55,752 nucleotides of DNA from an uncultured Eubacterium sp. Lineage in GTDB: Bacteria; Bacillota; Clostridia; Lachnospirales; Lachnospiraceae. The notes under the pieces were generated by a model. That model was not told where the DNA came from, made no database searches, and saw only the letters and a list, made by a program, of their open reading frames with translations. Location of the stretch: contig CANDJC010000008.1 of NCBI GenBank assembly GCA_947384955.1, forward strand, positions 1 through 55,752. Direction: 5' to 3'. Of the stretch, positions 1-55,752 are shown piece after piece. The translations under genes were made by a program, and so were the position numbers. Position 1 is the first letter of the stretch. Each line of letters begins with the position of its first letter.

Positions 1-13
1 ACATTCTGGAGCA

Positions 14-53
14 GCCGCAGGAAGACCGGGCAAATCCCCTCTCCCGGCGTCCG
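14..53 (-). repeat. End of a hairpin-family repeat cut by the window start
   Basis: Positions 14-48 are the reverse complement of 55714-55748 with one mismatch in 35. The piece ends in CCCGGCGTCCG, the reverse complement of the left-end motif (CGGGACGCYGG-like) of the hairpin elements at 15184, 16511 (inverted) and 55162. I infer that it is the left end of a minus-oriented copy whose remainder lies outside the window. No coding function is visible here. Confidence 0.5.
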
Positions 54-163
54 CGCAGCCACACCCCACCCCTTGCCAGCAGAAATTAATTTTTCAAATA
101 CACCAGAAAAAGCCCCGCCTTCGCAGAGCTTTTCCCGAAAATCCAGCCCCCAGCCAGACTCCT

Positions 164-1369
164 TTATTTCTGAATCGATTTCACAAGCGCATCCGCAAGC
201 GCCTCAAATTCCGGTTCATTTGCCTCACTCGCCGAAGAATTCACACACACCTGCGAACCAAGCACAAGGCACTCTTTCAGTTCCGTTTCAATAAATTCCT
301 TCATCAGCGTCCCCGATTTAATCGCCCAGGTACCGTTCTCAATAATACCAAATACCCTCTTCTGGAAATTCAGCACCTTCAAATGATGCAGGAAATCATA
401 CATCACCGGATAAATCTGAAGATTATATGTCACGGAAGCCAGCACGATATGGCTGTACTTAAACGCTTCTGCCACAAGATACGACACATGTGTATTCGAA
501 ACATCGTAAACCGCCACATTCGTAACGCCTTTTCTGCAAAGCGTGGATGCCATCGTCTGGGCAGCCGCCTCTGTATTTCCATACATAGATGCATACAGAA
601 TCAGCACGCCCTTTTCTTCCGGTTCATACCTGCTCCATTTATCATGCTTGTCGATATAATATCCCAAATCCTCACGCCATACCGGCCCGTGCAGCGGACA
701 GAACATTTTAATCGGAACGGTCTGCGCTTTTGCGAGCAGATGCTGTACAAAAGGCCCGTATTTGCCTACGATATTGCAAAAATACCTTCTGGCATCATCA
801 ATCCAGTCGCGGTCAAAATTCACCTCGTCCGCAAACAGCTTTCCATCTAAGGAGCCGAAGGAGCCGAACGCATCCGCTGAAAACAGCACGCCGTTTGTCG
901 TATCAAAAGTCACCATTGCTTCCGGCCAGTGAACCATCGGCGCTGATACAAAGGTCACCACATGTTTTCCAAAGCTCTTTGTATCGCCTTCTTTGACTTC
1001 TTCTTTGCGTCCTTCTACATGGAAGCCAAACTGATGCATAAACATAAATCCTTTTTCACTGCTGATTACCCTGCAGTCCGGGTAGCGGATTAACACTTCT
1101 TCTACAGAAGCAGCATGGTCAGGCTCCATATGATTGACTACAAGGTAATCTAAATCTTCCCCGTTTAGTACCTCTCTGACATTTTTTAAAAATTCCCTGC
1201 ACCCGGACCAGTCCACGGTATCAAAGAGCACTTTTTTCTCGTCCATTAACAGATACGAATTGTAAGATACACCCCTTGGTATCGGATGAATATTTTCAAA
1301 CAGATGCAGACGTTTGTCATTCACGCCTACCCAGTATAAATCTTCGGTTACTTTTCTGACACTGCTCAT
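164..1369 (-). CDS. fprA: A-type flavodiiron protein (oxygen/NO reductase)
   Basis: 401 aa, the normal length for a class A flavodiiron protein. These soluble enzymes reduce O2 to water (and NO in some members) with electrons from rubredoxin. The N-terminal metallo-beta-lactamase-like domain (about 1-250) carries the full set of diiron ligands: H80-x-E82-x-D84, H147, D166 and H227. A flavodoxin domain follows (about 253-401), with the FMN phosphate loop SMYGNTEA near 261-268. There is no fused rubredoxin, but the gene 21 bp upstream encodes a protein ending in one, so the two are probably co-transcribed and work together. ATG start with a GGAGG-type site upstream. Family assignment is secure; the choice between O2 and NO as substrate is inference. 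Confidence 0.95.
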   Translation of the reverse strand: MSSVRKVTEDLYWVGVNDKRLHLFENIHPIPRGVSYNSYLLMDEKKVLFDTVDWSGCREFLKNVREVLNGEDLDYLVVNHMEPDHAASVEEVLIRYPDCRVISSEKGFMFMHQFGFHVEGRKEEVKEGDTKSFGKHVVTFVSAPMVHWPEAMVTFDTTNGVLFSADAFGSFGSLDGKLFADEVNFDRDWIDDARRYFCNIVGKYGPFVQHLLAKAQTVPIKMFCPLHGPVWREDLGYYIDKHDKWSRYEPEEKGVLILYASMYGNTEAAAQTMASTLCRKGVTNVAVYDVSNTHVSYLVAEAFKYSHIVLASVTYNLQIYPVMYDFLHHLKVLNFQKRVFGIIENGTWAIKSGTLMKEFIETELKECLVLGSQVCVNSSASEANEPEFEALADALVKSIQK

Positions 1370-1390
1370 CTTTTATCCCTCCTGCTTTCC

Positions 1391-3304
1391 TTATGATGGT
1401 ATAAAGTTGGATTTGGCTTCCCCGCATTCCGGACATACCCAGTCCTCCGGCAGTTCTTTATAGCTGGTTCCCGGACGTATTTCGCCGTCTTCATCCCCTT
1501 TTTCAGGAATGTACTCATAGCCGCAGCCTAAGCATACATATCTTCCGACCGGGGCCTGCGGAGCTTCTTCTATCACCGCCCGTTTCATTTTCACCATAGG
1601 CGGAGCCGGTTTTTTCGGGCCGTTATCAAGCGCCGCTGTGAGCAGAGGAAGGATTTCTTTTACATCACCCACAATTCCATAATCTGCGTTTTTAAATATC
1701 GGAGCATTCGGATTGGTATTCACGGCCACAATCGTAGATGCTTCTTTAATTCCTTTCAAATGCTGGCTCGCTCCCGAAATGCCGCAGGCAATATAAAGGT
1801 TGCCTGTAAATTTCTGGCCGCTCATGCCGACATAGCGGTTTAACGGCACATACTGAAGCTGTTCTGCAACCGGCCTGGAAGAACCGACCGCTGCGCCCGC
1901 TGCCGCTGCCAGGTTACGAATCAGTTCCATATTTTCTTTCGCGCCAATTCCTTTTCCGGCGCTGACTACCCGTTCTGCCGCAATAATCGGTGTATCGATA
2001 TCAATGCCGACAGAAAAATCGTGCCCGTCCTCTTTTAAGCAGCTGACTAATTTATCCACTTTCTCCTGTGAGCTGCCTTCATTGAACATGATTTTCTTTC
2101 TAGGCCCGGTAACCGCATTTTTCTTTTTCGCAGCGCCGGGAGCCGGAGCGGATGCTTTCGCGGCTTTGCCTAATATATAAGAAGAGATAACTACATTCTG
2201 GATTTCATTTGTGCCTTCATAAATCGTACAGATTTTGGCATCTCTGTATGCTCTTTCAATATCCATGCCCTTTAAATAGCCGTTGCCGCCAAATATCTGA
2301 AGCGAATCATTGACCACTTCCAGGCAGATGTCTGACGCATACTTCTTTGCCATAGCGGCTTCCATGCCGTAAGGCTCGTGATGTTCTTTTAATTCCGCAG
2401 CGCTGTATACAAGAAATCTGGCTGCGCGGATTTTCGTTGCCATTTCAGCGATTTTAAACTGAATCGCCTGCAGCTGCGCAATCGGAGCGTTAAACTGCTC
2501 CCTTTCCTTTGCATATTCAACGGCTGCTTCAAACGCGCCCTGGGCAATGCCAAGCGCCTGAGCGGCAATCCCGATGCGTCCGCCGTCTAAGGTAGACATG
2601 GCAATCTTAAATCCCTGTCCTTCTTTTCCGAGCAGATTTTCTTTCGGTACTTTTACATTATTAAATAAAAGCTGTGCTGTCGCAGAAGAACGGATGCCGA
2701 GCTTATCGTAATGGTCCCCGAATGTAAATCCTTCCCATCCTTTTTCTACAATAAAAGCACTGATTCCCCGCGTTCCGATGCCAGGTGTGGTAACCGCAAA
2801 CACAACATAGGTATCGGCCTCTCCGCCGTTTGTAATAAAAATTTTCTCACCGTTTAATATGTAATAATCTCCCGCTAATTCCGCGGTTGTCTCCGTCCCG
2901 CCCGCATCAGAGCCTGCATTTGGCTCAGTCAGTCCAAAAGCGCCGATTTTCTCGCCTTTTGCCAGAGGTACAAGATATTTCTGCTTCTGCTCTTCGCTGC
3001 CGAATGCAAAAATCGGATATGTTCCCAAAGACACATGCGCCGAAAGGATAACACCGGTTCCGCCGTCCACACGGGACAGTTCTTCAACCGCTATGGCATA
3101 GCTTAAAATATCCTTTCCCATCCCGCCGTATTCAGACGGATAAGGAAGTCCCATAAATCCTCTCTTTGCAAAATCCTTAATCTGCTCCCTTGGGAATTCA
3201 TTGTTCTTGTCAAGGGAAAACGCAATCGGCTTAATTTCCCGTTCCGCCCATTCCCTGATTTCGGCCCGCAGCGCTTCATGTTCCTCTGATGTCTTGTAGT
3301 ACAT
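1391..3304 (-). CDS. Acyl-CoA dehydrogenase - EtfA C-domain - rubredoxin fusion
   Basis: 637 aa with three modules. Residues 1-380 are a complete acyl-CoA dehydrogenase: the FAD-binding GLTEPNAGSD stretch at 124-133 and the catalytic base E363 in YEGTNEIQ. Residues 403-562 match the FAD-binding C-terminal domain of electron-transfer flavoprotein alpha (SAGKGIG near 448, ACGISGASQH near 506, ADYGIVGD near 540). Residues 588-637 are a rubredoxin with C591, C594, C624 and C627. The joining segments are Ala/Pro/Lys-rich. The fusion would carry electrons from acyl-CoA oxidation (or from ETF) through FAD to the Fe(Cys)4 centre, and on to the flavodiiron protein encoded next. Which acyl-CoA is used cannot be read from the sequence; a short-chain substrate such as butyryl-CoA is plausible. 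Confidence 0.93.
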   Translation of the reverse strand: MYYKTSEEHEALRAEIREWAEREIKPIAFSLDKNNEFPREQIKDFAKRGFMGLPYPSEYGGMGKDILSYAIAVEELSRVDGGTGVILSAHVSLGTYPIFAFGSEEQKQKYLVPLAKGEKIGAFGLTEPNAGSDAGGTETTAELAGDYYILNGEKIFITNGGEADTYVVFAVTTPGIGTRGISAFIVEKGWEGFTFGDHYDKLGIRSSATAQLLFNNVKVPKENLLGKEGQGFKIAMSTLDGGRIGIAAQALGIAQGAFEAAVEYAKEREQFNAPIAQLQAIQFKIAEMATKIRAARFLVYSAAELKEHHEPYGMEAAMAKKYASDICLEVVNDSLQIFGGNGYLKGMDIERAYRDAKICTIYEGTNEIQNVVISSYILGKAAKASAPAPGAAKKKNAVTGPRKKIMFNEGSSQEKVDKLVSCLKEDGHDFSVGIDIDTPIIAAERVVSAGKGIGAKENMELIRNLAAAAGAAVGSSRPVAEQLQYVPLNRYVGMSGQKFTGNLYIACGISGASQHLKGIKEASTIVAVNTNPNAPIFKNADYGIVGDVKEILPLLTAALDNGPKKPAPPMVKMKRAVIEEAPQAPVGRYVCLGCGYEYIPEKGDEDGEIRPGTSYKELPEDWVCPECGEAKSNFIPS

Positions 3305-3386
3305 GTATTTGCCCCCTTCCTTCTGTCAGACACGCTTTTGCATGAAAATAGCTGTCTAAAACTGCTTTTTTATATCTATAGGTTTG

Positions 3387-3415
3387 ATTATACAATATAT
3401 TCTGAAAATTATCTA
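3387..3415 (-). promoter_or_regulatory. Probable sigma-A promoter of the dehydrogenase/flavodiiron operon
   Basis: On the minus strand, TAGATA (3415-3410) and a perfect TATAAT (3392-3387) are separated by 17 bp, about 80 bp upstream of the fusion-gene start. The -35 box matches TTGACA at four of six positions. Confidence 0.55.
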
Positions 3416-3576
3416 CAAAATTTTGAAATATTACCAGCAAATCTTAAAAAAAATGAAACCACCTGCAGCAAATCTGACATATCCCAGCTGTCTATAAAAT
3501 GAAAATAAATTTTTAGCTTGCAATTCTATGTCCGTCTGCTGTAATATGAAAGCAGGAGAAAAATTTTCAGATTCCA

Positions 3577-3819
3577 ATGACAGAGCAGCTGGAGGGGAGG
3601 ATGGATGATGTGTGTAATTTAAGCAAGGGTGTATGGAATGAAGGCATGCAGAAAGGGATTGAAAAAGGCATCGAAAAAGGCATCGAAAAAGGTATTCTTT
3701 CCGCCATTCAGAATCTGATGGAAAGCATGGAATGGTCTGCCGAACAGGCCATGGACGCTTTAAAAATTCCCGCCGGCGACAAACCGGCATACCGTTCAAA
3801 GCTGTCTATTTTTTCTTAG
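3577..3819 (+). pseudogene. C-terminal remnant of an Rpn-family (PD-(D/E)XK) nuclease/transposase
   Basis: An 80-codon open frame with the typical tail of Rpn-family recombination-promoting nuclease/putative transposase proteins: CNLSKGVWNEGMQKG followed by repeated GIEKG units, then a short helical C-terminus. Intact members are near 300 aa with the catalytic PD-(D/E)XK domain in the N-terminal part. None of that is present; in frame, a stop lies 10 codons before the ATG. I read it as a 5'-truncated relic, not an active gene. A perfect 11-bp-stem hairpin (3836-3864) follows but has no T-run. Confidence 0.7.
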
Positions 3820-3929
3820 CCAGCATCCGTAACAGCCTGCACTGACGAATGCTGTCAGTGCAGGAACAGCTGCGTCTCTGACTTCGTTCTGCAAACACTG
3901 CCCTGTTCAGGCAAATTCATGCCTGTTCA

Positions 3930-4829
3930 TCATGCAGTCTGTCTGCGGCATTCTCTGATACAGTGTTCCACAATTGCCTCCGCCGCATTCACCCCGGTAC
4001 ACTTCCATATGTTTACAAAATGCGCATTTGAGTTCACCTCGCAAAGCACCGGCTCCCCGTCTTTTCCAAACAAAATATCCACGCCTGCAAAGTCCAGCCC
4101 CAGTTTTTTTACCGCGGTCTGTGCCATTTCAAGCTGAGCCGCATCCGGCTCATAAGCCTCCATGCTTCCGCCGTTTGTAATATTAGCCCGAAAATCATGC
4201 TGATTGAAGCGGTGCATGGCAGCCACCGCCCGGTTTCCGGTCATCTGTATACGGATATCATGTCCTTTCGATGCAGCGATATATTCCTGAAACAGACACG
4301 GCCTGTTTTTGATTTCGTTTAGAATTTCTTTCATTTCATCCCTGCTGTTTACAAGAAAGACCTGCTGGCCGAATGAACCGTAGCATTCTTTCACTACCAT
4401 CGGATAACCAAGCCGGTTTTCAACATCCGGCAAAAATTCCAGATGCGGATAGCCCTGTACCTGAAAGGTTTTCGGCGCAATAATCGTCTCTGGCATGCGC
4501 ATCCCGCTGCCTGACAGTTCCAGATAAGTCAGTGACTTATCGTCGCATATTTCAATGCTCTGTGCACTGTTAAAAAGCTTAAGGCCCGCTTTTTCAAGCA
4601 GTCTTGCCAGTCTGGTATCTTTGTCCCAGAAAATAACAAAGTCCGGCCTCTTTTCCGGCAGTATCATATTCTCCTTTATTATAAATGCCGGCAGAAGCTG
4701 TGTATTTGTTTTTAATTCCAAAAGGCAGCCTTTTTTTTCTGCTGCCCGTATCAGCCACTGAAATATCTGTGTAAATTTTTCTGACTGTATAAAGCCGTTC
4801 ACTACAAGCCATGCATAAGCCGCTTCCAT
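3930..4829 (-). CDS. ATP-grasp ligase, RimK family
   Basis: About 299 aa. It is related to RimK-type alpha-L-glutamate ligases, which join an amino acid to a carboxyl group with ATP. Counting from the longer open frame (TTG at 4859), the ATP-grasp core runs from about 108 to 300: VKECYGSFGQQ near 156-166, QEYIAASKGHDIR near 191-203, and the metal-binding D261 and E274-x-N276 (CEVNSN). I place the start at 4829 because GGAGG lies eight bases before that ATG; the frame opens at a TTG at 4859 with no ribosome binding site. The substrate is unknown. It is transcribed alone, opposite the Rpn relic, and the neighbours give no pathway hint. Confidence 0.85.
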   Translation of the reverse strand: MEAAYAWLVVNGFIQSEKFTQIFQWLIRAAEKKGCLLELKTNTQLLPAFIIKENMILPEKRPDFVIFWDKDTRLARLLEKAGLKLFNSAQSIEICDDKSLTYLELSGSGMRMPETIIAPKTFQVQGYPHLEFLPDVENRLGYPMVVKECYGSFGQQVFLVNSRDEMKEILNEIKNRPCLFQEYIAASKGHDIRIQMTGNRAVAAMHRFNQHDFRANITNGGSMEAYEPDAAQLEMAQTAVKKLGLDFAGVDILFGKDGEPVLCEVNSNAHFVNIWKCTGVNAAEAIVEHCIRECRRQTA

Positions 4830-4881
4830 ATCCGTTTCCTCCATTTTAACTGTCTGCAATAAAATTTTACTTATCCTGAGC

Positions 4882-4917
4882 AGAAAAACTGCCGCAGAAG
4901 TCTGCGGCAGTTTTTCT
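4882..4917. terminator. Bidirectional Rho-independent terminator
   Basis: Perfect inverted repeat: 17-bp arms around a 2-base centre, GC-rich in the middle, with A5 on one side and T5 on the other, so it can act in either direction. It separates the ATP-grasp gene from the NYN gene, both on the minus strand. Confidence 0.85.
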
Positions 4918-5294
4918 ATTTTTATTCTTCGTTCTCGCGCTGTTATCTGTATATTTCTGTATTTTTCTGTATATCTTTGTATATCTGAAATTTCATTAAA
5001 ATTCTTCCCTGAATATTTTCCACAGCCTGCTCTTCATTCTAAATCTGCTCTGATTCTAAATCCGTCTGATTCCTTCAAAAACAGAAATCTTCCCTGCTGC
5101 CTTTCATGACTAAAACTATTTTGCAGTCTGTGATACTTCCCTATATCTTCCTTCTGATTTCTTCCTAAATTTCTTGTCCTGTTTCCTTACATAAAATCTG
5201 TTTCCATGCATAGATGCTTTTTTGCATCATCCATTGCTGTTTCTTTCAGGCTTTCCGTCTCTGCACTTCTGACTGATATCCGTTTCGTCTGCAG
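4918..5294. other. Gene-free spacer
   Basis: About 375 bp downstream of the NYN-domain gene. It is pyrimidine-rich on the plus strand with repeated CTGTATATTTCTGTAT-like words near 4945-4980. I see no plausible open frame with a ribosome binding site, no stable hairpin other than the terminator at its left edge, and no recognisable RNA. It may be the 3' untranslated region of the NYN gene. Confidence 0.4.
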
Positions 5295-6086
5295 CTATGC
5301 CTGCTGTCCTGCCGCAGGCCGCCATAAGCCGTCTTCCTGAAGCTGTGTCCAGTCTACTTCTAAAAGCTGCTGGGTATATTCATGTTCTCTTCCGGTCTTT
5401 CTGGTTATGACTTCAATGTATTTCTGGCTGATCATTCCGTCTAATGCAGTTTTCACGCGCGTTTTGGATACGCGGTTATACGATGCCACGCTTTCAATTG
5501 TCTTCCAGTAAGAAGGTTTTCTTGCCGCATTTTTCTTTCTCAGCCGGTCCAGGCTGACGAGAATCAGGTCGTTATAATGGCTTCGCTCCTGTTCCTGTCT
5601 CGGCATTTCTACATAACTGGCCGCGGCCGATTTCAATGCATTGCTGAATGCAAAACGCACGCCATAAATGATCACTTTTTTATCTTTTTCCTTCAGATAT
5701 TCTACTACTTTTGTAAAATGAGCGTCACCCGTAAAGAGAATATACACTTCATCATCATTTTTTTCCGCCATACTGCGGTATATTGTATCCAAAATAATTA
5801 TGTCTGTAAAATCTTTGTCTACACCCTCTTTTGTACTGGCTGTATGAACTACATGATCAGTCAGCGTTTTTAGCTTCTCCAATTCCGTGCCAATCCTTGG
5901 CTCTGAAAAATCCCCAAATATGTAGAGCTTGTGAATCTCATAATCCTGCTCTAACTCATCAATCCATTCTTCCACATTCGGTTTCATCTGGACCTTGTTG
6001 TGATACCCATAATACCAGTGTTCATAATCTACAAATACTGCTGCTTTTGGTTTGCCGGAAGTCTTTTTTCGTAAAAACCCAAACAT
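5295..6086 (-). CDS. NYN-domain (PIN-like) putative ribonuclease
   Basis: 263 aa. The N-terminal 160 residues match the NYN/DUF88 (LabA-like) PIN-type fold: AVFVDYEHW with D20, IFGDF with D59, a D95/D100 region, and FTGDAHFTKVV with D121. These acidic residues bind the catalytic metal in PIN nucleases. The C-terminal part (about 170-250) looks like a winged helix, including a segment that begins ASYNRVSKTRVK and may bind nucleic acid. The protein is probably cytoplasmic and acts on RNA, but its target is unknown. It has its own transcription unit, with a GGAGGGGA ribosome binding site just before the ATG. Family call is good; function is inferred. Confidence 0.85.
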   Translation of the reverse strand: MFGFLRKKTSGKPKAAVFVDYEHWYYGYHNKVQMKPNVEEWIDELEQDYEIHKLYIFGDFSEPRIGTELEKLKTLTDHVVHTASTKEGVDKDFTDIIILDTIYRSMAEKNDDEVYILFTGDAHFTKVVEYLKEKDKKVIIYGVRFAFSNALKSAAASYVEMPRQEQERSHYNDLILVSLDRLRKKNAARKPSYWKTIESVASYNRVSKTRVKTALDGMISQKYIEVITRKTGREHEYTQQLLEVDWTQLQEDGLWRPAAGQQA

Positions 6087-6270
6087 CCTCTCCCCTCCTT
6101 TCTATAAAATAAAGCGACTCCCCGAATTTAAACCGGCGCATCATCCTGCGCCTGATAACGGAAACCGCCCGCTGCCCGTATCATCCAGACTGTCCGATCC
6201 GCTATCATATTTATTATAAATCATTCCTTCTGCGAATTGAAGTATTTTCTTTTGATAGAAATAGAAAAAG

Positions 6271-6305
6271 AAAAACGCCAAAAATAACTATTTTTGGGCG
6301 TTTTT
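6271..6305 (-). terminator. Rho-independent terminator downstream of radA
   Basis: Inverted repeat with arms AAAAACGCC(C)AAAAAT / ATTTTTGGCGTTTTT around a 4-base loop, T-rich on the exit side. It lies about 65 bp after the radA stop. Confidence 0.8.
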
Positions 6306-6369
6306 CCTAAATAATCCATATAAACTGCCGCTGCAGCTGTTTTCAAAGCGTCTGCCTGTGTGCGCATTC

Positions 6370-7764
6370 TCATAAAAAAGAAGATGCAGCCCGGTCTGTT
6401 TCCGGTGCGCAGATAACTGCCGCTGCCTCGCGCACATTCTCTACGCAAAGCAGCCGGATTCCTTCTGCTTCTATTTTCGTGTCCATTCCCGCTTTGGGCA
6501 GAATACAGGTCGTAAATCCCAGTTTGCGCGCTTCGAGTACGCGCTGCTTTGCCATGCTGACAGCACGTACTTCTCCGCTTAATCCGACTTCTCCAAAGCA
6601 GATTGTCTTCTCGTCAATGCAGCATTCCCGGTAGCTGGATATCATCGCCAGCACAATTCCAAGGTCCAGCGCCGGCTCGTTCATTTTAATGCCGCCAGCG
6701 ATATTTACATATGCATCGCACTCGCCAAGACGCAGATTCAGCCTTTTTTCAAGCACTGCCAGAAGAAGATTCACCCGGTTCGTATCCGTGCCGGCCGCCG
6801 TGCGCCTCGGAATCCCGAAATTGCTGCGGCATATCAGTGCCTGAACTTCTAACAGAATCGGGCGGGTTCCTTCCATGGAGCATGCCACGACCGAGCCGGA
6901 TGCCCCTTTCGGTTTGCCGCTTAACATATATTCCGACGGATTTGCCACCTCGGCAAGTCCCTCGGCGCACATTTCAAATACGCCGATTTCATTCGTAGAG
7001 CCAAAGCGGTTTTTGACCCCGCGCAGAATACGGTATGCCGCATGGCGCTCGCCTTCAAAATACAGCACCGTATCCACCATATGCTCTAATACCCTCGGTC
7101 CTGCCACCACGCCTTCTTTCGTAACATGCCCGACAATAAAAATCGTAATTCCAAGCCCTTTTGCAAGCTGCATAAACGCCCCGGTCGCCTCCCGTACCTG
7201 AGATACGCTGCCCGGTGACGACGAAATATTGTCACTGAACATCGTCTGAATGGAATCGATAATCACCGCACGGGGCTTTTCTCTGCGCAGCACCGCATCA
7301 ATCACTTCCAGATTCGTTTCGCACAGCAGGGACAGGCTGTCTGTAAACGTCCCGATGCGCTGCGCACGCAGTTTAATCTGCTGCAGAGACTCCTCGCCGG
7401 AAATATACAAAACCGGAATCTTTTGCATGCTGAGGTTTCTGCATACCTGCAAAAGCAGCGTGGATTTGCCAATGCCCGGGTCGCCGCCGACAAGCACAAT
7501 CGATGCCGGCACAATCCCGCCGCCAAGCACACGGTCTAATTCCGGGAAACCGCTCGAAAAGCGCTCCTCTTGTTTCATTTCTATTTCCGATAACGGCAGC
7601 GGCCGCGCATCGGCACCCATCCTATGGACAGGTCCGCTTTTCGGCCGTTCCACAGTCTCTTCCACAAAGGTATTCCACTGCCTGCATCCCGGGCACTGCC
7701 CCAGCCATTTGGAAGATTCCTGGCCGCACTCCTGACAAAAATAAATTGTCTTTGCTTTTGCCAT
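6370..7764 (-). CDS. radA: DNA repair protein RadA
   Basis: 464 aa, full length. RadA is a RecA-like helicase that extends recombination intermediates by branch migration. Visible features in order: zinc finger C10, C13, C24, C27; Walker A GGDPGIGKS at 93-101; the RadA-specific KNRFG motif at 251-255; and a Lon-protease-like C-terminal domain (about 285-464) without protease catalytic residues. The stop of the 137-aa gene lies 2 bp upstream, so the two are one operon. A strong terminator follows. The identification is certain from the KNRFG signature and domain order. Confidence 0.97.
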   Translation of the reverse strand: MAKAKTIYFCQECGQESSKWLGQCPGCRQWNTFVEETVERPKSGPVHRMGADARPLPLSEIEMKQEERFSSGFPELDRVLGGGIVPASIVLVGGDPGIGKSTLLLQVCRNLSMQKIPVLYISGEESLQQIKLRAQRIGTFTDSLSLLCETNLEVIDAVLRREKPRAVIIDSIQTMFSDNISSSPGSVSQVREATGAFMQLAKGLGITIFIVGHVTKEGVVAGPRVLEHMVDTVLYFEGERHAAYRILRGVKNRFGSTNEIGVFEMCAEGLAEVANPSEYMLSGKPKGASGSVVACSMEGTRPILLEVQALICRSNFGIPRRTAAGTDTNRVNLLLAVLEKRLNLRLGECDAYVNIAGGIKMNEPALDLGIVLAMISSYRECCIDEKTICFGEVGLSGEVRAVSMAKQRVLEARKLGFTTCILPKAGMDTKIEAEGIRLLCVENVREAAAVICAPETDRAASSFL

Positions 7765-7766
7765 AT

Positions 7767-8180
7767 TTATTTTTTCACAATCCGCACAGCGGCCGGATTT
7801 TCTGTGCCAAGCTCTACGCTTACGGTCAGCTTGCCGCCAAGATTGGTTTTCATCGTTCCCGCATTCTCGCCGTTTATGAATACTTCATATTCAGCTGACT
7901 CGCTCAGCCCCAGTGTAATTTCTGCATCTTCCGGTCCTTCTGCCTGAAACGAAACTTCATTTTCTGTTACTTCCAGGCTGTTTACCGCTGTACCTGGCAC
8001 GGATTCATAGACAAACATTCCATTACATTCAAGCTTTGTAATTTCCCGGAACGTCTTTACCTTGTACGTATCACCGCCATGCGCAAAATTCTCCTTCTTC
8101 GTCTTAGAAGAAAGTGTATAATCCCCAAAGCTAATTTTACCATCTGCTTCTGAGCGAATGAGCTCATGAACTACTCCCAT
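7767..8180 (-). CDS. Conserved hypothetical protein (beta-rich, 137 aa)
   Basis: 137 aa with no signal peptide or membrane segment. It starts MGVVHELIRSEADGKISFGDY, and proteins with this opening are common in Lachnospiraceae, where I recall them sometimes being labelled endosialidase; I see no catalytic motif to justify that label. The sequence alternates short beta-like stretches (for example GMFVYESVPG, YEVFINGENAGTM) and ends in Lys-Lys. It sits 2 bp upstream of radA and is probably transcribed with it. Function unknown. Confidence 0.75.
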   Translation of the reverse strand: MGVVHELIRSEADGKISFGDYTLSSKTKKENFAHGGDTYKVKTFREITKLECNGMFVYESVPGTAVNSLEVTENEVSFQAEGPEDAEITLGLSESAEYEVFINGENAGTMKTNLGGKLTVSVELGTENPAAVRIVKK

Positions 8181-8362
8181 TTCTCTTATCCTCCAGTCAC
8201 TTTACAATTAATAATTTGCCAGAATCCCTAAGCGCTGCTGCACAGCCTTCGCCAAAAAGACGCCTGCAAGAAAATCTGACAGCGCGAAACAAAAGATTCT
8301 GATTCAGAAAGCCTGCGAAAACAGCCTTTCTGATATATTATACAATACTCAGACATCGAATG

Positions 8363-10861
8363 TCACTCGTTTTTCTCATTTTTTACAATATCATTTTTAA
8401 GCTCTTCGCTTTTTTCATTCTGCACCGAAATATGAATCTGCTTATTTTTCGTGCCAATGGCAGCCGTATCGCCCTTTTTCACCGCGCCCGAAAGAATCGC
8501 TTCCGCCAGCCTGTCTTCCATTTCCACCTGAATCGTACGCCGCAGCGGCCTTGCCCCGTATTTCGGGTCAAATGCTTTTTCTACCACATAGCTCTTTGCC
8601 GTATCGCGGATAATTAAATGAATGCCCATCTGCGTCCTGCAGCGCTCTACCAGATTCTTTGTCATTAAGACTACGATTTTTTTCATATCGTCTTTATTCA
8701 GCATGCGGAACACCAGCATTTCATCAATACGGTTAATAAATTCCGGCTTAAATATCCGCTTTACCTCTTCCATTACGCCGCTTTTCATGCGTTCATAATC
8801 GTGCTTTTCGTCCTCCACAGACGCAAATCCCAATTTTTTCGGCTCTACAATGGCCTGCGCCCCTGCATTCGACGTCATAATAATAATCGTATTTTTAAAA
8901 TCCACCTTCCGTCCCTGGGCATCCGTAATCCGCCCGTCGTCTAACACCTGCAGCAGAATATTAAATACATCCGGGTGCGCTTTTTCAATCTCGTCAAATA
9001 AAATAACGGAATACGGGCGCCTGCGCACTTTCTCGCTCAGCTGTCCGCCCTCGTCATATCCTACATATCCGGGAGGCGAGCCGATTAATTTGGAAACGCT
9101 GTGTTTTTCCATATATTCCGACATATCTACCCGGATAATCGCCGATTCATCGCCAAACATCGCCTCAGCCAGCGCCTTCGATATTTCGGTCTTGCCAACG
9201 CCTGTCGGCCCTAAGAATAAAAACGAGCCAATCGGCCTGTCCGGGTCCTTTAGTCCGACACGTCCGCGTCTTACCGCTCTGGAAACAGCGCTTACCGCTT
9301 CTTCCTGACCGATTACCCGCCTGTGCAGGATTTTTTCGAGTCTCTGCAGACGTTCCGCCTCGCCTTCGGTCAGTTTGCGGACCGGAATTTTCGTCCACCC
9401 GGACACCACATCCGCAATCTCATTTTCCCCAACTGTGAGCTGCTTTTTCGCATTGCTTTTCTGGCAGCGCTTTAACAGTTTTTCATATTCTTTCTTATAT
9501 TCATCCCGCTCGGCCTTAATCGTGCCCGCCTGGTCAAACCTTTGTTCTATTAAAGCCTGCTCTAACTGCTGCGCCAGCTCGTTCATCTGCTGCTCTAACA
9601 CGCCGAGCCTTTCCGGCACCGGAAATCCGCCCAGACGCACTTTGGAAGCCGCCTCATCAATTAAATCAATCGCCTTATCCGGCAGGAAGCGGTCATTGAT
9701 ATATCTGGCCGACAGCTTTGCCGCTGCCTCTAAGCCGCTGTCTGAAATAGCAACCTGGTGATGCGCTTCATATTTTCCCCGCAGTCCTTTTAAAATCTCA
9801 ATTGTCTGTTCTACCGTCGGCTCCTCTACGGTAACCGGCTGGAACCGGCGCTCTAACGCCGCGTCCTTTTCCACATACTTGCGGTATTCCTCAATCGTCG
9901 TAGCGCCAATCAGCTGAATTTCCCCGCGGGCCATGGCCGGCTTTAAAATATTCGATGCGTCAATCGCTCCTTCCGCGCTTCCCGCTCCGATAATTGTATG
10001 AATCTCATCAATAAACAGAATAATATTCCCCGCCGAAATGACTTCATGAATCACGCGCTTAATGCGTTCTTCAAATTCCCCGCGGTATTTCGAACCCGCC
10101 ACCATGCCGGATAAATCCAGTGTCACCACACGCCGGTTCATCACGGTATCCGGCACCATGCCTGTGACAATCCGCTGCGCCAGCCCTTCTACAATCGCCG
10201 TCTTGCCGACACCCGGCTCTCCAATCAGACAGGGATTATTTTTCCCGCGCCTGCTCAGTATCTGTATGACACGTTCAATCTCCTGCTCCCTGCCGACAAC
10301 CGGGTCTAAGTCATCTTCTGCAGCCATGCGTGTCAGATCCCTGGAATACTGGTCAAGCATAGCGGTCGCTCCGTCTTTTCTGCGCGGTTTCCCATTTTGG
10401 AAATCCTCTTTATAAAGACTCGTATCCTCTCCCATTGCCACTAAAATGTCAATATACATTTTCTGCATATTCACATTCATTGTATTCAAAAGCCGCGATG
10501 CCGCACAGTCCGCCGATTTAATAATCGCAAGCAGCAGATGCTCCGTACCGATATTTTCACTGCGGAAACGTTCCGCTTCCGCTGCTGCCAGCTCTAAAAG
10601 CATGCTGGTCTTAGGCGTATAGCCGTCCCGCTCCTCAATCGCCACACCGGAAGAAGGCGCGATTAAATCCTCAATCAGCTGCAGCAGCTGTGCTTCCTCT
10701 ACTCCGTTGTCCATTAAAATCTGTGCCGCAACACCGCTCCCTTCCTTAATCAGGCCTAACAGGATATGTTCGGTTCCGATATAGCTGTGTTTTAAGCCCT
10801 TTGATGTCCTTCCCGCAATATCCAGCGCTTTTTTTGCCTTTGCGGTATATGGTTTACGCAT
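8363..10861 (-). CDS. clpC: ATP-dependent Clp protease ATP-binding subunit ClpC
   Basis: 832 aa, typical of ClpC. This AAA+ unfoldase feeds proteins to ClpP and has adaptor-dependent roles in stress and regulation. Domains: double Clp_N repeats (1-145), first AAA module with Walker A GEPGVGKT at 214-221 and Walker B ILFIDE near 281-286, UVR-like coiled middle domain (about 426-465), second AAA module with Walker A GPTGVGKT at 551-558 and ILFDEIEKAHPD. The short middle domain distinguishes it from ClpB. The usual ctsR-mcsA-mcsB genes are not next to it. Upstream by 16 bp is a large membrane protein gene, so the two are probably co-transcribed. ATG start with GGAGGAA upstream. Confidence 0.96.
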   Translation of the reverse strand: MRKPYTAKAKKALDIAGRTSKGLKHSYIGTEHILLGLIKEGSGVAAQILMDNGVEEAQLLQLIEDLIAPSSGVAIEERDGYTPKTSMLLELAAAEAERFRSENIGTEHLLLAIIKSADCAASRLLNTMNVNMQKMYIDILVAMGEDTSLYKEDFQNGKPRRKDGATAMLDQYSRDLTRMAAEDDLDPVVGREQEIERVIQILSRRGKNNPCLIGEPGVGKTAIVEGLAQRIVTGMVPDTVMNRRVVTLDLSGMVAGSKYRGEFEERIKRVIHEVISAGNIILFIDEIHTIIGAGSAEGAIDASNILKPAMARGEIQLIGATTIEEYRKYVEKDAALERRFQPVTVEEPTVEQTIEILKGLRGKYEAHHQVAISDSGLEAAAKLSARYINDRFLPDKAIDLIDEAASKVRLGGFPVPERLGVLEQQMNELAQQLEQALIEQRFDQAGTIKAERDEYKKEYEKLLKRCQKSNAKKQLTVGENEIADVVSGWTKIPVRKLTEGEAERLQRLEKILHRRVIGQEEAVSAVSRAVRRGRVGLKDPDRPIGSFLFLGPTGVGKTEISKALAEAMFGDESAIIRVDMSEYMEKHSVSKLIGSPPGYVGYDEGGQLSEKVRRRPYSVILFDEIEKAHPDVFNILLQVLDDGRITDAQGRKVDFKNTIIIMTSNAGAQAIVEPKKLGFASVEDEKHDYERMKSGVMEEVKRIFKPEFINRIDEMLVFRMLNKDDMKKIVVLMTKNLVERCRTQMGIHLIIRDTAKSYVVEKAFDPKYGARPLRRTIQVEMEDRLAEAILSGAVKKGDTAAIGTKNKQIHISVQNEKSEELKNDIVKNEKNE

Positions 10862-10877
10862 TCATTCTTCCTCCATA

Positions 10878-13352
10878 TTATAAATCATTCAGGTCCATGA
10901 TTTCCATATCATCATCATCCATCATGCGGCGTTTCTTCTTCGCCGCCCTTGTATTTTTCTGCGGCTTTTTATTCATACTTTCTTCCATATCCCAGTCGTC
11001 CATCGGATCATGCTCCGGCTCTGTCCGTACTGGTTCCGCTTTCGGGATGCCCCTTGAAAATCTCACAGACTGGCGCATCCGTTCTGCCGCAAGCTGTACA
11101 GAATCGGAAGAGCCGGAAGCATCGCCGTTTTGAAACAGGTTTACAGGCTCCTGCGCCCCGCTTCGCATATCCTTTTGCATTTCAGGCCCGGCTCCCTGTC
11201 CGCCAGATATATCAGCCTGGCTGTAAGCGCGCTGTCCGCCAGGCTTCTGCTCATACGCACGCTGCTCAGCCAGCTTCTGCTCATAAAGCCTTTGCTCGTT
11301 CAGCTTCTGCTCATACGCACGCTGCTCAGCCAGCTTCTGCTCATAGGCTTTTTGTTCCTTCAGCCTCTGCTCATACGCCTGCTGCTCTTTTAATTTCTGC
11401 TCGTATGCTTTTTGTTCACTCAGCTTCTGTTCGTATGCCTTTTGTTCGCTCAGCTTCTGCTCATACGCCTGCTGCTCCTTTAATTTCTGCTCCTTCAGCT
11501 TCTGCTCATACGCTATTTGTTCCTTTAATTTCTGCTCGTACGCGCGCTGCCCGCTCAGCTTCTGCTCATACGCCTGCTGTTCCTTTAACTTCTGCCCGTA
11601 TGCCTGCTGCTCACCCAGCTTCTGCTCATACGCCTGCTGCTCGTCCGGCTTCCTGCCATAGGCGTTCCGGCTTTCTGTTTTCTGCTCATAAGCTTCTCTG
11701 CCGCTGGTTTTCCGGTCACGGGTTTTTTGTTCATCCGGCTTTCTGTCATAAGCGCTGCGTTCTTTCCGGCTCTGCCCGTTCATCCTGTGTTTCTGCCCGG
11801 ACGCATAACCATACGCCTTTTTCTCCTGTTCCATCTGCTCGCGTATTTTATCCGGCGGAGTAATATCATCATGAAACCCGCCGGGCGAAAGTTCCTGCTC
11901 CGGCTCCTGCGTTATATTTTTCGTCACCTTTTTTGCCCTTTTCCCGGCCATGCCTTCAAAATCCCGTCCGGCTGCAAGAGAGCTTTTCGAAACCGGTTCT
12001 GCCCTTTTTCCCGCTTTCTTCTTCCTGCGCTTTATACGCTCCCGCTCTTCGTCCTCATCATCCCCGCCGTCATCCTGGTTTCGCAGCAGCACCGCCGTAA
12101 ACGCAATAATTAACAGAAGGATTACAATTACAAAAATACTGACCAGCTTTACGCGGTTTTCTTTCAGTTCTGTATATTTTTCATTCAGCGAATTATATTT
12201 TGTCAAAGACACCGTCCGGACTGTCTCTTCCTGTTCTCCTTCTTCCTCCGGCTGGACTGCAAACGCATCTGCATATCTCAAATACGTCTCCTGAGAACTG
12301 TCATACAGATACCACCCGTCCGTGCCGTCCGAATAAATGCCGTAAATCAGGTAAAAATCCTGCATTTCGTCTGTGCCTGCCGCAGATGTATTCTGATATG
12401 CGCAGACTTCCTTGCCGGAAGAAAGCTTCAGCGTAGTCTGTGTATATCCCTGCGGTATTTCTTTCCTGGCGCTGCTGATAAATATGACAAAATGCTCCCC
12501 GGTGCCCATATATTTAAAACGCTCTGCCGCATTCTGCTTTTCGTCATAATAATAAAATCCCGAAGAGCCTTTTCCATCCGTATTTTCCATATAGACAAGA
12601 TGAACGCCGTTCGCCGCACAGTAAAGCGTCGGATAACTGCTCCCCGCAATCTCAAGGGAACCTTCCCCGAATGCAGACGGAATATCCTGCGTAATGGAGC
12701 TGTAATTAAAATTACCGGACAGTCTGTATGACGCGCCGCTTAAACTGACCGTGCCGTCCGCGCCGACTGTTCCCATAAGCTTTGCAGCTGCTTTTTTCTT
12801 CTTCTTTTTGCTTGTCTTTGTCTCCTGTGTGTCCGTCTGCTGCCCTGCTTCGCCGTCCTCCTCCGGCTGGGACTGGCTGCCTGCTGGCTGAGACTGATTC
12901 TGGCTGCTGTCCGGCTGGTCTGCCGCGCTTTGTTCACCGCCCGCGTCCGGCTGTGTTCCCGCCGAAGCGCTTCCGACTGTCAGCGTAATCGTATAAGCCG
13001 TGGATGTATTATCCGCAGCCGCACAGACAACCTTAATCGTATTCACGCCCGGCTGCAGTCCGTCCCGGCCTTCTACCGACGCAATCACACTGCCCGTCGA
13101 GCGCGGCACCGCCTGCACACTGACGCTTGTTACATCCGCATCTACCGTAGATGTGTATTCGTGTATATCCGGTGAAAATGCCGGACTTAAGACACCCGGG
13201 GCTATATCAAATGCAGACAGACTGCTGTCATGAGGGTCTGACACCTGTGCACCGTATACTGTTTTTAAATCAGAATAAGACTGTACCGGCGAAAATACAA
13301 GCAGCCCGGTTAATGCCGCAAGTAAAATTTGTTTGCTTTTGTTTTTCCTCAT
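10878..13352 (-). CDS. Membrane protein with cadherin-like domain and AYEQKLxEQ repeat tail
   Basis: 824 aa. A signal peptide (about 1-36) is followed by a cadherin-like beta-sandwich domain (about 39-130), a Gln/Ser/Pro/Glu linker, a Lys-rich patch, a second extracellular domain (about 190-370), one membrane span (about 404-425) and a long, highly charged cytoplasmic tail. About 20 imperfect 9-residue units of the form AYEQKLKEQ (DNA period 27 bp, about 11.22-11.76 kb) fill the middle of the tail and should form a long helix or coiled coil. The gene is 16 bp upstream of clpC. Function unknown; a cell-envelope sensor or scaffold is possible. The repeat length could vary between strains. Confidence 0.85.
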   Translation of the reverse strand: MRKNKSKQILLAALTGLLVFSPVQSYSDLKTVYGAQVSDPHDSSLSAFDIAPGVLSPAFSPDIHEYTSTVDADVTSVSVQAVPRSTGSVIASVEGRDGLQPGVNTIKVVCAAADNTSTAYTITLTVGSASAGTQPDAGGEQSAADQPDSSQNQSQPAGSQSQPEEDGEAGQQTDTQETKTSKKKKKKAAAKLMGTVGADGTVSLSGASYRLSGNFNYSSITQDIPSAFGEGSLEIAGSSYPTLYCAANGVHLVYMENTDGKGSSGFYYYDEKQNAAERFKYMGTGEHFVIFISSARKEIPQGYTQTTLKLSSGKEVCAYQNTSAAGTDEMQDFYLIYGIYSDGTDGWYLYDSSQETYLRYADAFAVQPEEEGEQEETVRTVSLTKYNSLNEKYTELKENRVKLVSIFVIVILLLIIAFTAVLLRNQDDGGDDEDEERERIKRRKKKAGKRAEPVSKSSLAAGRDFEGMAGKRAKKVTKNITQEPEQELSPGGFHDDITPPDKIREQMEQEKKAYGYASGQKHRMNGQSRKERSAYDRKPDEQKTRDRKTSGREAYEQKTESRNAYGRKPDEQQAYEQKLGEQQAYGQKLKEQQAYEQKLSGQRAYEQKLKEQIAYEQKLKEQKLKEQQAYEQKLSEQKAYEQKLSEQKAYEQKLKEQQAYEQRLKEQKAYEQKLAEQRAYEQKLNEQRLYEQKLAEQRAYEQKPGGQRAYSQADISGGQGAGPEMQKDMRSGAQEPVNLFQNGDASGSSDSVQLAAERMRQSVRFSRGIPKAEPVRTEPEHDPMDDWDMEESMNKKPQKNTRAAKKKRRMMDDDDMEIMDLNDL
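11222..11760 (-). repeat. 27-bp in-frame coding repeats
   Basis: About 20 imperfect tandem copies of a 27-bp unit encode the AYEQKLxEQ tail of the 824-aa membrane protein. One insertion adds an extra KLKEQ. Because the period is a multiple of three, changes in copy number would keep the frame. Confidence 0.85.
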
Positions 13353-13431
13353 ATTCTAATCCCTTCTTTTCCTATGTGTGGGGCCGTCTGGAAATATTCT
13401 ATCATCTATGGGGAATTTTTGCAATGAAGAC

Positions 13432-14058
13432 TCATAAAATCTCCGCTAATACCCGCGGCAGCTCGCAAAACGCTTCTAATTCCGGCACCCGGGCAGTTAC
13501 TGTGCCAAATCCGTAAGCCGCATGGATAAACTGCGCTCCTCCTTTCACTGCCGCCTCATAATCCGCCTGAATGTCCCCTACATAAATCCCGCGGTCTATC
13601 TGATTGCGTTTTATAATCAGCGCAATATTCTCACTCTTCGGCCTTCCGTTTTCCCCAAAGCAGAGATAGTCCTCAAAATACGTTTCCAGCCGGTAATAAG
13701 CTAAAAATGCCTCAATATAGCCTTCCTGGCAGTTGCTTACAATATACAGCGGATACTTTAAAGATAACTCCTGCACCGTTTCTATCAGATGCGGATACAA
13801 AACCGCACCGTGCTTCGCAAGATATTCATTTTCCACTTTCCCGCTTTCTTCCATAACAGGAAGAAGGTCTGACAGTTCATAATCCGGAAAAATTGCTTTG
13901 ACCAGCTCGTCCATCGGCATTCCCATCGTACGGTACATATCCTCCTGCGTGACTTCCCTTCCCAGCTTTGGAAGTGTCACGCTGCTCCATGCCTGTGCAA
14001 CCTGCAGCGAACTGTCCCACAGGGTCCCGTCCATGTCAAAAATAATTCCTGTCTTCAT
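13432..14058 (-). CDS. HAD-family hydrolase (phosphoglycolate phosphatase-like)
   Basis: 208 aa. The HAD nucleophile motif FDMDGTLWDS gives D8 and D10, the conserved threonine/serine is in YIVSNCQEG (near 104-112), and the acidic motif is YVGDIQADYEAA near 165-176. An alpha-helical cap lies between the first two motifs, as in subclass I (Gph/PgmB-like) enzymes. These cytoplasmic phosphatases act on small phosphorylated metabolites; the substrate cannot be told from the sequence. It is a single gene between the membrane-protein operon and a divergent small gene. Confidence 0.88.
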   Translation of the reverse strand: MKTGIIFDMDGTLWDSSLQVAQAWSSVTLPKLGREVTQEDMYRTMGMPMDELVKAIFPDYELSDLLPVMEESGKVENEYLAKHGAVLYPHLIETVQELSLKYPLYIVSNCQEGYIEAFLAYYRLETYFEDYLCFGENGRPKSENIALIIKRNQIDRGIYVGDIQADYEAAVKGGAQFIHAAYGFGTVTARVPELEAFCELPRVLAEIL

Positions 14059-14142
14059 GATTATTTTTCCTTTCTTTCTCCTTCAAAATTCTTCAAAATT
14101 CCAGACTTCATAATTTTTTCATAAAAAAATCTATTTTGATAC

Positions 14143-14171
14143 TCCACAAACAGATACAAATCATGTATAAT
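14143..14171 (+). promoter_or_regulatory. Probable promoter of the 77-aa membrane protein
   Basis: TCCACA (14143-14148), a 17-bp spacer and a perfect TATAAT (14166-14171) lie 50 bp before the start codon. Confidence 0.55.
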
Positions 14172-14221
14172 CAGTCTATTGTAACACATTCAGTCAAGAT
14201 TTAGAATAGGAGATGTATAAA

Positions 14222-14455
14222 ATGAGCCAGCAGAAAGTAGATCAGTATAAAAAAGAAAAGTATAACAGAAAAAAACAGCTGCAGAAAGATAAAAGAAACC
14301 GCCTGATTTATCAAATCGCCGGTACTGTTATCGCAGCCGCTATTGTCGGGTGGATTGGATTTTCGGTCTATACACGCGTTCAGGAAAATAAACCGGTAAG
14401 CTATACGGAAGTAAATATGGATGCCGTGAACGATTATATGGGAACGCTGGATTAG
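14222..14455 (+). CDS. Small single-span membrane protein, unknown function
   Basis: 77 aa: a very basic N-terminus (VDQYKKEKYNRKKQLQKD), one membrane span (LIYQIAGTVIAAAIVGWIGFSV, about residues 26-47) and a short acidic outer tail. The positive-inside rule puts the N-terminus in the cytoplasm. I chose the ATG at 14222 over the one at 14213 because AGGAG (14208-14212) abuts the first but is correctly spaced (nine bases) from the second. It has its own promoter. Its stop codon directly abuts a degenerate copy of the hairpin repeat family. Confidence 0.75.
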   Translation: MSQQKVDQYKKEKYNRKKQLQKDKRNRLIYQIAGTVIAAAIVGWIGFSVYTRVQENKPVSYTEVNMDAVNDYMGTLD

Positions 14456-14540
14456 ACGCCTTTGAGGGACTCCAAAGCCTTAGAAATCAAAGGCAGCGAG
14501 TCCCCAAATCCCGGGTATCAGACAGATTATCCAAAACTGC
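14456..14540 (+). repeat. Degenerate hairpin-family relic / possible terminator
   Basis: Words such as GACGCCTTTGAGGGACT and GTCCCCAAATCCCGGGT resemble the loop of the elements at 15184 and 16511 (GGCGCCTTTTGGGGACT; GTCCCCAAATCCTGGGT). Nested arms GGGACTC/GAGTCCC and GCCTT/AAGGC can fold, so it may also end transcription of the small membrane-protein gene. Confidence 0.45.
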
Positions 14541-14548
14541 CAGAGTTT

Positions 14549-14989
14549 TTAATCCGCGTCCGCTTCTGCCCGTGAGAGCGCGTCTTTAATTGCATTCAGC
14601 AGCACAGCTGATGTATACTGATTGGCCTCATCATAGGTAATGTCTTCTGCAGACTGCTTTTCGTAAATCTGCTGGCTGATATTGTCCAGTGCCGGCTGCA
14701 TCAGCGGATACATGGCTGCTGCCGTATCATCCAGATTATCCAGTGATATCGCATTGATACGGTTGTCGTCCACCACTACCTTTAAATCCATCGTCTGGTT
14801 ATTCAGCACAATGGATGAAGTATAAACCCCGGATGTATACTTCATTGTCTCCGCCGCGTCATCGCCTTTTTTACCGGAACGGAACATAAATACCAGCAGC
14901 AGAATAAGCAGAATTGCAAGTAATGCGAATATTACGGTGTAAATAACCTCTTTCATATGTAATACAACAATTCTTGTCTTTGCACTCAT
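14549..14989 (-). CDS. Membrane-anchored FMN-binding-like small protein
   Basis: 146 aa. One N-terminal span (about 15-36), then an extracytoplasmic domain beginning YTSGVYTSSIVLNNQTMDLK and containing VVVDDNRINAISLDN. This pattern resembles the FMN_bind domain, in which a flavin is attached covalently to Thr in an S(T)GAT-type motif. I do not see that motif, so flavin binding is doubtful. ATG at 14989 is preceded by GGGAGAA at good spacing. It is convergent with the 77-aa gene. Function unknown. Confidence 0.7.
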   Translation of the reverse strand: MSAKTRIVVLHMKEVIYTVIFALLAILLILLLVFMFRSGKKGDDAAETMKYTSGVYTSSIVLNNQTMDLKVVVDDNRINAISLDNLDDTAAAMYPLMQPALDNISQQIYEKQSAEDITYDEANQYTSAVLLNAIKDALSRAEADAD

Positions 14990-15183
14990 AAGATGCTTCT
15001 CCCGTTATCTGCTTATCTTATTTTATGCGGACAAATGGATAATATGACTGCCGTGTTCTGTATCTGTTTTTATTTGTGTCTGATTTTGTTTCAATCTGAT
15101 TTTATGGCTAAGTGGAATTATTTTTTTGGGGGAATGGTGTGTCTGGTGTGCGGGGATAATTGATAGCTGGAGGCTGTTTCTTT

Positions 15184-15472
15184 CGGGACGCTGGACGGAT
15201 AAATTTTTTCCTTCGGATACTCCGCTTCCAAAAAGCAGGAAGTTCTAAGTTTTCTGCGTCAAGGTTTACGGCTGCGGACGGACCGGCGCCTGATGCCCTG
15301 GCGTTTTAGGCTGCTCAAGGCAGTGGCACTGGCAGGCGCCTTTTGGGGACTTTAGCGTTTTGGCTGGATGTAAGCAGTGTGTCCCCAAATCCTGGGTGCT
15401 GAGCAGAAAACTAAGAACTTCCAGCTTTTTTCCAGAGTCGCATCCGAAGGAAAAAATTTATCCGTCCAGCTG
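15184..15472 (+). mobile_element. Hairpin (MITE-like) element, copy L
   Basis: Arms of 67 bp (15191-15257 and 15403-15469) pair almost completely and enclose a GC-rich loop of about 145 bp. The reverse complement of 16511-16796 aligns along its whole length at roughly 85-90% identity by eye. Left end reads CGGGACGCTGG and right end CCAGCTG. There is no open reading frame of note. It could be a non-autonomous mobile element or a structured RNA. Confidence 0.75.
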
Positions 15473-15474
15473 AT

Positions 15475-16018
15475 AGTGAATGAATTTACGTTTTAATTTG
15501 GATGGCTGTGAATGAGTTTACATTCTAATTCGGATGCTTGTGAATGAGTTTACACTCTAATTCGGATGACTGTGAATGAATTTATGTTTTAATTCGGATG
15601 CTTGTGAATGAGTTTACATTCTAATTCGGATGCTTGTGAATGAGTTTACATTCTAATTCGAATGGCTGTGAATGAATTTATGTTTTAATTCGGATGCTTG
15701 TGAATGAGTTTACATTTTAATTTGGATGGCTGTGAATGAATTTACATTCTAATTCGAATGGCTGTGAATGAATTTATGTTTTAATTCGGATGCTTGTGAA
15801 TGAGTTTACATTTTAATTCGGATGGCTGTGAATGAATTTACATTCTAATTCGAATGCTTGTGAATGAGTTTACATTCTAATTCGGATGCTTGTGAATGAA
15901 TTTATGTTTTAATTCGAATGCTTGTGAATGAGTTTACATTCTAATTCGGATGCTTGTGAATGAGTTCACATTTTAATTCGGATGGTTGTGAATAGATTTA
16001 TGTTTTAATTCGGATGGT
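15475..16018. repeat. 17 x 32-bp tandem array
   Basis: Seventeen consecutive 32-bp units with no spacers, type TGTGAATGAGTTTACATTCT plus AATTCGGATGCT. Variants differ at a few fixed positions (TATGTTTT versus TACATTCT; CT, GC or GT ends). The TATG variant occurs at units 4, 7, 10, 14 and 17, which implies that the array grew by copying blocks of about three units (96 bp). The period is not a multiple of three and no frame stays open, so it is non-coding. It begins 3 bp after hairpin element L. Confidence 0.95.
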
Positions 16019-16357
16019 AATGCCATTTAGTTATGCAAATCCTTATAAACGCTGGGATTATCCGCGATTTTTATGCCAGTTTCACGCATTTTGGGGTTAC
16101 ACACAGTTTTTTCTTCTGGTTTGGTTTACACTAAATTTACATTAGCAAAAAATACGGCATAGCAATTATTTTATGATATGCAATCTTATAAAAATTATCA
16201 AATAGAATACAGCCGGAATTGGAACGATATTATAATAAGAAGAATTTCCACACCTGGCATCTTTTCAAATTTCAATTAGCAAAACTTTCAGCACAGCACT
16301 TATTTTTTATTGAATCATATTAGCGAAAACTCAGCTAACATACAGCCAGAATTCTAG
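16019..16357. other. AT-rich spacer with two diverged repeats
   Basis: No gene is visible. Two diverged copies of a roughly 85-bp segment are recognisable at about 16140-16224 and 16276-16358: each starts ATTAGCAAAA, contains GCA(T/C)AGCA(A/C)TTATTTT, and ends near ATACAGCC(G/A)GAATT. This suggests that the whole area grew by local duplication. Confidence 0.45.
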
Positions 16358-16520
16358 AGCATAAATTCAGTCACTCTCAGCCGGATTTAAAGCATAGATT
16401 CAGTCACTCTCAGCCGGATTTAAAGCATAGATTCAGTCACTCTCAGCTGGATTTAAAGCATAAATTCAGCACTGCCAGCCAGATTTAAAACGTAAACTCA
16501 GCCACTCTCAGCCGGATGGA
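16358..16520. repeat. 5 x ~33-bp tandem array
   Basis: Units start at 16358, 16391, 16424, 16457 and 16489. The first three are nearly identical (AGCATARATTCAGTCACTCT then CAGCYGGATTTAA); the last two are diverged and one base shorter. The array runs directly into hairpin element R, sharing its CAGCCGGAT junction. Confidence 0.88.
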
Positions 16521-16796
16521 GAAATTTTTTCATTGGGATGTGACTCTGGAAAAAAGCTGGAAGTTCTTAGTTTTCTGCTTAATACCCAGGATTTGGGGAC
16601 ACACAGACTGCATCCAGCCAAAACGCTGAAGTCCCCAAAAGGCGCCTGCCAGTGCCACTGCCTTCAGGAGCCAAAAACGCCAGGGCATCAGGCGCCGGTC
16701 CGTCCGCTGCCAGAACCCTGATGCAGAAAACTTAGAACTTCCTGCTTTTTGGAAGCGGAACATCCCAATGAAAAAATTTCTCCATCCGGCGTCCCG
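16511..16796 (-). mobile_element. Hairpin (MITE-like) element, copy R (inverted)
   Basis: Inverted relative to copy L (15184-15472), with similar internal sequence and the same paired-arm design. The distal parts of the arms differ from L on both sides in a way that keeps pairing: CATTGGGATG with CATCCCAATG here, CCTTCGGATAC with GCATCCGAAGG in L. Its outer end, CCGGCGTCCCG, is the inverse of L's left end. Confidence 0.75.
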
Positions 16797-16883
16797 AAAG
16801 ATGTGATATTTTTCAAATTCATTTTGTTATTATAGTGAAAGGCCTTTTCAAAACAAAAATACTGATACAGGAGGTGAAGCAAT

Positions 16884-17402
16884 CTGTCCGAAGATACTTA
16901 CGCACAGTATGTCAGATTATACGCCGATTCCCTGCTGCGTCTTGCTGCGAATTACTGCCGGCAGCGCTCGGATGCAGAAGACATCGTACAGGAGGTATTT
17001 TTAAAGCTGTACGAAACAGATACCTGCTTTAAAGATGCAGAGCATGTAAAACACTGGCTCATCCGGGTAACGGTCAGCCGCTGTAAAAATCATCTTGTCT
17101 GCGCCTGGCGCCGCAGAATGCAGCCGATGGGATTTGAAGAACTTACCATTACCTTAGACCAGGCAGCGGCGCAAAATACCTGGTGTTTCGAATCCGAAAG
17201 CTCGTCTGCTTTGTTCCAGGCAGTCTGTGCCCTCCCTGAGAAATACCGCAGCACTGTGCATCTTTATTATTATGAATCTTACTCTGTAAAAGAAATCGCC
17301 ATGATTTTACAGAAAAAAGAATCTGCCATACAGACAAGATTAATGCGTGCAAGAAAAATGCTGAAGCAGCAGCTGAAAGGAGCGTGGCAGGATGAAGAGT
17401 AA
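16884..17402 (+). CDS. ECF-type RNA polymerase sigma factor (apparent CTG start)
   Basis: 172 aa if started at CTG 16884. Region 2 opens at once (YVRLYADSLLRLAANYC, then DAEDIVQEVFLKLYE) and region 4 is at the C-terminus (LPEKYRSTVHLYYYESYSVKEIA, helix-turn-helix). No ATG, GTG or TTG exists upstream of region 2 in this frame. A strong AGGAGGTGA (16869-16877) lies six bases before the CTG, which therefore looks like the start. An ATG at 17118 would remove all of region 2. The stop overlaps the start of the next gene by 11 bp (ATGAAGAGTAA), so translation of the sigma factor and its partner is coupled. It probably directs a stress or envelope regulon. Confidence 0.88.
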   Translation: MSEDTYAQYVRLYADSLLRLAANYCRQRSDAEDIVQEVFLKLYETDTCFKDAEHVKHWLIRVTVSRCKNHLVCAWRRRMQPMGFEELTITLDQAAAQNTWCFESESSSALFQAVCALPEKYRSTVHLYYYESYSVKEIAMILQKKESAIQTRLMRARKMLKQQLKGAWQDEE

Positions 17403-18579
17403 AACTCACACTGCATCCAGTGAACAAAAAGACAAAAAGAATGTTTCACAAAACGCTGAAAGTTTAAGCAGCCAGACAAACAAAGCTTATTATCAGAACG
17501 TTTACAGACAGATACAGACAACCGAACAATTGAAAGAAAGGCTGATACATATGAATCACAAACATTACAGAAAACACCGCACAGTCACCTGGAAAGCAGC
17601 GGCGATTGCCCTCGTTCTGGCTGCCGCTCTTCCGGCTTCTGCTTATGCAGCAAACCGCTTTTTTGGAATTGCAGATTTTTTCAGACAGTCCGGGCAGCCG
17701 CTGTCTGAAGAAGCGGACCGTCTGATTGAAACGGACATGGAAAAGCAGACCGCTGGCCTGCCGGAAACGAACGCTGCAGATACTGATGAAATGCCTGTTA
17801 CTTTTACGGTACGGGAAGCATTATGCGACAGCGGCTCGGTAAGCATCGTCATCGAAGCCGCAGCGGCTGAAAGCGGCAGATATCTCCTGGTTCCCGACGA
17901 CTGCACCACACCGGAAGACAGCGTAGAAAATATTGGCATTCATCAAGATATTTCTATCGGAGAATATGCCAGGTCAAAAGGCCTGGAAATACTGTACATT
18001 GGAAACGGATTTGCGAAAGACAGCCCGTTTTCTCCGTCGGTGTGCCATTTTAGCGCAAAATCTGTTCAGGATGATACGCTGGCTGTCTTCATATCTGCCG
18101 ACCGGGACGCTCAGGATACGGATTTAAACACGATGATAACACACAGCATACGGTATGACATGCCAGAAAAAGCTGACAGAAAAATCCTATTTTGTTCTTC
18201 TTCCTTTAAACTGGACGATAAAAGCAGCAGCCGGACTGTTTCTTACAGTCCGAAAAACAGCGGAACTGTCCCTGGCACCACGGCGTCTGTTCAGAAGGTC
18301 CTTATGGAACAGACGGAGGTATTTACTTATGTTACTATTTTCTATCAGAATCCTCAGGGTTCCGATATGGAGGATGGACTCTATTTCGATGTATCAGACA
18401 AAGACGGGAATATCTGGCCTTTAAAAAGCGGGCGCGGAATGGAACAGGCCGAAGACGGCAGCTGGTGCCTGCGCCTTTGCTATGAAAGTACGCTGCTGCC
18501 GGAGACATTTACTTTAAGAGCATTTGACTGTTTTGATGAAAATGAGTATGGACAGGTGGAAATGATACAGACAGACTAA
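17392..18579 (+). CDS. DUF4179-type membrane anti-sigma factor
   Basis: 395 aa. A cytoplasmic N-terminal region of about 60 residues is followed by one membrane span (WKAAAIALVLAAALPASAYAA, about 64-84) and a large extracytoplasmic domain. This architecture and the translational overlap with the ECF sigma gene match DUF4179 proteins, which hold their sigma factor inactive at the membrane until an outside signal arrives. I do not see a zinc-binding HxxxCxxC motif, so it is not a ZAS-type anti-sigma factor. The signal is unknown. Confidence 0.82.
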   Translation: MKSKTHTASSEQKDKKNVSQNAESLSSQTNKAYYQNVYRQIQTTEQLKERLIHMNHKHYRKHRTVTWKAAAIALVLAAALPASAYAANRFFGIADFFRQSGQPLSEEADRLIETDMEKQTAGLPETNAADTDEMPVTFTVREALCDSGSVSIVIEAAAAESGRYLLVPDDCTTPEDSVENIGIHQDISIGEYARSKGLEILYIGNGFAKDSPFSPSVCHFSAKSVQDDTLAVFISADRDAQDTDLNTMITHSIRYDMPEKADRKILFCSSSFKLDDKSSSRTVSYSPKNSGTVPGTTASVQKVLMEQTEVFTYVTIFYQNPQGSDMEDGLYFDVSDKDGNIWPLKSGRGMEQAEDGSWCLRLCYESTLLPETFTLRAFDCFDENEYGQVEMIQTD

Positions 18580-18612
18580 GAAGGGCGTCATGTGCAGGGT
18601 ATCCTGTAACAG

Positions 18613-18676
18613 ATTCAGATGTGGGAACATTTTGGGCTCTCAGAAACCAAGAATGCCCGATGTTCCCTGTTCTGAA
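18613..18676 (+). terminator. Long hairpin after the sigma/anti-sigma operon
   Basis: Arms beginning ATTCAGA and GGGAACAT pair with ATGTTCCC and TCTGAAT downstream, with an inner GGGC/GCCC. It lies 34 bp after the stop. There is no clear T-run, so terminator is a probable rather than certain role. Confidence 0.5.
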
Positions 18677-18824
18677 TATTATATCACAGTCACAGTTCAT
18701 TTTCACGGGTCAGCAGTATACAGCACGCATATCCTGCCAGAAGCGGCTTTCCTTTACAAAACAGTAAAATATGATATAATCGTTTGGAGAAAGCCGCATA
18801 TAATAACCTGGAAGGAGAAATGAT

Positions 18825-18962
18825 ATGACAAGAGACGAATTTAAAACAATTATGGAGATGGTCAGAATGATTATAGACGGCTCAAAGGATAAAGATGATG
18901 CACTAAGAAAAATTGACAGTCTGACAATCTTAAAAGGAGAGGAAAAAGAGAGGACTGAGTAA
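18825..18962 (+). CDS. 45-aa hypothetical protein
   Basis: Start ATG at 18825 with AAGGAGAAA at suitable spacing, stop TAA at 18962. The product begins MTRDEFKTIMEMVRMIIDG and ends in a Glu/Lys-rich tail, mostly helical and charged, with no membrane span. An AT-rich promoter-like stretch (TATGATATAAT) lies near 18770-18780. It looks like a real, separately expressed small gene, but I recognise no family. Confidence 0.6.
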   Translation: MTRDEFKTIMEMVRMIIDGSKDKDDALRKIDSLTILKGEEKERTE

Positions 18963-19073
18963 ACCCCGTATAATGTAAGAAAACAGTGAATCTGGGAGTA
19001 TCATTATTTCTGTATTAGTTTTATGCACCATTCCAAAAAATATCTCTTTTTCCATTGCAATCCACTCAGCTTT

Positions 19074-19763
19074 TTACAAAACAGATAGTCTGTCCTCGGA
19101 GGCTCCCTGGCAGCCAAAAAATCTGTCTTCCAGCATCAGGCACCAGCAATGATAAATAGGCAGATGCAGCTCCTGAATCATGAAGGTTTCAGATTCAGGA
19201 GCTCTCACTGCCACGTCTGCTGCTTTTGCCAGTTCTCCTCCATCTTCTCCTGTCAGTCCGATAACCCTGATTCCAAGTGCCTTTGCAGTAATTACAGCAT
19301 TCATAATATTCTGGCTGTTTCCAGAAGTAGATATTCCAAGAAAAACATCCCCCCTGCGTCCAAATCCGAAAAGCTGCTGAGCAAATACACCAAGACCATC
19401 CACATCATTTATATAAGCAGTCGTCAAAGCTTCATGAGACACAAGCGGTATTGCCATAAGTCCTCTTTCCAGATTCTGAGCCAGTTCATAACCACGAACG
19501 GAATCAATAGAAATCAGCTTTTCTGCCAGTGATTTTTCTACCTGCCTTTTGATTTTAAACTTTTTCATGAGTTCTCCTGCAATATGCTCAGCATCTGCAG
19601 CAGAGCCTCCATTTCCGGCGATCAAAAGCTTGCTGTCTCTCACATAAGCTTCCTCCATTATAAAATAAGCACTGATAATGTCAGACTTAACCGATTCTAA
19701 CTTTGGATAACGTTTCACCAGTAAATCTGCGTGTTCCTGCAAACGCCTGTCTAATACTTTCAT
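19074..19763 (-). CDS. gmhA: SIS-domain sugar isomerase, GmhA-like (sedoheptulose-7-phosphate isomerase)
   Basis: 229 aa. GmhA converts sedoheptulose 7-phosphate to D-glycero-D-manno-heptose 7-phosphate, the first step to nucleotide-activated heptose. The SIS fold shows GNGGSAADAEHIAGEL at 50-65, with S54 in the phosphate loop and conserved acidic/His residues, then GISTSGNSQNI near 142-152 and ELHLPIYH near the C-terminus. It lies at the distal end of the polysaccharide locus, which also encodes an HddA-like heptose-7-phosphate kinase at 38.1-39.1 kb. That supports a heptose role over other SIS functions. It follows the phase-variable methyltransferase. Confidence 0.82.
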   Translation of the reverse strand: MKVLDRRLQEHADLLVKRYPKLESVKSDIISAYFIMEEAYVRDSKLLIAGNGGSAADAEHIAGELMKKFKIKRQVEKSLAEKLISIDSVRGYELAQNLERGLMAIPLVSHEALTTAYINDVDGLGVFAQQLFGFGRRGDVFLGISTSGNSQNIMNAVITAKALGIRVIGLTGEDGGELAKAADVAVRAPESETFMIQELHLPIYHCWCLMLEDRFFGCQGASEDRLSVL

Positions 19764-19855
19764 AATCGTATACCTTTCAAAAACATTAACTGTTTATTTT
19801 CTCTGCCCATATTACAGTTTCAAACCCCCAAAAGCCCCATGTCCCTTTCAGAACT

Positions 19856-20482
19856 TTATTCATTTTTCTGCTGCGATTCTCCAATACCCCCCCAAAGCCA
19901 GCTGTACACTGGTTTATACTGCTGTCTGGCAAAAATAATCTTCATATTATTTTTCTTTAATATTTTTAGGACATCTTTGTAGGAAGGCAGCCATATATGT
20001 GTTGGATCATCATAAAAATTGAGTGTTCCTTTCCGGCTTGGAAATGAAACACTCTTCTCACATGGAAAAGCCAGGTAAAGCTTTCCGCCCTGTTTTAAAA
20101 CAGCGCAGACTGCCCGCAGCGTTTCCACAGGCTGATTGCAATGTTCAATATTATGATTAGAAATAACAGCATCAAACTTTACTTCTATACTGCGAATTGT
20201 CTCTGCAAACTCAGACGGTGCCGCAATCATATATCTGTCTGCATGCTTTAAAGATTCCTCTGAATTGTTGTAATCTCCTACATCTATTCCATAATACTCT
20301 ATATCCGGCCTCCACTTTTTTGTTCCAAGCGGGCTGTTATTACCGCATCCAACATCCAGTATTCTCGCTTTTTCAGGAAGTTTTAAAACAAAGGCCTGTT
20401 TTCCCCATGGTACCCGGATGAATTTATATTTTATCAGATGATACAGCCAGTTCTTTTTTTCTCCGCACGATATACTTAACAT
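19856..20482 (-). CDS. SAM-dependent methyltransferase, C-terminus altered by a poly-G frameshift
   Basis: 208 aa as it stands. It is a class I methyltransferase with SAM motif ILDVGCGNNSP near 40-50 and SNHNIEH near 108-114; it probably methylates a sugar or lipid-linked glycan. Near the 3' end a run of seven G (19893-19887) puts the tail into a frame reading GGIGESQQKNE-stop. With nine G, translation would continue to 19786 and give an ending GFWGFETVIWAEKINS. A methyltransferase remnant at 36.9-37.15 kb ends YYGFETVIWAKKN and aligns without gaps to the nine-G version, so nine G is probably the ancestral ON state. The current allele may be inactive or altered. Confidence 0.85.
   Translation of the reverse strand: MLSISCGEKKNWLYHLIKYKFIRVPWGKQAFVLKLPEKARILDVGCGNNSPLGTKKWRPDIEYYGIDVGDYNNSEESLKHADRYMIAAPSEFAETIRSIEVKFDAVISNHNIEHCNQPVETLRAVCAVLKQGGKLYLAFPCEKSVSFPSRKGTLNFYDDPTHIWLPSYKDVLKILKKNNMKIIFARQQYKPVYSWLWGGIGESQQKNE
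19887..19893 (-). repeat. Poly-G tract (G7) in methyltransferase gene, out of frame
   Basis: Seven G on the coding strand, followed by TAT. The C-terminus shared with a homologous remnant in the same locus is restored by nine (or six) G. Candidate slipped-strand switch. Confidence 0.8.
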
Positions 20483-20537
20483 GAAAAATCTAATCCCCCA
20501 TTCTATTCCTGCATATAAGCAGACTTGCTTTTCTCTG

Positions 20538-21695
20538 TCATCTTAATGCCTCTTTCAATGACTGAACCGTCATCTCTATCTCATCCTGAGTAATGTATGG
20601 ATGTATCGGCAGACACAATACTCTGTCACACAGTCTTTCTGTGACCGGGCAGTCTGCAGCCGATGAATAAGTGCCTGCAAATGCCCCCTGTTTGTGCATA
20701 GGTTTTACATAATAAATCATAACAGGAATACCGGCTGCTTTCATATGTTCCATCACTCTGTTTCTGTCAGCTGACCAGGGCAGCTGTACTGTATACTGCG
20801 CCCATGAAGAATAGCAGCCTTCCGGCACTACAGGAAGTATCAGACCCTCAATACTGCTCAGCTGTTCTGTATACCAGCCCGCTGCCTGATTCACAGCATC
20901 CAGCTCAAATTCCTTAAATGCCTGCAGTTTTGCCAGAAGGACTGCTGCCTGAACCGTGTCCAGACGGCTGTTCCTGCCTATGCGGATATTATCGTATTTA
21001 TCATCTGCATGTTTTCCATGAACCGCAAGAGAGCGGCAGATTTCTGCAATTTCATCATCACTGGTAAAAATGGCACCGCCATCCCCGTAGCATCCAAGCG
21101 GCTTTGCCGGAAAAAACGAAACCGTGGAAATATCGCCAAGGCTGCAGGCCCGCCTGCCATGGTACATGCCCCCAAATCCCTGTGCGCTGTCCTCCAGCAG
21201 AAGCATGCCATGTTTCACACAGATACTGTGAACAGCATCATAATCAAACGGAAGTCCGAACAGGTTCACGGCCACAACGGCGCGCGGCCGGTATCTGCCT
21301 TCTGCCTTCACGGCTTCCACAGCCTGTTCCAGACTGGCTGCATCCATGTTATACGTATCCGGCCTGACATCCACAAAAACCGGAACCGCCCCGGCAGCTG
21401 CAGGACACTCCGCACTGGAGAAAAAGGTAAAGTCCGGCACAAACACCGCATCCCCTCTGCCGATTCCATATGCCGCAAGCGCAATGCTTATCGCATCCGT
21501 GCCGTTGCCGCAGCTGATGCAGTGCCTGGCTCCTGTGTATTCCGCCAGCTTTTGTTCAAGCAGGCTGACCTGCGGCCCGGAAATAAAATGAGCCGAAGAT
21601 ATCACCTCGGCAATACACTTATCAATATCATCTTTCAGTTTTTCATACTGCCTCTTTAAATCCCTAAATTCCACGCCCTGTACTGCCTCCTGCAT
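20538..21695 (-). CDS. DegT/DnrJ/EryC1 sugar aminotransferase (WbpE-like)
   Basis: About 385 aa. A PLP-dependent transaminase that puts an amino group on a keto-sugar nucleotide. The PLP lysine is in SFFPAKPLGCYGDGGA, the phosphate-binding stretch is SCGNGTDAISIAL, and LLEDSAQGFGG provides the ring-stacking/Asp region. I place the start at 21695, because the longer frame (from 21761) overlaps the upstream coding sequence by more than 50 bp. With WbpA-, WbpB- and WbpD-like genes in the locus it would act at C3 of a UDP-GlcNAc-derived uronic acid. Assignment to that pathway is by context. Confidence 0.86.
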   Translation of the reverse strand: MQEAVQGVEFRDLKRQYEKLKDDIDKCIAEVISSAHFISGPQVSLLEQKLAEYTGARHCISCGNGTDAISIALAAYGIGRGDAVFVPDFTFFSSAECPAAAGAVPVFVDVRPDTYNMDAASLEQAVEAVKAEGRYRPRAVVAVNLFGLPFDYDAVHSICVKHGMLLLEDSAQGFGGMYHGRRACSLGDISTVSFFPAKPLGCYGDGGAIFTSDDEIAEICRSLAVHGKHADDKYDNIRIGRNSRLDTVQAAVLLAKLQAFKEFELDAVNQAAGWYTEQLSSIEGLILPVVPEGCYSSWAQYTVQLPWSADRNRVMEHMKAAGIPVMIYYVKPMHKQGAFAGTYSSAADCPVTERLCDRVLCLPIHPYITQDEIEMTVQSLKEALR

Positions 21696-21708
21696 GTTTT
21701 GCTTAATT

Positions 21709-22272
21709 CTAATAATAAAGCGCAGACTGTATATATGCGTCAATAATATCAGGAATTCCACAATAGTGAAACCCGTGCTTTTTTACAGCACAAAGCATCT
21801 GCCTGTATGAAGTTCTTCCATAAAGATCATCTTTTCTCTCTTCATTCAATGCTTTGATATCACAGCGCGCTTTGTTTAACCACCGGAACACACCAGTGCT
21901 TTTTAATATGCGTTTTATCTTTGTATGCTTTAGCTCTCTGTTTTTTTCCAGATTCTCATGAACAAAACCAGCAATTGGATTTAAATAATGAATCATGTGA
22001 TATGTCTGCAGATACCTGTTTCTCAAATAAGAAAGAGGAACCAGCATCCAGAATTCACATAATTCTCTTTCCCAGAACGGCATTTCCCATTCAAATCCAA
22101 GCCATTCTATCTGTTTTGTTTCATTCATGATATATTTGCTCTGCCTGTTATTCCATTCCCATCTCAGATACTCTCTGATTACTGTGTCTGCATCCATAAT
22201 CTTAGGAATCTTTTTTATCCATTTTGATACTGCCTTACAAAATACCCCCCCAATCCAAACTATAATGCGCAA
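21709..22272 (-). pseudogene. C-terminal half of asparagine-synthase-like enzyme, frame-separated (phase-off)
   Basis: Open frame of 187 codons with no ribosome binding site at its ATG. From about codon 9 it continues the asparagine-synthase domain encoded upstream: RWEWNNRQSKYIMNETKQIEWLG region, FEWEMPFWERELCEFW, VPLSYLRNRYL. These correspond to the substrate-binding C-terminal part of AsnB-type synthetases. It overlaps the upstream frame only around the G7 tract (22251-22245); adding two G (or losing one) would join the halves into a protein of about 520 aa. I regard it as the displaced 3' part of one gene, not a separate gene. Confidence 0.8.
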
Positions 22273-23269
22273 AACATATATAATCTTTCAGATGCATGCG
22301 TGTCCATTTTTCATCGTTTTCAATATTCGGAATATGGCTTCCGGCTAAAAAATCCAGGGCATCTCCTGTTATGATAATCCCGTCCTGGGGCAGAACGCCT
22401 TTATTTTTCAGATGTTCTATTGCTATATCTGTCTGTATTCCAACAACAGCATCTCCATACCATGTTTTTTCAAAATAATCAGTATTCTTTATCCTAAAAT
22501 CAATCACTTCCCGCGCTATTCCCTCTGAATATTCTGCAAAATACCACGGAAATCCAAGACCTTCTGCCACTTGCTTTGATATTTCTGCTTCTTCATTTCC
22601 CTTTTGTCCATATGAAAAGCAAATGACATTCTCATATCCGAGCCTTTTTAGCATAACTGCATTTGTTCTTGAATCCATTCCCCCGCTTAACGGAATCAGC
22701 GCTGTCTTCCCCATTAATCTGTCTGTCAGCTTCTCATAAATCCTGACCAGACATTTATCATATTCTTCAGCCCAAAAATCTATCGTTCTTTTTTCTTTTG
22801 GCAGCTTATATTTAAGTTCAAAATAATGATGCCTTTCAATTTTACCGTTTTCTTTTCTAATCCGGACCGTTTCTCCCGCTTCCACTAAAAAAACTTTTTC
22901 ATATACAGTTTCATTTTCAGTTACATAGCCAGTCTTTTTCAGCTCGTCCAGATTGCTTTTATTGATACCTGCTTTTATCTTTTTTGCAATCTCTTTCGCA
23001 TTATCTCCGGCATATATTTTATTTCCAGATACACTGTAAAACAAGGGGACATTCCGCACAGCATCACATGCCATCTGAAGTTTATTGTCATCCTCAGCTA
23101 AAACTGCAAAATATCCTCCAGAATATGACATCTGCTCTAACGCCTTTTCAAAATTTTCATTAAATTTGCTTATGTCGAATTTCGAACTGGTATACAGCCT
23201 CACTCCTCCCTGCTTCTGTTCCCGTCTGGTATTGATATTTCCAAAACTATATTCCACTTGAAATTGCAT
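22235..23269 (-). CDS. Asparagine-synthase-like amidotransferase, truncated at a poly-G tract
   Basis: The N-terminal portion of an AsnB-family enzyme. A degenerate glutaminase-like domain comes first, then the PP-loop ATP pyrophosphatase domain with SGGMDS (in LIPLSGGMDSRTNAV) and a DALDF motif. The start at 23269 follows AAGGGAAGG, and the mature N-terminus is M-Q-F: the nucleophilic Cys2 of class II glutamine amidotransferases is absent, so glutamine hydrolysis is unlikely. The frame ends early (DWGGIL-stop) just after seven G. In this locus it may amidate a uronic acid, as relatives do in other glycan loci. That role is inference. Confidence 0.83.
   Translation of the reverse strand: MQFQVEYSFGNINTRREQKQGGVRLYTSSKFDISKFNENFEKALEQMSYSGGYFAVLAEDDNKLQMACDAVRNVPLFYSVSGNKIYAGDNAKEIAKKIKAGINKSNLDELKKTGYVTENETVYEKVFLVEAGETVRIRKENGKIERHHYFELKYKLPKEKRTIDFWAEEYDKCLVRIYEKLTDRLMGKTALIPLSGGMDSRTNAVMLKRLGYENVICFSYGQKGNEEAEISKQVAEGLGFPWYFAEYSEGIAREVIDFRIKNTDYFEKTWYGDAVVGIQTDIAIEHLKNKGVLPQDGIIITGDALDFLAGSHIPNIENDEKWTRMHLKDYICFAHYSLDWGGIL
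22245..22251 (-). repeat. Poly-G tract (G7) in asparagine-synthase-like gene, out of frame
   Basis: Seven G on the coding strand, followed by TAT. Seven or eight G leads to an early stop; six or nine G joins the two halves of the enzyme. Candidate slipped-strand switch, here OFF. Confidence 0.85.
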
Positions 23270-23282
23270 AAAAGCCTTCCCT

Positions 23283-24137
23283 TCATACACTGCAAATCTG
23301 TACCGGTATACCCGATTGTGTCCTTAACCACTCAGCATACTGTTCCATAAATGAATCCGAAGGAATGATTTCCTTCAGTCCTTCTTTTTTTATAGAAATA
23401 TATTTATCCCTTCCCATAATATGGCCTTTTATCAGCTCAGTTTTTACAGGACGATATTTACAAATCAATTCCAGTATTCTGTCCATATTCGATGCTGCAT
23501 CCGTATATCCTTTAATTACCGGAATGCGAAAAACAATTGCTTTTTTCTGATTTCTACAGCTCCTCCATGAAAAGACTCTGTCCAGATTACGTATATAAAT
23601 CTCCAAATCTCCTCCCAGAAGTCTGCTGCACATTACCGTATCCAATACTTTTATATCTATATAAAACAGTTCTGCATATTTTAAAGCCGTTTCTACCTGC
23701 TTCTCATTTGCAAACAGACTTGTCTCCACTGTCTGATGAATTCCCTCTGATGCCAGCCGCAGCATCAGGGGTTCCAGCTTCTGTACCTGGAGCAGCGGCT
23801 CCCCTCCAGAATAAGTAATACCTCCCGGCATTTCTTCAAGACTAGTTTTCGTATATTCGCTGCTGCGAACTTCTCCAGGCACTGTTTCTGATTCATAATA
23901 AGATTTATCCTTCATTACCTCTGTATACAGCTCATCACACGAAATAAAATAACCATATACCCCTTTTCGTCCCTTTATTTCATAATGCTGTCTGGATGGC
24001 TCTATATTTTCCGGATTACAGCACCAGGGACACCGCAGCCGGCAGCCTTTAAAAAAAACCGTTGTTCTGATTCCAGGCCCGTCGTGCAGAGACATCCGCT
24101 GAATATTGGTAACCAATGGAAAATTTTCCTTATTCAT
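23283..24137 (-). CDS. Radical SAM glycyl-radical-enzyme activase
   Basis: About 284 aa. The radical SAM cluster motif CxxxCxxC is in KGCRLRCPWCCNPE, the SAM-binding GGE is in GITYSGGEPLLQ, and the family opening MSLHDGPGIRTTVFFKGC is typical of PflA-type activases. It should abstract hydrogen from the glycine of a partner glycyl radical enzyme, here the one at 26.7-28.8 kb. The region between the radical SAM motif and GGE has almost no cysteines, so the extra ferredoxin-type clusters of many eliminase activases are absent. I prefer ATG 24137 (eight bases overlapping the upstream gene); in-frame ATGs at 24155 and 24179 are possible. Confidence 0.9.
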   Translation of the reverse strand: MNKENFPLVTNIQRMSLHDGPGIRTTVFFKGCRLRCPWCCNPENIEPSRQHYEIKGRKGVYGYFISCDELYTEVMKDKSYYESETVPGEVRSSEYTKTSLEEMPGGITYSGGEPLLQVQKLEPLMLRLASEGIHQTVETSLFANEKQVETALKYAELFYIDIKVLDTVMCSRLLGGDLEIYIRNLDRVFSWRSCRNQKKAIVFRIPVIKGYTDAASNMDRILELICKYRPVKTELIKGHIMGRDKYISIKKEGLKEIIPSDSFMEQYAEWLRTQSGIPVQICSV

Positions 24138-25284
24138 ATATCTGTCTGCTTTCATATATTCTTCTGATGTAGCTGTCAAAATCAGGCGTATCCCATTTCA
24201 CGTCTTTTATATTCTCTAATGAAATATCTGAAAAAGAATCGCATATTACAGCATATCCCAGACTTGCTTTCTTTTCTATTAAGATATTTTTCCCCCGGCG
24301 TTCGACGGGGACTACATGTGCAAGTTCATACTCATAATATCTGTGAGGTATATTTACCTTATCAAATTTCGTAACCTGTGCGCCTTCCATATGCGCATGC
24401 AAAATTCCTATGTCATATTTGCTCAGCGTAAAATATGCATCCATACGATGATTCACGAAGTCCAGGCTTTGTTCAATTATAAAATCTTCATTACAGTCAG
24501 AAATTTTTTTATATAAATTCCTTCCGTCATGTTCAACAATATGCCCGGCATGAAGATGCACCACAATTCCTGCTTCCAAGAGCTCCTTAATAATCGGAAT
24601 ATAATACAGTCTTCCTCCGCTTCTGGCATCATTTGAATCTGAAAGCACCCTTCCAGCAAGAATTACTGCATGAATTCTGCCATCCTGTTCAGAATATTTA
24701 GGAGAATATCTGATTGCAGTACGAAGTCCTTTTCTCCGTACATCTTCATCAAGTCCGAATAATAACTTTTTTCCTGAAAATATATCTCTGTATTTTTTTT
24801 CATAAAAAGCAGCATTTACTTTATCATTTAAAACAATAAGGTCTGCCTGTTTGAAACACTTTCGTTCGAGAAAAGAATAGCATGGCCTTGTTTCTTTTTG
24901 AGCTCTCGTAAGTCTATTTTTGAAGCCAAAAATCACTGTTAAAAATGCAGATTCATCAAAATCATTATAGCTGGAATGAATGGCATCAAAGTAAATATTT
25001 TTCACAGATTTTATAAAGGATTGATTTATGATTCTTATAAACTGTAACATGATATACGAGATACAGTCCAGGAACTGATACCTGTCTGTATGAATTAGAA
25101 TTCTGTATAAAAGCCTGTTGATTTTCTTATGGTTCGGAAATTTATGATATATAATCTGTGAATGATTTAATTCCGTTTCATCACAAAAACATACCACATG
25201 AATTTCAGAAAAAATATTCAATGCATCAAGCCATCTGTCTTTTGGTAAATTCAGCGTTCCGATTTTTAGTAATACTCTTTTCAT
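24130..25284 (-). CDS. Glycosyltransferase (GT-B-like)
   Basis: 384 aa, soluble. It has the pattern of a two-domain GT-B transferase: N-terminal acceptor half, then HAVILAGRVLSDSND and GGRLYYIPIIKELLEAGIVVHLHAGH where GT4-type donor domains begin, and a C-terminal IPHRYYEYELAHVVPV region like the nucleotide-sugar site. The acidic EX7E pair is not clear, so the family is uncertain. It overlaps the flippase gene by 4 bp (ATGA), showing translational coupling. It probably adds one sugar of the repeat unit; donor and acceptor are unknown. Confidence 0.72.
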   Translation of the reverse strand: MKRVLLKIGTLNLPKDRWLDALNIFSEIHVVCFCDETELNHSQIIYHKFPNHKKINRLLYRILIHTDRYQFLDCISYIMLQFIRIINQSFIKSVKNIYFDAIHSSYNDFDESAFLTVIFGFKNRLTRAQKETRPCYSFLERKCFKQADLIVLNDKVNAAFYEKKYRDIFSGKKLLFGLDEDVRRKGLRTAIRYSPKYSEQDGRIHAVILAGRVLSDSNDARSGGRLYYIPIIKELLEAGIVVHLHAGHIVEHDGRNLYKKISDCNEDFIIEQSLDFVNHRMDAYFTLSKYDIGILHAHMEGAQVTKFDKVNIPHRYYEYELAHVVPVERRGKNILIEKKASLGYAVICDSFSDISLENIKDVKWDTPDFDSYIRRIYESRQIYE

Positions 25285-26744
25285 TTCTCTTTGCTTTTCC
25301 TTACAGGTTTTATTATTTTTTCCGCTGCTGTACTTAAAAGTCCAATAAAGAAGTCATCATGTATCACTGCCAGCATGACACAGTAAACTGCTGCCCCCGA
25401 AATAACCATAACTGCAGTATTTAAAACAGACGGGTAAAAAAAGACGTTTTCCATGCGTATTACTCCAAGCATCGTCATCCCCGCAATCAGGTATTTAGGT
25501 ATATGCCTTACAATATCCCGGCAGCAAAGTTCATCTCTGACAATCATAATCTGACTGACAGCTATCACTGCCTCAGCTGCCACTGATGCAGCTGCCGCCC
25601 CTATCGAAAACATTTTCGGCACAAATAATATATTCAAAACCGCATTAACAGCTAAGCCTAAAAACACCGTAGCTGTAAACAGACTCTGCCTTTGTGTAGG
25701 TATAAAATACTGAACTCCTGTCACATTATTTACCCCAATCGCAAGAATCAGGAAAGCAAGAATTTTGATTAATACATTTACCTTTTCATATCCCTGTCCA
25801 AAAAACCACGGAACCAGATTATCTGATACCCCGGTCAGACCCAGGCATAATGGAATTCCCAAAAACCAGACAAATCTGTAACTTCTATACATATACTGCC
25901 TGATTCTTTCCGAATCGTTCTGCATAAAATAAAACCCTATTCTTGGAACCATAACGGTTCCAAGTGATGTAAGCAGTGTAAGGGTCATCTTTGAAATTTT
26001 TACAGCCTGTTCATAATATCCATTTTCAATTCCTGACGAATCTGCCATGCCAAGCATCGTTTTATCCAGCATTGTATAAATACTGACCGCAACAGTCGGT
26101 ACAAAAAGTGAAATAACAGATGCAAAATCATGAAAAGGCTTTATTCTTTTCCGCTCCGGTCTGTCTACATCATTCCATATAAACATCCATAATGATATAT
26201 TTCCAGCCGCCGGCAGCAGTGTTATGCCAAATGCATATAGAAGCATATCGTCACGGCTACGGACAAACATAAATATAAAAATAATTCCCGCAATTTTAAA
26301 TAAAGCATTTTTTCCTATTATTTTTGAAAAATCCTCAAGCCCCTGAAACAGCCATGTTACATCCAGCGCTGCAGCCACAATATTAAGAGCCATCATGATA
26401 CAAAGCTGACTGCCCTGTCTGATTACAATTGCATAATACATATAAAACAGCAGACACACCGATGAACAGATTATCCTTAATGCAATAAGATTCCAGAAAA
26501 TTTCAGTCCGCCTTTTTCTGTCATTCTGATAATAGGATATCTCCCTTGCTCCATAGGAACTGCTTCCTAATGCAGCAAACATTACAAAATAAGAGGCTAT
26601 CGCTGATTCATAACTTACTTTTCCTATATTACCAGCGCCAAGCACTCTGGAAATATATGGCGCTGTAATCACAGGAGTCATAATAACCAGTATCTGGTAT
26701 GCTGTGTTATAAATATAATTTTTTTGAATACTTGTATCAGACAT
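25281..26744 (-). CDS. Wzx-type polysaccharide flippase
   Basis: About 487 aa with 12-14 predicted membrane spans. It matches the polysaccharide transporter/MATE-like family: YNTAYQILVIMTPVITAPYISRVLG near the N-terminus is the family hallmark, followed by YSYESAIAS-like and SYGAREIS motifs. It would flip the undecaprenyl-linked repeat unit to the outer face of the membrane. I choose the ATG at 26744, which overlaps the end of the glycyl radical enzyme gene by 8 bp; the frame opens at 26765. With the Wzy-like protein at 35.7 kb it defines a Wzx/Wzy-dependent pathway. Confidence 0.9.
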   Translation of the reverse strand: MSDTSIQKNYIYNTAYQILVIMTPVITAPYISRVLGAGNIGKVSYESAIASYFVMFAALGSSSYGAREISYYQNDRKRRTEIFWNLIALRIICSSVCLLFYMYYAIVIRQGSQLCIMMALNIVAAALDVTWLFQGLEDFSKIIGKNALFKIAGIIFIFMFVRSRDDMLLYAFGITLLPAAGNISLWMFIWNDVDRPERKRIKPFHDFASVISLFVPTVAVSIYTMLDKTMLGMADSSGIENGYYEQAVKISKMTLTLLTSLGTVMVPRIGFYFMQNDSERIRQYMYRSYRFVWFLGIPLCLGLTGVSDNLVPWFFGQGYEKVNVLIKILAFLILAIGVNNVTGVQYFIPTQRQSLFTATVFLGLAVNAVLNILFVPKMFSIGAAAASVAAEAVIAVSQIMIVRDELCCRDIVRHIPKYLIAGMTMLGVIRMENVFFYPSVLNTAVMVISGAAVYCVMLAVIHDDFFIGLLSTAAEKIIKPVRKSKEK

Positions 26745-28761
26745 ATTGTTTCGCAGTTTTCTCACTTTCCATTGTTCTTTTTATCAGCATCTCCTTATAC
26801 TGTTTTGGCAAATCAGCAAAATATGCGCTGAATCCCCATACTCTTACAATCAGGTTCGGATACTTCTGTGGATGCCTGCTTGCTTCTATCAATTGTCTGC
26901 TGCCAGTAACATTTATCTGTATCTGAAATACTCCAGCTGCAAGACCAGTTTTAATGATTTTCTTAAATTTAGTAAAATTTTCTTCCAGAAATGCAGGCGA
27001 AATAATCAGGTCTGTAACATTTCCATTATGACAGAAACCGCTATAGTCCAGTGCCGCAGCAAAATTAAAAATCTGCGTATAAGGCATCCCTCTGCCAGAA
27101 GATATATGAACAGAAAGAGGACATTCCTTAAGCCTTCCATCCAGGGTTGCTCCGCATGCATACCCGGCTGTTACATAAGATGGTGAACTAAAACCGATTT
27201 TAACCCGGCCGCCATAACAGCTTCTATATTTTTTGCATATATCTGCTGCACACCGCATCAGATAGTTTACCAGCCAGACAGTCTCGGAACTATCTGTACC
27301 GAAAAAACGCTCTTCCTCTAATGCTTCCCTGATATCTCCGTATCCGGCAAAATTTAACTGAGCAGCTTCCTTTAATTGCTGTAATGAAAAATCTTTGCCT
27401 TCAAACACCAGTTTCTTAATATTCATCAAAGAATCAACTGCATTTGCAGTTCCGACAGCCAGGATACCATAATCATGGTAAACCGCTCCTCCTTCCGCCA
27501 TATCCTTTCCGCTTTCCGCACATCCTTCCGTAAAGAGCGTCATCAAAGGATTTTTTTCCCACCTGATTTTATCAATATTTGAAATCGCCCTTTCCGTTTC
27601 CTTCTGCAGCATATGGACAAATATGTTCAGAACCTCCTGAAAATTTCTGCATTCAGTAAAGGCTTCACTTGAATATGTTTCTACCATTGCGCGTGCAAAA
27701 TTAACATCCTCCATATTTCCTTTTCCCCAGGATTTTCCAAAAATCAGCGGCTCCCAGCATGAACTGGTAATGTAATTATATGCATCATCCTTCTTATAAC
27801 CGTAGTCCTGCAGGCAAGGCACGATCCTGTCATCATTTGCCAAAAGCGGACATCCAATCCCCGTTTGAATGGTCCTTAGTGATAACTCAAGCAAATCCTC
27901 AGGCATTTTAGCAGAGGTTCTTAAAACAATTTTAGGATCAGGAAGTAATTTATTTTTTAACACCTCTATAAACAGATAGGTCAGATTATTGCAAAAATAG
28001 CTTCCATCCGGTCTTGAGCCTCCTAAAATTATAATCTGCCCGGTATCTCCTTTAATCTGAGCACTCTTATATTCATAAAATCTATGAAGTTCATCATAAA
28101 AATCACTGATAACAGTAAACGATTCATCATTTATTTTACAAAAAACAGCATCATTCAAAATCCAGTCCAGCCTTCCGAGACCAACATGTCTGTGCCCCGT
28201 CTGCCAGAAAAGAGACGACCAGAACAGCACTCTCTGCAATGCCTCTTCTAATGTCCGTGCAGATGCATTCAGCATATTTAAAAAATAATTTCGGGATTTG
28301 ATTAACTGCGCATCCTCTCCGAATTGCTCAATATTTTCATCAATCCGGGATACAATCCTGCAAATATACTGCCGCACCATAGCAAGCAGCTTTCTGTCTG
28401 ACTGGTAAACAGAATTATTCCCCAAAGAATATTTGTTTTCAAGTTCGGCAAGAGAATTATGGATGATCAGGCTATAATCAGGTGAATGTGTGTCATTTAA
28501 TAATAAATGGGGATATCTGTACAGCCCTGTATCAATCCAATGCTGATATCTTTTTCCCCTTTTTATACTTATCCGGATACTGTTCAAAAGGCTTTCATAC
28601 TGAACCAGTATATTTTTATTAGAATAACACACTCTTTTTTGTGTTTTCTCGGATTCTGGCAGACATGTATATTTACTGCTCGCAAAATATCCTTTAGCAG
28701 CACATGTTTTCTGCCACATTCTGGAATTTCCTATCACATTTTTTACTTTGTTGATTATCAT
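26737..28761 (-). CDS. Glycyl radical enzyme of eliminase type in a glycan locus
   Basis: 674 aa. The glycyl radical motif is at the C-terminus (VRVWGFSAYF, G643). The active-site loop is SSCWEP, giving the thiyl C335 and E337. A C-x-E pair is the arrangement of dehydratase/lyase members (glycerol and diol dehydratases, choline lyase) and not of pyruvate formate-lyase, which has Cys-Cys. GIGCPLLANDD (301-311) and GATLDGRLK (537-545) are further family motifs. The protein is about 100-150 residues shorter than common members, mainly before the active site. An activase gene lies 2.6 kb downstream in the same transcription unit. Position in a glycan operon suggests it modifies a sugar or polyol precursor; the substrate is unknown. 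Confidence 0.92.
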   Translation of the reverse strand: MIINKVKNVIGNSRMWQKTCAAKGYFASSKYTCLPESEKTQKRVCYSNKNILVQYESLLNSIRISIKRGKRYQHWIDTGLYRYPHLLLNDTHSPDYSLIIHNSLAELENKYSLGNNSVYQSDRKLLAMVRQYICRIVSRIDENIEQFGEDAQLIKSRNYFLNMLNASARTLEEALQRVLFWSSLFWQTGHRHVGLGRLDWILNDAVFCKINDESFTVISDFYDELHRFYEYKSAQIKGDTGQIIILGGSRPDGSYFCNNLTYLFIEVLKNKLLPDPKIVLRTSAKMPEDLLELSLRTIQTGIGCPLLANDDRIVPCLQDYGYKKDDAYNYITSSCWEPLIFGKSWGKGNMEDVNFARAMVETYSSEAFTECRNFQEVLNIFVHMLQKETERAISNIDKIRWEKNPLMTLFTEGCAESGKDMAEGGAVYHDYGILAVGTANAVDSLMNIKKLVFEGKDFSLQQLKEAAQLNFAGYGDIREALEEERFFGTDSSETVWLVNYLMRCAADICKKYRSCYGGRVKIGFSSPSYVTAGYACGATLDGRLKECPLSVHISSGRGMPYTQIFNFAAALDYSGFCHNGNVTDLIISPAFLEENFTKFKKIIKTGLAAGVFQIQINVTGSRQLIEASRHPQKYPNLIVRVWGFSAYFADLPKQYKEMLIKRTMESEKTAKQYV

Positions 28762-28764
28762 TTT

Positions 28765-29352
28765 TTAACTTATTTCCGTTTCAGGAAATCCCCCTCCCGG
28801 AATCAGAGCACCGTTTTCCATCCGGTACCTCTTTCCGCAGCCTGTACATCTTAAACCTTCATCCAGCACCAGTCCGCATTCACATACCCATCCGGCCTGC
28901 CTTGCCGGAATACCCGCCATCAAGGCATGAGGCTTTACATCTTTTGTAACAACTGCTCCTGCGGCTATCATTGCAAATTCCCCAACCGTATGTCCGCACA
29001 CAATCGTACAGTTTGCCCCCAGTGACGCATCATGCTTAATCAGTGTTTTTTTATATTTATGCTTCTTCGGATATCTTGCCCTTGGCGTCAGATCATTCGT
29101 AAATACCGCAGACGGCCCGCAAAATACAAAGTCTTCTAATTCTACTCCTTCATAAACCGATACATTATTCTGTACCTTAACGCAATTGCCAAGCTTTACA
29201 TTATTTGAAATATTCACATTCTGTCCGAGAGAACAGTTTTCTCCTATCCTCGCTCCCGACTGAATATGAGAAAAATGCCAGATTTTAGTACCTGCTCCAA
29301 TCCAGACATTTTCATCAGCAATGCTTGTCGGATGCATATAAAATTCCTTCAT
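28765..29352 (-). CDS. Left-handed beta-helix N-acetyltransferase (WbpD-like)
   Basis: About 195 aa. Hexapeptide repeats (IGAGTKIWHFSHI, IGENCSLGQNVNIS, LGNCVKVQNNVSV) form the acyltransferase beta-helix, with the family motif VFTNDLTPRARYP and the end AGIPARQAGWVCECG. It closely resembles WbpD/WlbB, which acetylate the 3-amino group of UDP-GlcNAc(3NH2)A. A cysteine-rich tail (C-E-C and C-x-x-C) may bind a metal. Start at 29352 is supported by GGAGAAGG; the open frame extends to 29433 without support. Pathway role comes from the neighbouring WbpA/B-like genes. Confidence 0.88.
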   Translation of the reverse strand: MKEFYMHPTSIADENVWIGAGTKIWHFSHIQSGARIGENCSLGQNVNISNNVKLGNCVKVQNNVSVYEGVELEDFVFCGPSAVFTNDLTPRARYPKKHKYKKTLIKHDASLGANCTIVCGHTVGEFAMIAAGAVVTKDVKPHALMAGIPARQAGWVCECGLVLDEGLRCTGCGKRYRMENGALIPGGGFPETEIS

Positions 29353-29551
29353 TATATCCGCCTTCTCCACTCTTCTTATTTCTTTTGCCGGAATACCTGT
29401 CCAGCCTGGAAAGTTTTGCCGTATCCAGTTCATTTTCTTTTTTTATCCATAATATGCTATCTTTTCTGGGGCGGTTCAGACTGCTTGCTATTTCTTTTAC
29501 TGTAACAAATTTATCTGATGCATGATTATGCATAACCGTCCGCATAACTGG
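29353..29551 (-). other. Intergenic stretch with possible gene debris
   Basis: About 200 bp between the WbpD- and WbpB-like genes, unusually long for this operon. Two minus-strand frames look protein-like: FVTVKEIASSLNRPRKDS (about 29500-29450) and, in another frame nearer the WbpD start, GWTGIPAKEIRRVEKAD. Neither has a clear start with a ribosome binding site. I suspect remains of a lost gene but cannot name it. Confidence 0.3.
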
Positions 29552-30637
29552 CTACATATCCTTTCTTTTTCCAAACATATCTGCAAAATCCATCGTAGAA
29601 CATTCTTTCAGAGGCAGCCTCACGGTTCTTTTCTCTGCCGAAGACAGATATATTGCCAGTACCAGCTCCAGTGCCCGCTTTCCGGCTTCTGCATTCACGT
29701 ATGGTTCTCTGTCATTCTTTATCGCTTCTATCATATCCGCATATAACGGGCTGTGTCCGTAACCGTACACGTCCGGCGGATTCTCTGCATACTCCGCCAT
29801 GACTGCCTGCGGTTCATCCAGGGTATCGGCAAATCTCCACTCTTCTATTTTATTTACACTCTGCCCGCCTGCTTTGACTGTTCCTTTTTCGCCAAATAAA
29901 TAAAGCGTTTCCTCCAGATTTTGAGAAAATAAATTCGTAGTACCTTCTATGATTCCATATGTTCCATTTTTAAATTTCACCAGCGCCATTCCCAAATCTT
30001 CTGCTTCTATATAATCGTGCTTCATCCTGTCTGTTATTCCAGTTACTTCTTCTATCTCATCTCCAAGCATCCACCTTAAAAGATCTATGTTATGGATGCA
30101 CTGATTCATCAGCGCTCCCCCGTCCTGTTCCCATGTACCGCGCCATTTTGCTTTTGCATAATATGCATAATCACGGCACCAGCGAATATGCGCCGTTCCA
30201 TACAGCATTCTTCCAAATCTGTTTTTTTCTAAAGCATCCCTGATTTTCTGTATGGACTTATTAAAACGGTTCTGATGAGAAACACATACTTTTACTCCTT
30301 TTTTCGCAGCTGCCTGAATAATCATTTCTGCATCCGTAAGCGATAATGCAATTGGTTTTTCAATAATCAGACTGCATCCGGCACTGATACAGTCCAGTGC
30401 GATTGCTGCATGCTTACCAGACTCTGTAGCTATCGCTGCCAGATCTATTTTTTCCGCATCGAGCATTCTTCGATAATCTGTATACTGACGGACATTTTCC
30501 AGTCCGAACTTTCCCGCCTTATCCTGCATCTTTCGCTCATCTGTATCGCAGATTGCGGCAAATTCAAGATGATTCTTTTTTGCTGCTGCGATATGATTCG
30601 GTGAAATTCTCCCGCAGCCAATCAGAGCATACCTCAT
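29552..30637 (-). CDS. Gfo/Idh/MocA oxidoreductase (WbpB-like UDP-sugar 3-dehydrogenase)
   Basis: 361 aa. The N-terminal Rossmann fold begins YALIGCGRISPNHI, and the family's EKPIALS motif follows (E93-K94-P95). The C-terminal half has the alpha/beta substrate domain with GGALMNQCIHNID, holding the usual catalytic histidine region. WbpB-type enzymes oxidise C3 of UDP-GlcNAcA so that a DegT transaminase can add an amino group. WbpA-, WbpD- and WbpE-like genes are all in the locus, so this specific role is more likely than a generic one, but it is still context-based. Confidence 0.87.
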   Translation of the reverse strand: MRYALIGCGRISPNHIAAAKKNHLEFAAICDTDERKMQDKAGKFGLENVRQYTDYRRMLDAEKIDLAAIATESGKHAAIALDCISAGCSLIIEKPIALSLTDAEMIIQAAAKKGVKVCVSHQNRFNKSIQKIRDALEKNRFGRMLYGTAHIRWCRDYAYYAKAKWRGTWEQDGGALMNQCIHNIDLLRWMLGDEIEEVTGITDRMKHDYIEAEDLGMALVKFKNGTYGIIEGTTNLFSQNLEETLYLFGEKGTVKAGGQSVNKIEEWRFADTLDEPQAVMAEYAENPPDVYGYGHSPLYADMIEAIKNDREPYVNAEAGKRALELVLAIYLSSAEKRTVRLPLKECSTMDFADMFGKRKDM

Positions 30638-30652
30638 TTTCCGATTCCCTTC

Positions 30653-30835
30653 TTACAAATACTGCATAACTTCATATTCCTTTACAATAGATTCCATATC
30701 CGTAATATTAGATTTCATATGCCGATATCTATAAATATTTCCATGATTAATAAAGCGCAGTACACTTTCATGAATATCTGATTCCTTATCGTTATACCAA
30801 AAAATTTCTCATAATCTGTATATGTAAAATCCATC
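30653..30835 (-). pseudogene. Small frameshifted gene or remnant (about 60 aa)
   Basis: From ATG 30835 the frame reads MDFTYTDYEKFF, then meets a T6 run. One extra T would continue it as WYNDKESDIHESVLRF and on to TAA at 30653, ending KEYEVMQYL. As written, the frame after the T-run stops early. Both halves look like real protein. It may be a small gene broken by a 1-bp deletion, or the tail of a lost larger gene. I recognise no family. Confidence 0.45.
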
Positions 30836-30849
30836 ACATACCCTTTTCT

Positions 30850-32166
30850 TTATAAAACCTCTATATTATCACGATATATAAACGTACTCATAACATTCTT
30901 TGTATCAAAAATAATCTTCGCATTCTCCTGCACCATCTCATAATCTACGTTATGATGTGCTGCTGTAATCATCACCAGGTCAGCCCAGGATACCGCATCC
31001 GGCGTCAGTGCCTCTATACTCTGTGCACTCTGGCCATATATACCGGCAAACTCCCGCACCCAGGGGTCATAATATCTGACCTGTGCTCCTTCTGTGCGCA
31101 GTTCTTTCATAACACGAATCGCCGGTGATTCCCGGCAGTCATCTATATCATTTTTATATGCCACGCCGAGCATCAGCACTCTGGCTCCGTTTACTGCCTT
31201 TTTAAAGCGGTTTAATATATGCCTCACACGTTCCACACAGTATTCCGGCTGGCTGTCATTTATTACCATAGAATTTTCTATCAGAGTCGTGTGAAATCCA
31301 TATTCCCTCGCCTTCCATGTAAGATAATACGGATCTAACGGAATGCAGTGTCCCCCAAGCCCCGGACCTGGATAAAACGGCTGAAACCCATATGGCTTTG
31401 TTTTTGCTGCATCAATAACTTCCCACACGGAAATACCCATCCTGCTGCAGAGACGGGTAATTTCGTTAATCAGCCCTATATTTACATTCCGGTATGTATT
31501 TTCCAGTATCTTTTCCATTTCAGCCACGGCAGGCGATGACACCGTAAATACTTCTCCATCCAGTACAGCCCGGTACATCGCGCTGATAACCTGTGCGGCA
31601 TCCTTTCCAACAGCTCCTACCACCTTTGGAGTATTTTTCGTTTTATATATAAGGTTGCCAGGGTCAACACGTTCCGGACTGAAACCTAAATAAAAGTCCC
31701 GGCCGCATGTAAGACCGGAACCTTTTTCTAATATCGGTTTGATAAATTCTTCTGTAGTCCCTGGATAGGTCGTGGATTCTAATACCACCATTGTACCAGG
31801 CTTTAAATACTTCGAAACTGTTTTGGCAGAATCTCTTACATAACTGATATCCGGTTCCTGATGCAAATCCAGCGGAGTCGGAACACAGATTGCAATAAAA
31901 TCTGCTTCACTGATACGTGAAAAATCAGATGTCGCCTGCAGCATGCCGTTTTTCACTAATTCAGATAAATCACCGCCAGCAACATCCCCGATATAATTAA
32001 TCCCCTGATTCACTTTGTCTGTTTTTGATTTCTGAATGTCAAAGCCTATCGTTTTAAACCCGGCCTTTGCCTTTTCCACTGCCAGAGGAAGACCGACATA
32101 ACCTAGTCCGATTACTCCGGCAATAATACTTTTTTCTTTGATTTTTCTTAACAACTCTGTTTTCAT
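30850..32166 (-). CDS. UDP-N-acetyl-hexosamine 6-dehydrogenase (WbpA family)
   Basis: 438 aa. NAD-dependent oxidation of C6 of a UDP-N-acetylhexosamine to the uronic acid. The Rossmann start is AGVIGLGYVGLPLAVEKAKAG, the central helix carries KILENTYRNVNIGLINE, and the catalytic cysteine is in GLGGHCIPLDPYY. SPERVDPGN is typical of the UDP-GlcNAc/ManNAc dehydrogenase branch. The start at 32166 gives an ATG that overlaps the FkbM stop (TGATG), a translational coupling; the frame extends 15 bp further without need. It feeds the WbpB/E/D-like steps. Confidence 0.9.
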   Translation of the reverse strand: MKTELLRKIKEKSIIAGVIGLGYVGLPLAVEKAKAGFKTIGFDIQKSKTDKVNQGINYIGDVAGGDLSELVKNGMLQATSDFSRISEADFIAICVPTPLDLHQEPDISYVRDSAKTVSKYLKPGTMVVLESTTYPGTTEEFIKPILEKGSGLTCGRDFYLGFSPERVDPGNLIYKTKNTPKVVGAVGKDAAQVISAMYRAVLDGEVFTVSSPAVAEMEKILENTYRNVNIGLINEITRLCSRMGISVWEVIDAAKTKPYGFQPFYPGPGLGGHCIPLDPYYLTWKAREYGFHTTLIENSMVINDSQPEYCVERVRHILNRFKKAVNGARVLMLGVAYKNDIDDCRESPAIRVMKELRTEGAQVRYYDPWVREFAGIYGQSAQSIEALTPDAVSWADLVMITAAHHNVDYEMVQENAKIIFDTKNVMSTFIYRDNIEVL

Positions 32167-33011
32167 CAGTCTGACTCCCAATATCCTAATAAAATATCTG
32201 GTAAACTGCTGTTATTTTTTTCATCTAAATGCGTCGGAAAGAAGCGGCCTGATTTTTCAAATTTTCTTCCATTCCGGTTAACATACGTAACCTCTAATAC
32301 ATTCGGAATGTTTCTGTCCTGAAACGGAATTGAAAAACTGCCGTTTGAACCATGAACATGCACCAGCTGATGATTTTTATTCAGATTTATCAGCGAGTTC
32401 AGTATTTTCTCACTCTTATTAAAATCTAACAGGCCATGCAGTTCCATTACAATCTGATCAAACTGGTTCAAAATTCCGGCATCTATTGACGATAAAACAT
32501 CCCATTCTGCCCCTTCTACATCCATTTTTAACAGCATATTCCTTTCACTGGAATGGCCGTTTGATTTTAATAATTCCTTCAGGGTTTTCAAATCTTTCCT
32601 TTCACAGCCTTCTTTGCATATTCCAGTCTTTTTCCATATAAAATTTTTGTTATATGATGGCAGCTTTTGGATTGTGTGGTCATACATATACACTTTGATG
32701 CCTTGTTTCTTCGCAAAAAAAGAATCCCAGGATACATCATCACAGATACCAAAGCTATATGCTGTTTTTTTACCTGAAAAATCATTCAGCATGACATAAC
32801 CGCCGTCATAATGCCGGCCTGCCCGGATATACCCCCCCCCGGTCACATTTTTGATTTCAAGTAACGTTATTAACTTCGACAGATAACTTTTTATATCATC
32901 ATTGCGAAGCAGCGGTCTGTATTCCGCACGAATACGCCCTAAATTGACGCTATATCTTATATCCCTGAATGTATGCCATATTTCTTTCACAATAAACACG
33001 AAATTTCCCAT
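32166..33011 (-). CDS. FkbM-family methyltransferase with in-frame poly-G tract
   Basis: 281 aa. FkbM-type SAM methyltransferase: GRHYDGGYVMLND and AYSFGICDDVSWD near the SAM site, then LLKMDVEGAEWDVL, the family's acidic signature. Such enzymes O-methylate sugars in surface glycans. Codons 58-60 are a run of nine G (32840-32832) that reads Gly-Gly-Gly-Tyr and leaves the gene in frame. Gain or loss of one or two G would truncate the protein at about residue 60, before all catalytic motifs. It therefore seems ON in this DNA and switchable. Confidence 0.87.
   Translation of the reverse strand: MGNFVFIVKEIWHTFRDIRYSVNLGRIRAEYRPLLRNDDIKSYLSKLITLLEIKNVTGGGYIRAGRHYDGGYVMLNDFSGKKTAYSFGICDDVSWDSFFAKKQGIKVYMYDHTIQKLPSYNKNFIWKKTGICKEGCERKDLKTLKELLKSNGHSSERNMLLKMDVEGAEWDVLSSIDAGILNQFDQIVMELHGLLDFNKSEKILNSLINLNKNHQLVHVHGSNGSFSIPFQDRNIPNVLEVTYVNRNGRKFEKSGRFFPTHLDEKNNSSLPDILLGYWESD
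32832..32840 (-). repeat. Poly-G tract (G9) in FkbM methyltransferase gene, in frame
   Basis: Nine G on the coding strand, followed by TAT, encoding GGGY at residues 58-61. It lies upstream of the catalytic motifs, so length changes would silence the gene. Confidence 0.85.
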
Positions 33012-33052
33012 TTGATACCTCCGTCATATCCGTTTTACACAATTTTTCAGCA

Positions 33053-34426
33053 TTATATGCCGGCACAATTACAGATATCTCTTTCATGCATTTCATCCTT
33101 ATTTAAATGTCTTTGAATCACCGCATCCATCTTTTTTGCAATTTCTGCATAAGAATACTGTAAAACATACGATTCATCTCTTGTAACCGATGTATATCCC
33201 TGTGCTTTCCACTCTTCATATTTTTGCAAAATATATGATTTTAAATAAGGAAATGTCTCAGAATCCCTGCATGTTTCATAACAGCATCCGCCCAGCTGAT
33301 TCATATGCCTGCTCGGATAGCTATACGCCACATCACCTGAAAGTGTGTAGATAACCGGCTTTTTCATCATCATGTATTCATACATTTTTCCGGTCCAGTC
33401 TATTTTCTGATATCTGGTGTTACGGCTCATCTGCAAAAGAATTGCGGCACTGCGCTGTTTTTCCAAGACAGCAGACCGGCTGACAAGCCCGTGGTCATGA
33501 AATATCTCAGATACACCTTCTTCTGCAGCCTGTTTTTCTGCCATAAAACCTCCTTCGCCGAAAAAATCAATCGAAATATCATTTCTGTCTAATCTATTTT
33601 CAGCTGTAAGCTCACGAATGGCTCTGCATACTGGTTTCATATTGTTCGCCGGATACATGGTACCTGTGTATACAATACAAAACCGGTCTGATTTCAGCGG
33701 CGGAAGGCATTCCTCGAAATCATACCCGTTTGTAATCGTTTCTCTGGGCACATAAGACGGCGTATTTGTTTTCATTCTGCTGCTGGCCCGTAATATTACA
33801 TCTGCGTTTTTACAGTATTTATAAAGGTTCCTTTTATGTCTTTGATAAGATAAAGGTGTGTCTTCTTCACAGGCATACGGATCACGGAAATCTGCAATCC
33901 AGACAATCTTCGGATTTTCTTTTTTTAATCTGCCAGCTGCTATACTGCTCCAGAAAGGCCCATTGCTGGAAATAATGACATCATACGCCTGCAAATTCAT
34001 TGTTTTACAAAAGTTTACAATATTTTGTGCCCACAGCATGTCCAGAATATCTAATGCAAAAATATAAAATTCTTTTTTCATCTTTTTAGCAAGCGTTACT
34101 GGTCTTTCGTGAATTACCTCTGTTGACGGGCCTCCGTATTTTCTGCTTCTTTGAAATCTTTTTCTTAATGTATAATACAGCTTTAGCAATAAATTCAGCC
34201 TGACTTCGTAACAATGGCTGATATATTTCAAATCTCTTTCAAGCAGTTCATCTTTTTTACTAAGATGAATTAAACTGTTTTTATCATAAAAATTTCTGGT
34301 TTCCGTCAGCAGACTGATATCATAGCCGCCCAGCTTCGTTAAATATTTTGCTATTTTAGTCCACCTGACAGAGCCTATTCCCTGCTGGGGTGCAAAATAT
34401 TTAGCCAAAATCAATACTTTATACAT
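33053..34426 (-). CDS. Glycosyltransferase family 4-like
   Basis: 457 aa, soluble GT-B. The N-terminal domain starts KVLILAKYFAPQQGIGSVRW, the common opening of exopolysaccharide GT4 enzymes. The donor half includes FCIVYTGTMYPANNMKPVC and, near the C-terminus, GKMYEYMMMKKPVIY, which aligns with the family's nucleotide-sugar E-x7-E region in part. The N-terminal acceptor half is longer than usual, with a Lys/Arg-rich patch that may contact the membrane. Transfers an unknown sugar in repeat-unit assembly. Confidence 0.85.
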   Translation of the reverse strand: MYKVLILAKYFAPQQGIGSVRWTKIAKYLTKLGGYDISLLTETRNFYDKNSLIHLSKKDELLERDLKYISHCYEVRLNLLLKLYYTLRKRFQRSRKYGGPSTEVIHERPVTLAKKMKKEFYIFALDILDMLWAQNIVNFCKTMNLQAYDVIISSNGPFWSSIAAGRLKKENPKIVWIADFRDPYACEEDTPLSYQRHKRNLYKYCKNADVILRASSRMKTNTPSYVPRETITNGYDFEECLPPLKSDRFCIVYTGTMYPANNMKPVCRAIRELTAENRLDRNDISIDFFGEGGFMAEKQAAEEGVSEIFHDHGLVSRSAVLEKQRSAAILLQMSRNTRYQKIDWTGKMYEYMMMKKPVIYTLSGDVAYSYPSRHMNQLGGCCYETCRDSETFPYLKSYILQKYEEWKAQGYTSVTRDESYVLQYSYAEIAKKMDAVIQRHLNKDEMHERDICNCAGI

Positions 34427-34456
34427 GCATCATCCGCCTCCTTAAAAACGCATGTT

Positions 34457-35659
34457 TCATTTTGCCATTTCTTTTATCATGCCCAGATAGGATTCAGCCG
34501 ACTTCTCCAGCTGAAATTCCTTTTCAATTACAATTCTTCCATGCATGTTTACGCTGTCAGAATCATAAAGTCTGCGGATTACTTTCACATAATCTTGCGG
34601 ACTGCTGCAATTGTAATAATCTAAATTTTCAGCGGCCGGTATTCCTTCTATCCCGATTTTATTTGTTAAAACCGGAATGCCTGCATACATCGCCTCGATA
34701 CATTTTACTTTAATTCCGGCACCCAGGCTGAGCGGAGCTACAAAGCACATTCCTTCGGCAAACCAGCGGTCGATATTTTCTACATAACCAGTCATATGAA
34801 TTTTATCACTTTCTAAATCACCCGCTGTTTCCCTGCCGCCTTTTCCTATAACCACAAATTCACAATCAAGGTCTGATAAAAGCGGCATCACATACCTGGC
34901 AAACCACCTGACTGCTGTGATATTTTCTTTTCGCTTCATATAGCCAAAATATATGATATTATGATTCTTTCGGTGATGCTGCATTCTGCTCCTGTGATAA
35001 TACGGAGCAATAACCTTTATTTTCGAACGGTTTACCTTATATCTGCAAAGCAGGTTTCTGTCTTTTTTATTTTGGACAACAACCCTGTCGCATATTTCCA
35101 GAGCACGGATTTCTCGATGAAACATATTTGCGGCTCTTAGATTTTTGTATTTTTTCCGAATAAGACTCTTTTCCTGTGCAGTTTCCCTTGCATAGGCCTG
35201 AAATGTAACATCGTGCTCTACAGCTGCAAAATTTGCCTTTGGAAATAAAGCGCGGATCATCTCTGCATACAGGACCACTGCTGTCCATTCTAAGATTACC
35301 ACATCCGGCCTGTATCCTTCTTTTTGCATGCGCACCAGTCTTTTTATCATCTCATGCGCTAATCGCGAAGATAATGCATCTCCATATTTATAAAAAGGAT
35401 TGATTTTCGAATGAATGCTCAGACAGTTCCATATAAATTTTTTCATTCCTTCTGGAACAACAATCAGCTCCATTCCTGAATCATAACGGCTTTTATCAAA
35501 ACAGGCCTCTTCCTTTTTTGAACAAAATGTAACCAGTCTGATATGTACAGATTTATCTTTCGCAAAATAAGACTGATAAAAATTAACCGTCTTCCCGCCG
35601 GCATGAGATACTCCGTCAAATGGTGTGCACAAAGAAATCCAAAGCAGTTCCACAATCAT
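34457..35659 (-). CDS. Glycosyltransferase family 4-like
   Basis: 400 aa, GT-B type. It opens VELLWISLCTPFDGVSHAGGKTVNFY, with the glycine-rich acceptor loop. The C-terminal donor domain has IIYFGYMKRKENITAVRWF, FVVIGKGG, and APLSLGAGIKVKCIEAMYAGIPV, whose spaced acidic residue fits the GT4 donor site. Spacing to neighbours is about 30 bp, consistent with one operon. Sugar specificity cannot be read from the sequence. Confidence 0.87.
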   Translation of the reverse strand: MIVELLWISLCTPFDGVSHAGGKTVNFYQSYFAKDKSVHIRLVTFCSKKEEACFDKSRYDSGMELIVVPEGMKKFIWNCLSIHSKINPFYKYGDALSSRLAHEMIKRLVRMQKEGYRPDVVILEWTAVVLYAEMIRALFPKANFAAVEHDVTFQAYARETAQEKSLIRKKYKNLRAANMFHREIRALEICDRVVVQNKKDRNLLCRYKVNRSKIKVIAPYYHRSRMQHHRKNHNIIYFGYMKRKENITAVRWFARYVMPLLSDLDCEFVVIGKGGRETAGDLESDKIHMTGYVENIDRWFAEGMCFVAPLSLGAGIKVKCIEAMYAGIPVLTNKIGIEGIPAAENLDYYNCSSPQDYVKVIRRLYDSDSVNMHGRIVIEKEFQLEKSAESYLGMIKEMAK

Positions 35660-35688
35660 TCTCCTCTAAATACTATAATCCTTCTTCT

Positions 35689-36954
35689 TTAAACAAGCGC
35701 AAACAGCACTAACAGCATTGACCAGGAACCCCGGATTGTCAGATAAGTAATTCCTTCAAATAATACTGCCGTTACCATATAGGCCCATTTATTATTCTTA
35801 TTTCGGATAATGGCTTTCACAGCATAAAAATAATAAATGAAAGCTCCGAAAATACCATTCCCTACGATAAGCGTAACCACATCTGTCTCTGGATTCCATC
35901 CAAGCCCGGATGATACCGGATTTCCATAAAATATCGAAAACCGGTATCCGGCAGAAAAATAGCCGCACCCAAAAATTACATTTAAAATATTTTCTTCTTT
36001 CAGCACATTCAGCAGGTTCAGATAATAGGAAGCATGAACACCTGTACTGGAATCTGCATCTGAAATATCCGTTATATTTTTAAGTCCTGCCAGAATTCCG
36101 CTAATCCTGTTACTCAGGCTGTCTCCTGCAAATAAAATGCCAAAACATGCCACCGCCATAAATACCAGACAGAAAGCAAATAACCGGGATTTCATTTTCA
36201 TCTTTCCTTTAAACAGCATAAGAAACCAGTAACAGATTACGCCCGCAAATGCAACATAGCCAGACCTGGATGTAGAAAGCAGAATTGCAAAAAGAAAGAA
36301 TATTCCAATGGTATACTTCTTTTTTTTCATCCAAAGAATAAATCCCACAATCATAATCAGCGAAAAATTCGCTGGTTCCCAGCCCAGCCCTGTCATCCTG
36401 ATAACCGCATCATTCGGTCCGCCTACAAAATGGTCAAACCGCACCGTATTTCCTCCTACAGTCACATGCAGCAGTTCTGAAAAAATAACCGTATTTAATT
36501 TGATGCGGAAAAGAGCATAAACGATAATTTGCAGATATCCCCATATCATCTGAATCAAGCTTCCGATTTCCATTCCTTTTAAAAAGCTTTCGCGTACCTG
36601 CTTCATTTCATAAGAATTGTAAGCGCAGGACAAAAATCCAAAAAGCATAATATACTTAAACGCCAGTTTGAGAAGCTGCATCCTTCCAGGCAGGTCAATG
36701 ACAAGAAAAGACGCTGCAAAAGACAGCATAATACTTACCAGAAACGATGCAAAGAAAGAAAAGTACCCGCTCTTTGTACTGATACGCAGTCTGCATCTGC
36801 TGACTGTCAGCTTATATACAATCCATACAGCAAGAATATAATTATAAAACGCTCCTATCCCAAAATTGAGAGCACCCATACTGCAGGTTGCCCCTACCAT
36901 TGTACATAATCTTAATTCAGTTTTTCTTTGCCCAGATAACAGTTTCAAATCCAT
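35689..36954 (-). CDS. Wzy-like O-antigen/polysaccharide polymerase
   Basis: 421 aa with about 10-11 hydrophobic spans (for example GYFSFFASFLVSIMLSFAAS and a large outer loop around residues 285-330). The pattern is that of O-antigen polymerases, which join flipped repeat units. Sequence identity in this family is always low, so the call rests on topology and on the Wzx, Wzz and glycosyltransferase genes around it. Start is uncertain: ATG 36954 overlaps a methyltransferase remnant by 38 bp and lacks a clear ribosome binding site; ATG 36900 is an alternative. Confidence 0.8.
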   Translation of the reverse strand: MDLKLLSGQRKTELRLCTMVGATCSMGALNFGIGAFYNYILAVWIVYKLTVSRCRLRISTKSGYFSFFASFLVSIMLSFAASFLVIDLPGRMQLLKLAFKYIMLFGFLSCAYNSYEMKQVRESFLKGMEIGSLIQMIWGYLQIIVYALFRIKLNTVIFSELLHVTVGGNTVRFDHFVGGPNDAVIRMTGLGWEPANFSLIMIVGFILWMKKKKYTIGIFFLFAILLSTSRSGYVAFAGVICYWFLMLFKGKMKMKSRLFAFCLVFMAVACFGILFAGDSLSNRISGILAGLKNITDISDADSSTGVHASYYLNLLNVLKEENILNVIFGCGYFSAGYRFSIFYGNPVSSGLGWNPETDVVTLIVGNGIFGAFIYYFYAVKAIIRNKNNKWAYMVTAVLFEGITYLTIRGSWSMLLVLFALV

Positions 36955-37153
36955 AATAAACCCAGGTACCTATATACACTTTCTTTTTTATCTTACTAAC
37001 CGGTTCCATCAGATATCCTGCAAGCCAGTATATGATCGGTTTGTAAGGATTTTTACATTGCAGTATTTTCATGCCATCCTTATACAGCCTTAAAATAACT
37101 TTTTCTGCATCAGGAAGATATCTGTGCGTACAGTCATCATAAAAGTTTACGCC
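36917..37153 (-). pseudogene. C-terminal remnant of a SAM methyltransferase
   Basis: A 78-codon open frame without a start, squeezed between the 3' end of the dehydratase gene and the Wzy-like gene and overlapping both. It begins VNFYDDCTHRYLP, continues DGMKILQCKNPYKPIIYWLAG, and ends GTWVYYGFETVIWAKKN. This aligns with the last third of the methyltransferase at 19.8-20.5 kb (NFYDDPTHIWLP, NNMKIIFARQQYKPVYSWLWG, and the poly-G-restored GTWGFWGFETVIWAEK). It is a 5'-deleted relic, useful as an internal reference for the frame of the other copy. Confidence 0.75.
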
Positions 37154-38111
37154 AGTATTGCAGCATGTCTGAAACCGTCTGCTCCATCGAAATCTTCTGT
37201 GACCACCCTGTATGACGCTTTAGCTTTTCAGTATTTCCTGCAATTACCTTTTCATCTGAAGGTCGTAAAAGACATTTATCTGTTATAATTTCCAGTTTAT
37301 GGCTGATTTCCGTTTCAATCATTGCAATAATATCCCGCATCTGATAAATATGTTCGGATGAAATATTATAAGCTTCACCAGGCATGCCTTTTTCTGCCAG
37401 CAGTACCAGCGCACGGATTAAATCCCTCTGATCCAAAATTGCTCTTCTCGTTTCCAGATTGCCTGCACGAATCCGATAACTGCCATCTCTCTCTGCTTCA
37501 ACTGCCCGATAAGTAAAATCAGATGTTGCATCGTTCACTTTCCGAACACCAGTCGAGTTAAAAATACGTGCCCTGATACAGCGGATATTGTCATTTTTGT
37601 AATACTGATAAGCCAGAAAATCCTGGGCGGCTTTGCTTACTCCATACGGATGCAGCGGCTTTAACTTTGCTGTTTCCTTCACAAAAACTTCGTTACCTTT
37701 AAGTTCATTCAGCGTTTCTCCATACTCAGCACTGCTGCATGCCACTACTACCACAGGGTCATAGCCTGCCTTCACTTTTCTTGTATCTTTAACTGCCTCA
37801 AATACCGATATCGTACCGTTAATATTTATATCCATTGTCTCAAACGGCCGCTCCCAGGAAATCTGAGGATAAGACTGCGCCGCCAGATGATATATCTGCT
37901 CCGGCTGGAACTCTTCAATAATTCTTCCAATGCTCCTCGGGTAACGGATATCACATTCTAAAAGCTTTGCTTTTGCTCTGATTTCATTCAGGTTTACCGT
38001 TGGCTTATAATAAGTCCCAGTTACCTGATACCCCCCCCCGGAGAAATTTCCAAAATATTCCACCATATGGGAACCAGCCATCCCGCCTGCACCAGTAATC
38101 AATACTTTCAT
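37137..38111 (-). CDS. GDP-mannose/GDP-heptose 4,6-dehydratase-like SDR enzyme with poly-G tract
   Basis: 324 aa. Extended short-chain dehydrogenase fold: NAD(P)-binding GAGGMAGSHMVEYF near the start, AAQSYPQISWERPFETMDININGT, and the catalytic tyrosine in HPYGVSKAAQDF. It resembles GDP-mannose 4,6-dehydratases, including DmhA-type enzymes that act on GDP-heptose. The adjacent HddA-like kinase makes the heptose substrate attractive, but mannose cannot be excluded. Codons 25-27 are part of a nine-G run (38039-38031), in frame here; a change of one or two bases would destroy nearly the whole protein. Confidence 0.84.
   Translation of the reverse strand: MKVLITGAGGMAGSHMVEYFGNFSGGGYQVTGTYYKPTVNLNEIRAKAKLLECDIRYPRSIGRIIEEFQPEQIYHLAAQSYPQISWERPFETMDININGTISVFEAVKDTRKVKAGYDPVVVVACSSAEYGETLNELKGNEVFVKETAKLKPLHPYGVSKAAQDFLAYQYYKNDNIRCIRARIFNSTGVRKVNDATSDFTYRAVEAERDGSYRIRAGNLETRRAILDQRDLIRALVLLAEKGMPGEAYNISSEHIYQMRDIIAMIETEISHKLEIITDKCLLRPSDEKVIAGNTEKLKRHTGWSQKISMEQTVSDMLQYWRKLL
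38031..38039 (-). repeat. Poly-G tract (G9) near the start of the dehydratase gene, in frame
   Basis: Nine G on the coding strand, followed by TAT, encoding GGGY at residues 25-28. Any change not divisible by three would abolish the enzyme. Confidence 0.85.
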
Positions 38112-38134
38112 CTGTCATTCCTCCAAAGCACCAT

Positions 38135-39139
38135 CTATACTTCTAACGGTTCGTAATTTTCCGGGCTGTAATGCAGTACCTGCGTTCCATTATCTTCAAA
38201 GCAAAATGGAATATGCATCAGGCCTTTCATTGCTTCCAGCACACTTCTGCGCTGTTCCGGGCAGACATAGAACAGCAGGAAACCTCCGCCTCCGGCGCCA
38301 AGCAGTTTCCCTCCCAAAGCTCCTGCCTTCCTGCCTGTTTCATACAGACGGTCTATCATATCTGTACTGACATGACTGCCAGTCTGGCGCTTTAGCTGCC
38401 ATGTATAATCCAAAAGCCTTCCAAATTCATCTAAACAGCCGTCTTCATCCGTCAGAATTTTATGGGCTTCGTCAACCAGCTGCAGCATTTCTTTCATTTG
38501 AAATATCTTATCTTTTTTCGAACGTGCATCTGCGGCATGTATTTCAGATGACAAGCGTGTAAATCCTGTAAAAAACATAAGTAAATTTTTCTGAAGCCGT
38601 TCTTTCCGTTCAGGACTGATGATTACCGGCAGAACTTCATAATTTTCTCCATAAAAATTTATTCGGTTTAATCCTCCATAGGCCGCCGCAATCTGGTCCT
38701 GCCATCCGCCGGCTTCCTGACACATCCTGCGTTCCAGATAAATCGCTTCATCAGCCAGCCGTTTTTTGTCTGCATATTTTCCTTTCAGACAGTAAAAAGC
38801 ATTCAGCATCCCTACAGCAAAAGATGAACTGGTACCCAGCCCCGACCTGGCAGGAAGGTCTGCTTCATATGTCAGGCGGATTTCCTGCATATCAAGCATT
38901 TTCATAGCATTTCTGATAGCTGGATGACTGATATTTTCTATCTCTTTTACCCGCTCAATTCTCGAATAAGACAATTCCGTACTATATTCAAAAAACCGTG
39001 GTAAATGACGTACTGTAACGTAGCAGAATTTATCAAATGTAGAAGACAGCACTGCTCCGCCATATTCCCTGAAAAATTCCTCGATATCTGTTCCGCCGCC
39101 AAAAAAAGACATCCGAAACGGTGTTTTTGTTATAATCAT
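38135..39139 (-). CDS. hddA: GHMP kinase, HddA-like (D-glycero-D-manno-heptose 7-phosphate 1-kinase)
   Basis: 334 aa. HddA phosphorylates D-glycero-alpha-D-manno-heptose 7-phosphate at C1 on the way to GDP-heptose. The N-terminus ITKTPFRMSFFGGGTDIEEF is the hallmark of this GHMP subgroup. ATP loop ARSGLGTSSSFAVG and the C-terminal motif KLLGAGGGGFLLFY follow. HddC and GmhB partners are not in the window. Its GmhA-like partner is at the other end of the same locus. It overlaps the next upstream gene by 4 bp (ATGA). Confidence 0.86.
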   Translation of the reverse strand: MIITKTPFRMSFFGGGTDIEEFFREYGGAVLSSTFDKFCYVTVRHLPRFFEYSTELSYSRIERVKEIENISHPAIRNAMKMLDMQEIRLTYEADLPARSGLGTSSSFAVGMLNAFYCLKGKYADKKRLADEAIYLERRMCQEAGGWQDQIAAAYGGLNRINFYGENYEVLPVIISPERKERLQKNLLMFFTGFTRLSSEIHAADARSKKDKIFQMKEMLQLVDEAHKILTDEDGCLDEFGRLLDYTWQLKRQTGSHVSTDMIDRLYETGRKAGALGGKLLGAGGGGFLLFYVCPEQRRSVLEAMKGLMHIPFCFEDNGTQVLHYSPENYEPLEV

Positions 39140-39996
39140 AATTTCTCACGTTTTCCTTCTATTCCTCTTTGATAATCCATAATTCCCTGCCTGATATCCC
39201 CTGTCTCTCTCCCTGTTATAAGCAAAAATAATACTACTAAAAATCTTGTAACATAAAAATACATCCAGGACAGCGGACAGAAATAATCTTTCCAGTTACG
39301 CAGTACAATCAGCCTGTTTCTCGTTGTATAATACAGCTTCAGTCCTTTTATCCTATCCGCAGACCGCCCTATCTTGTGCCATATCACTGCATCAGAAACA
39401 TATTTTATCCGGTATCCATTTTTTAAAAGCCTTACGGAAAGGTCTGAATCTTCACAATACATAAAAAACTGTTCCGAAAACAATCCTATTTTTCGATAAA
39501 TGTCTGCCGGCATAAGAAAGCAGCATCCGCATACAAAGGATACATACCGGCTCATAGAAAACTTTTGATGCCTGAATGTCCCAAATACTTTTGATGTTTT
39601 GCCCCCGCCATACCATATTTTATCCCGGCTGCTGTAATCATTAATCCTGCAAGTCAGCACCGTATTTTTCTCATAAGCAGAAATCATTCTCTCAAGAAAA
39701 TCGGGGCTCACAACTGTATCATTATTTAAGCATAAAAGAAACTCAGCCTTTTCTTTTAAAGCAATTTCTGCACCTACATTATTTGCCGCTCCAAATCCTA
39801 TATTTTCACCCAGTATCCTTACAACTACCCCTTCTAAATTTTCGCAGTCCGATATCCGTTCTTCCAGATTCGAATGGTTATCGACGACTATAATCACATA
39901 ATTGCTGTATGTAGATTTTTTTATGCTTTTGATACACTCTAATGTATCCCTTCGTCCATTATAATTGATAAGTATGATTCCAATTTTTCCATTCAT
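39136..39996 (-). CDS. Glycosyltransferase family 2 (rhamnosyltransferase-like)
   Basis: 286 aa. GT-A fold: IGIILINYNGRRDTLECIKS, VVDNHS, and FLLCLNNDTVVSPDFLE, where the acidic residue takes the place of the DxD aspartate. CEDSDLSVRLLKNGY includes the usual catalytic ED. A hydrophobic C-terminal stretch (PLSWMYFYVTRFLVVLFLLI) probably associates with the membrane, as in many rhamnosyltransferase-type GT2 enzymes. Overlaps both neighbours by 4 bp. Confidence 0.9.
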   Translation of the reverse strand: MNGKIGIILINYNGRRDTLECIKSIKKSTYSNYVIIVVDNHSNLEERISDCENLEGVVVRILGENIGFGAANNVGAEIALKEKAEFLLCLNNDTVVSPDFLERMISAYEKNTVLTCRINDYSSRDKIWYGGGKTSKVFGTFRHQKFSMSRYVSFVCGCCFLMPADIYRKIGLFSEQFFMYCEDSDLSVRLLKNGYRIKYVSDAVIWHKIGRSADRIKGLKLYYTTRNRLIVLRNWKDYFCPLSWMYFYVTRFLVVLFLLITGRETGDIRQGIMDYQRGIEGKREKL

Positions 39997-41111
39997 TTTA
40001 ACGCTTCTTTTATAACCTCATCTGTAAGTCTGACAACATTCGGAAAGCTGTATTCCTCTGCTCTTTTTTCTGCCAGTTTTTTATCGAACCCATATTCTTT
40101 AAAATACGCTTTCTCAATTCCTCTCGAAATCGAAGAAATATCATAAGGGTCTGCCAGAACCGCCGCTCCTTCCCCCAGTTCTTTCATTGACGAACAGCTG
40201 CCTGTTACAACCGGAATGCCATATCTGAATCCTTCAATAATCGGTATTCCAAATCCCTCATATTCAGAAACAAGCAGCACAGCCTTTCCATGACGGTATA
40301 AATAAGACTTATCATTATCGCTGATATAGCCCAAAAAAATAATCCTGTCACCAAATCCGCGCTCTTCTGCAAATTTTTTCAAGCTGGGATAATTTTTATT
40401 CCAGCTCCCGGCCAGATACATTCTGACCGGCTCTGATGGATTCTTTTTACAAAAATCCATAAATCCCATCATTGTATTCTTTAAATTCTTATTCGGCCTC
40501 ATATCTCCTATATAAAAAACAAACGGCCTGTTTCCATCAATCAGTCTGCTGTCCGGGCACTTTTTCTGACTTTTGGATTCCACATAGGAACATTTGATAA
40601 CTTTGATTTTGCTTTCATCAATTCCATAAAACCTGATAATATCTTTTTTTGTGTTTTCCGATACACAGGCTACATAGTCCGCTTTTTTCAGTGACCGGTA
40701 ATACATGTTCAAATATATCCTGCGTATGACAGAATAATTTTCAGGATAAATCCTCACCATCAAATCATGTACAATGCATATCTTTTTTGCGCTTTTATAT
40801 ATTGTATGCGGATATAACCCATCACAAATATATACGTCATTTTTCCCGAAAAACAGTTCTATTGGAATGATATATGCAAATATCTTTGGCAGTCTGGATA
40901 TAATCAGAACTGGTCTCATCCACTGATTTTCCTTCTCACTTATGCGTTTTCTGCAGACACCTTTAAAATCAAAGCATGCAGAAACTATCTTATATTCCCT
41001 CTTCCGGCTTAACAGGCCCTTCGTTACATTTTCATGAAATAAATGTACTCCTGTTTTCTTTTTTCTTAAAATTAAATTACCATTAAGCAAACATACTTTT
41101 TTCATTTCCAT
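39993..41111 (-). CDS. Glycosyltransferase family 4
   Basis: 372 aa. GT-B architecture with the donor domain PFVFYIGDMRPNKNLKNTM, YLAGSWNKNYPSL, IIFLGYISDNDKSYLY and the E-x7-E segment SEYEGFGIPIIEGFRYGIPVV, which positions it clearly in GT4 (mannosyltransferase-like). Donor identity is unknown. It is translationally coupled to the next gene by ATGA. An ATG six bases downstream of the first is an alternative start. Confidence 0.92.
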   Translation of the reverse strand: MEMKKVCLLNGNLILRKKKTGVHLFHENVTKGLLSRKREYKIVSACFDFKGVCRKRISEKENQWMRPVLIISRLPKIFAYIIPIELFFGKNDVYICDGLYPHTIYKSAKKICIVHDLMVRIYPENYSVIRRIYLNMYYRSLKKADYVACVSENTKKDIIRFYGIDESKIKVIKCSYVESKSQKKCPDSRLIDGNRPFVFYIGDMRPNKNLKNTMMGFMDFCKKNPSEPVRMYLAGSWNKNYPSLKKFAEERGFGDRIIFLGYISDNDKSYLYRHGKAVLLVSEYEGFGIPIIEGFRYGIPVVTGSCSSMKELGEGAAVLADPYDISSISRGIEKAYFKEYGFDKKLAEKRAEEYSFPNVVRLTDEVIKEALK

Positions 41112-41224
41112 ATGGCTGCCTCATCTCCCCTCTTCCAGCGTCCGGACAGCCACAGAATAGAACCATGCAGTTCCCCTTCGTCCAGTGTCAGGATATCCAT
41201 CATGTATCAAATTTTGTGCTAAAA

Positions 41225-42394
41225 TCATTGATAAGCTTCTTTATATATCTTTTGCATAACTGCTTCTGTCTTTTTTATGTCATACTGCTTCGCTTTTTGG
41301 GCATTATACTGTCCGCATTTCAGCCTGAAACTTTCGTTTTCCATCATCTGCTGAATGGCTCCTGCTATCTCATTCACGGATCCTGGATCGATACAGATAC
41401 CTGTTCTTCCATTTTCTGTATAATCCCTCATACCATTTACATTGGAAGATATCAGCGGCAAGCCCGCTGCCATCGCTTCCATCGGAGCGATCCCAAATCC
41501 CTCACGGACAGATGGATGTATAAAACAGTCTGCCGCCTTGCACAGCTGTGCGATATCCCTGCGAAAACCAAGCATTCGGATATTCTCTTCCATACCGTAA
41601 TCTTTTATTATTCTTCTATATCCAGCTTCCAGCTTCCCCTGCCCTATGATCAGATAAACGATTCCGGGGTTTTGCAGCCTGTGCAGCGCCTCTATGACAG
41701 CCTTTTGATTTTTCCGTTCATGCAGTTCTCCGACGGAGAGCAGTACAAAAGCATCATCCGGTACCTTCAGCTCCCGGCGTTTTTCTTCCCGTGTTACAGA
41801 ACACGATGCAAACTTCCCGGTATCCACACCGATTCCCGGTATATATACTGTTTTTCCGGCATGAAAATGTTTTTTCGCCCGTTTATAATCCTCACGGTTT
41901 ATCGTAATGAGTACATCTGTGAGCCGGCTCAATCCGCGTTCTGCGGGATAATAAAACAGCCAGTTTCTGACTGGCGCTCCATCAAAAAAATGAAAACCGT
42001 GTGCTGTATAAAAGACTTTCATTTGATTCTTTCTGCGGTACTTCGCCGCCTCTGTCCTTACAATCGCAGCACAGATCGGTGAATGACAGTGTACAAGGTC
42101 AAACCGCTTTTTCAACAGCTTCCTTACCTGCAGTACGGATCTGATCTGCATTCCGGCTTTTTTCATGCTTCTTGAAAAATCAATATGCACGATGTACACG
42201 CCTTTTGCCCTCATTTTCCTGACGAAATCATCAATTCTTTCCTGCGGACTGACTTCTTCTTTACTGTGAAAATTTGCCGCCAGCGTTACCTCATATCCAA
42301 GACTCAAAAGAATATCCACATTGCTTCTGTTAAAATTGTCAAACATTGAAGCCTGTGAAGCAATACACAAAACCTGTTTTCTATGTGATGACAT
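41225..42394 (-). CDS. Glycosyltransferase family 4 (EpsD/capsular type)
   Basis: 389 aa. N-terminal half with CIASQASMFDNFNRSNVDILLSLGYEV and VHCHSPICAAIVRTEAAKYR; the HGFHFFDGAP segment is typical of capsular GT4 enzymes of the EpsD/PglA type. Donor half with VLLSVGELHERKNQKAVIEAL and the E-x7-E region SVREGFGIAPMEAMAAGLPLI. As the first transferase after Wzz it may add an early sugar. No initiating phosphoglycosyl transferase is present in the window. Confidence 0.92.
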   Translation of the reverse strand: MSSHRKQVLCIASQASMFDNFNRSNVDILLSLGYEVTLAANFHSKEEVSPQERIDDFVRKMRAKGVYIVHIDFSRSMKKAGMQIRSVLQVRKLLKKRFDLVHCHSPICAAIVRTEAAKYRRKNQMKVFYTAHGFHFFDGAPVRNWLFYYPAERGLSRLTDVLITINREDYKRAKKHFHAGKTVYIPGIGVDTGKFASCSVTREEKRRELKVPDDAFVLLSVGELHERKNQKAVIEALHRLQNPGIVYLIIGQGKLEAGYRRIIKDYGMEENIRMLGFRRDIAQLCKAADCFIHPSVREGFGIAPMEAMAAGLPLISSNVNGMRDYTENGRTGICIDPGSVNEIAGAIQQMMENESFRLKCGQYNAQKAKQYDIKKTEAVMQKIYKEAYQ

Positions 42395-42595
42395 GATATT
42401 TACCTTTCTGATGGTGTGACCGTTCCTTGCTTTTTAAACTGCCTGACCCACACATTTTCCTCTTCCTTTCACGCATTCTTATAAAAAGAGCTGGCTTCGC
42501 CATCCCCGCAGCCATTTTTACTCCAGGGTAATTTCTGTTTCCTATGACTCCTTCTCCTCTCATGCAGCCTTCAGACTCTCATGAAAGGTTCGGTT

Positions 42596-44065
42596 TTATC
42601 CATTCTTCGAAAATACTGCTGCTCCAAATACTGCAATATTATTTTCCTGGTAAAATTTCATTGCATCATCAATCATTCCATGTGTTGTCGTGCCTGTCCT
42701 GCAAATCATCAGGACATTTCCCGTTTCTGTCAGCTCATCCCAGATCTCTGCATTCATCACACCATTTTCTACGGGTTTCATCTCAATTCCCCAGACCTGA
42801 AGCTGTTTTACGATACTCTCCAGACATTCTTTTTCCTGTTCACTAAAAACGAAATCCGATACCGCACAAAACTTTTTTACATCCATCCTGCTGCACGCAA
42901 GCCTCAGCCTGTTAACTGTCAGCATCTTTGTATGTTCATACTTATCAGACTGCTGTCCGGCAGCTGCCAGAACGCCCTGATTCCGCTTCCTGCCTGGCAG
43001 TAAAATAGACCCATAAACCGGAAACAGATACAAATCCTTCATTTCTTTTGTACTTTTTACTGTATCGCCAAAGACATAAGAGCATGAAAAAATAAATCCA
43101 TACAAAAAAATACCAGCTGCAAGCCCGATAAATATATACTTCATTCCAAGAACCGGCTGGCTGTCAGATATCAGTTTTTCAGATGAATTTGTATCATCTG
43201 GTGTATCTTTCCCTTCTTCTGCACCAATTGCCGCCAGATAAGATACTGTCTGCTTTTCACTAAAAGAAGAAGTCATTGTTCTTAAGTTTGTCTTATAAGA
43301 TGACAAAAGCATCCGTTTCTCATATTGCTGTGACTGCAGTCCGCTGTCTGCAATTACGCTTTTCATACTGTTGATAAGCTCCAGTGTATGACTGCCGGCT
43401 GCTTTCTTTACCCTGGAAGAATATTTCTTCAGGGCATCCTGCATAGCTGATGCCATTTTTTCAGTTTCTTTTTCACTTGTTCCTGTTACTTCGACATAGA
43501 AAAATGCCTGTTTCTTCTGATAGATGTCCGCCTGTCCATCTATCAGTACCGTTTGATTTGAGACGCCGCTTTCTTTTTGATACGCTGTTATCAGCTCTGA
43601 CAGATAGCTTTTATCTTTTTGCCAGCATCCAGATTCTGCCATCGTCTCTGCAGCGCCTCCATTCAGTATATAATTTAAATAACCTTCTATAATCCCTGTA
43701 AATTCCTCTCCTTTGGCATCCTTAATGCAAAAGAGCATAACAAGCTTGTTCCTGTGATACGCATCTAACTGCATTAAAACAGAATGCTCCAGATATATTT
43801 CAAGCCCGCCGATTTGCTTCTCCAGTAAGACTGCATCTGCTACCGCCTGTTCTTCTGCCTCTGTCAATACTGCTTCTCCTTCCGCAGCCAGAGCTGCAGA
43901 CTTTTTCTCCTCAGCATCTTTCATCCGCCCGTATCCGCCTAAAACCGCTGCGGATATAACCGCACAGACAGCAATCTGTTTCCACTGTCTCAAAAGCCTG
44001 CACAGCAAATCCTTCAGGTCGGTTTCCGCTTCCTGTGTCCTTTTCCAGGAATACCCTGTATCCAT
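42596..44065 (-). CDS. Wzz/capsular chain-length determinant-like protein
   Basis: 489 aa. Two membrane spans (about 30-46 and 307-329) flank a large, mostly helical extracytoplasmic region, the co-polymerase (PCP) layout. The cytoplasmic C-terminal tail (330-489) resembles the fold position of a BY-kinase domain but has no Walker A motif, so a catalytically dead or lost kinase domain is possible. Proline-rich motif near TM2 is weak. It sits directly after the XRE regulator at the head of the locus and should control polymer length with Wzy. Confidence 0.82.
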   Translation of the reverse strand: MDTGYSWKRTQEAETDLKDLLCRLLRQWKQIAVCAVISAAVLGGYGRMKDAEEKKSAALAAEGEAVLTEAEEQAVADAVLLEKQIGGLEIYLEHSVLMQLDAYHRNKLVMLFCIKDAKGEEFTGIIEGYLNYILNGGAAETMAESGCWQKDKSYLSELITAYQKESGVSNQTVLIDGQADIYQKKQAFFYVEVTGTSEKETEKMASAMQDALKKYSSRVKKAAGSHTLELINSMKSVIADSGLQSQQYEKRMLLSSYKTNLRTMTSSFSEKQTVSYLAAIGAEEGKDTPDDTNSSEKLISDSQPVLGMKYIFIGLAAGIFLYGFIFSCSYVFGDTVKSTKEMKDLYLFPVYGSILLPGRKRNQGVLAAAGQQSDKYEHTKMLTVNRLRLACSRMDVKKFCAVSDFVFSEQEKECLESIVKQLQVWGIEMKPVENGVMNAEIWDELTETGNVLMICRTGTTTHGMIDDAMKFYQENNIAVFGAAVFSKNG

Positions 44066-44143
44066 TCCGGTTTTATCCTTTCACTGCATTTATATTTTTT
44101 ATCTCTGCCCCGCCCGCTCTGTCTGCCTGTTCTGCAGGCAGCG

Positions 44144-44557
44144 TCAGGCTTCATTCATAATCTCAGCGACAGACTTCATAATTTTTACATACATCGCATA
44201 GCTGTCCGCTTTTCCGGCGGATGCCCGGCTGTCCGGCTTCCCTGTGCCTGCAGCCTCTTCTTTTCTGCCGCTTCGTCTTTCAGTTTTCTCCTTCCCGTTC
44301 TGCGGCTGCTTCCACATATCCAGAACAGCCTCCGACGGAGCCGCCACGCCCCAGAGCAGCTCGTCCGCCCCGGCATCCAGCGCCGCACAGATATTCACAA
44401 ATGTTTCCATGCTCATAATCCTTGTCCCGCGCTCAATATGGCCCAGAAACGACATGCTGATGCCGCACCTTTTTGCCAGTTCATCCTGCGACCATCCCCT
44501 GGCCTTCCTGACCTGGCGGATCCGCATCCCCGTCTTTCCATAATCCAGTTCCCGCAT
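44144..44557 (-). CDS. XRE-family transcriptional regulator at the head of the glycan locus
   Basis: 137 aa. Cro/C1-type helix-turn-helix at about 9-65: IRQVRKARGWSQDELAKRCG, then ISMSFLGHIERGTRIMSMET. A charged, low-complexity linker and a short C-terminal helix follow. I place the start at 44557, preceded by AGGAGGAAATA; the frame extends to 44611 without support. The gene is first in the minus-strand locus, 79 bp from the Wzz-like gene, so it is the obvious candidate regulator. A MITE-like element lies just upstream of it. Confidence 0.87.
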   Translation of the reverse strand: MRELDYGKTGMRIRQVRKARGWSQDELAKRCGISMSFLGHIERGTRIMSMETFVNICAALDAGADELLWGVAAPSEAVLDMWKQPQNGKEKTERRSGRKEEAAGTGKPDSRASAGKADSYAMYVKIMKSVAEIMNEA

Positions 44558-44666
44558 TATTTCCTCCTGTCTTAACCGCTGCCAGCAAAACAGCTGCCTC
44601 AAAATTTTCATGCCTGCCGATGAAAAACAAAGCTCCTTTTCAAACTATGCTCATCTGTATCCGGAG

Positions 44667-44988
44667 CATAACATTTTATAACAAACTGTTGTGTTCAAAC
44701 TGGCCTGGTGAATCCCTGAAAGCCCTGATTTATGCGGGTTTTCGAAGCCCGTACTTAAAATCCCGGTGTCTGTTTTCCCGCATTCTTTTTCGGAAGTGCT
44801 TTTCATCTGAAGCTGCGGATGCATTTTAAAATACCGTGCTGTTTGTGAAATCTGTACAAAAAACCAACAGAAAATAAAGAGAAAAAGACCAGAATTTGAA
44901 AAATCCGACAATTTTTTCTTTGGGGTTGCAAAAATAAGAGAATTGATTTAGAATACTTTCAGATAACAATTTGTTATAAAATGTTATC
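44667..44988. mobile_element. MITE-like element with 24-bp terminal inverted repeats
   Basis: 44667-44690 and 44965-44988 are inverted copies with 22 of 24 matches (core ATAACATTTTATAACAAA). The 322-bp element has no credible gene and lies upstream of the XRE regulator. I could not identify a target-site duplication. The right 120 bp recurs at 47401-47519. Confidence 0.6.
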
Positions 44989-44999
44989 CATTAGAACTT
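44881..44999 (+). repeat. 119-bp direct repeat, copy 1
   Basis: Matches 47401-47519 at about 95% identity by eye, in the same orientation, 2520 bp apart. The match continues 11 bp past the terminal inverted repeat of the MITE-like element. Confidence 0.9.
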
Positions 45000-45158
45000 T
45001 TTAATTAAAACAGATGCCTGATAAAAACCAGCAAAAGAAACCTGCTCAAAAGATTCTGCGGCTTTCCGCCAGATAATAAAACCCTCTTTCAAAAATGAAC
45101 AAAACAAGAAGCGGACAAAACAAAAAGCAGGAAAAACAAGATTATTCTGAAGAGACTG

Positions 45159-45195
45159 AAAAAAGCAGTGAATTTTAATTTCACTGCTTTTTCGC
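45159..45195. terminator. Bidirectional terminator
   Basis: Arms AAAAAGCAGTGAA and TTCACTGCTTTTT around a short AT loop, with A- and T-runs on opposite sides. It ends the minus-strand DUF4143 transcription unit. A related word, AAAGCAGTGAATTTTAA, recurs at about 46739. Confidence 0.82.
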
Positions 45196-45207
45196 ATAGA
45201 TACTGAT

Positions 45208-45327
45208 TTACAGACGCATATTTCTGATATCAGACAGCATCGTTTCCTGTTCTTTTTTTCTCTCAGATACCCTTTTATCAATATCATCTTTAAATATATC
45301 CACCCATACACTACTCACAGATTCCAT
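45208..45327 (-). CDS. 39-aa hypothetical protein overlapping the DUF4143 gene
   Basis: ATG at 45327, inside the last codons of the DUF4143 gene, with AGGAAG just upstream; TAA at 45208, right before the terminator. The product starts MESVSSVWVDIFKDDIDKR and is charged and helical. It is favoured over a longer overlapping frame (44991-45311) that has no ribosome binding site and an improbable composition. Could be a small partner protein or chance. Confidence 0.4.
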   Translation of the reverse strand: MESVSSVWVDIFKDDIDKRVSERKKEQETMLSDIRNMRL

Positions 45328-46678
45328 CTTCCTGACACCTTCCATTACTTTTGGATTCATATCTTTCTTTCAAATACCGGTTTAGATTTCCAATATTGTA
45401 AAGCGGAAAATTTATAAGCCAGTCCTGCTCCCGAAACCCGGACATTGATACTCTTACAGCATCCTTTATTCCATATTTCTGTACAAAAGCCTTTAAACTT
45501 TTCGCTTGCAGGTTTTCTTCTGCCTTTACTTCCAATGGAACAATGCCGTCATCTGTCTGAATCAGAAAATCCAGTTCAGAAGCGGCATTATCCGCGGACC
45601 AGTAGAATATATCATTTTCTGAATCAACGATTAACTGCTGCAAAACATACTGTTCTGTCAGGGCTCCCTTAAATTCTTCAAACAGCCTGCTGCCTTCTAA
45701 AATTGTTCTTGCGTTCAGGCGGGACATGGCGCCGAGCAGGCCAATATCAGCAATAAACAGCTTAAATGCTGAAAAATCCTGATATGCCCTAAGCGGAAAA
45801 TCCGGTTTTTTCACCCGGCTGATTTTATATACAAGCCCTACATCCATCAGCCATGTAATGGCTGCTTCATATTCTCTCGCTCTGGCTCCTTCACGGATTA
45901 ACCCATAAATAAACTTTTTATTTTCTTTTGCCAGCTGGGCCGGAATTGAATTCCACAGCATTCTGATTCGTGTAACAATTTCCTTTGGCGCATGCTTGGA
46001 TAAATCGTTTTCATAGGCATATAATAACCAGTTTTGGATTTCTCTGACTTTTTTCAAATCTCTGTTCGTGATAAATTCCAATACCGCCTCTGGCATTCCC
46101 CCGACATAATAGTAGTATTTCAGATAATCCGTATACTTTGTTTTAAATGCCTGCATGATAACCGTATCATTCCTGTCCAAAATTTCTAAAAGCTTCTCTT
46201 CACCGCATGCAAGTAAAAATTCCCGGAATGTCAGCGGATATAAACTGCAAAAATCAACTTTTCCAACCGGAAACGAAGTTCCTTCATGCAGCGCAATCCC
46301 CAAAAGAGAACCTGCCGCTATGATATGATACTGAGGTGCATTTTCCTGAAAATACTTTAAGGACTTTAATGCTCTGGGTACTTCCTGCACTTCGTCAAAA
46401 ATAATAAGCGTCTTCTCAGGATGAATCTTAAAGCCTGCTTCTATTTCCAGCATTTCTATAATTCTGTCAATATCAAACGCTTCCCGGAAAACTTCTTTCA
46501 TTCTCTCATTCTCATCCATGCTGATATAAGCACATCTCTCATAATACAGCCTGCCAAACTCTTTCATAATCCATGTTTTTCCTACCTGCCGTGCCCCTCG
46601 CAGTACCAGCGGCTTTCTGTTAACTCCGCATTTCCATGCCTCTAACTGTCTGATTGCTTCCCTGTACATATGCATCAC
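45311..46678 (-). CDS. AAA ATPase with DUF4143
   Basis: 455 aa. The N-terminal AAA_14-type P-loop is LVLRGARQVGKTWIMKEF, the Walker B region LIIFDEVQEVPRAL, and sensor IIAAGSLLGIAL. The C-terminal DUF4143 domain ends with a PD-(D/E)XK-like core (ELDFLIQTDDGIVPLEVKAEEN). Such proteins are frequent in anaerobes, often in many copies and associated with horizontal transfer; their role is unresolved. It lies between the two copies of the 119-bp direct repeat, which supports mobility of this segment. Confidence 0.9.
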   Translation of the reverse strand: MMHMYREAIRQLEAWKCGVNRKPLVLRGARQVGKTWIMKEFGRLYYERCAYISMDENERMKEVFREAFDIDRIIEMLEIEAGFKIHPEKTLIIFDEVQEVPRALKSLKYFQENAPQYHIIAAGSLLGIALHEGTSFPVGKVDFCSLYPLTFREFLLACGEEKLLEILDRNDTVIMQAFKTKYTDYLKYYYYVGGMPEAVLEFITNRDLKKVREIQNWLLYAYENDLSKHAPKEIVTRIRMLWNSIPAQLAKENKKFIYGLIREGARAREYEAAITWLMDVGLVYKISRVKKPDFPLRAYQDFSAFKLFIADIGLLGAMSRLNARTILEGSRLFEEFKGALTEQYVLQQLIVDSENDIFYWSADNAASELDFLIQTDDGIVPLEVKAEENLQAKSLKAFVQKYGIKDAVRVSMSGFREQDWLINFPLYNIGNLNRYLKERYESKSNGRCQEDGICE

Positions 46679-46869
46679 CTTCTTACGCAGTCTTTATGAT
46701 TTCTATCATACTTTATTTAATCTTTTTATACAACAAGAAAGCAGTGAATTTTAAAGGAAACCTTCAAAACTGACTTCAAAAATATATGATTGCAGATATC
46801 CTATCCATGTGCTAAACTGAACGCAATAACAAATCAAAATTTAATCAATAGCCGGAGGCAGAATATTTT

Positions 46870-47346
46870 ATGGAAATAAAGATGATAGATTTACAAGCGA
46901 TTACTGTTATTGGTAAAGAGGGTTTATGTACCGCTGAAGAAAATATTGTTCAGCAGTTATGGCAGGAAGCCAATTCTCATTTTGATGAAGTGGCTGCTCT
47001 TGGAATGAAAAATTCAGATGGGACGTATGTTGGATTCTGGGGAGTAATGAGCGATGAAAGCAAGTCTTTTCGTCCATGGACTCATCAGTTCACGAGAGGA
47101 TTATACCTTGCAGGTGTTGAAACTTATGCTGATGCAGCTGCACCCGAAGGATGGGCGAAATGGGTTATGCCAGCGCGAAAATATATTGTTGCGGACGTTG
47201 AACCAGACAGATATGGTGAAATATTTAACGAGGTAATCAATAATATCATTTCAGAAAAAGGAATGAAGCTCGCGGGGGCAGTGTGTGATTATACTGAGCC
47301 TGCGACAGGAAAAAACAAGTTATTTTTTCCTGTTGAATCTTTATAA
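46870..47346 (+). CDS. GyrI-like small-molecule-binding protein
   Basis: 158 aa. It matches the GyrI-like/AraC effector-binding (SOUL-like) fold: beta strand with ITVIGKEGLC, the central YVGFWGVMSDE stretch, GLYLAGVETYAD, and MPARKYIVADVE near the end. Stand-alone members bind small hydrophobic or cationic ligands; BmrR- and Rob-type domains are relatives. Ribosome binding site CCGGAGGC lies nine bases before the ATG. It lies inside the direct-repeat-bounded segment and is divergent from the DUF4143 gene. Confidence 0.82.
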   Translation: MEIKMIDLQAITVIGKEGLCTAEENIVQQLWQEANSHFDEVAALGMKNSDGTYVGFWGVMSDESKSFRPWTHQFTRGLYLAGVETYADAAAPEGWAKWVMPARKYIVADVEPDRYGEIFNEVINNIISEKGMKLAGAVCDYTEPATGKNKLFFPVESL

Positions 47347-47400
47347 GAAATTCCAGCTTCTGCCATCGGCTTTGCCCCAAAGCTGAACTGGCGTCCCTTG

Positions 47401-47519
47401 AGAAAAGACCAGAATTTGAAAAATCAGACAATTTTTTCTTTGGGGTTGCAAAAATAAAAGAATTGATTTAGAATACTTTCAGATAATAATTTACTATAAA
47501 ATGTTATCCATTAGAACTA
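47401..47519 (+). repeat. 119-bp direct repeat, copy 2
   Basis: Second copy of 44881-44999, about 95% identical by eye. It lies 54 bp after the GyrI-like gene stop. No partner inverted repeat was found to its left, so it is not a complete MITE. Confidence 0.9.
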
Positions 47520-47593
47520 TTATGATATAAAAACAAAAGGGTGAGCCAAATAATCCGTGATGATTTACACGGTTTATTTTACACACCCGTATC

Positions 47594-47623
47594 AGGGGCT
47601 GCTGTCTAAGACATGCAGCCCCT
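47594..47623. terminator. Hairpin downstream of the phosphosugar mutase gene
   Basis: Arms AGGGGCTGC and GCAGCCCCT with an inner GTC/GAC pair. It is a stable stem about 60 bp after the mutase stop, with no clear T-run. A second imperfect stem (47540-47589) lies next to it. Confidence 0.55.
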
Positions 47624-47685
47624 CATTCTGTGCCTCTGGCTGCCGCTTCTAATCTGCGGCTGCTCTGACTGATTGTGCACTCTGC

Positions 47686-49416
47686 TCAGGCTTCTGGCTC
47701 CTCTTTCACCATATCCTTCTTCAGCGCTTCTAATTTTTCAGCCGCATCCTCCAAAGACGTGCCCTTTACTCCAAAGTAATATTTTATCTTTGGTTCTGTC
47801 CCCGACGGACGCACGCAGCACCACGCATTATTTTCCAGCTCGTAATACAGCACATTTGAAGACGGAAGCCCGGTCGGCGCTGTTTCGCCTGTCAGCATGT
47901 CTTTGCGGACATCCTCTTTATAATCGCGCACGGCAAGCACTCTGCTGCCCCCGAGCGTTTTCGGCGGATTGCTCCTTGCCTCGCTCATCATTTCCTGAAT
48001 CTGCTTCGCGCCGTCAATGCCTTTCAAGGTCAGCGTCGCCAGGCCTTCCTTATAATATCCGTATTTTTCATACATATCCAGCATCGCGTCCCAGAGCGTT
48101 TTGTTCTGCAGCTTATAATAAGCCGCTGCCTCGCACAGCATCATCACTGCCACGCAGGCGTCTTTATCCCTCGCATAAGTGCCTGCCAGACACCCGTAGC
48201 TTTCCTCCAGGCCGAATACATAATGGTAAGAATTTTCCTGTTCAAACAGCTTAATCTGTTCCCCGATATATTTAAATCCTGTCAGCACTTCCACCAGCGC
48301 TGTGCCGTACTCTGCGGCAATCGCTTTTGCCATGTCTGTCGTTACAATGGTTTCTACCAGGGCCGGGTTTTCAGGCATCGTGCCCGCAGCCGTCCGCTCG
48401 CGCAGAATGTATTCCGCAATCAGCATCCCGGACATATTTCCGGTAAAGCTTACATACTGCCCGGTCTTTGTATCCTTTGCATACACGCCGAGACGGTCTG
48501 CGTCCGGGTCTGTAGCCAGCACAATGTCCGCGTCTTTTTCCTTTGCAAGCTTTAACGCCAGTGTCCATGCCTTTTCATCCTCCGGATTCGGATAGGCAAC
48601 TGTCGGAAAAGCGCCGTCCGGCAGCTCCTGTTCCTTCACCACATAGACATGTTCAAAGCCCAACTCTTTTAAAACGCGGCGCACCGGAAGATTTCCCGTT
48701 CCGTGCAGCGGCGTGTACACAATTTTGATATCGCCTGCCGCTTTTTGAATCAGTTCCGGGTGAATGCTCTGCCGCTTTAACTGCTCCATATACAGATTAT
48801 CAATCCTGTCTGCGATTGTCTCATACAGACCCTGCGCTTTGGCCTCTTCTTTGTCCATCGTCTTTACCTGGGAAAATTCTGTCACTTTTGCAACTTCAGC
48901 CAGAATATTTTTATCATGCGGCGGCGTAATCTGCGCACCGTCTTCCCAGTATACTTTATAGCCGTTATATTCCCTTGGATTATGGCTGGCTGTAATTACG
49001 ATTCCGGCGATACATCCTAATTCACGCACGGCAAACGACAGCTCCGGTGTCGGCCTCAGACTCTCAAAACGGTATGTTTTAATGCCGTTCGCATTCAGGC
49101 ACAAAGCCGCCTCATCCGCAAATTCCGGTGACATGCGCCGGGAATCGTATGCAATCGCTGCGCCTTTCTGCTGCCCGTTCTGGGAGATAATGTAATTCGC
49201 AAGCCCCTGGGTCGCCTGACGGACTGTATAAATATTCATCCGGTTCGTTCCGGCTCCAATCACACCGCGCAGACCCCCGGTGCCGAATTCCAGACGGCGG
49301 TAAAAACGGTCCTCAATTTCAGCCGCATCCGATGCGATTGCTTCTAATTCCTGCTTTGTCTGTGCATCGAAATACGGGTCGCTGCACCACTGCCTGTAGG
49401 TTTCCATATAATCCAT
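47686..49416 (-). CDS. Phospho-sugar mutase (phosphoglucomutase/phosphomannomutase)
   Basis: 576 aa, typical of the long Firmicute PgcA-type alpha-phosphohexomutase. The phosphoserine loop is TASHNPREYNGYKVY, the metal site is ATDPDADRLG, the sugar-binding loop is GLEESYGCLAG, and the phosphate-binding end is RPSGTEPKIKYY. It interconverts glucose (or mannose) 6- and 1-phosphates and so supplies nucleotide-sugar precursors, including for the glycan locus nearby. It follows a small frameshifted gene whose stop overlaps its AAGGAGG site, and shares the promoter at 49.7 kb. Confidence 0.95.
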   Translation of the reverse strand: MDYMETYRQWCSDPYFDAQTKQELEAIASDAAEIEDRFYRRLEFGTGGLRGVIGAGTNRMNIYTVRQATQGLANYIISQNGQQKGAAIAYDSRRMSPEFADEAALCLNANGIKTYRFESLRPTPELSFAVRELGCIAGIVITASHNPREYNGYKVYWEDGAQITPPHDKNILAEVAKVTEFSQVKTMDKEEAKAQGLYETIADRIDNLYMEQLKRQSIHPELIQKAAGDIKIVYTPLHGTGNLPVRRVLKELGFEHVYVVKEQELPDGAFPTVAYPNPEDEKAWTLALKLAKEKDADIVLATDPDADRLGVYAKDTKTGQYVSFTGNMSGMLIAEYILRERTAAGTMPENPALVETIVTTDMAKAIAAEYGTALVEVLTGFKYIGEQIKLFEQENSYHYVFGLEESYGCLAGTYARDKDACVAVMMLCEAAAYYKLQNKTLWDAMLDMYEKYGYYKEGLATLTLKGIDGAKQIQEMMSEARSNPPKTLGGSRVLAVRDYKEDVRKDMLTGETAPTGLPSSNVLYYELENNAWCCVRPSGTEPKIKYYFGVKGTSLEDAAEKLEALKKDMVKEEPEA

Positions 49417-49430
49417 TTTGATATGCCTCC

Positions 49431-49659
49431 TTAAATCCTTCTTACTGTCTCACCATATTCTTTCAAAAAATACATGACTGAATATTTGTAAATATTATAT
49501 AAGTTTCTAAATACAGTTTCAAGCTGTTCATAATCCGCCAGCTGTATGATTTCCCTGTCTGATATGTAATCTCCTTTATACTGCTCTGCCAAAACTTTTC
49601 TCCGTCTCTGCCGCTCCCTGTTTTTTGATGTGCTTTTACAAATACTTTTTCTTCTTCAT
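49431..49659 (-). pseudogene. Small gene upstream of the mutase, frameshifted near its start
   Basis: A strong site (AAGGAGGAAATT) and ATG at 49659 begin MKKKKYL-stop. One base fewer in the nearby A-run would read on as CKSTSKNRERQRRRK and then YISDREIIQLADYEQLE, through to TAA at 49431, giving about 75 aa. The long frame looks like genuine, charged protein. Either a recent frameshift, a programmed event or a sequencing error explains it. No family recognised. Confidence 0.5.
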
Positions 49660-49694
49660 AATTTCCTCCTTATTTATCATTTTTACTTTTTCTA

Positions 49695-49723
49695 ATTATA
49701 TATTTTAGCTATTAATTAGTCAA
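49695..49723 (-). promoter_or_regulatory. Promoter of the mutase operon
   Basis: TTGACT (49723-49718), a 17-bp spacer and a perfect TATAAT (49700-49695) on the minus strand, about 36 bp before the small gene's ATG. The region also contains repeated TAATTA words that could be an operator. Confidence 0.8.
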
Positions 49724-49825
49724 TAATTAGTTCAATATTAATTAAAACTTGTGATTTCATACTTTATTCCCATTTTTTAGCAGTAAATATTGATTTTTCT
49801 GCCAGCACACACTGTTCTACAGCAT

Positions 49826-52300
49826 TTACAGCCTGAAAAAATCTAAATCCATTTCCAGCTGCTGCGCCATTTCTTTCAGATTTCCCGAAGACATTCGAAG
49901 CTGTCCCATCATCTCATCTAATTCTGCCACAGACGCTGCTGTTTCCTGTGCAGACGCCGCATTTTCTTCTGAAATCGCCGACAGATTTACGATAACATCC
50001 CCGACGGTATTTCCCGCGGCACTGCAGATATCCGTCTGCTCCTTAATCTGCACCGTTTCTTTTTGCGAATCTCTGACTCCCTGTTCCAGTATCCCAAAAC
50101 GCTCCTGTGTCTGCCGGAGTTTTTCCTGCTGCATCTGCATCACTTGTGAAACTTCTTCCGCAATCTGTACCGTCAGCGCTGCCTGCTCCGTTAAATCATA
50201 AATAATTCTGCTGATAATTTCCGCAGAACTGCCGGACTGCTCCGCGAGCTTTTGTATTTCTGCCGCTACGACTGCAAAGCCCCTCCCGGCTTCTCCCGCA
50301 CGCGCTGCCTCAATGCTCGCATTTAAAGACAGCAGGTTTGTCTGGCTTGCAATCGAAGTAATCAGTTCCGCCGCGTCCCGGATTTTCAGGACAGATTCAT
50401 TCGTTGTATTTGTCTGCTGTGTTACCTGGCGAAAAGCATTTACCGTTTTCTCATTTGCCTTTCGCAGTTCATCCATAAACTGTACAGATTCCTCACTGAC
50501 ATGGTACATATCCTGTGCCGTATTTCCGAGATGTCCGACATATTCTGCAATGCAGGCAAAAGAATTCCCCATTTCATCCATTTTCAAAGATGCAGACTCA
50601 GATTCCTCCGCCTGTGTTACCGCTCCGGAGGCAATTTCTGCAACCGCTCTGCTGATGCCGGAAGCCGCCGTCCCGCTCTGCGCAGCCATAACGTCCAATG
50701 CTTCGCCCGACTGCCTGACTTCGCTGGAAATAAATTTTACCTCCTTTACCACTTCCGCAAGCCTGTCCAGAAAATCATTCATATAATGGCCAAACACTGC
50801 AAATTCATCTTTTCCTTTCGCCGCCGCACGCACAGAAAGATTCCCCTGAGTCATTTCACAAAGCGTATGCCGAAACAGACGTATGCTGCCATGCAGACTC
50901 CTGCTGATTACGGCCGTAAGGAAGAAAAGCACTGCAAAACTGCCTGTTAACACCGCAGCAATTATCACTGTCATCTTCTGCTGTGCGGCGGCGGAAGAAT
51001 CCTCCACACTCTGGCGTACCGTATCTGTCAGCTGTGTCAGCTGCGAAGACAGACTGATATTTTCCGTTTTCAAACGAAGTATCGTACTGTCCTGTTCGGC
51101 CATAGTCTCAAACGCCTCCCGCTTATGTTCCATCAGGCTTAAAAGCCGGCTGCGCAGCTTCTTATCACTCACATATGTATCCAGATTTTGAATCATCACC
51201 TGAAAACGGCTGCGGATGGACTCTGCTTCCTCTGAAACATCCGCTCCTTCCACCACATGCCTGCTATATCCGGCAAACAGCTCGTTCAGCCCGGTCAGCG
51301 CTTTTGCAAAATCGTACTTATCGGAAATCGCAAAAGCCGCCGTCAGTTCCTCATAGGTCCCTGCTTCAAAATAAATATCAAAAGAGAGTCTGTCATATTC
51401 CTGTATTTCATAATCCCGCAGCGGAAACTTCACAGCCACTTCCTCCCAGCTGCCGTTTGCTTTTTTAAACAGACTGTCTGCCGTAACAGCTGTCTTTCCG
51501 GCAAACTCCCGCACGTTCAGTTCTTTTAACGCTGCCCCGTAAGAGCCTGAAAAATCCTCCTCTGTCATGGCTGCCAGATCCACGGTATCCTTTCTGCCGC
51601 CTTTTGCAAACACAAAATTACTGACTGCAATTGTTCCCCGGTAATCTGCTGCTGTTGCTCCGATTCTGGCTAAAAACTGGTCCCTTTTTCCGACATCCGG
51701 CACATCGCTGACATATGTATATTGATAATAATCCTTTCCTTCCACGCGCACCCGCTTCGCGCTGTCTGCAATCTTAATCCAGCTCCCGTCCACCCAGGAA
51801 CGGTCATCTGCCACTGCCGCAAACCCTTCTGCCAGCTTTGCATCCTGTTTTAAAAACTCCCCGTAACTGCCTGTCTGCGGCGTATATCCGCGCTCACTGC
51901 CAAGCTTCCTTATAGAACGGTAATTTTCCCCGCATTCCGATACACTCCGCTCCATGGACTGCATTTCATCCTGATATCTGCCGCCCGCTGATTCCGCTGC
52001 TTTTGCGACGCGCCCCTGCATGCTGCCTAAGTTGTCCACAATATTTTCCAGATAGGAATCTTCCAGAAAATATAAATAAGAAGTATCCAGGCTCTGATTT
52101 TCATACTGATACAGACTGACGCGGTTTAACGCCGTCAGCATGTCCTGATTGCGGTTGTTCTGATTCAAAGATGCAATGCCTGTTATGCCTAAAATGGCAG
52201 ATGCCGTTACTGCCGTTGCGCCCATCAGGCAGATTTTTCCCCGAATGCTCTGTAAAAACCTGCCTTTTGGGCCTGAATTTTGCCTGTTCTGTCTGCTCAT
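49826..52300 (-). CDS. Methyl-accepting chemotaxis protein
   Basis: 824 aa. TM1 (about 23-45), a large extracytoplasmic sensory region (about 46-440), TM2 (about 441-464), then HAMP and a cytoplasmic signalling domain with the conserved hairpin tip [27 protein letters not shown]-type sequence. The sensory part does not show a clear dCache or 4-helix signature that I can assign by eye, so the ligand is unknown. The presence of a chemoreceptor suggests a motile organism. Monocistronic, with its own promoter at 52.36 kb. Confidence 0.95.
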
Positions 52301-52351
52301 GCGGCTTCCTCCCTGCGAAAAATAAATTATCCTGATTGATAGATTAATTTA

Positions 52352-52380
52352 AGTATATCACTACAGGATAAATTTTACAA
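52352..52380 (-). promoter_or_regulatory. Probable promoter of the chemoreceptor gene
   Basis: TTGTAA (52380-52375), 17-bp spacer and TATACT (52357-52352) on the minus strand, about 50 bp upstream of the ATG. Confidence 0.55.
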
Positions 52381-52419
52381 TAATTAAGTTAATTTAATTT
52401 TCAAAGATTAAAACCGCCA

Positions 52420-52453
52420 AAATCAGCCGGAAATCCTTTCCGGCTGATTTTTA
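52420..52453 (-). terminator. Rho-independent terminator after the deacetylase gene
   Basis: Perfect 15-bp arms (AAAATCAGCCGGAAA / TTTCCGGCTGATTTT) around a 3-base loop, with A/T runs on both sides. It starts 10 bp after the deacetylase stop. Confidence 0.85.
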
Positions 52454-52462
52454 AATTTTTAT

Positions 52463-53221
52463 TTAATTCATAACTACCTGGTCAACCGTCACAAATTCAT
52501 ATCCTTCCTTTTGCAGCTTATCAACAATACGCAGCGCCGCCCGCACGGATGTCGGGTATTCGTCATGCATTAAAATAATACTGTTATCTTCAATTTCCCG
52601 GTACACCGTACTACAGATTTTTTCTTCATTCTGACAGGCCCAGTCCATTGTATCAATCGTCCACAGAACCTGTATCATTTCCACTTCCTTTTCCAGCTTT
52701 TTCGTTCCGTTTCCAAACGGAGGACGCAAAAAACACGGTTCTTCGCCCGTGTATTTTACAATTACCTCATTTGCTTTTTTGATTTCTTCTTTCGCGGCTG
52801 TATCTGTCATATGCCGGATGTCCACATGATTATATGTATGGTTGCCAAGCAGGTGCCCTTCCTTTACGATGCGTTCCATAATCTGCGGCTGCTCCTGCGC
52901 CTGCTTTCCAATTACGAAAAAAGTCGCTTTTACACCGCGCTCAGCCAGGCCGTCTAACAGCATCGGCGTATATTCCGAATCCGGCCCGTCGTCGAACGTA
53001 AGAGCAACTTTTTTCTTCTCTTTCAATTCCTCCTCTTCGAATCCGCCCTCGCTGCTTTCCGGCTCTTCACCGCTGTCAGGAAATACCGGAGAGGCGCCGT
53101 CCTGCGCCGACACGGCCCTGCTTTCCTCATGCGGCTTTGTAATCAGTTTTACTGCTCCTGTTATCAAAAGAATTGCTGCAGCTGAAAGAATGATTCTGCA
53201 GACATATTTGGGGGTTTTCAT
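52463..53221 (-). CDS. Polysaccharide deacetylase (NodB domain), membrane-anchored
   Basis: 252 aa. An N-terminal signal anchor (about 9-27) and a Glu/Ser-rich linker precede a NodB/CE4 domain: motif 1 ALTFDDGPD, motif 2 GNHTYNHVDI with the two metal-binding His residues, motif 3 RPPFGNG and motif 4 WTIDTMDW. It should remove acetyl groups from peptidoglycan or another N-acetylated glycan outside the cell. The catalytic residues all appear intact. It is a single gene with its own terminator. Confidence 0.93.
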   Translation of the reverse strand: MKTPKYVCRIILSAAAILLITGAVKLITKPHEESRAVSAQDGASPVFPDSGEEPESSEGGFEEEELKEKKKVALTFDDGPDSEYTPMLLDGLAERGVKATFFVIGKQAQEQPQIMERIVKEGHLLGNHTYNHVDIRHMTDTAAKEEIKKANEVIVKYTGEEPCFLRPPFGNGTKKLEKEVEMIQVLWTIDTMDWACQNEEKICSTVYREIEDNSIILMHDEYPTSVRAALRIVDKLQKEGYEFVTVDQVVMN

Positions 53222-53281
53222 TTCATAGCTCCAGTCTGATATTCCCTTATCTCTATTCTATTCCGGTGACGCACAGATATT

Positions 53282-54988
53282 TCACCCAATCAGCACTTTT
53301 TTTCCTTCAAACGCAAACCCGTATTTTCGAATCTGCTCCGGCAGCATTCCTTCCGCCAGAAGGACTGTTTCATACTGCTTTTGCTCGATTTGAGCAAGAG
53401 CCGCCTTTACGGTATCTTCCAGTGTTTTTTCATCGGATGCATCGCGTACTTTAAATTCCATCAGAATCGCATTCATGCATGCAGCGCCAGGCACGCCGCT
53501 TTTCGGCCTGAGCATGACATCGTAACGGCCGAATCCGCTTTCCCGGTTTGAAGTAATCACATAGCGGTCAGAAAGCTCTGCAATCAGGCCAAGCACAAAT
53601 CCATGGTAAAAGCGTTCCGGTTCTGACTGCTCTGCAGGCTTCTTTCCAGTATCAAAATAGCTGAATGCCTCGAGGGCAACTCTGTTCATATAAAAGTTCA
53701 TTGCTTTTTTATCGTCCTGCAGCAGCGCTTTGACAAAATTACTGTATGCCAGGATACGGTCTTTGAACCAGCCCGTTATCATTTTGCGGAACATAATTCT
53801 GACTTCTTTATTTGTAAGTTTTAGCACATATTCTTCTTTCCCATCCTCCGGGTCAAATATATAATCTTCCACCTTCAGATAACCAGCAGCCAGCAGCAGA
53901 CTCCATACCGCAGCATCATTTGTATCCAGCTGGCTGAATGCAGTCTGCTCGTCAATAACGGTACGGAATGTACCGCCCGCCAGCAAATCTTCCATGATAA
54001 CTTTGATATCCGGGCTCCCCTCACGGACCAGTTTATCTGCAAGACTGTTGCTGCTCGTATTTACCCAGTAGCATGAGAGCCGCTTTTTGCTCAGAAAATG
54101 AATAATCGACCATGGATTATAAATATCCGTCATCCTTCCAAAGGTAAAACCATCGTACCATTCCCTGACAAGCTGCTCCATATCAGACATTCCAAATTCC
54201 CGCAGGGCTGCTGATACTTCGTCCTGTGTAAATCCAAATGCATCCGCATATTTATCAGATGTTAAAGTTACCGCCTCCAGATGATTCAAATCCGAAAAAA
54301 TGCTCTCTTTACTAACCCTTGTAATGCCTGTTAACAGCGCCCTGTCCAGATACGGATTCGACTTCAAAGACGCCTGAAACAGATTTTTCATAAAAGAAAC
54401 CATGTTATCCCAATGCCCATAAACAAACGCTTCCTGCATCGGCGTATCGTATTCGTCAATCAGGATAAGAACCTTTCTGCCATAATATCTCATCAGCAGC
54501 TTGGAAAGCATGTGCAAAGACATCACTGCGATATCTTCATCCATATTCCGGGAAACCGCTTCAAACAGCTCCTTCTCTTTTTCATCCATCAGCCCTTCTT
54601 TGTCCAGCAGGAAACGGTAACGGCTGTAGAGCTCATAAAGCATGCGGCACATCAGCCGGTACATATCCTTATAGTCCGCCGTCCCCTTTACGGATGCGAA
54701 AGAGATGCTGATAACCGGATAAGTTCCCTGCAATTCCCTATACGCTTCCTCTTTCCATATCTTAAGCCCTTCAAAGATTTCTCCCTGACCGGCATATTCT
54801 GCAGAGAAAAAACGCTCCAGCATGCTTAGATTCAGCGTTTTGCCAAACCGTCTCGGACGCGTAATCAGAGTGACTTCGTCGTGATTTTCCCACCACTCTT
54901 TGATGAACATTGTTTTATCCACATAGAAATTATCATTCGAAGCTATTTTTTCAAAATCCTGTATTCCAATTCCGATAATTCTGCTCAT
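53282..54988 (-). CDS. AAA-ATPase-like / PD-(D/E)XK nuclease protein (DUF1703 type)
   Basis: 568 aa. The N-terminal P-loop is TRPRRFGKTLNLSMLERF (about 40-57), with YVDKT before it as is usual in this family. A central helical region and a C-terminal PD-(D/E)XK nuclease-like domain (SGFGRYDVMLRPKS then AILMEFKV) follow. These genes are multicopy in gut anaerobes and are thought to be selfish or defence-related; no function is proven. Like the DUF4143 gene it is flanked by repetitive DNA. Confidence 0.9.
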   Translation of the reverse strand: MSRIIGIGIQDFEKIASNDNFYVDKTMFIKEWWENHDEVTLITRPRRFGKTLNLSMLERFFSAEYAGQGEIFEGLKIWKEEAYRELQGTYPVISISFASVKGTADYKDMYRLMCRMLYELYSRYRFLLDKEGLMDEKEKELFEAVSRNMDEDIAVMSLHMLSKLLMRYYGRKVLILIDEYDTPMQEAFVYGHWDNMVSFMKNLFQASLKSNPYLDRALLTGITRVSKESIFSDLNHLEAVTLTSDKYADAFGFTQDEVSAALREFGMSDMEQLVREWYDGFTFGRMTDIYNPWSIIHFLSKKRLSCYWVNTSSNSLADKLVREGSPDIKVIMEDLLAGGTFRTVIDEQTAFSQLDTNDAAVWSLLLAAGYLKVEDYIFDPEDGKEEYVLKLTNKEVRIMFRKMITGWFKDRILAYSNFVKALLQDDKKAMNFYMNRVALEAFSYFDTGKKPAEQSEPERFYHGFVLGLIAELSDRYVITSNRESGFGRYDVMLRPKSGVPGAACMNAILMEFKVRDASDEKTLEDTVKAALAQIEQKQYETVLLAEGMLPEQIRKYGFAFEGKKVLIG

Positions 54989-55161
54989 AAAATTAACTCC
55001 TGTCTCCGCTGACTGCTTTCCATTCTGCTTTTGGGCCGTGTTGTCTGATTTCTTTTATCTTAACATAAAGATACTCACAATTCCATGATATTCTGCTGAA
55101 TGTGCTGCTAATTTAAAAATCATATACCAGTTCAGGCAGGGTGAGGGGAAGGATGGCCCCT
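54989..55161. other. Upstream region of the AAA/nuclease gene
   Basis: Presumed promoter and leader for the minus-strand gene. A possible TTGTGA...TAAAAG pair lies at about 55035-55080 but is weak. I see no further gene. Confidence 0.3.
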
Positions 55162-55409
55162 CGGACGCCGGGTGACGGGAAGATGCACCGGCTTTCCGGG
55201 ACGGCTCCGGAATGTTAAGAATCCCTAAGCATTCTGCATTTACGCTTTGGCCCCGGACGGGACGCGGCACCTATTCGCCCTGGCTTCCTGCCAGCAGCTA
55301 CCGGTGCCGCTTCGGCTTCGCCGCCTGGTTATCGCGGCAGAATGCTAAGGGATTCTAAACATTCCTCCAATGTCCCAGAAAGCCGGTGCATCTTCCCGTC
55401 ACCCGGCTG
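55162..55409 (+). mobile_element. Hairpin (MITE-like) element, copy T
   Basis: Arms of 71 bp (55167-55237 and 55337-55407) are inverted repeats with about 85-90% pairing by eye; the inner loop of about 100 bp is GC-rich. Left end CGGACGCCGGG and right end CCCGGCTG match the ends of copies L and R, and the loop word CGGACGGGACGCGGCACC resembles their CGGACGGACCGGCGCC. The arms themselves have different sequence from L and R. No gene. Confidence 0.65.
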
Positions 55410-55488
55410 GCTTTCACAGGTTTTACATGAAAACGCAGGCAGCCTGCTGAATTTTTTTATGCCCAAAAGGCTGCAAACCGCCTATCGT

Positions 55489-55650
55489 ACACCGTAAAAC
55501 AAATAACTGGTTATATTGTGCCGGATAAATTTTCGAGAGTTCACGGCAAAAAAAGCGAGGGTGTACCGAAATACAAAGTACATTGAATTATTTTGCCCTG
55601 TGCTCTCAAAGATTCAGACACAGAATGACCAGTTATTTATTTTGCGGTGT
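55489..55650. repeat. Large imperfect palindrome
   Basis: About 60-bp arms (55489-55549 and 55591-55650): ACACCGTAAAACAAATAACT pairs with AGTTATTTATTTTGCGGTGT, and the inner GAGAGTTCACGGCAAAA with TTTTGCCCTGTGCTCTC. A smaller GTAC-centred repeat lies in the loop. It is different in sequence from the other hairpin family. It might be a mobile element or a structured RNA. Confidence 0.65.
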
Positions 55651-55713
55651 CCACGGAAGCTGTCTATATCTGTACTGTTCAGGATTCACGTATATACCAC
55701 CAGCCAGAAAACA

Positions 55714-55752
55714 GCCGGGAGAGGGGATTTGCACGGTCTTCCTGCGGCATTG
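55714..55752 (-). repeat. Start of another hairpin-family repeat cut by the window end
   Basis: 55714-55748 is the reverse complement of 14-48 with one mismatch. CAGCCGGGAG(A)GGGGATTTGCAC also resembles the arm of copy T (GCCGGGTGACGGGAAGATGCAC). I infer a further copy continuing past the window. Confidence 0.5.

Follow-up and report, generated by a model that had tools for sequence, protein, structure and literature searches.

Long G-tracts in a Lachnospiraceae polysaccharide locus are probably part of a large, genus-wide set of phase-variable glycan genes

We consider it very likely that the four long G-tracts in this 55,752-nucleotide stretch of DNA (the window) are contingency loci that vary by slipped-strand phase variation, and that they belong to a large, genus-wide glycan phasome. 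Slippage at a G-run inside a coding sequence would alter the length of the tract, and this would flip the gene between a full-length and a truncated protein. The switching would act mostly on enzymes that assemble or decorate glycans, such as glycosyltransferases, methyltransferases, and acyltransferases. In the state captured by this assembly, a GDP-sugar dehydratase and an FkbM-type methyltransferase would be made in full, and another methyltransferase and an asparagine-synthase-like protein would be cut short. We observed the anatomy of the tracts, their reading frames, full-length homologues, their occurrence across the genome and the genus, and the classes of genes that carry them; from these we infer that the mutation is replication slippage, that it is reversible, and that it affects the surface glycan.

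A scan of the window for G/C runs of at least seven found only four. All are C-runs as written (i.e., G on the minus, coding strand), and all lie within minus-strand polysaccharide genes, as judged from Pfam matches of the neighbors. This agrees with the earlier note on this DNA, which had described four coding-strand G-runs of 7, 7, 9, and 9, each followed by TAT; its names for the four genes also fit their Pfam matches. The features are as follows (G009 is another genome of the genus).

19074..42394, minus strand: the surrounding polysaccharide locus (Pfam)
19856..20482, minus strand: SAM methyltransferase gene, broken at its G7 tract, OFF in the assembly (Pfam Methyltransf_23/11)
19887..19893, minus strand: G7 tract, then TAT, in the methyltransferase gene (run scan)
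21709..22272, minus strand: 3' part of the asparagine-synthase-like gene, in the other frame (alignment to the G009 homologue)
22235..23290, minus strand: 5' part of the asparagine-synthase-like gene, up to its G7 tract, OFF in the assembly (Pfam QueC, Asn_synthase)
22245..22251, minus strand: G7 tract, then TAT, in the asparagine-synthase-like gene (run scan)
32166..33011, minus strand: FkbM-type methyltransferase gene, open through its G9 tract, ON (Pfam Methyltransf_21, E 9e-6)
32832..32840, minus strand: G9 tract, then TAT, in the FkbM-type methyltransferase gene (run scan)
37001..37150, minus strand: remains of a second, tract-less methyltransferase copy, with LAGYLMEP at the tract site (sequence comparison)
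37137..38111, minus strand: GDP-sugar 4,6-dehydratase-like gene, open through its G9 tract, ON (Pfam GDP_Man_Dehyd, E 6e-52)
38031..38039, minus strand: G9 tract, then TAT, in the GDP-sugar dehydratase-like gene (run scan)

By Pfam, the locus also encodes a SIS protein, a DegT aminotransferase, a flippase, glycosyltransferases, a Wzy_C protein, a nucleotide-sugar dehydrogenase, a GHMP kinase, a glycyl-radical enzyme, and a radical SAM protein. The 3' part of the asparagine-synthase-like gene has no Pfam match by itself. Three relatives of the GDP-dehydratase gene (64-66% identical) carry no tract.

The number of tracts in the window is at chance level, but their kind is not. Under a first-order Markov model, the window should hold 4.1 runs of at least seven on average (and 0.37 of at least nine, where there are two), and the genome-wide density (201 such runs in 5.06 Mb) predicts 2.2 per window, so the four that we see are not an excess; the enrichment at this locus that the earlier note proposed to look for is absent. 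On the other hand, TAT follows all four tracts as compared to 2.6% of 537 G5 runs in the part of the genome that we fetched, and runs of nine are in excess across the genome (see below). The placement of the tracts on the coding strand is not a hallmark of the system, because the G5 runs in the fetched part are also mostly sense (404 sense, 17 antisense, and 116 unclear).

Homologues indicate that both G7 genes are frame-broken at the tract, which upholds the proposal that two of the genes are ON (G9) and two are broken (G7). Two homologues of the window's SAM methyltransferase carry a tract at the equivalent site: a paralogue from the same genome (on contig C71) and a gene of another species (G008, contig C2). 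Both of these tracts are G9, and in both genes the frame continues past the tract into FWGFETVIWAKKK. In the window's gene, the upstream part and the conserved C-terminus (FWGFETVIWA) do not share a frame, so we consider the gene broken. These homologues also argue against the idea that the window's gene ends properly in its other short frame. Thus, within one family and at one site, the lengths are G7, G9, and G9 (window, paralogue, and other species); the earlier note had suggested comparing tract lengths across related genomes, and they are not uniform, although this compares paralogous and cross-species copies rather than strains of a single species. Our automated frame caller scored the window's methyltransferase as in frame because the downstream frames are short, and we overruled it given the homologues. 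It also missed the C71 paralogue, which is therefore outside the 57 coding tracts discussed below. As for the asparagine-synthase-like gene, its 5' part aligns to a homologue from G009 (32% over 293 amino acids) and its 3' part aligns to the same frame of that homologue (35% identity over 91 amino acids). Because both parts align to one frame, the gene is broken at the tract. Both parts are still open away from the tract. The G009 homologue has a G8-TAT tract of its own, upstream of the aligned part.

Similar tracts are found throughout the genome of the window (5.06 Mb in 271 contigs). It contains 73 runs of exactly G9 as compared to 35 of G8, and GGGGGGGTAT occurs 31 times as compared to 3 for a reversed control. 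The base after the 73 G9 runs is T in 53 cases (a hand count over the whole genome), versus 18% for the 537 G5 runs. We fetched 1.226 Mb of this genome, picked partly by the places of GTAT and G9, so the shares of TAT and G9 within this sample are inflated; the whole-genome counts are unaffected. The fetched sequence has 111 runs of at least seven, of which 57 score as coding (42 G9, 4 G8, 4 G7, and 7 longer). The remaining 54 (26 G9, 8 G8, 11 G7, and 9 longer) do not. None of the 68 fetched G9 runs is antisense; 40 are sense and the other 28 are unclear.

If we consider the 29 tracts that have a clear coding score on both sides, then the frame is kept across 21 and lost at 8 (lengths 7 to 11), although two of those eight, at C1:41773 and C4:18081, could be pairs of separate genes. 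The rule that a full frame needs a tract length divisible by three, as claimed previously, holds for the four genes of the window and for 25 of the 29 clear cases, but it is not universal. The 57 coding tracts are followed by TAT (24), TAA (10), TAC (2), TAG (1), CAG (5), or other triplets (15), while the 54 other runs are followed most often by AGG (12), TGG (7), or TAT (6), with fewer of each of the rest, and most of them lack TA. TA follows 37 of 57 coding tracts, whereas among the 537 G5 runs of the fetched sequence it follows 27. We do not believe that TAT reflects a preference for Gly-Tyr in the protein: in-frame G9 tracts begin in all three codon phases (12, 12, and 10 cases), and the TA(T) bias holds in each phase (TA follows 8/11, 9/16, and 11/13 of 40 in-frame tracts).

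The genes that carry tracts are biased towards surface-structure genes. A Pfam scan took in 47 of the 57 genes, and 30 of these, by our own grouping, match families of glycan assembly or decoration (among the 30, plain methyltransferase domains account for 8, and 3 matches fall below the Pfam cut-off). The families include glycosyltransferases, GtrII, GT11, methyltransferases (the 8 plain ones and 4 FkbM), acyltransferases, MBOAT, NKWYS, sulfotransferase, formyltransferase, TupA ATP-grasp, GDP dehydratase, and asparagine synthase. Another 8 of the 47 had no Pfam match, and 9 belong to other families (DUF362, alpha/beta hydrolase, FrhB twice, DUF6625, radical SAM/SPASM, one PRD antiterminator, and two solute-binding proteins). 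As a control, we took a random set of 60 genes out of 205 long frames from contigs poor in tracts and scanned 40 of them. Among the 25 of 78 families that were listed for these, only ABC_tran and AAA_21 had two members each, and there was one sugar transferase (Bac_transf).

The tracts extend to the genus as well. Summed by hand over the genus (13 genomes), there are 388 runs of exactly G9 and 204 of G8, versus 42 and 74, also summed by hand, in the other 28 genomes that we searched; by genome, G9 is ahead in 9 of the 13 and G8 in 4. Similarly, GGGGGGGGTAT occurs 100 times in 12 congeners as compared to 15 for the control. In 297 other genomes of the family, a hand tally gave 210 as compared to 39 for the control, with none in 205 genomes, one in 55, and 7 to 15 copies in G256, G173, G235, G329, G339, and G213. 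Phase variation had been proposed for this one locus, with up to 16 glycan states. The part of the proposal by which tract length sets the reading frame stands, but its scope was too narrow, and 16 states is an understatement because the tracts form a genome-wide and genus-wide set.

In stretches around tract places from six congeners, tracts are found both in and out of frame. For example, in G005, 6 of 8 G9 tracts are in frame but just 1 of 5 G10 tracts. By a rough measure, just 4 of 62 alignments of tract genes have the tracts at the same site, and most tracts are at other positions of homologous genes, so it seems that tracts arose many times. In stretches from five further genera, ATAC precedes the tract at 14 of 24 sites that were selected for TAT. 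This is not a feature of the window's genus (2/57 in the window's genome, 0/24 in G008, 0/16 in G009, and 0/15 in G005). Elsewhere in the family, some tracts in G213 and G256 are near the start of very long frames with leader-like sequences (putative surface proteins), and two tracts in G170 lie directly before TATAAT without a long frame around them.

The Campylobacter and Helicobacter hosts of such phasomes are not known to have MutS/MutL mismatch repair. The window's genome does not share this trait: MutS_I and DNA_mis_repair matched in 12 of the 13 genomes of the genus, including this one. Neither matched in G009, the only such genome among the 13, where runs of eight number 24 and there is a single run of nine. 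It is only suggestive, from this one genome, that shorter tracts are tied to missing MutS/MutL, because G001, G004, and G012 also have more G8 than G9 runs despite having both matches (G004 has a short MutS frame and a split MutL match). The sharp peak in length together with the MutS/MutL matches could mean that there is little switching. We have also considered whether the tracts are made or maintained by a dedicated factor that targets G-runs followed by TA(T) (in other genera of the family, ATAC-N-Gn-TAT). It would hold them at nine where mismatch repair works, and at eight or seven in the congener that has no MutS/MutL matches. We are doubtful about this idea; if it is true, then the tracts would be a recognized DNA element and more than slippery runs.

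Could these genes simply be decaying? The G7 genes would then be pseudogenes, broken permanently by a single event where a run is prone to mutation, and glycine codons that are simply tolerated would make up the G9 tracts. The degraded methyltransferase copy at 37001-37150 and the presence of mismatch repair genes fit with this. But decay does not account for the excess of exact G9 over G8 in most genomes of the genus (9 of 13), for the many tract genes in one functional class, for tracts at differing places in homologous genes, or for an asparagine-synthase-like gene whose two parts are both open beyond the tract, so we think it is quite unlikely. RNA polymerase can slip on long G-runs, and most of the clear tracts are in frame, so another idea is that transcriptional slippage or programmed frameshifting yields two products per gene while the DNA is unchanged. 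Against this, the length of the DNA itself differs among the same-site copies of the methyltransferase, and the codon phase of the tracts is even and therefore without a fixed slippery codon. We view this explanation as very unlikely.

Finally, the tracts might be artefacts of sequencing or assembly at homopolymers, as the genome is in 271 contigs and a passage of PMC9187656 advises caution about G-tract lengths from databases. This is extremely unlikely: the clear coding tracts are mostly in frame, miscounted lengths cannot yield a TA(T) bias, and the related motif is also present on contigs of 3.5 and 3.8 Mb (G213 and G170). So we favor slipped-strand phase variation.

One of the closest known systems is that of Campylobacter jejuni. 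From the passages of PMC4965091 that bear on this, strain NCTC11168 has 29 poly-G/poly-C contingency loci with tracts of at least seven, tract lengths in colonies were G8 257, G9 214, G10 431, and G11 77, and flanking sequence was reported to have no influence on slippage. As in those passages, the tracts that we describe are G-tracts of at least seven in coding frames, with dozens per genome, mostly in surface-modifying enzymes. Unlike the C. jejuni system as described there, the window's genome has MutS/MutL matches and a sharp peak at nine, and its TA(T) context is seen in all codon phases. In the gut commensal Bifidobacterium breve UCC2003, passages of PMC9187656 describe a G-tract that switches sortase-dependent pili ON or OFF, with replication slippage demonstrated by maximum depth sequencing. 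There too the tract is within a gene, but two pilus clusters are at issue in the strain studied, as opposed to dozens of mainly glycan genes here; the long putative surface proteins of G213 and G256 are closer to the B. breve case. The same passages name the gsmA G-tract of Mycoplasma agalactiae and the phase-variable O-glycosylation genes of Neisseria, which are also intragenic G-tracts that control polysaccharide or glycan genes, but these are single or few genes in other lineages rather than a large set. In a full-text search of open-licence papers, none of the matches listed described poly-G phase variation in a member of the Lachnospiraceae.

If the tracts do switch, then the window's genus holds a large poly-G phasome: a quarter of one genome already yields 57 coding tracts, as compared to the 29 loci given for the whole of C. 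jejuni NCTC11168 in PMC4965091. How length is set could be tested through the sharp nine-G length, the TA(T) context, and the finding that tracts are shorter in a genome lacking MutS/MutL matches. If there is switching, it would also bear on glycan genes that are currently annotated as pseudogenes. And each cell could have a surface glycan of its own, which would matter for phage resistance, for immune recognition, and for the tracking of strains.

In the genome that holds the window (G000), one gene carries two tracts near its end, G11 and G7, that are separated by 28 bases and are both directly followed by TAT (L050 6956-7001, contig C141). At two other sites (L039 18081 on contig C4 and L047 3490 on contig C42), there is a glycosyltransferase domain on either side of the tract, as if the tract joined or separated two genes. 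G8-TAT also occurs at two contig ends, outside of clear coding sequence (L065 17190 on C6 and L030 66 on C154). Because the 30 bases that follow are nearly identical, we consider these two sites to be a repeated element; they are included in the whole-genome count of 31 G-run-TAT motifs and excluded from the set of coding tracts.

In the congener G009 (96% complete), we found no match to either MutS_I or DNA_mis_repair, the Pfam families for MutS and MutL. Its coding tracts are G7 or G8, and 15 of 16 carry a T at -1.

Tracts are also present in other genera of the family. In G213 (L197 and L200) and G256 (L208 and L209), G9-TAT or G10-TAT lies shortly after the leader-like start of very long open frames, most of these tracts are preceded by ATAC or TAC, and by a simple frame count, several of the frames are out of frame at the tract. 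In G170, G9 and G10 runs lie immediately 5' of TATAAT (L203 3583 and L206 3117) and no long frame surrounds them, so promoter-spacer switching would fit.

Within the window, the polysaccharide locus encloses genes for a glycyl-radical enzyme and a radical SAM protein:

26737-28761, minus strand, glycyl-radical enzyme (Pfam: PFL-like plus Gly_radical)
23283-24179, minus strand, radical SAM protein (Pfam), perhaps the activase of the former

This seems an unusual placement. The window also encodes, by Pfam domain:

19074-19763, SIS-domain protein
38135-39139, GHMP kinase
13432-14058, HAD phosphatase

Taken with the GDP-sugar dehydratase, these Pfam domains suggest a GDP-heptose route. The capsule of C. 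jejuni has a GDP-heptose pathway, which this candidate route resembles.
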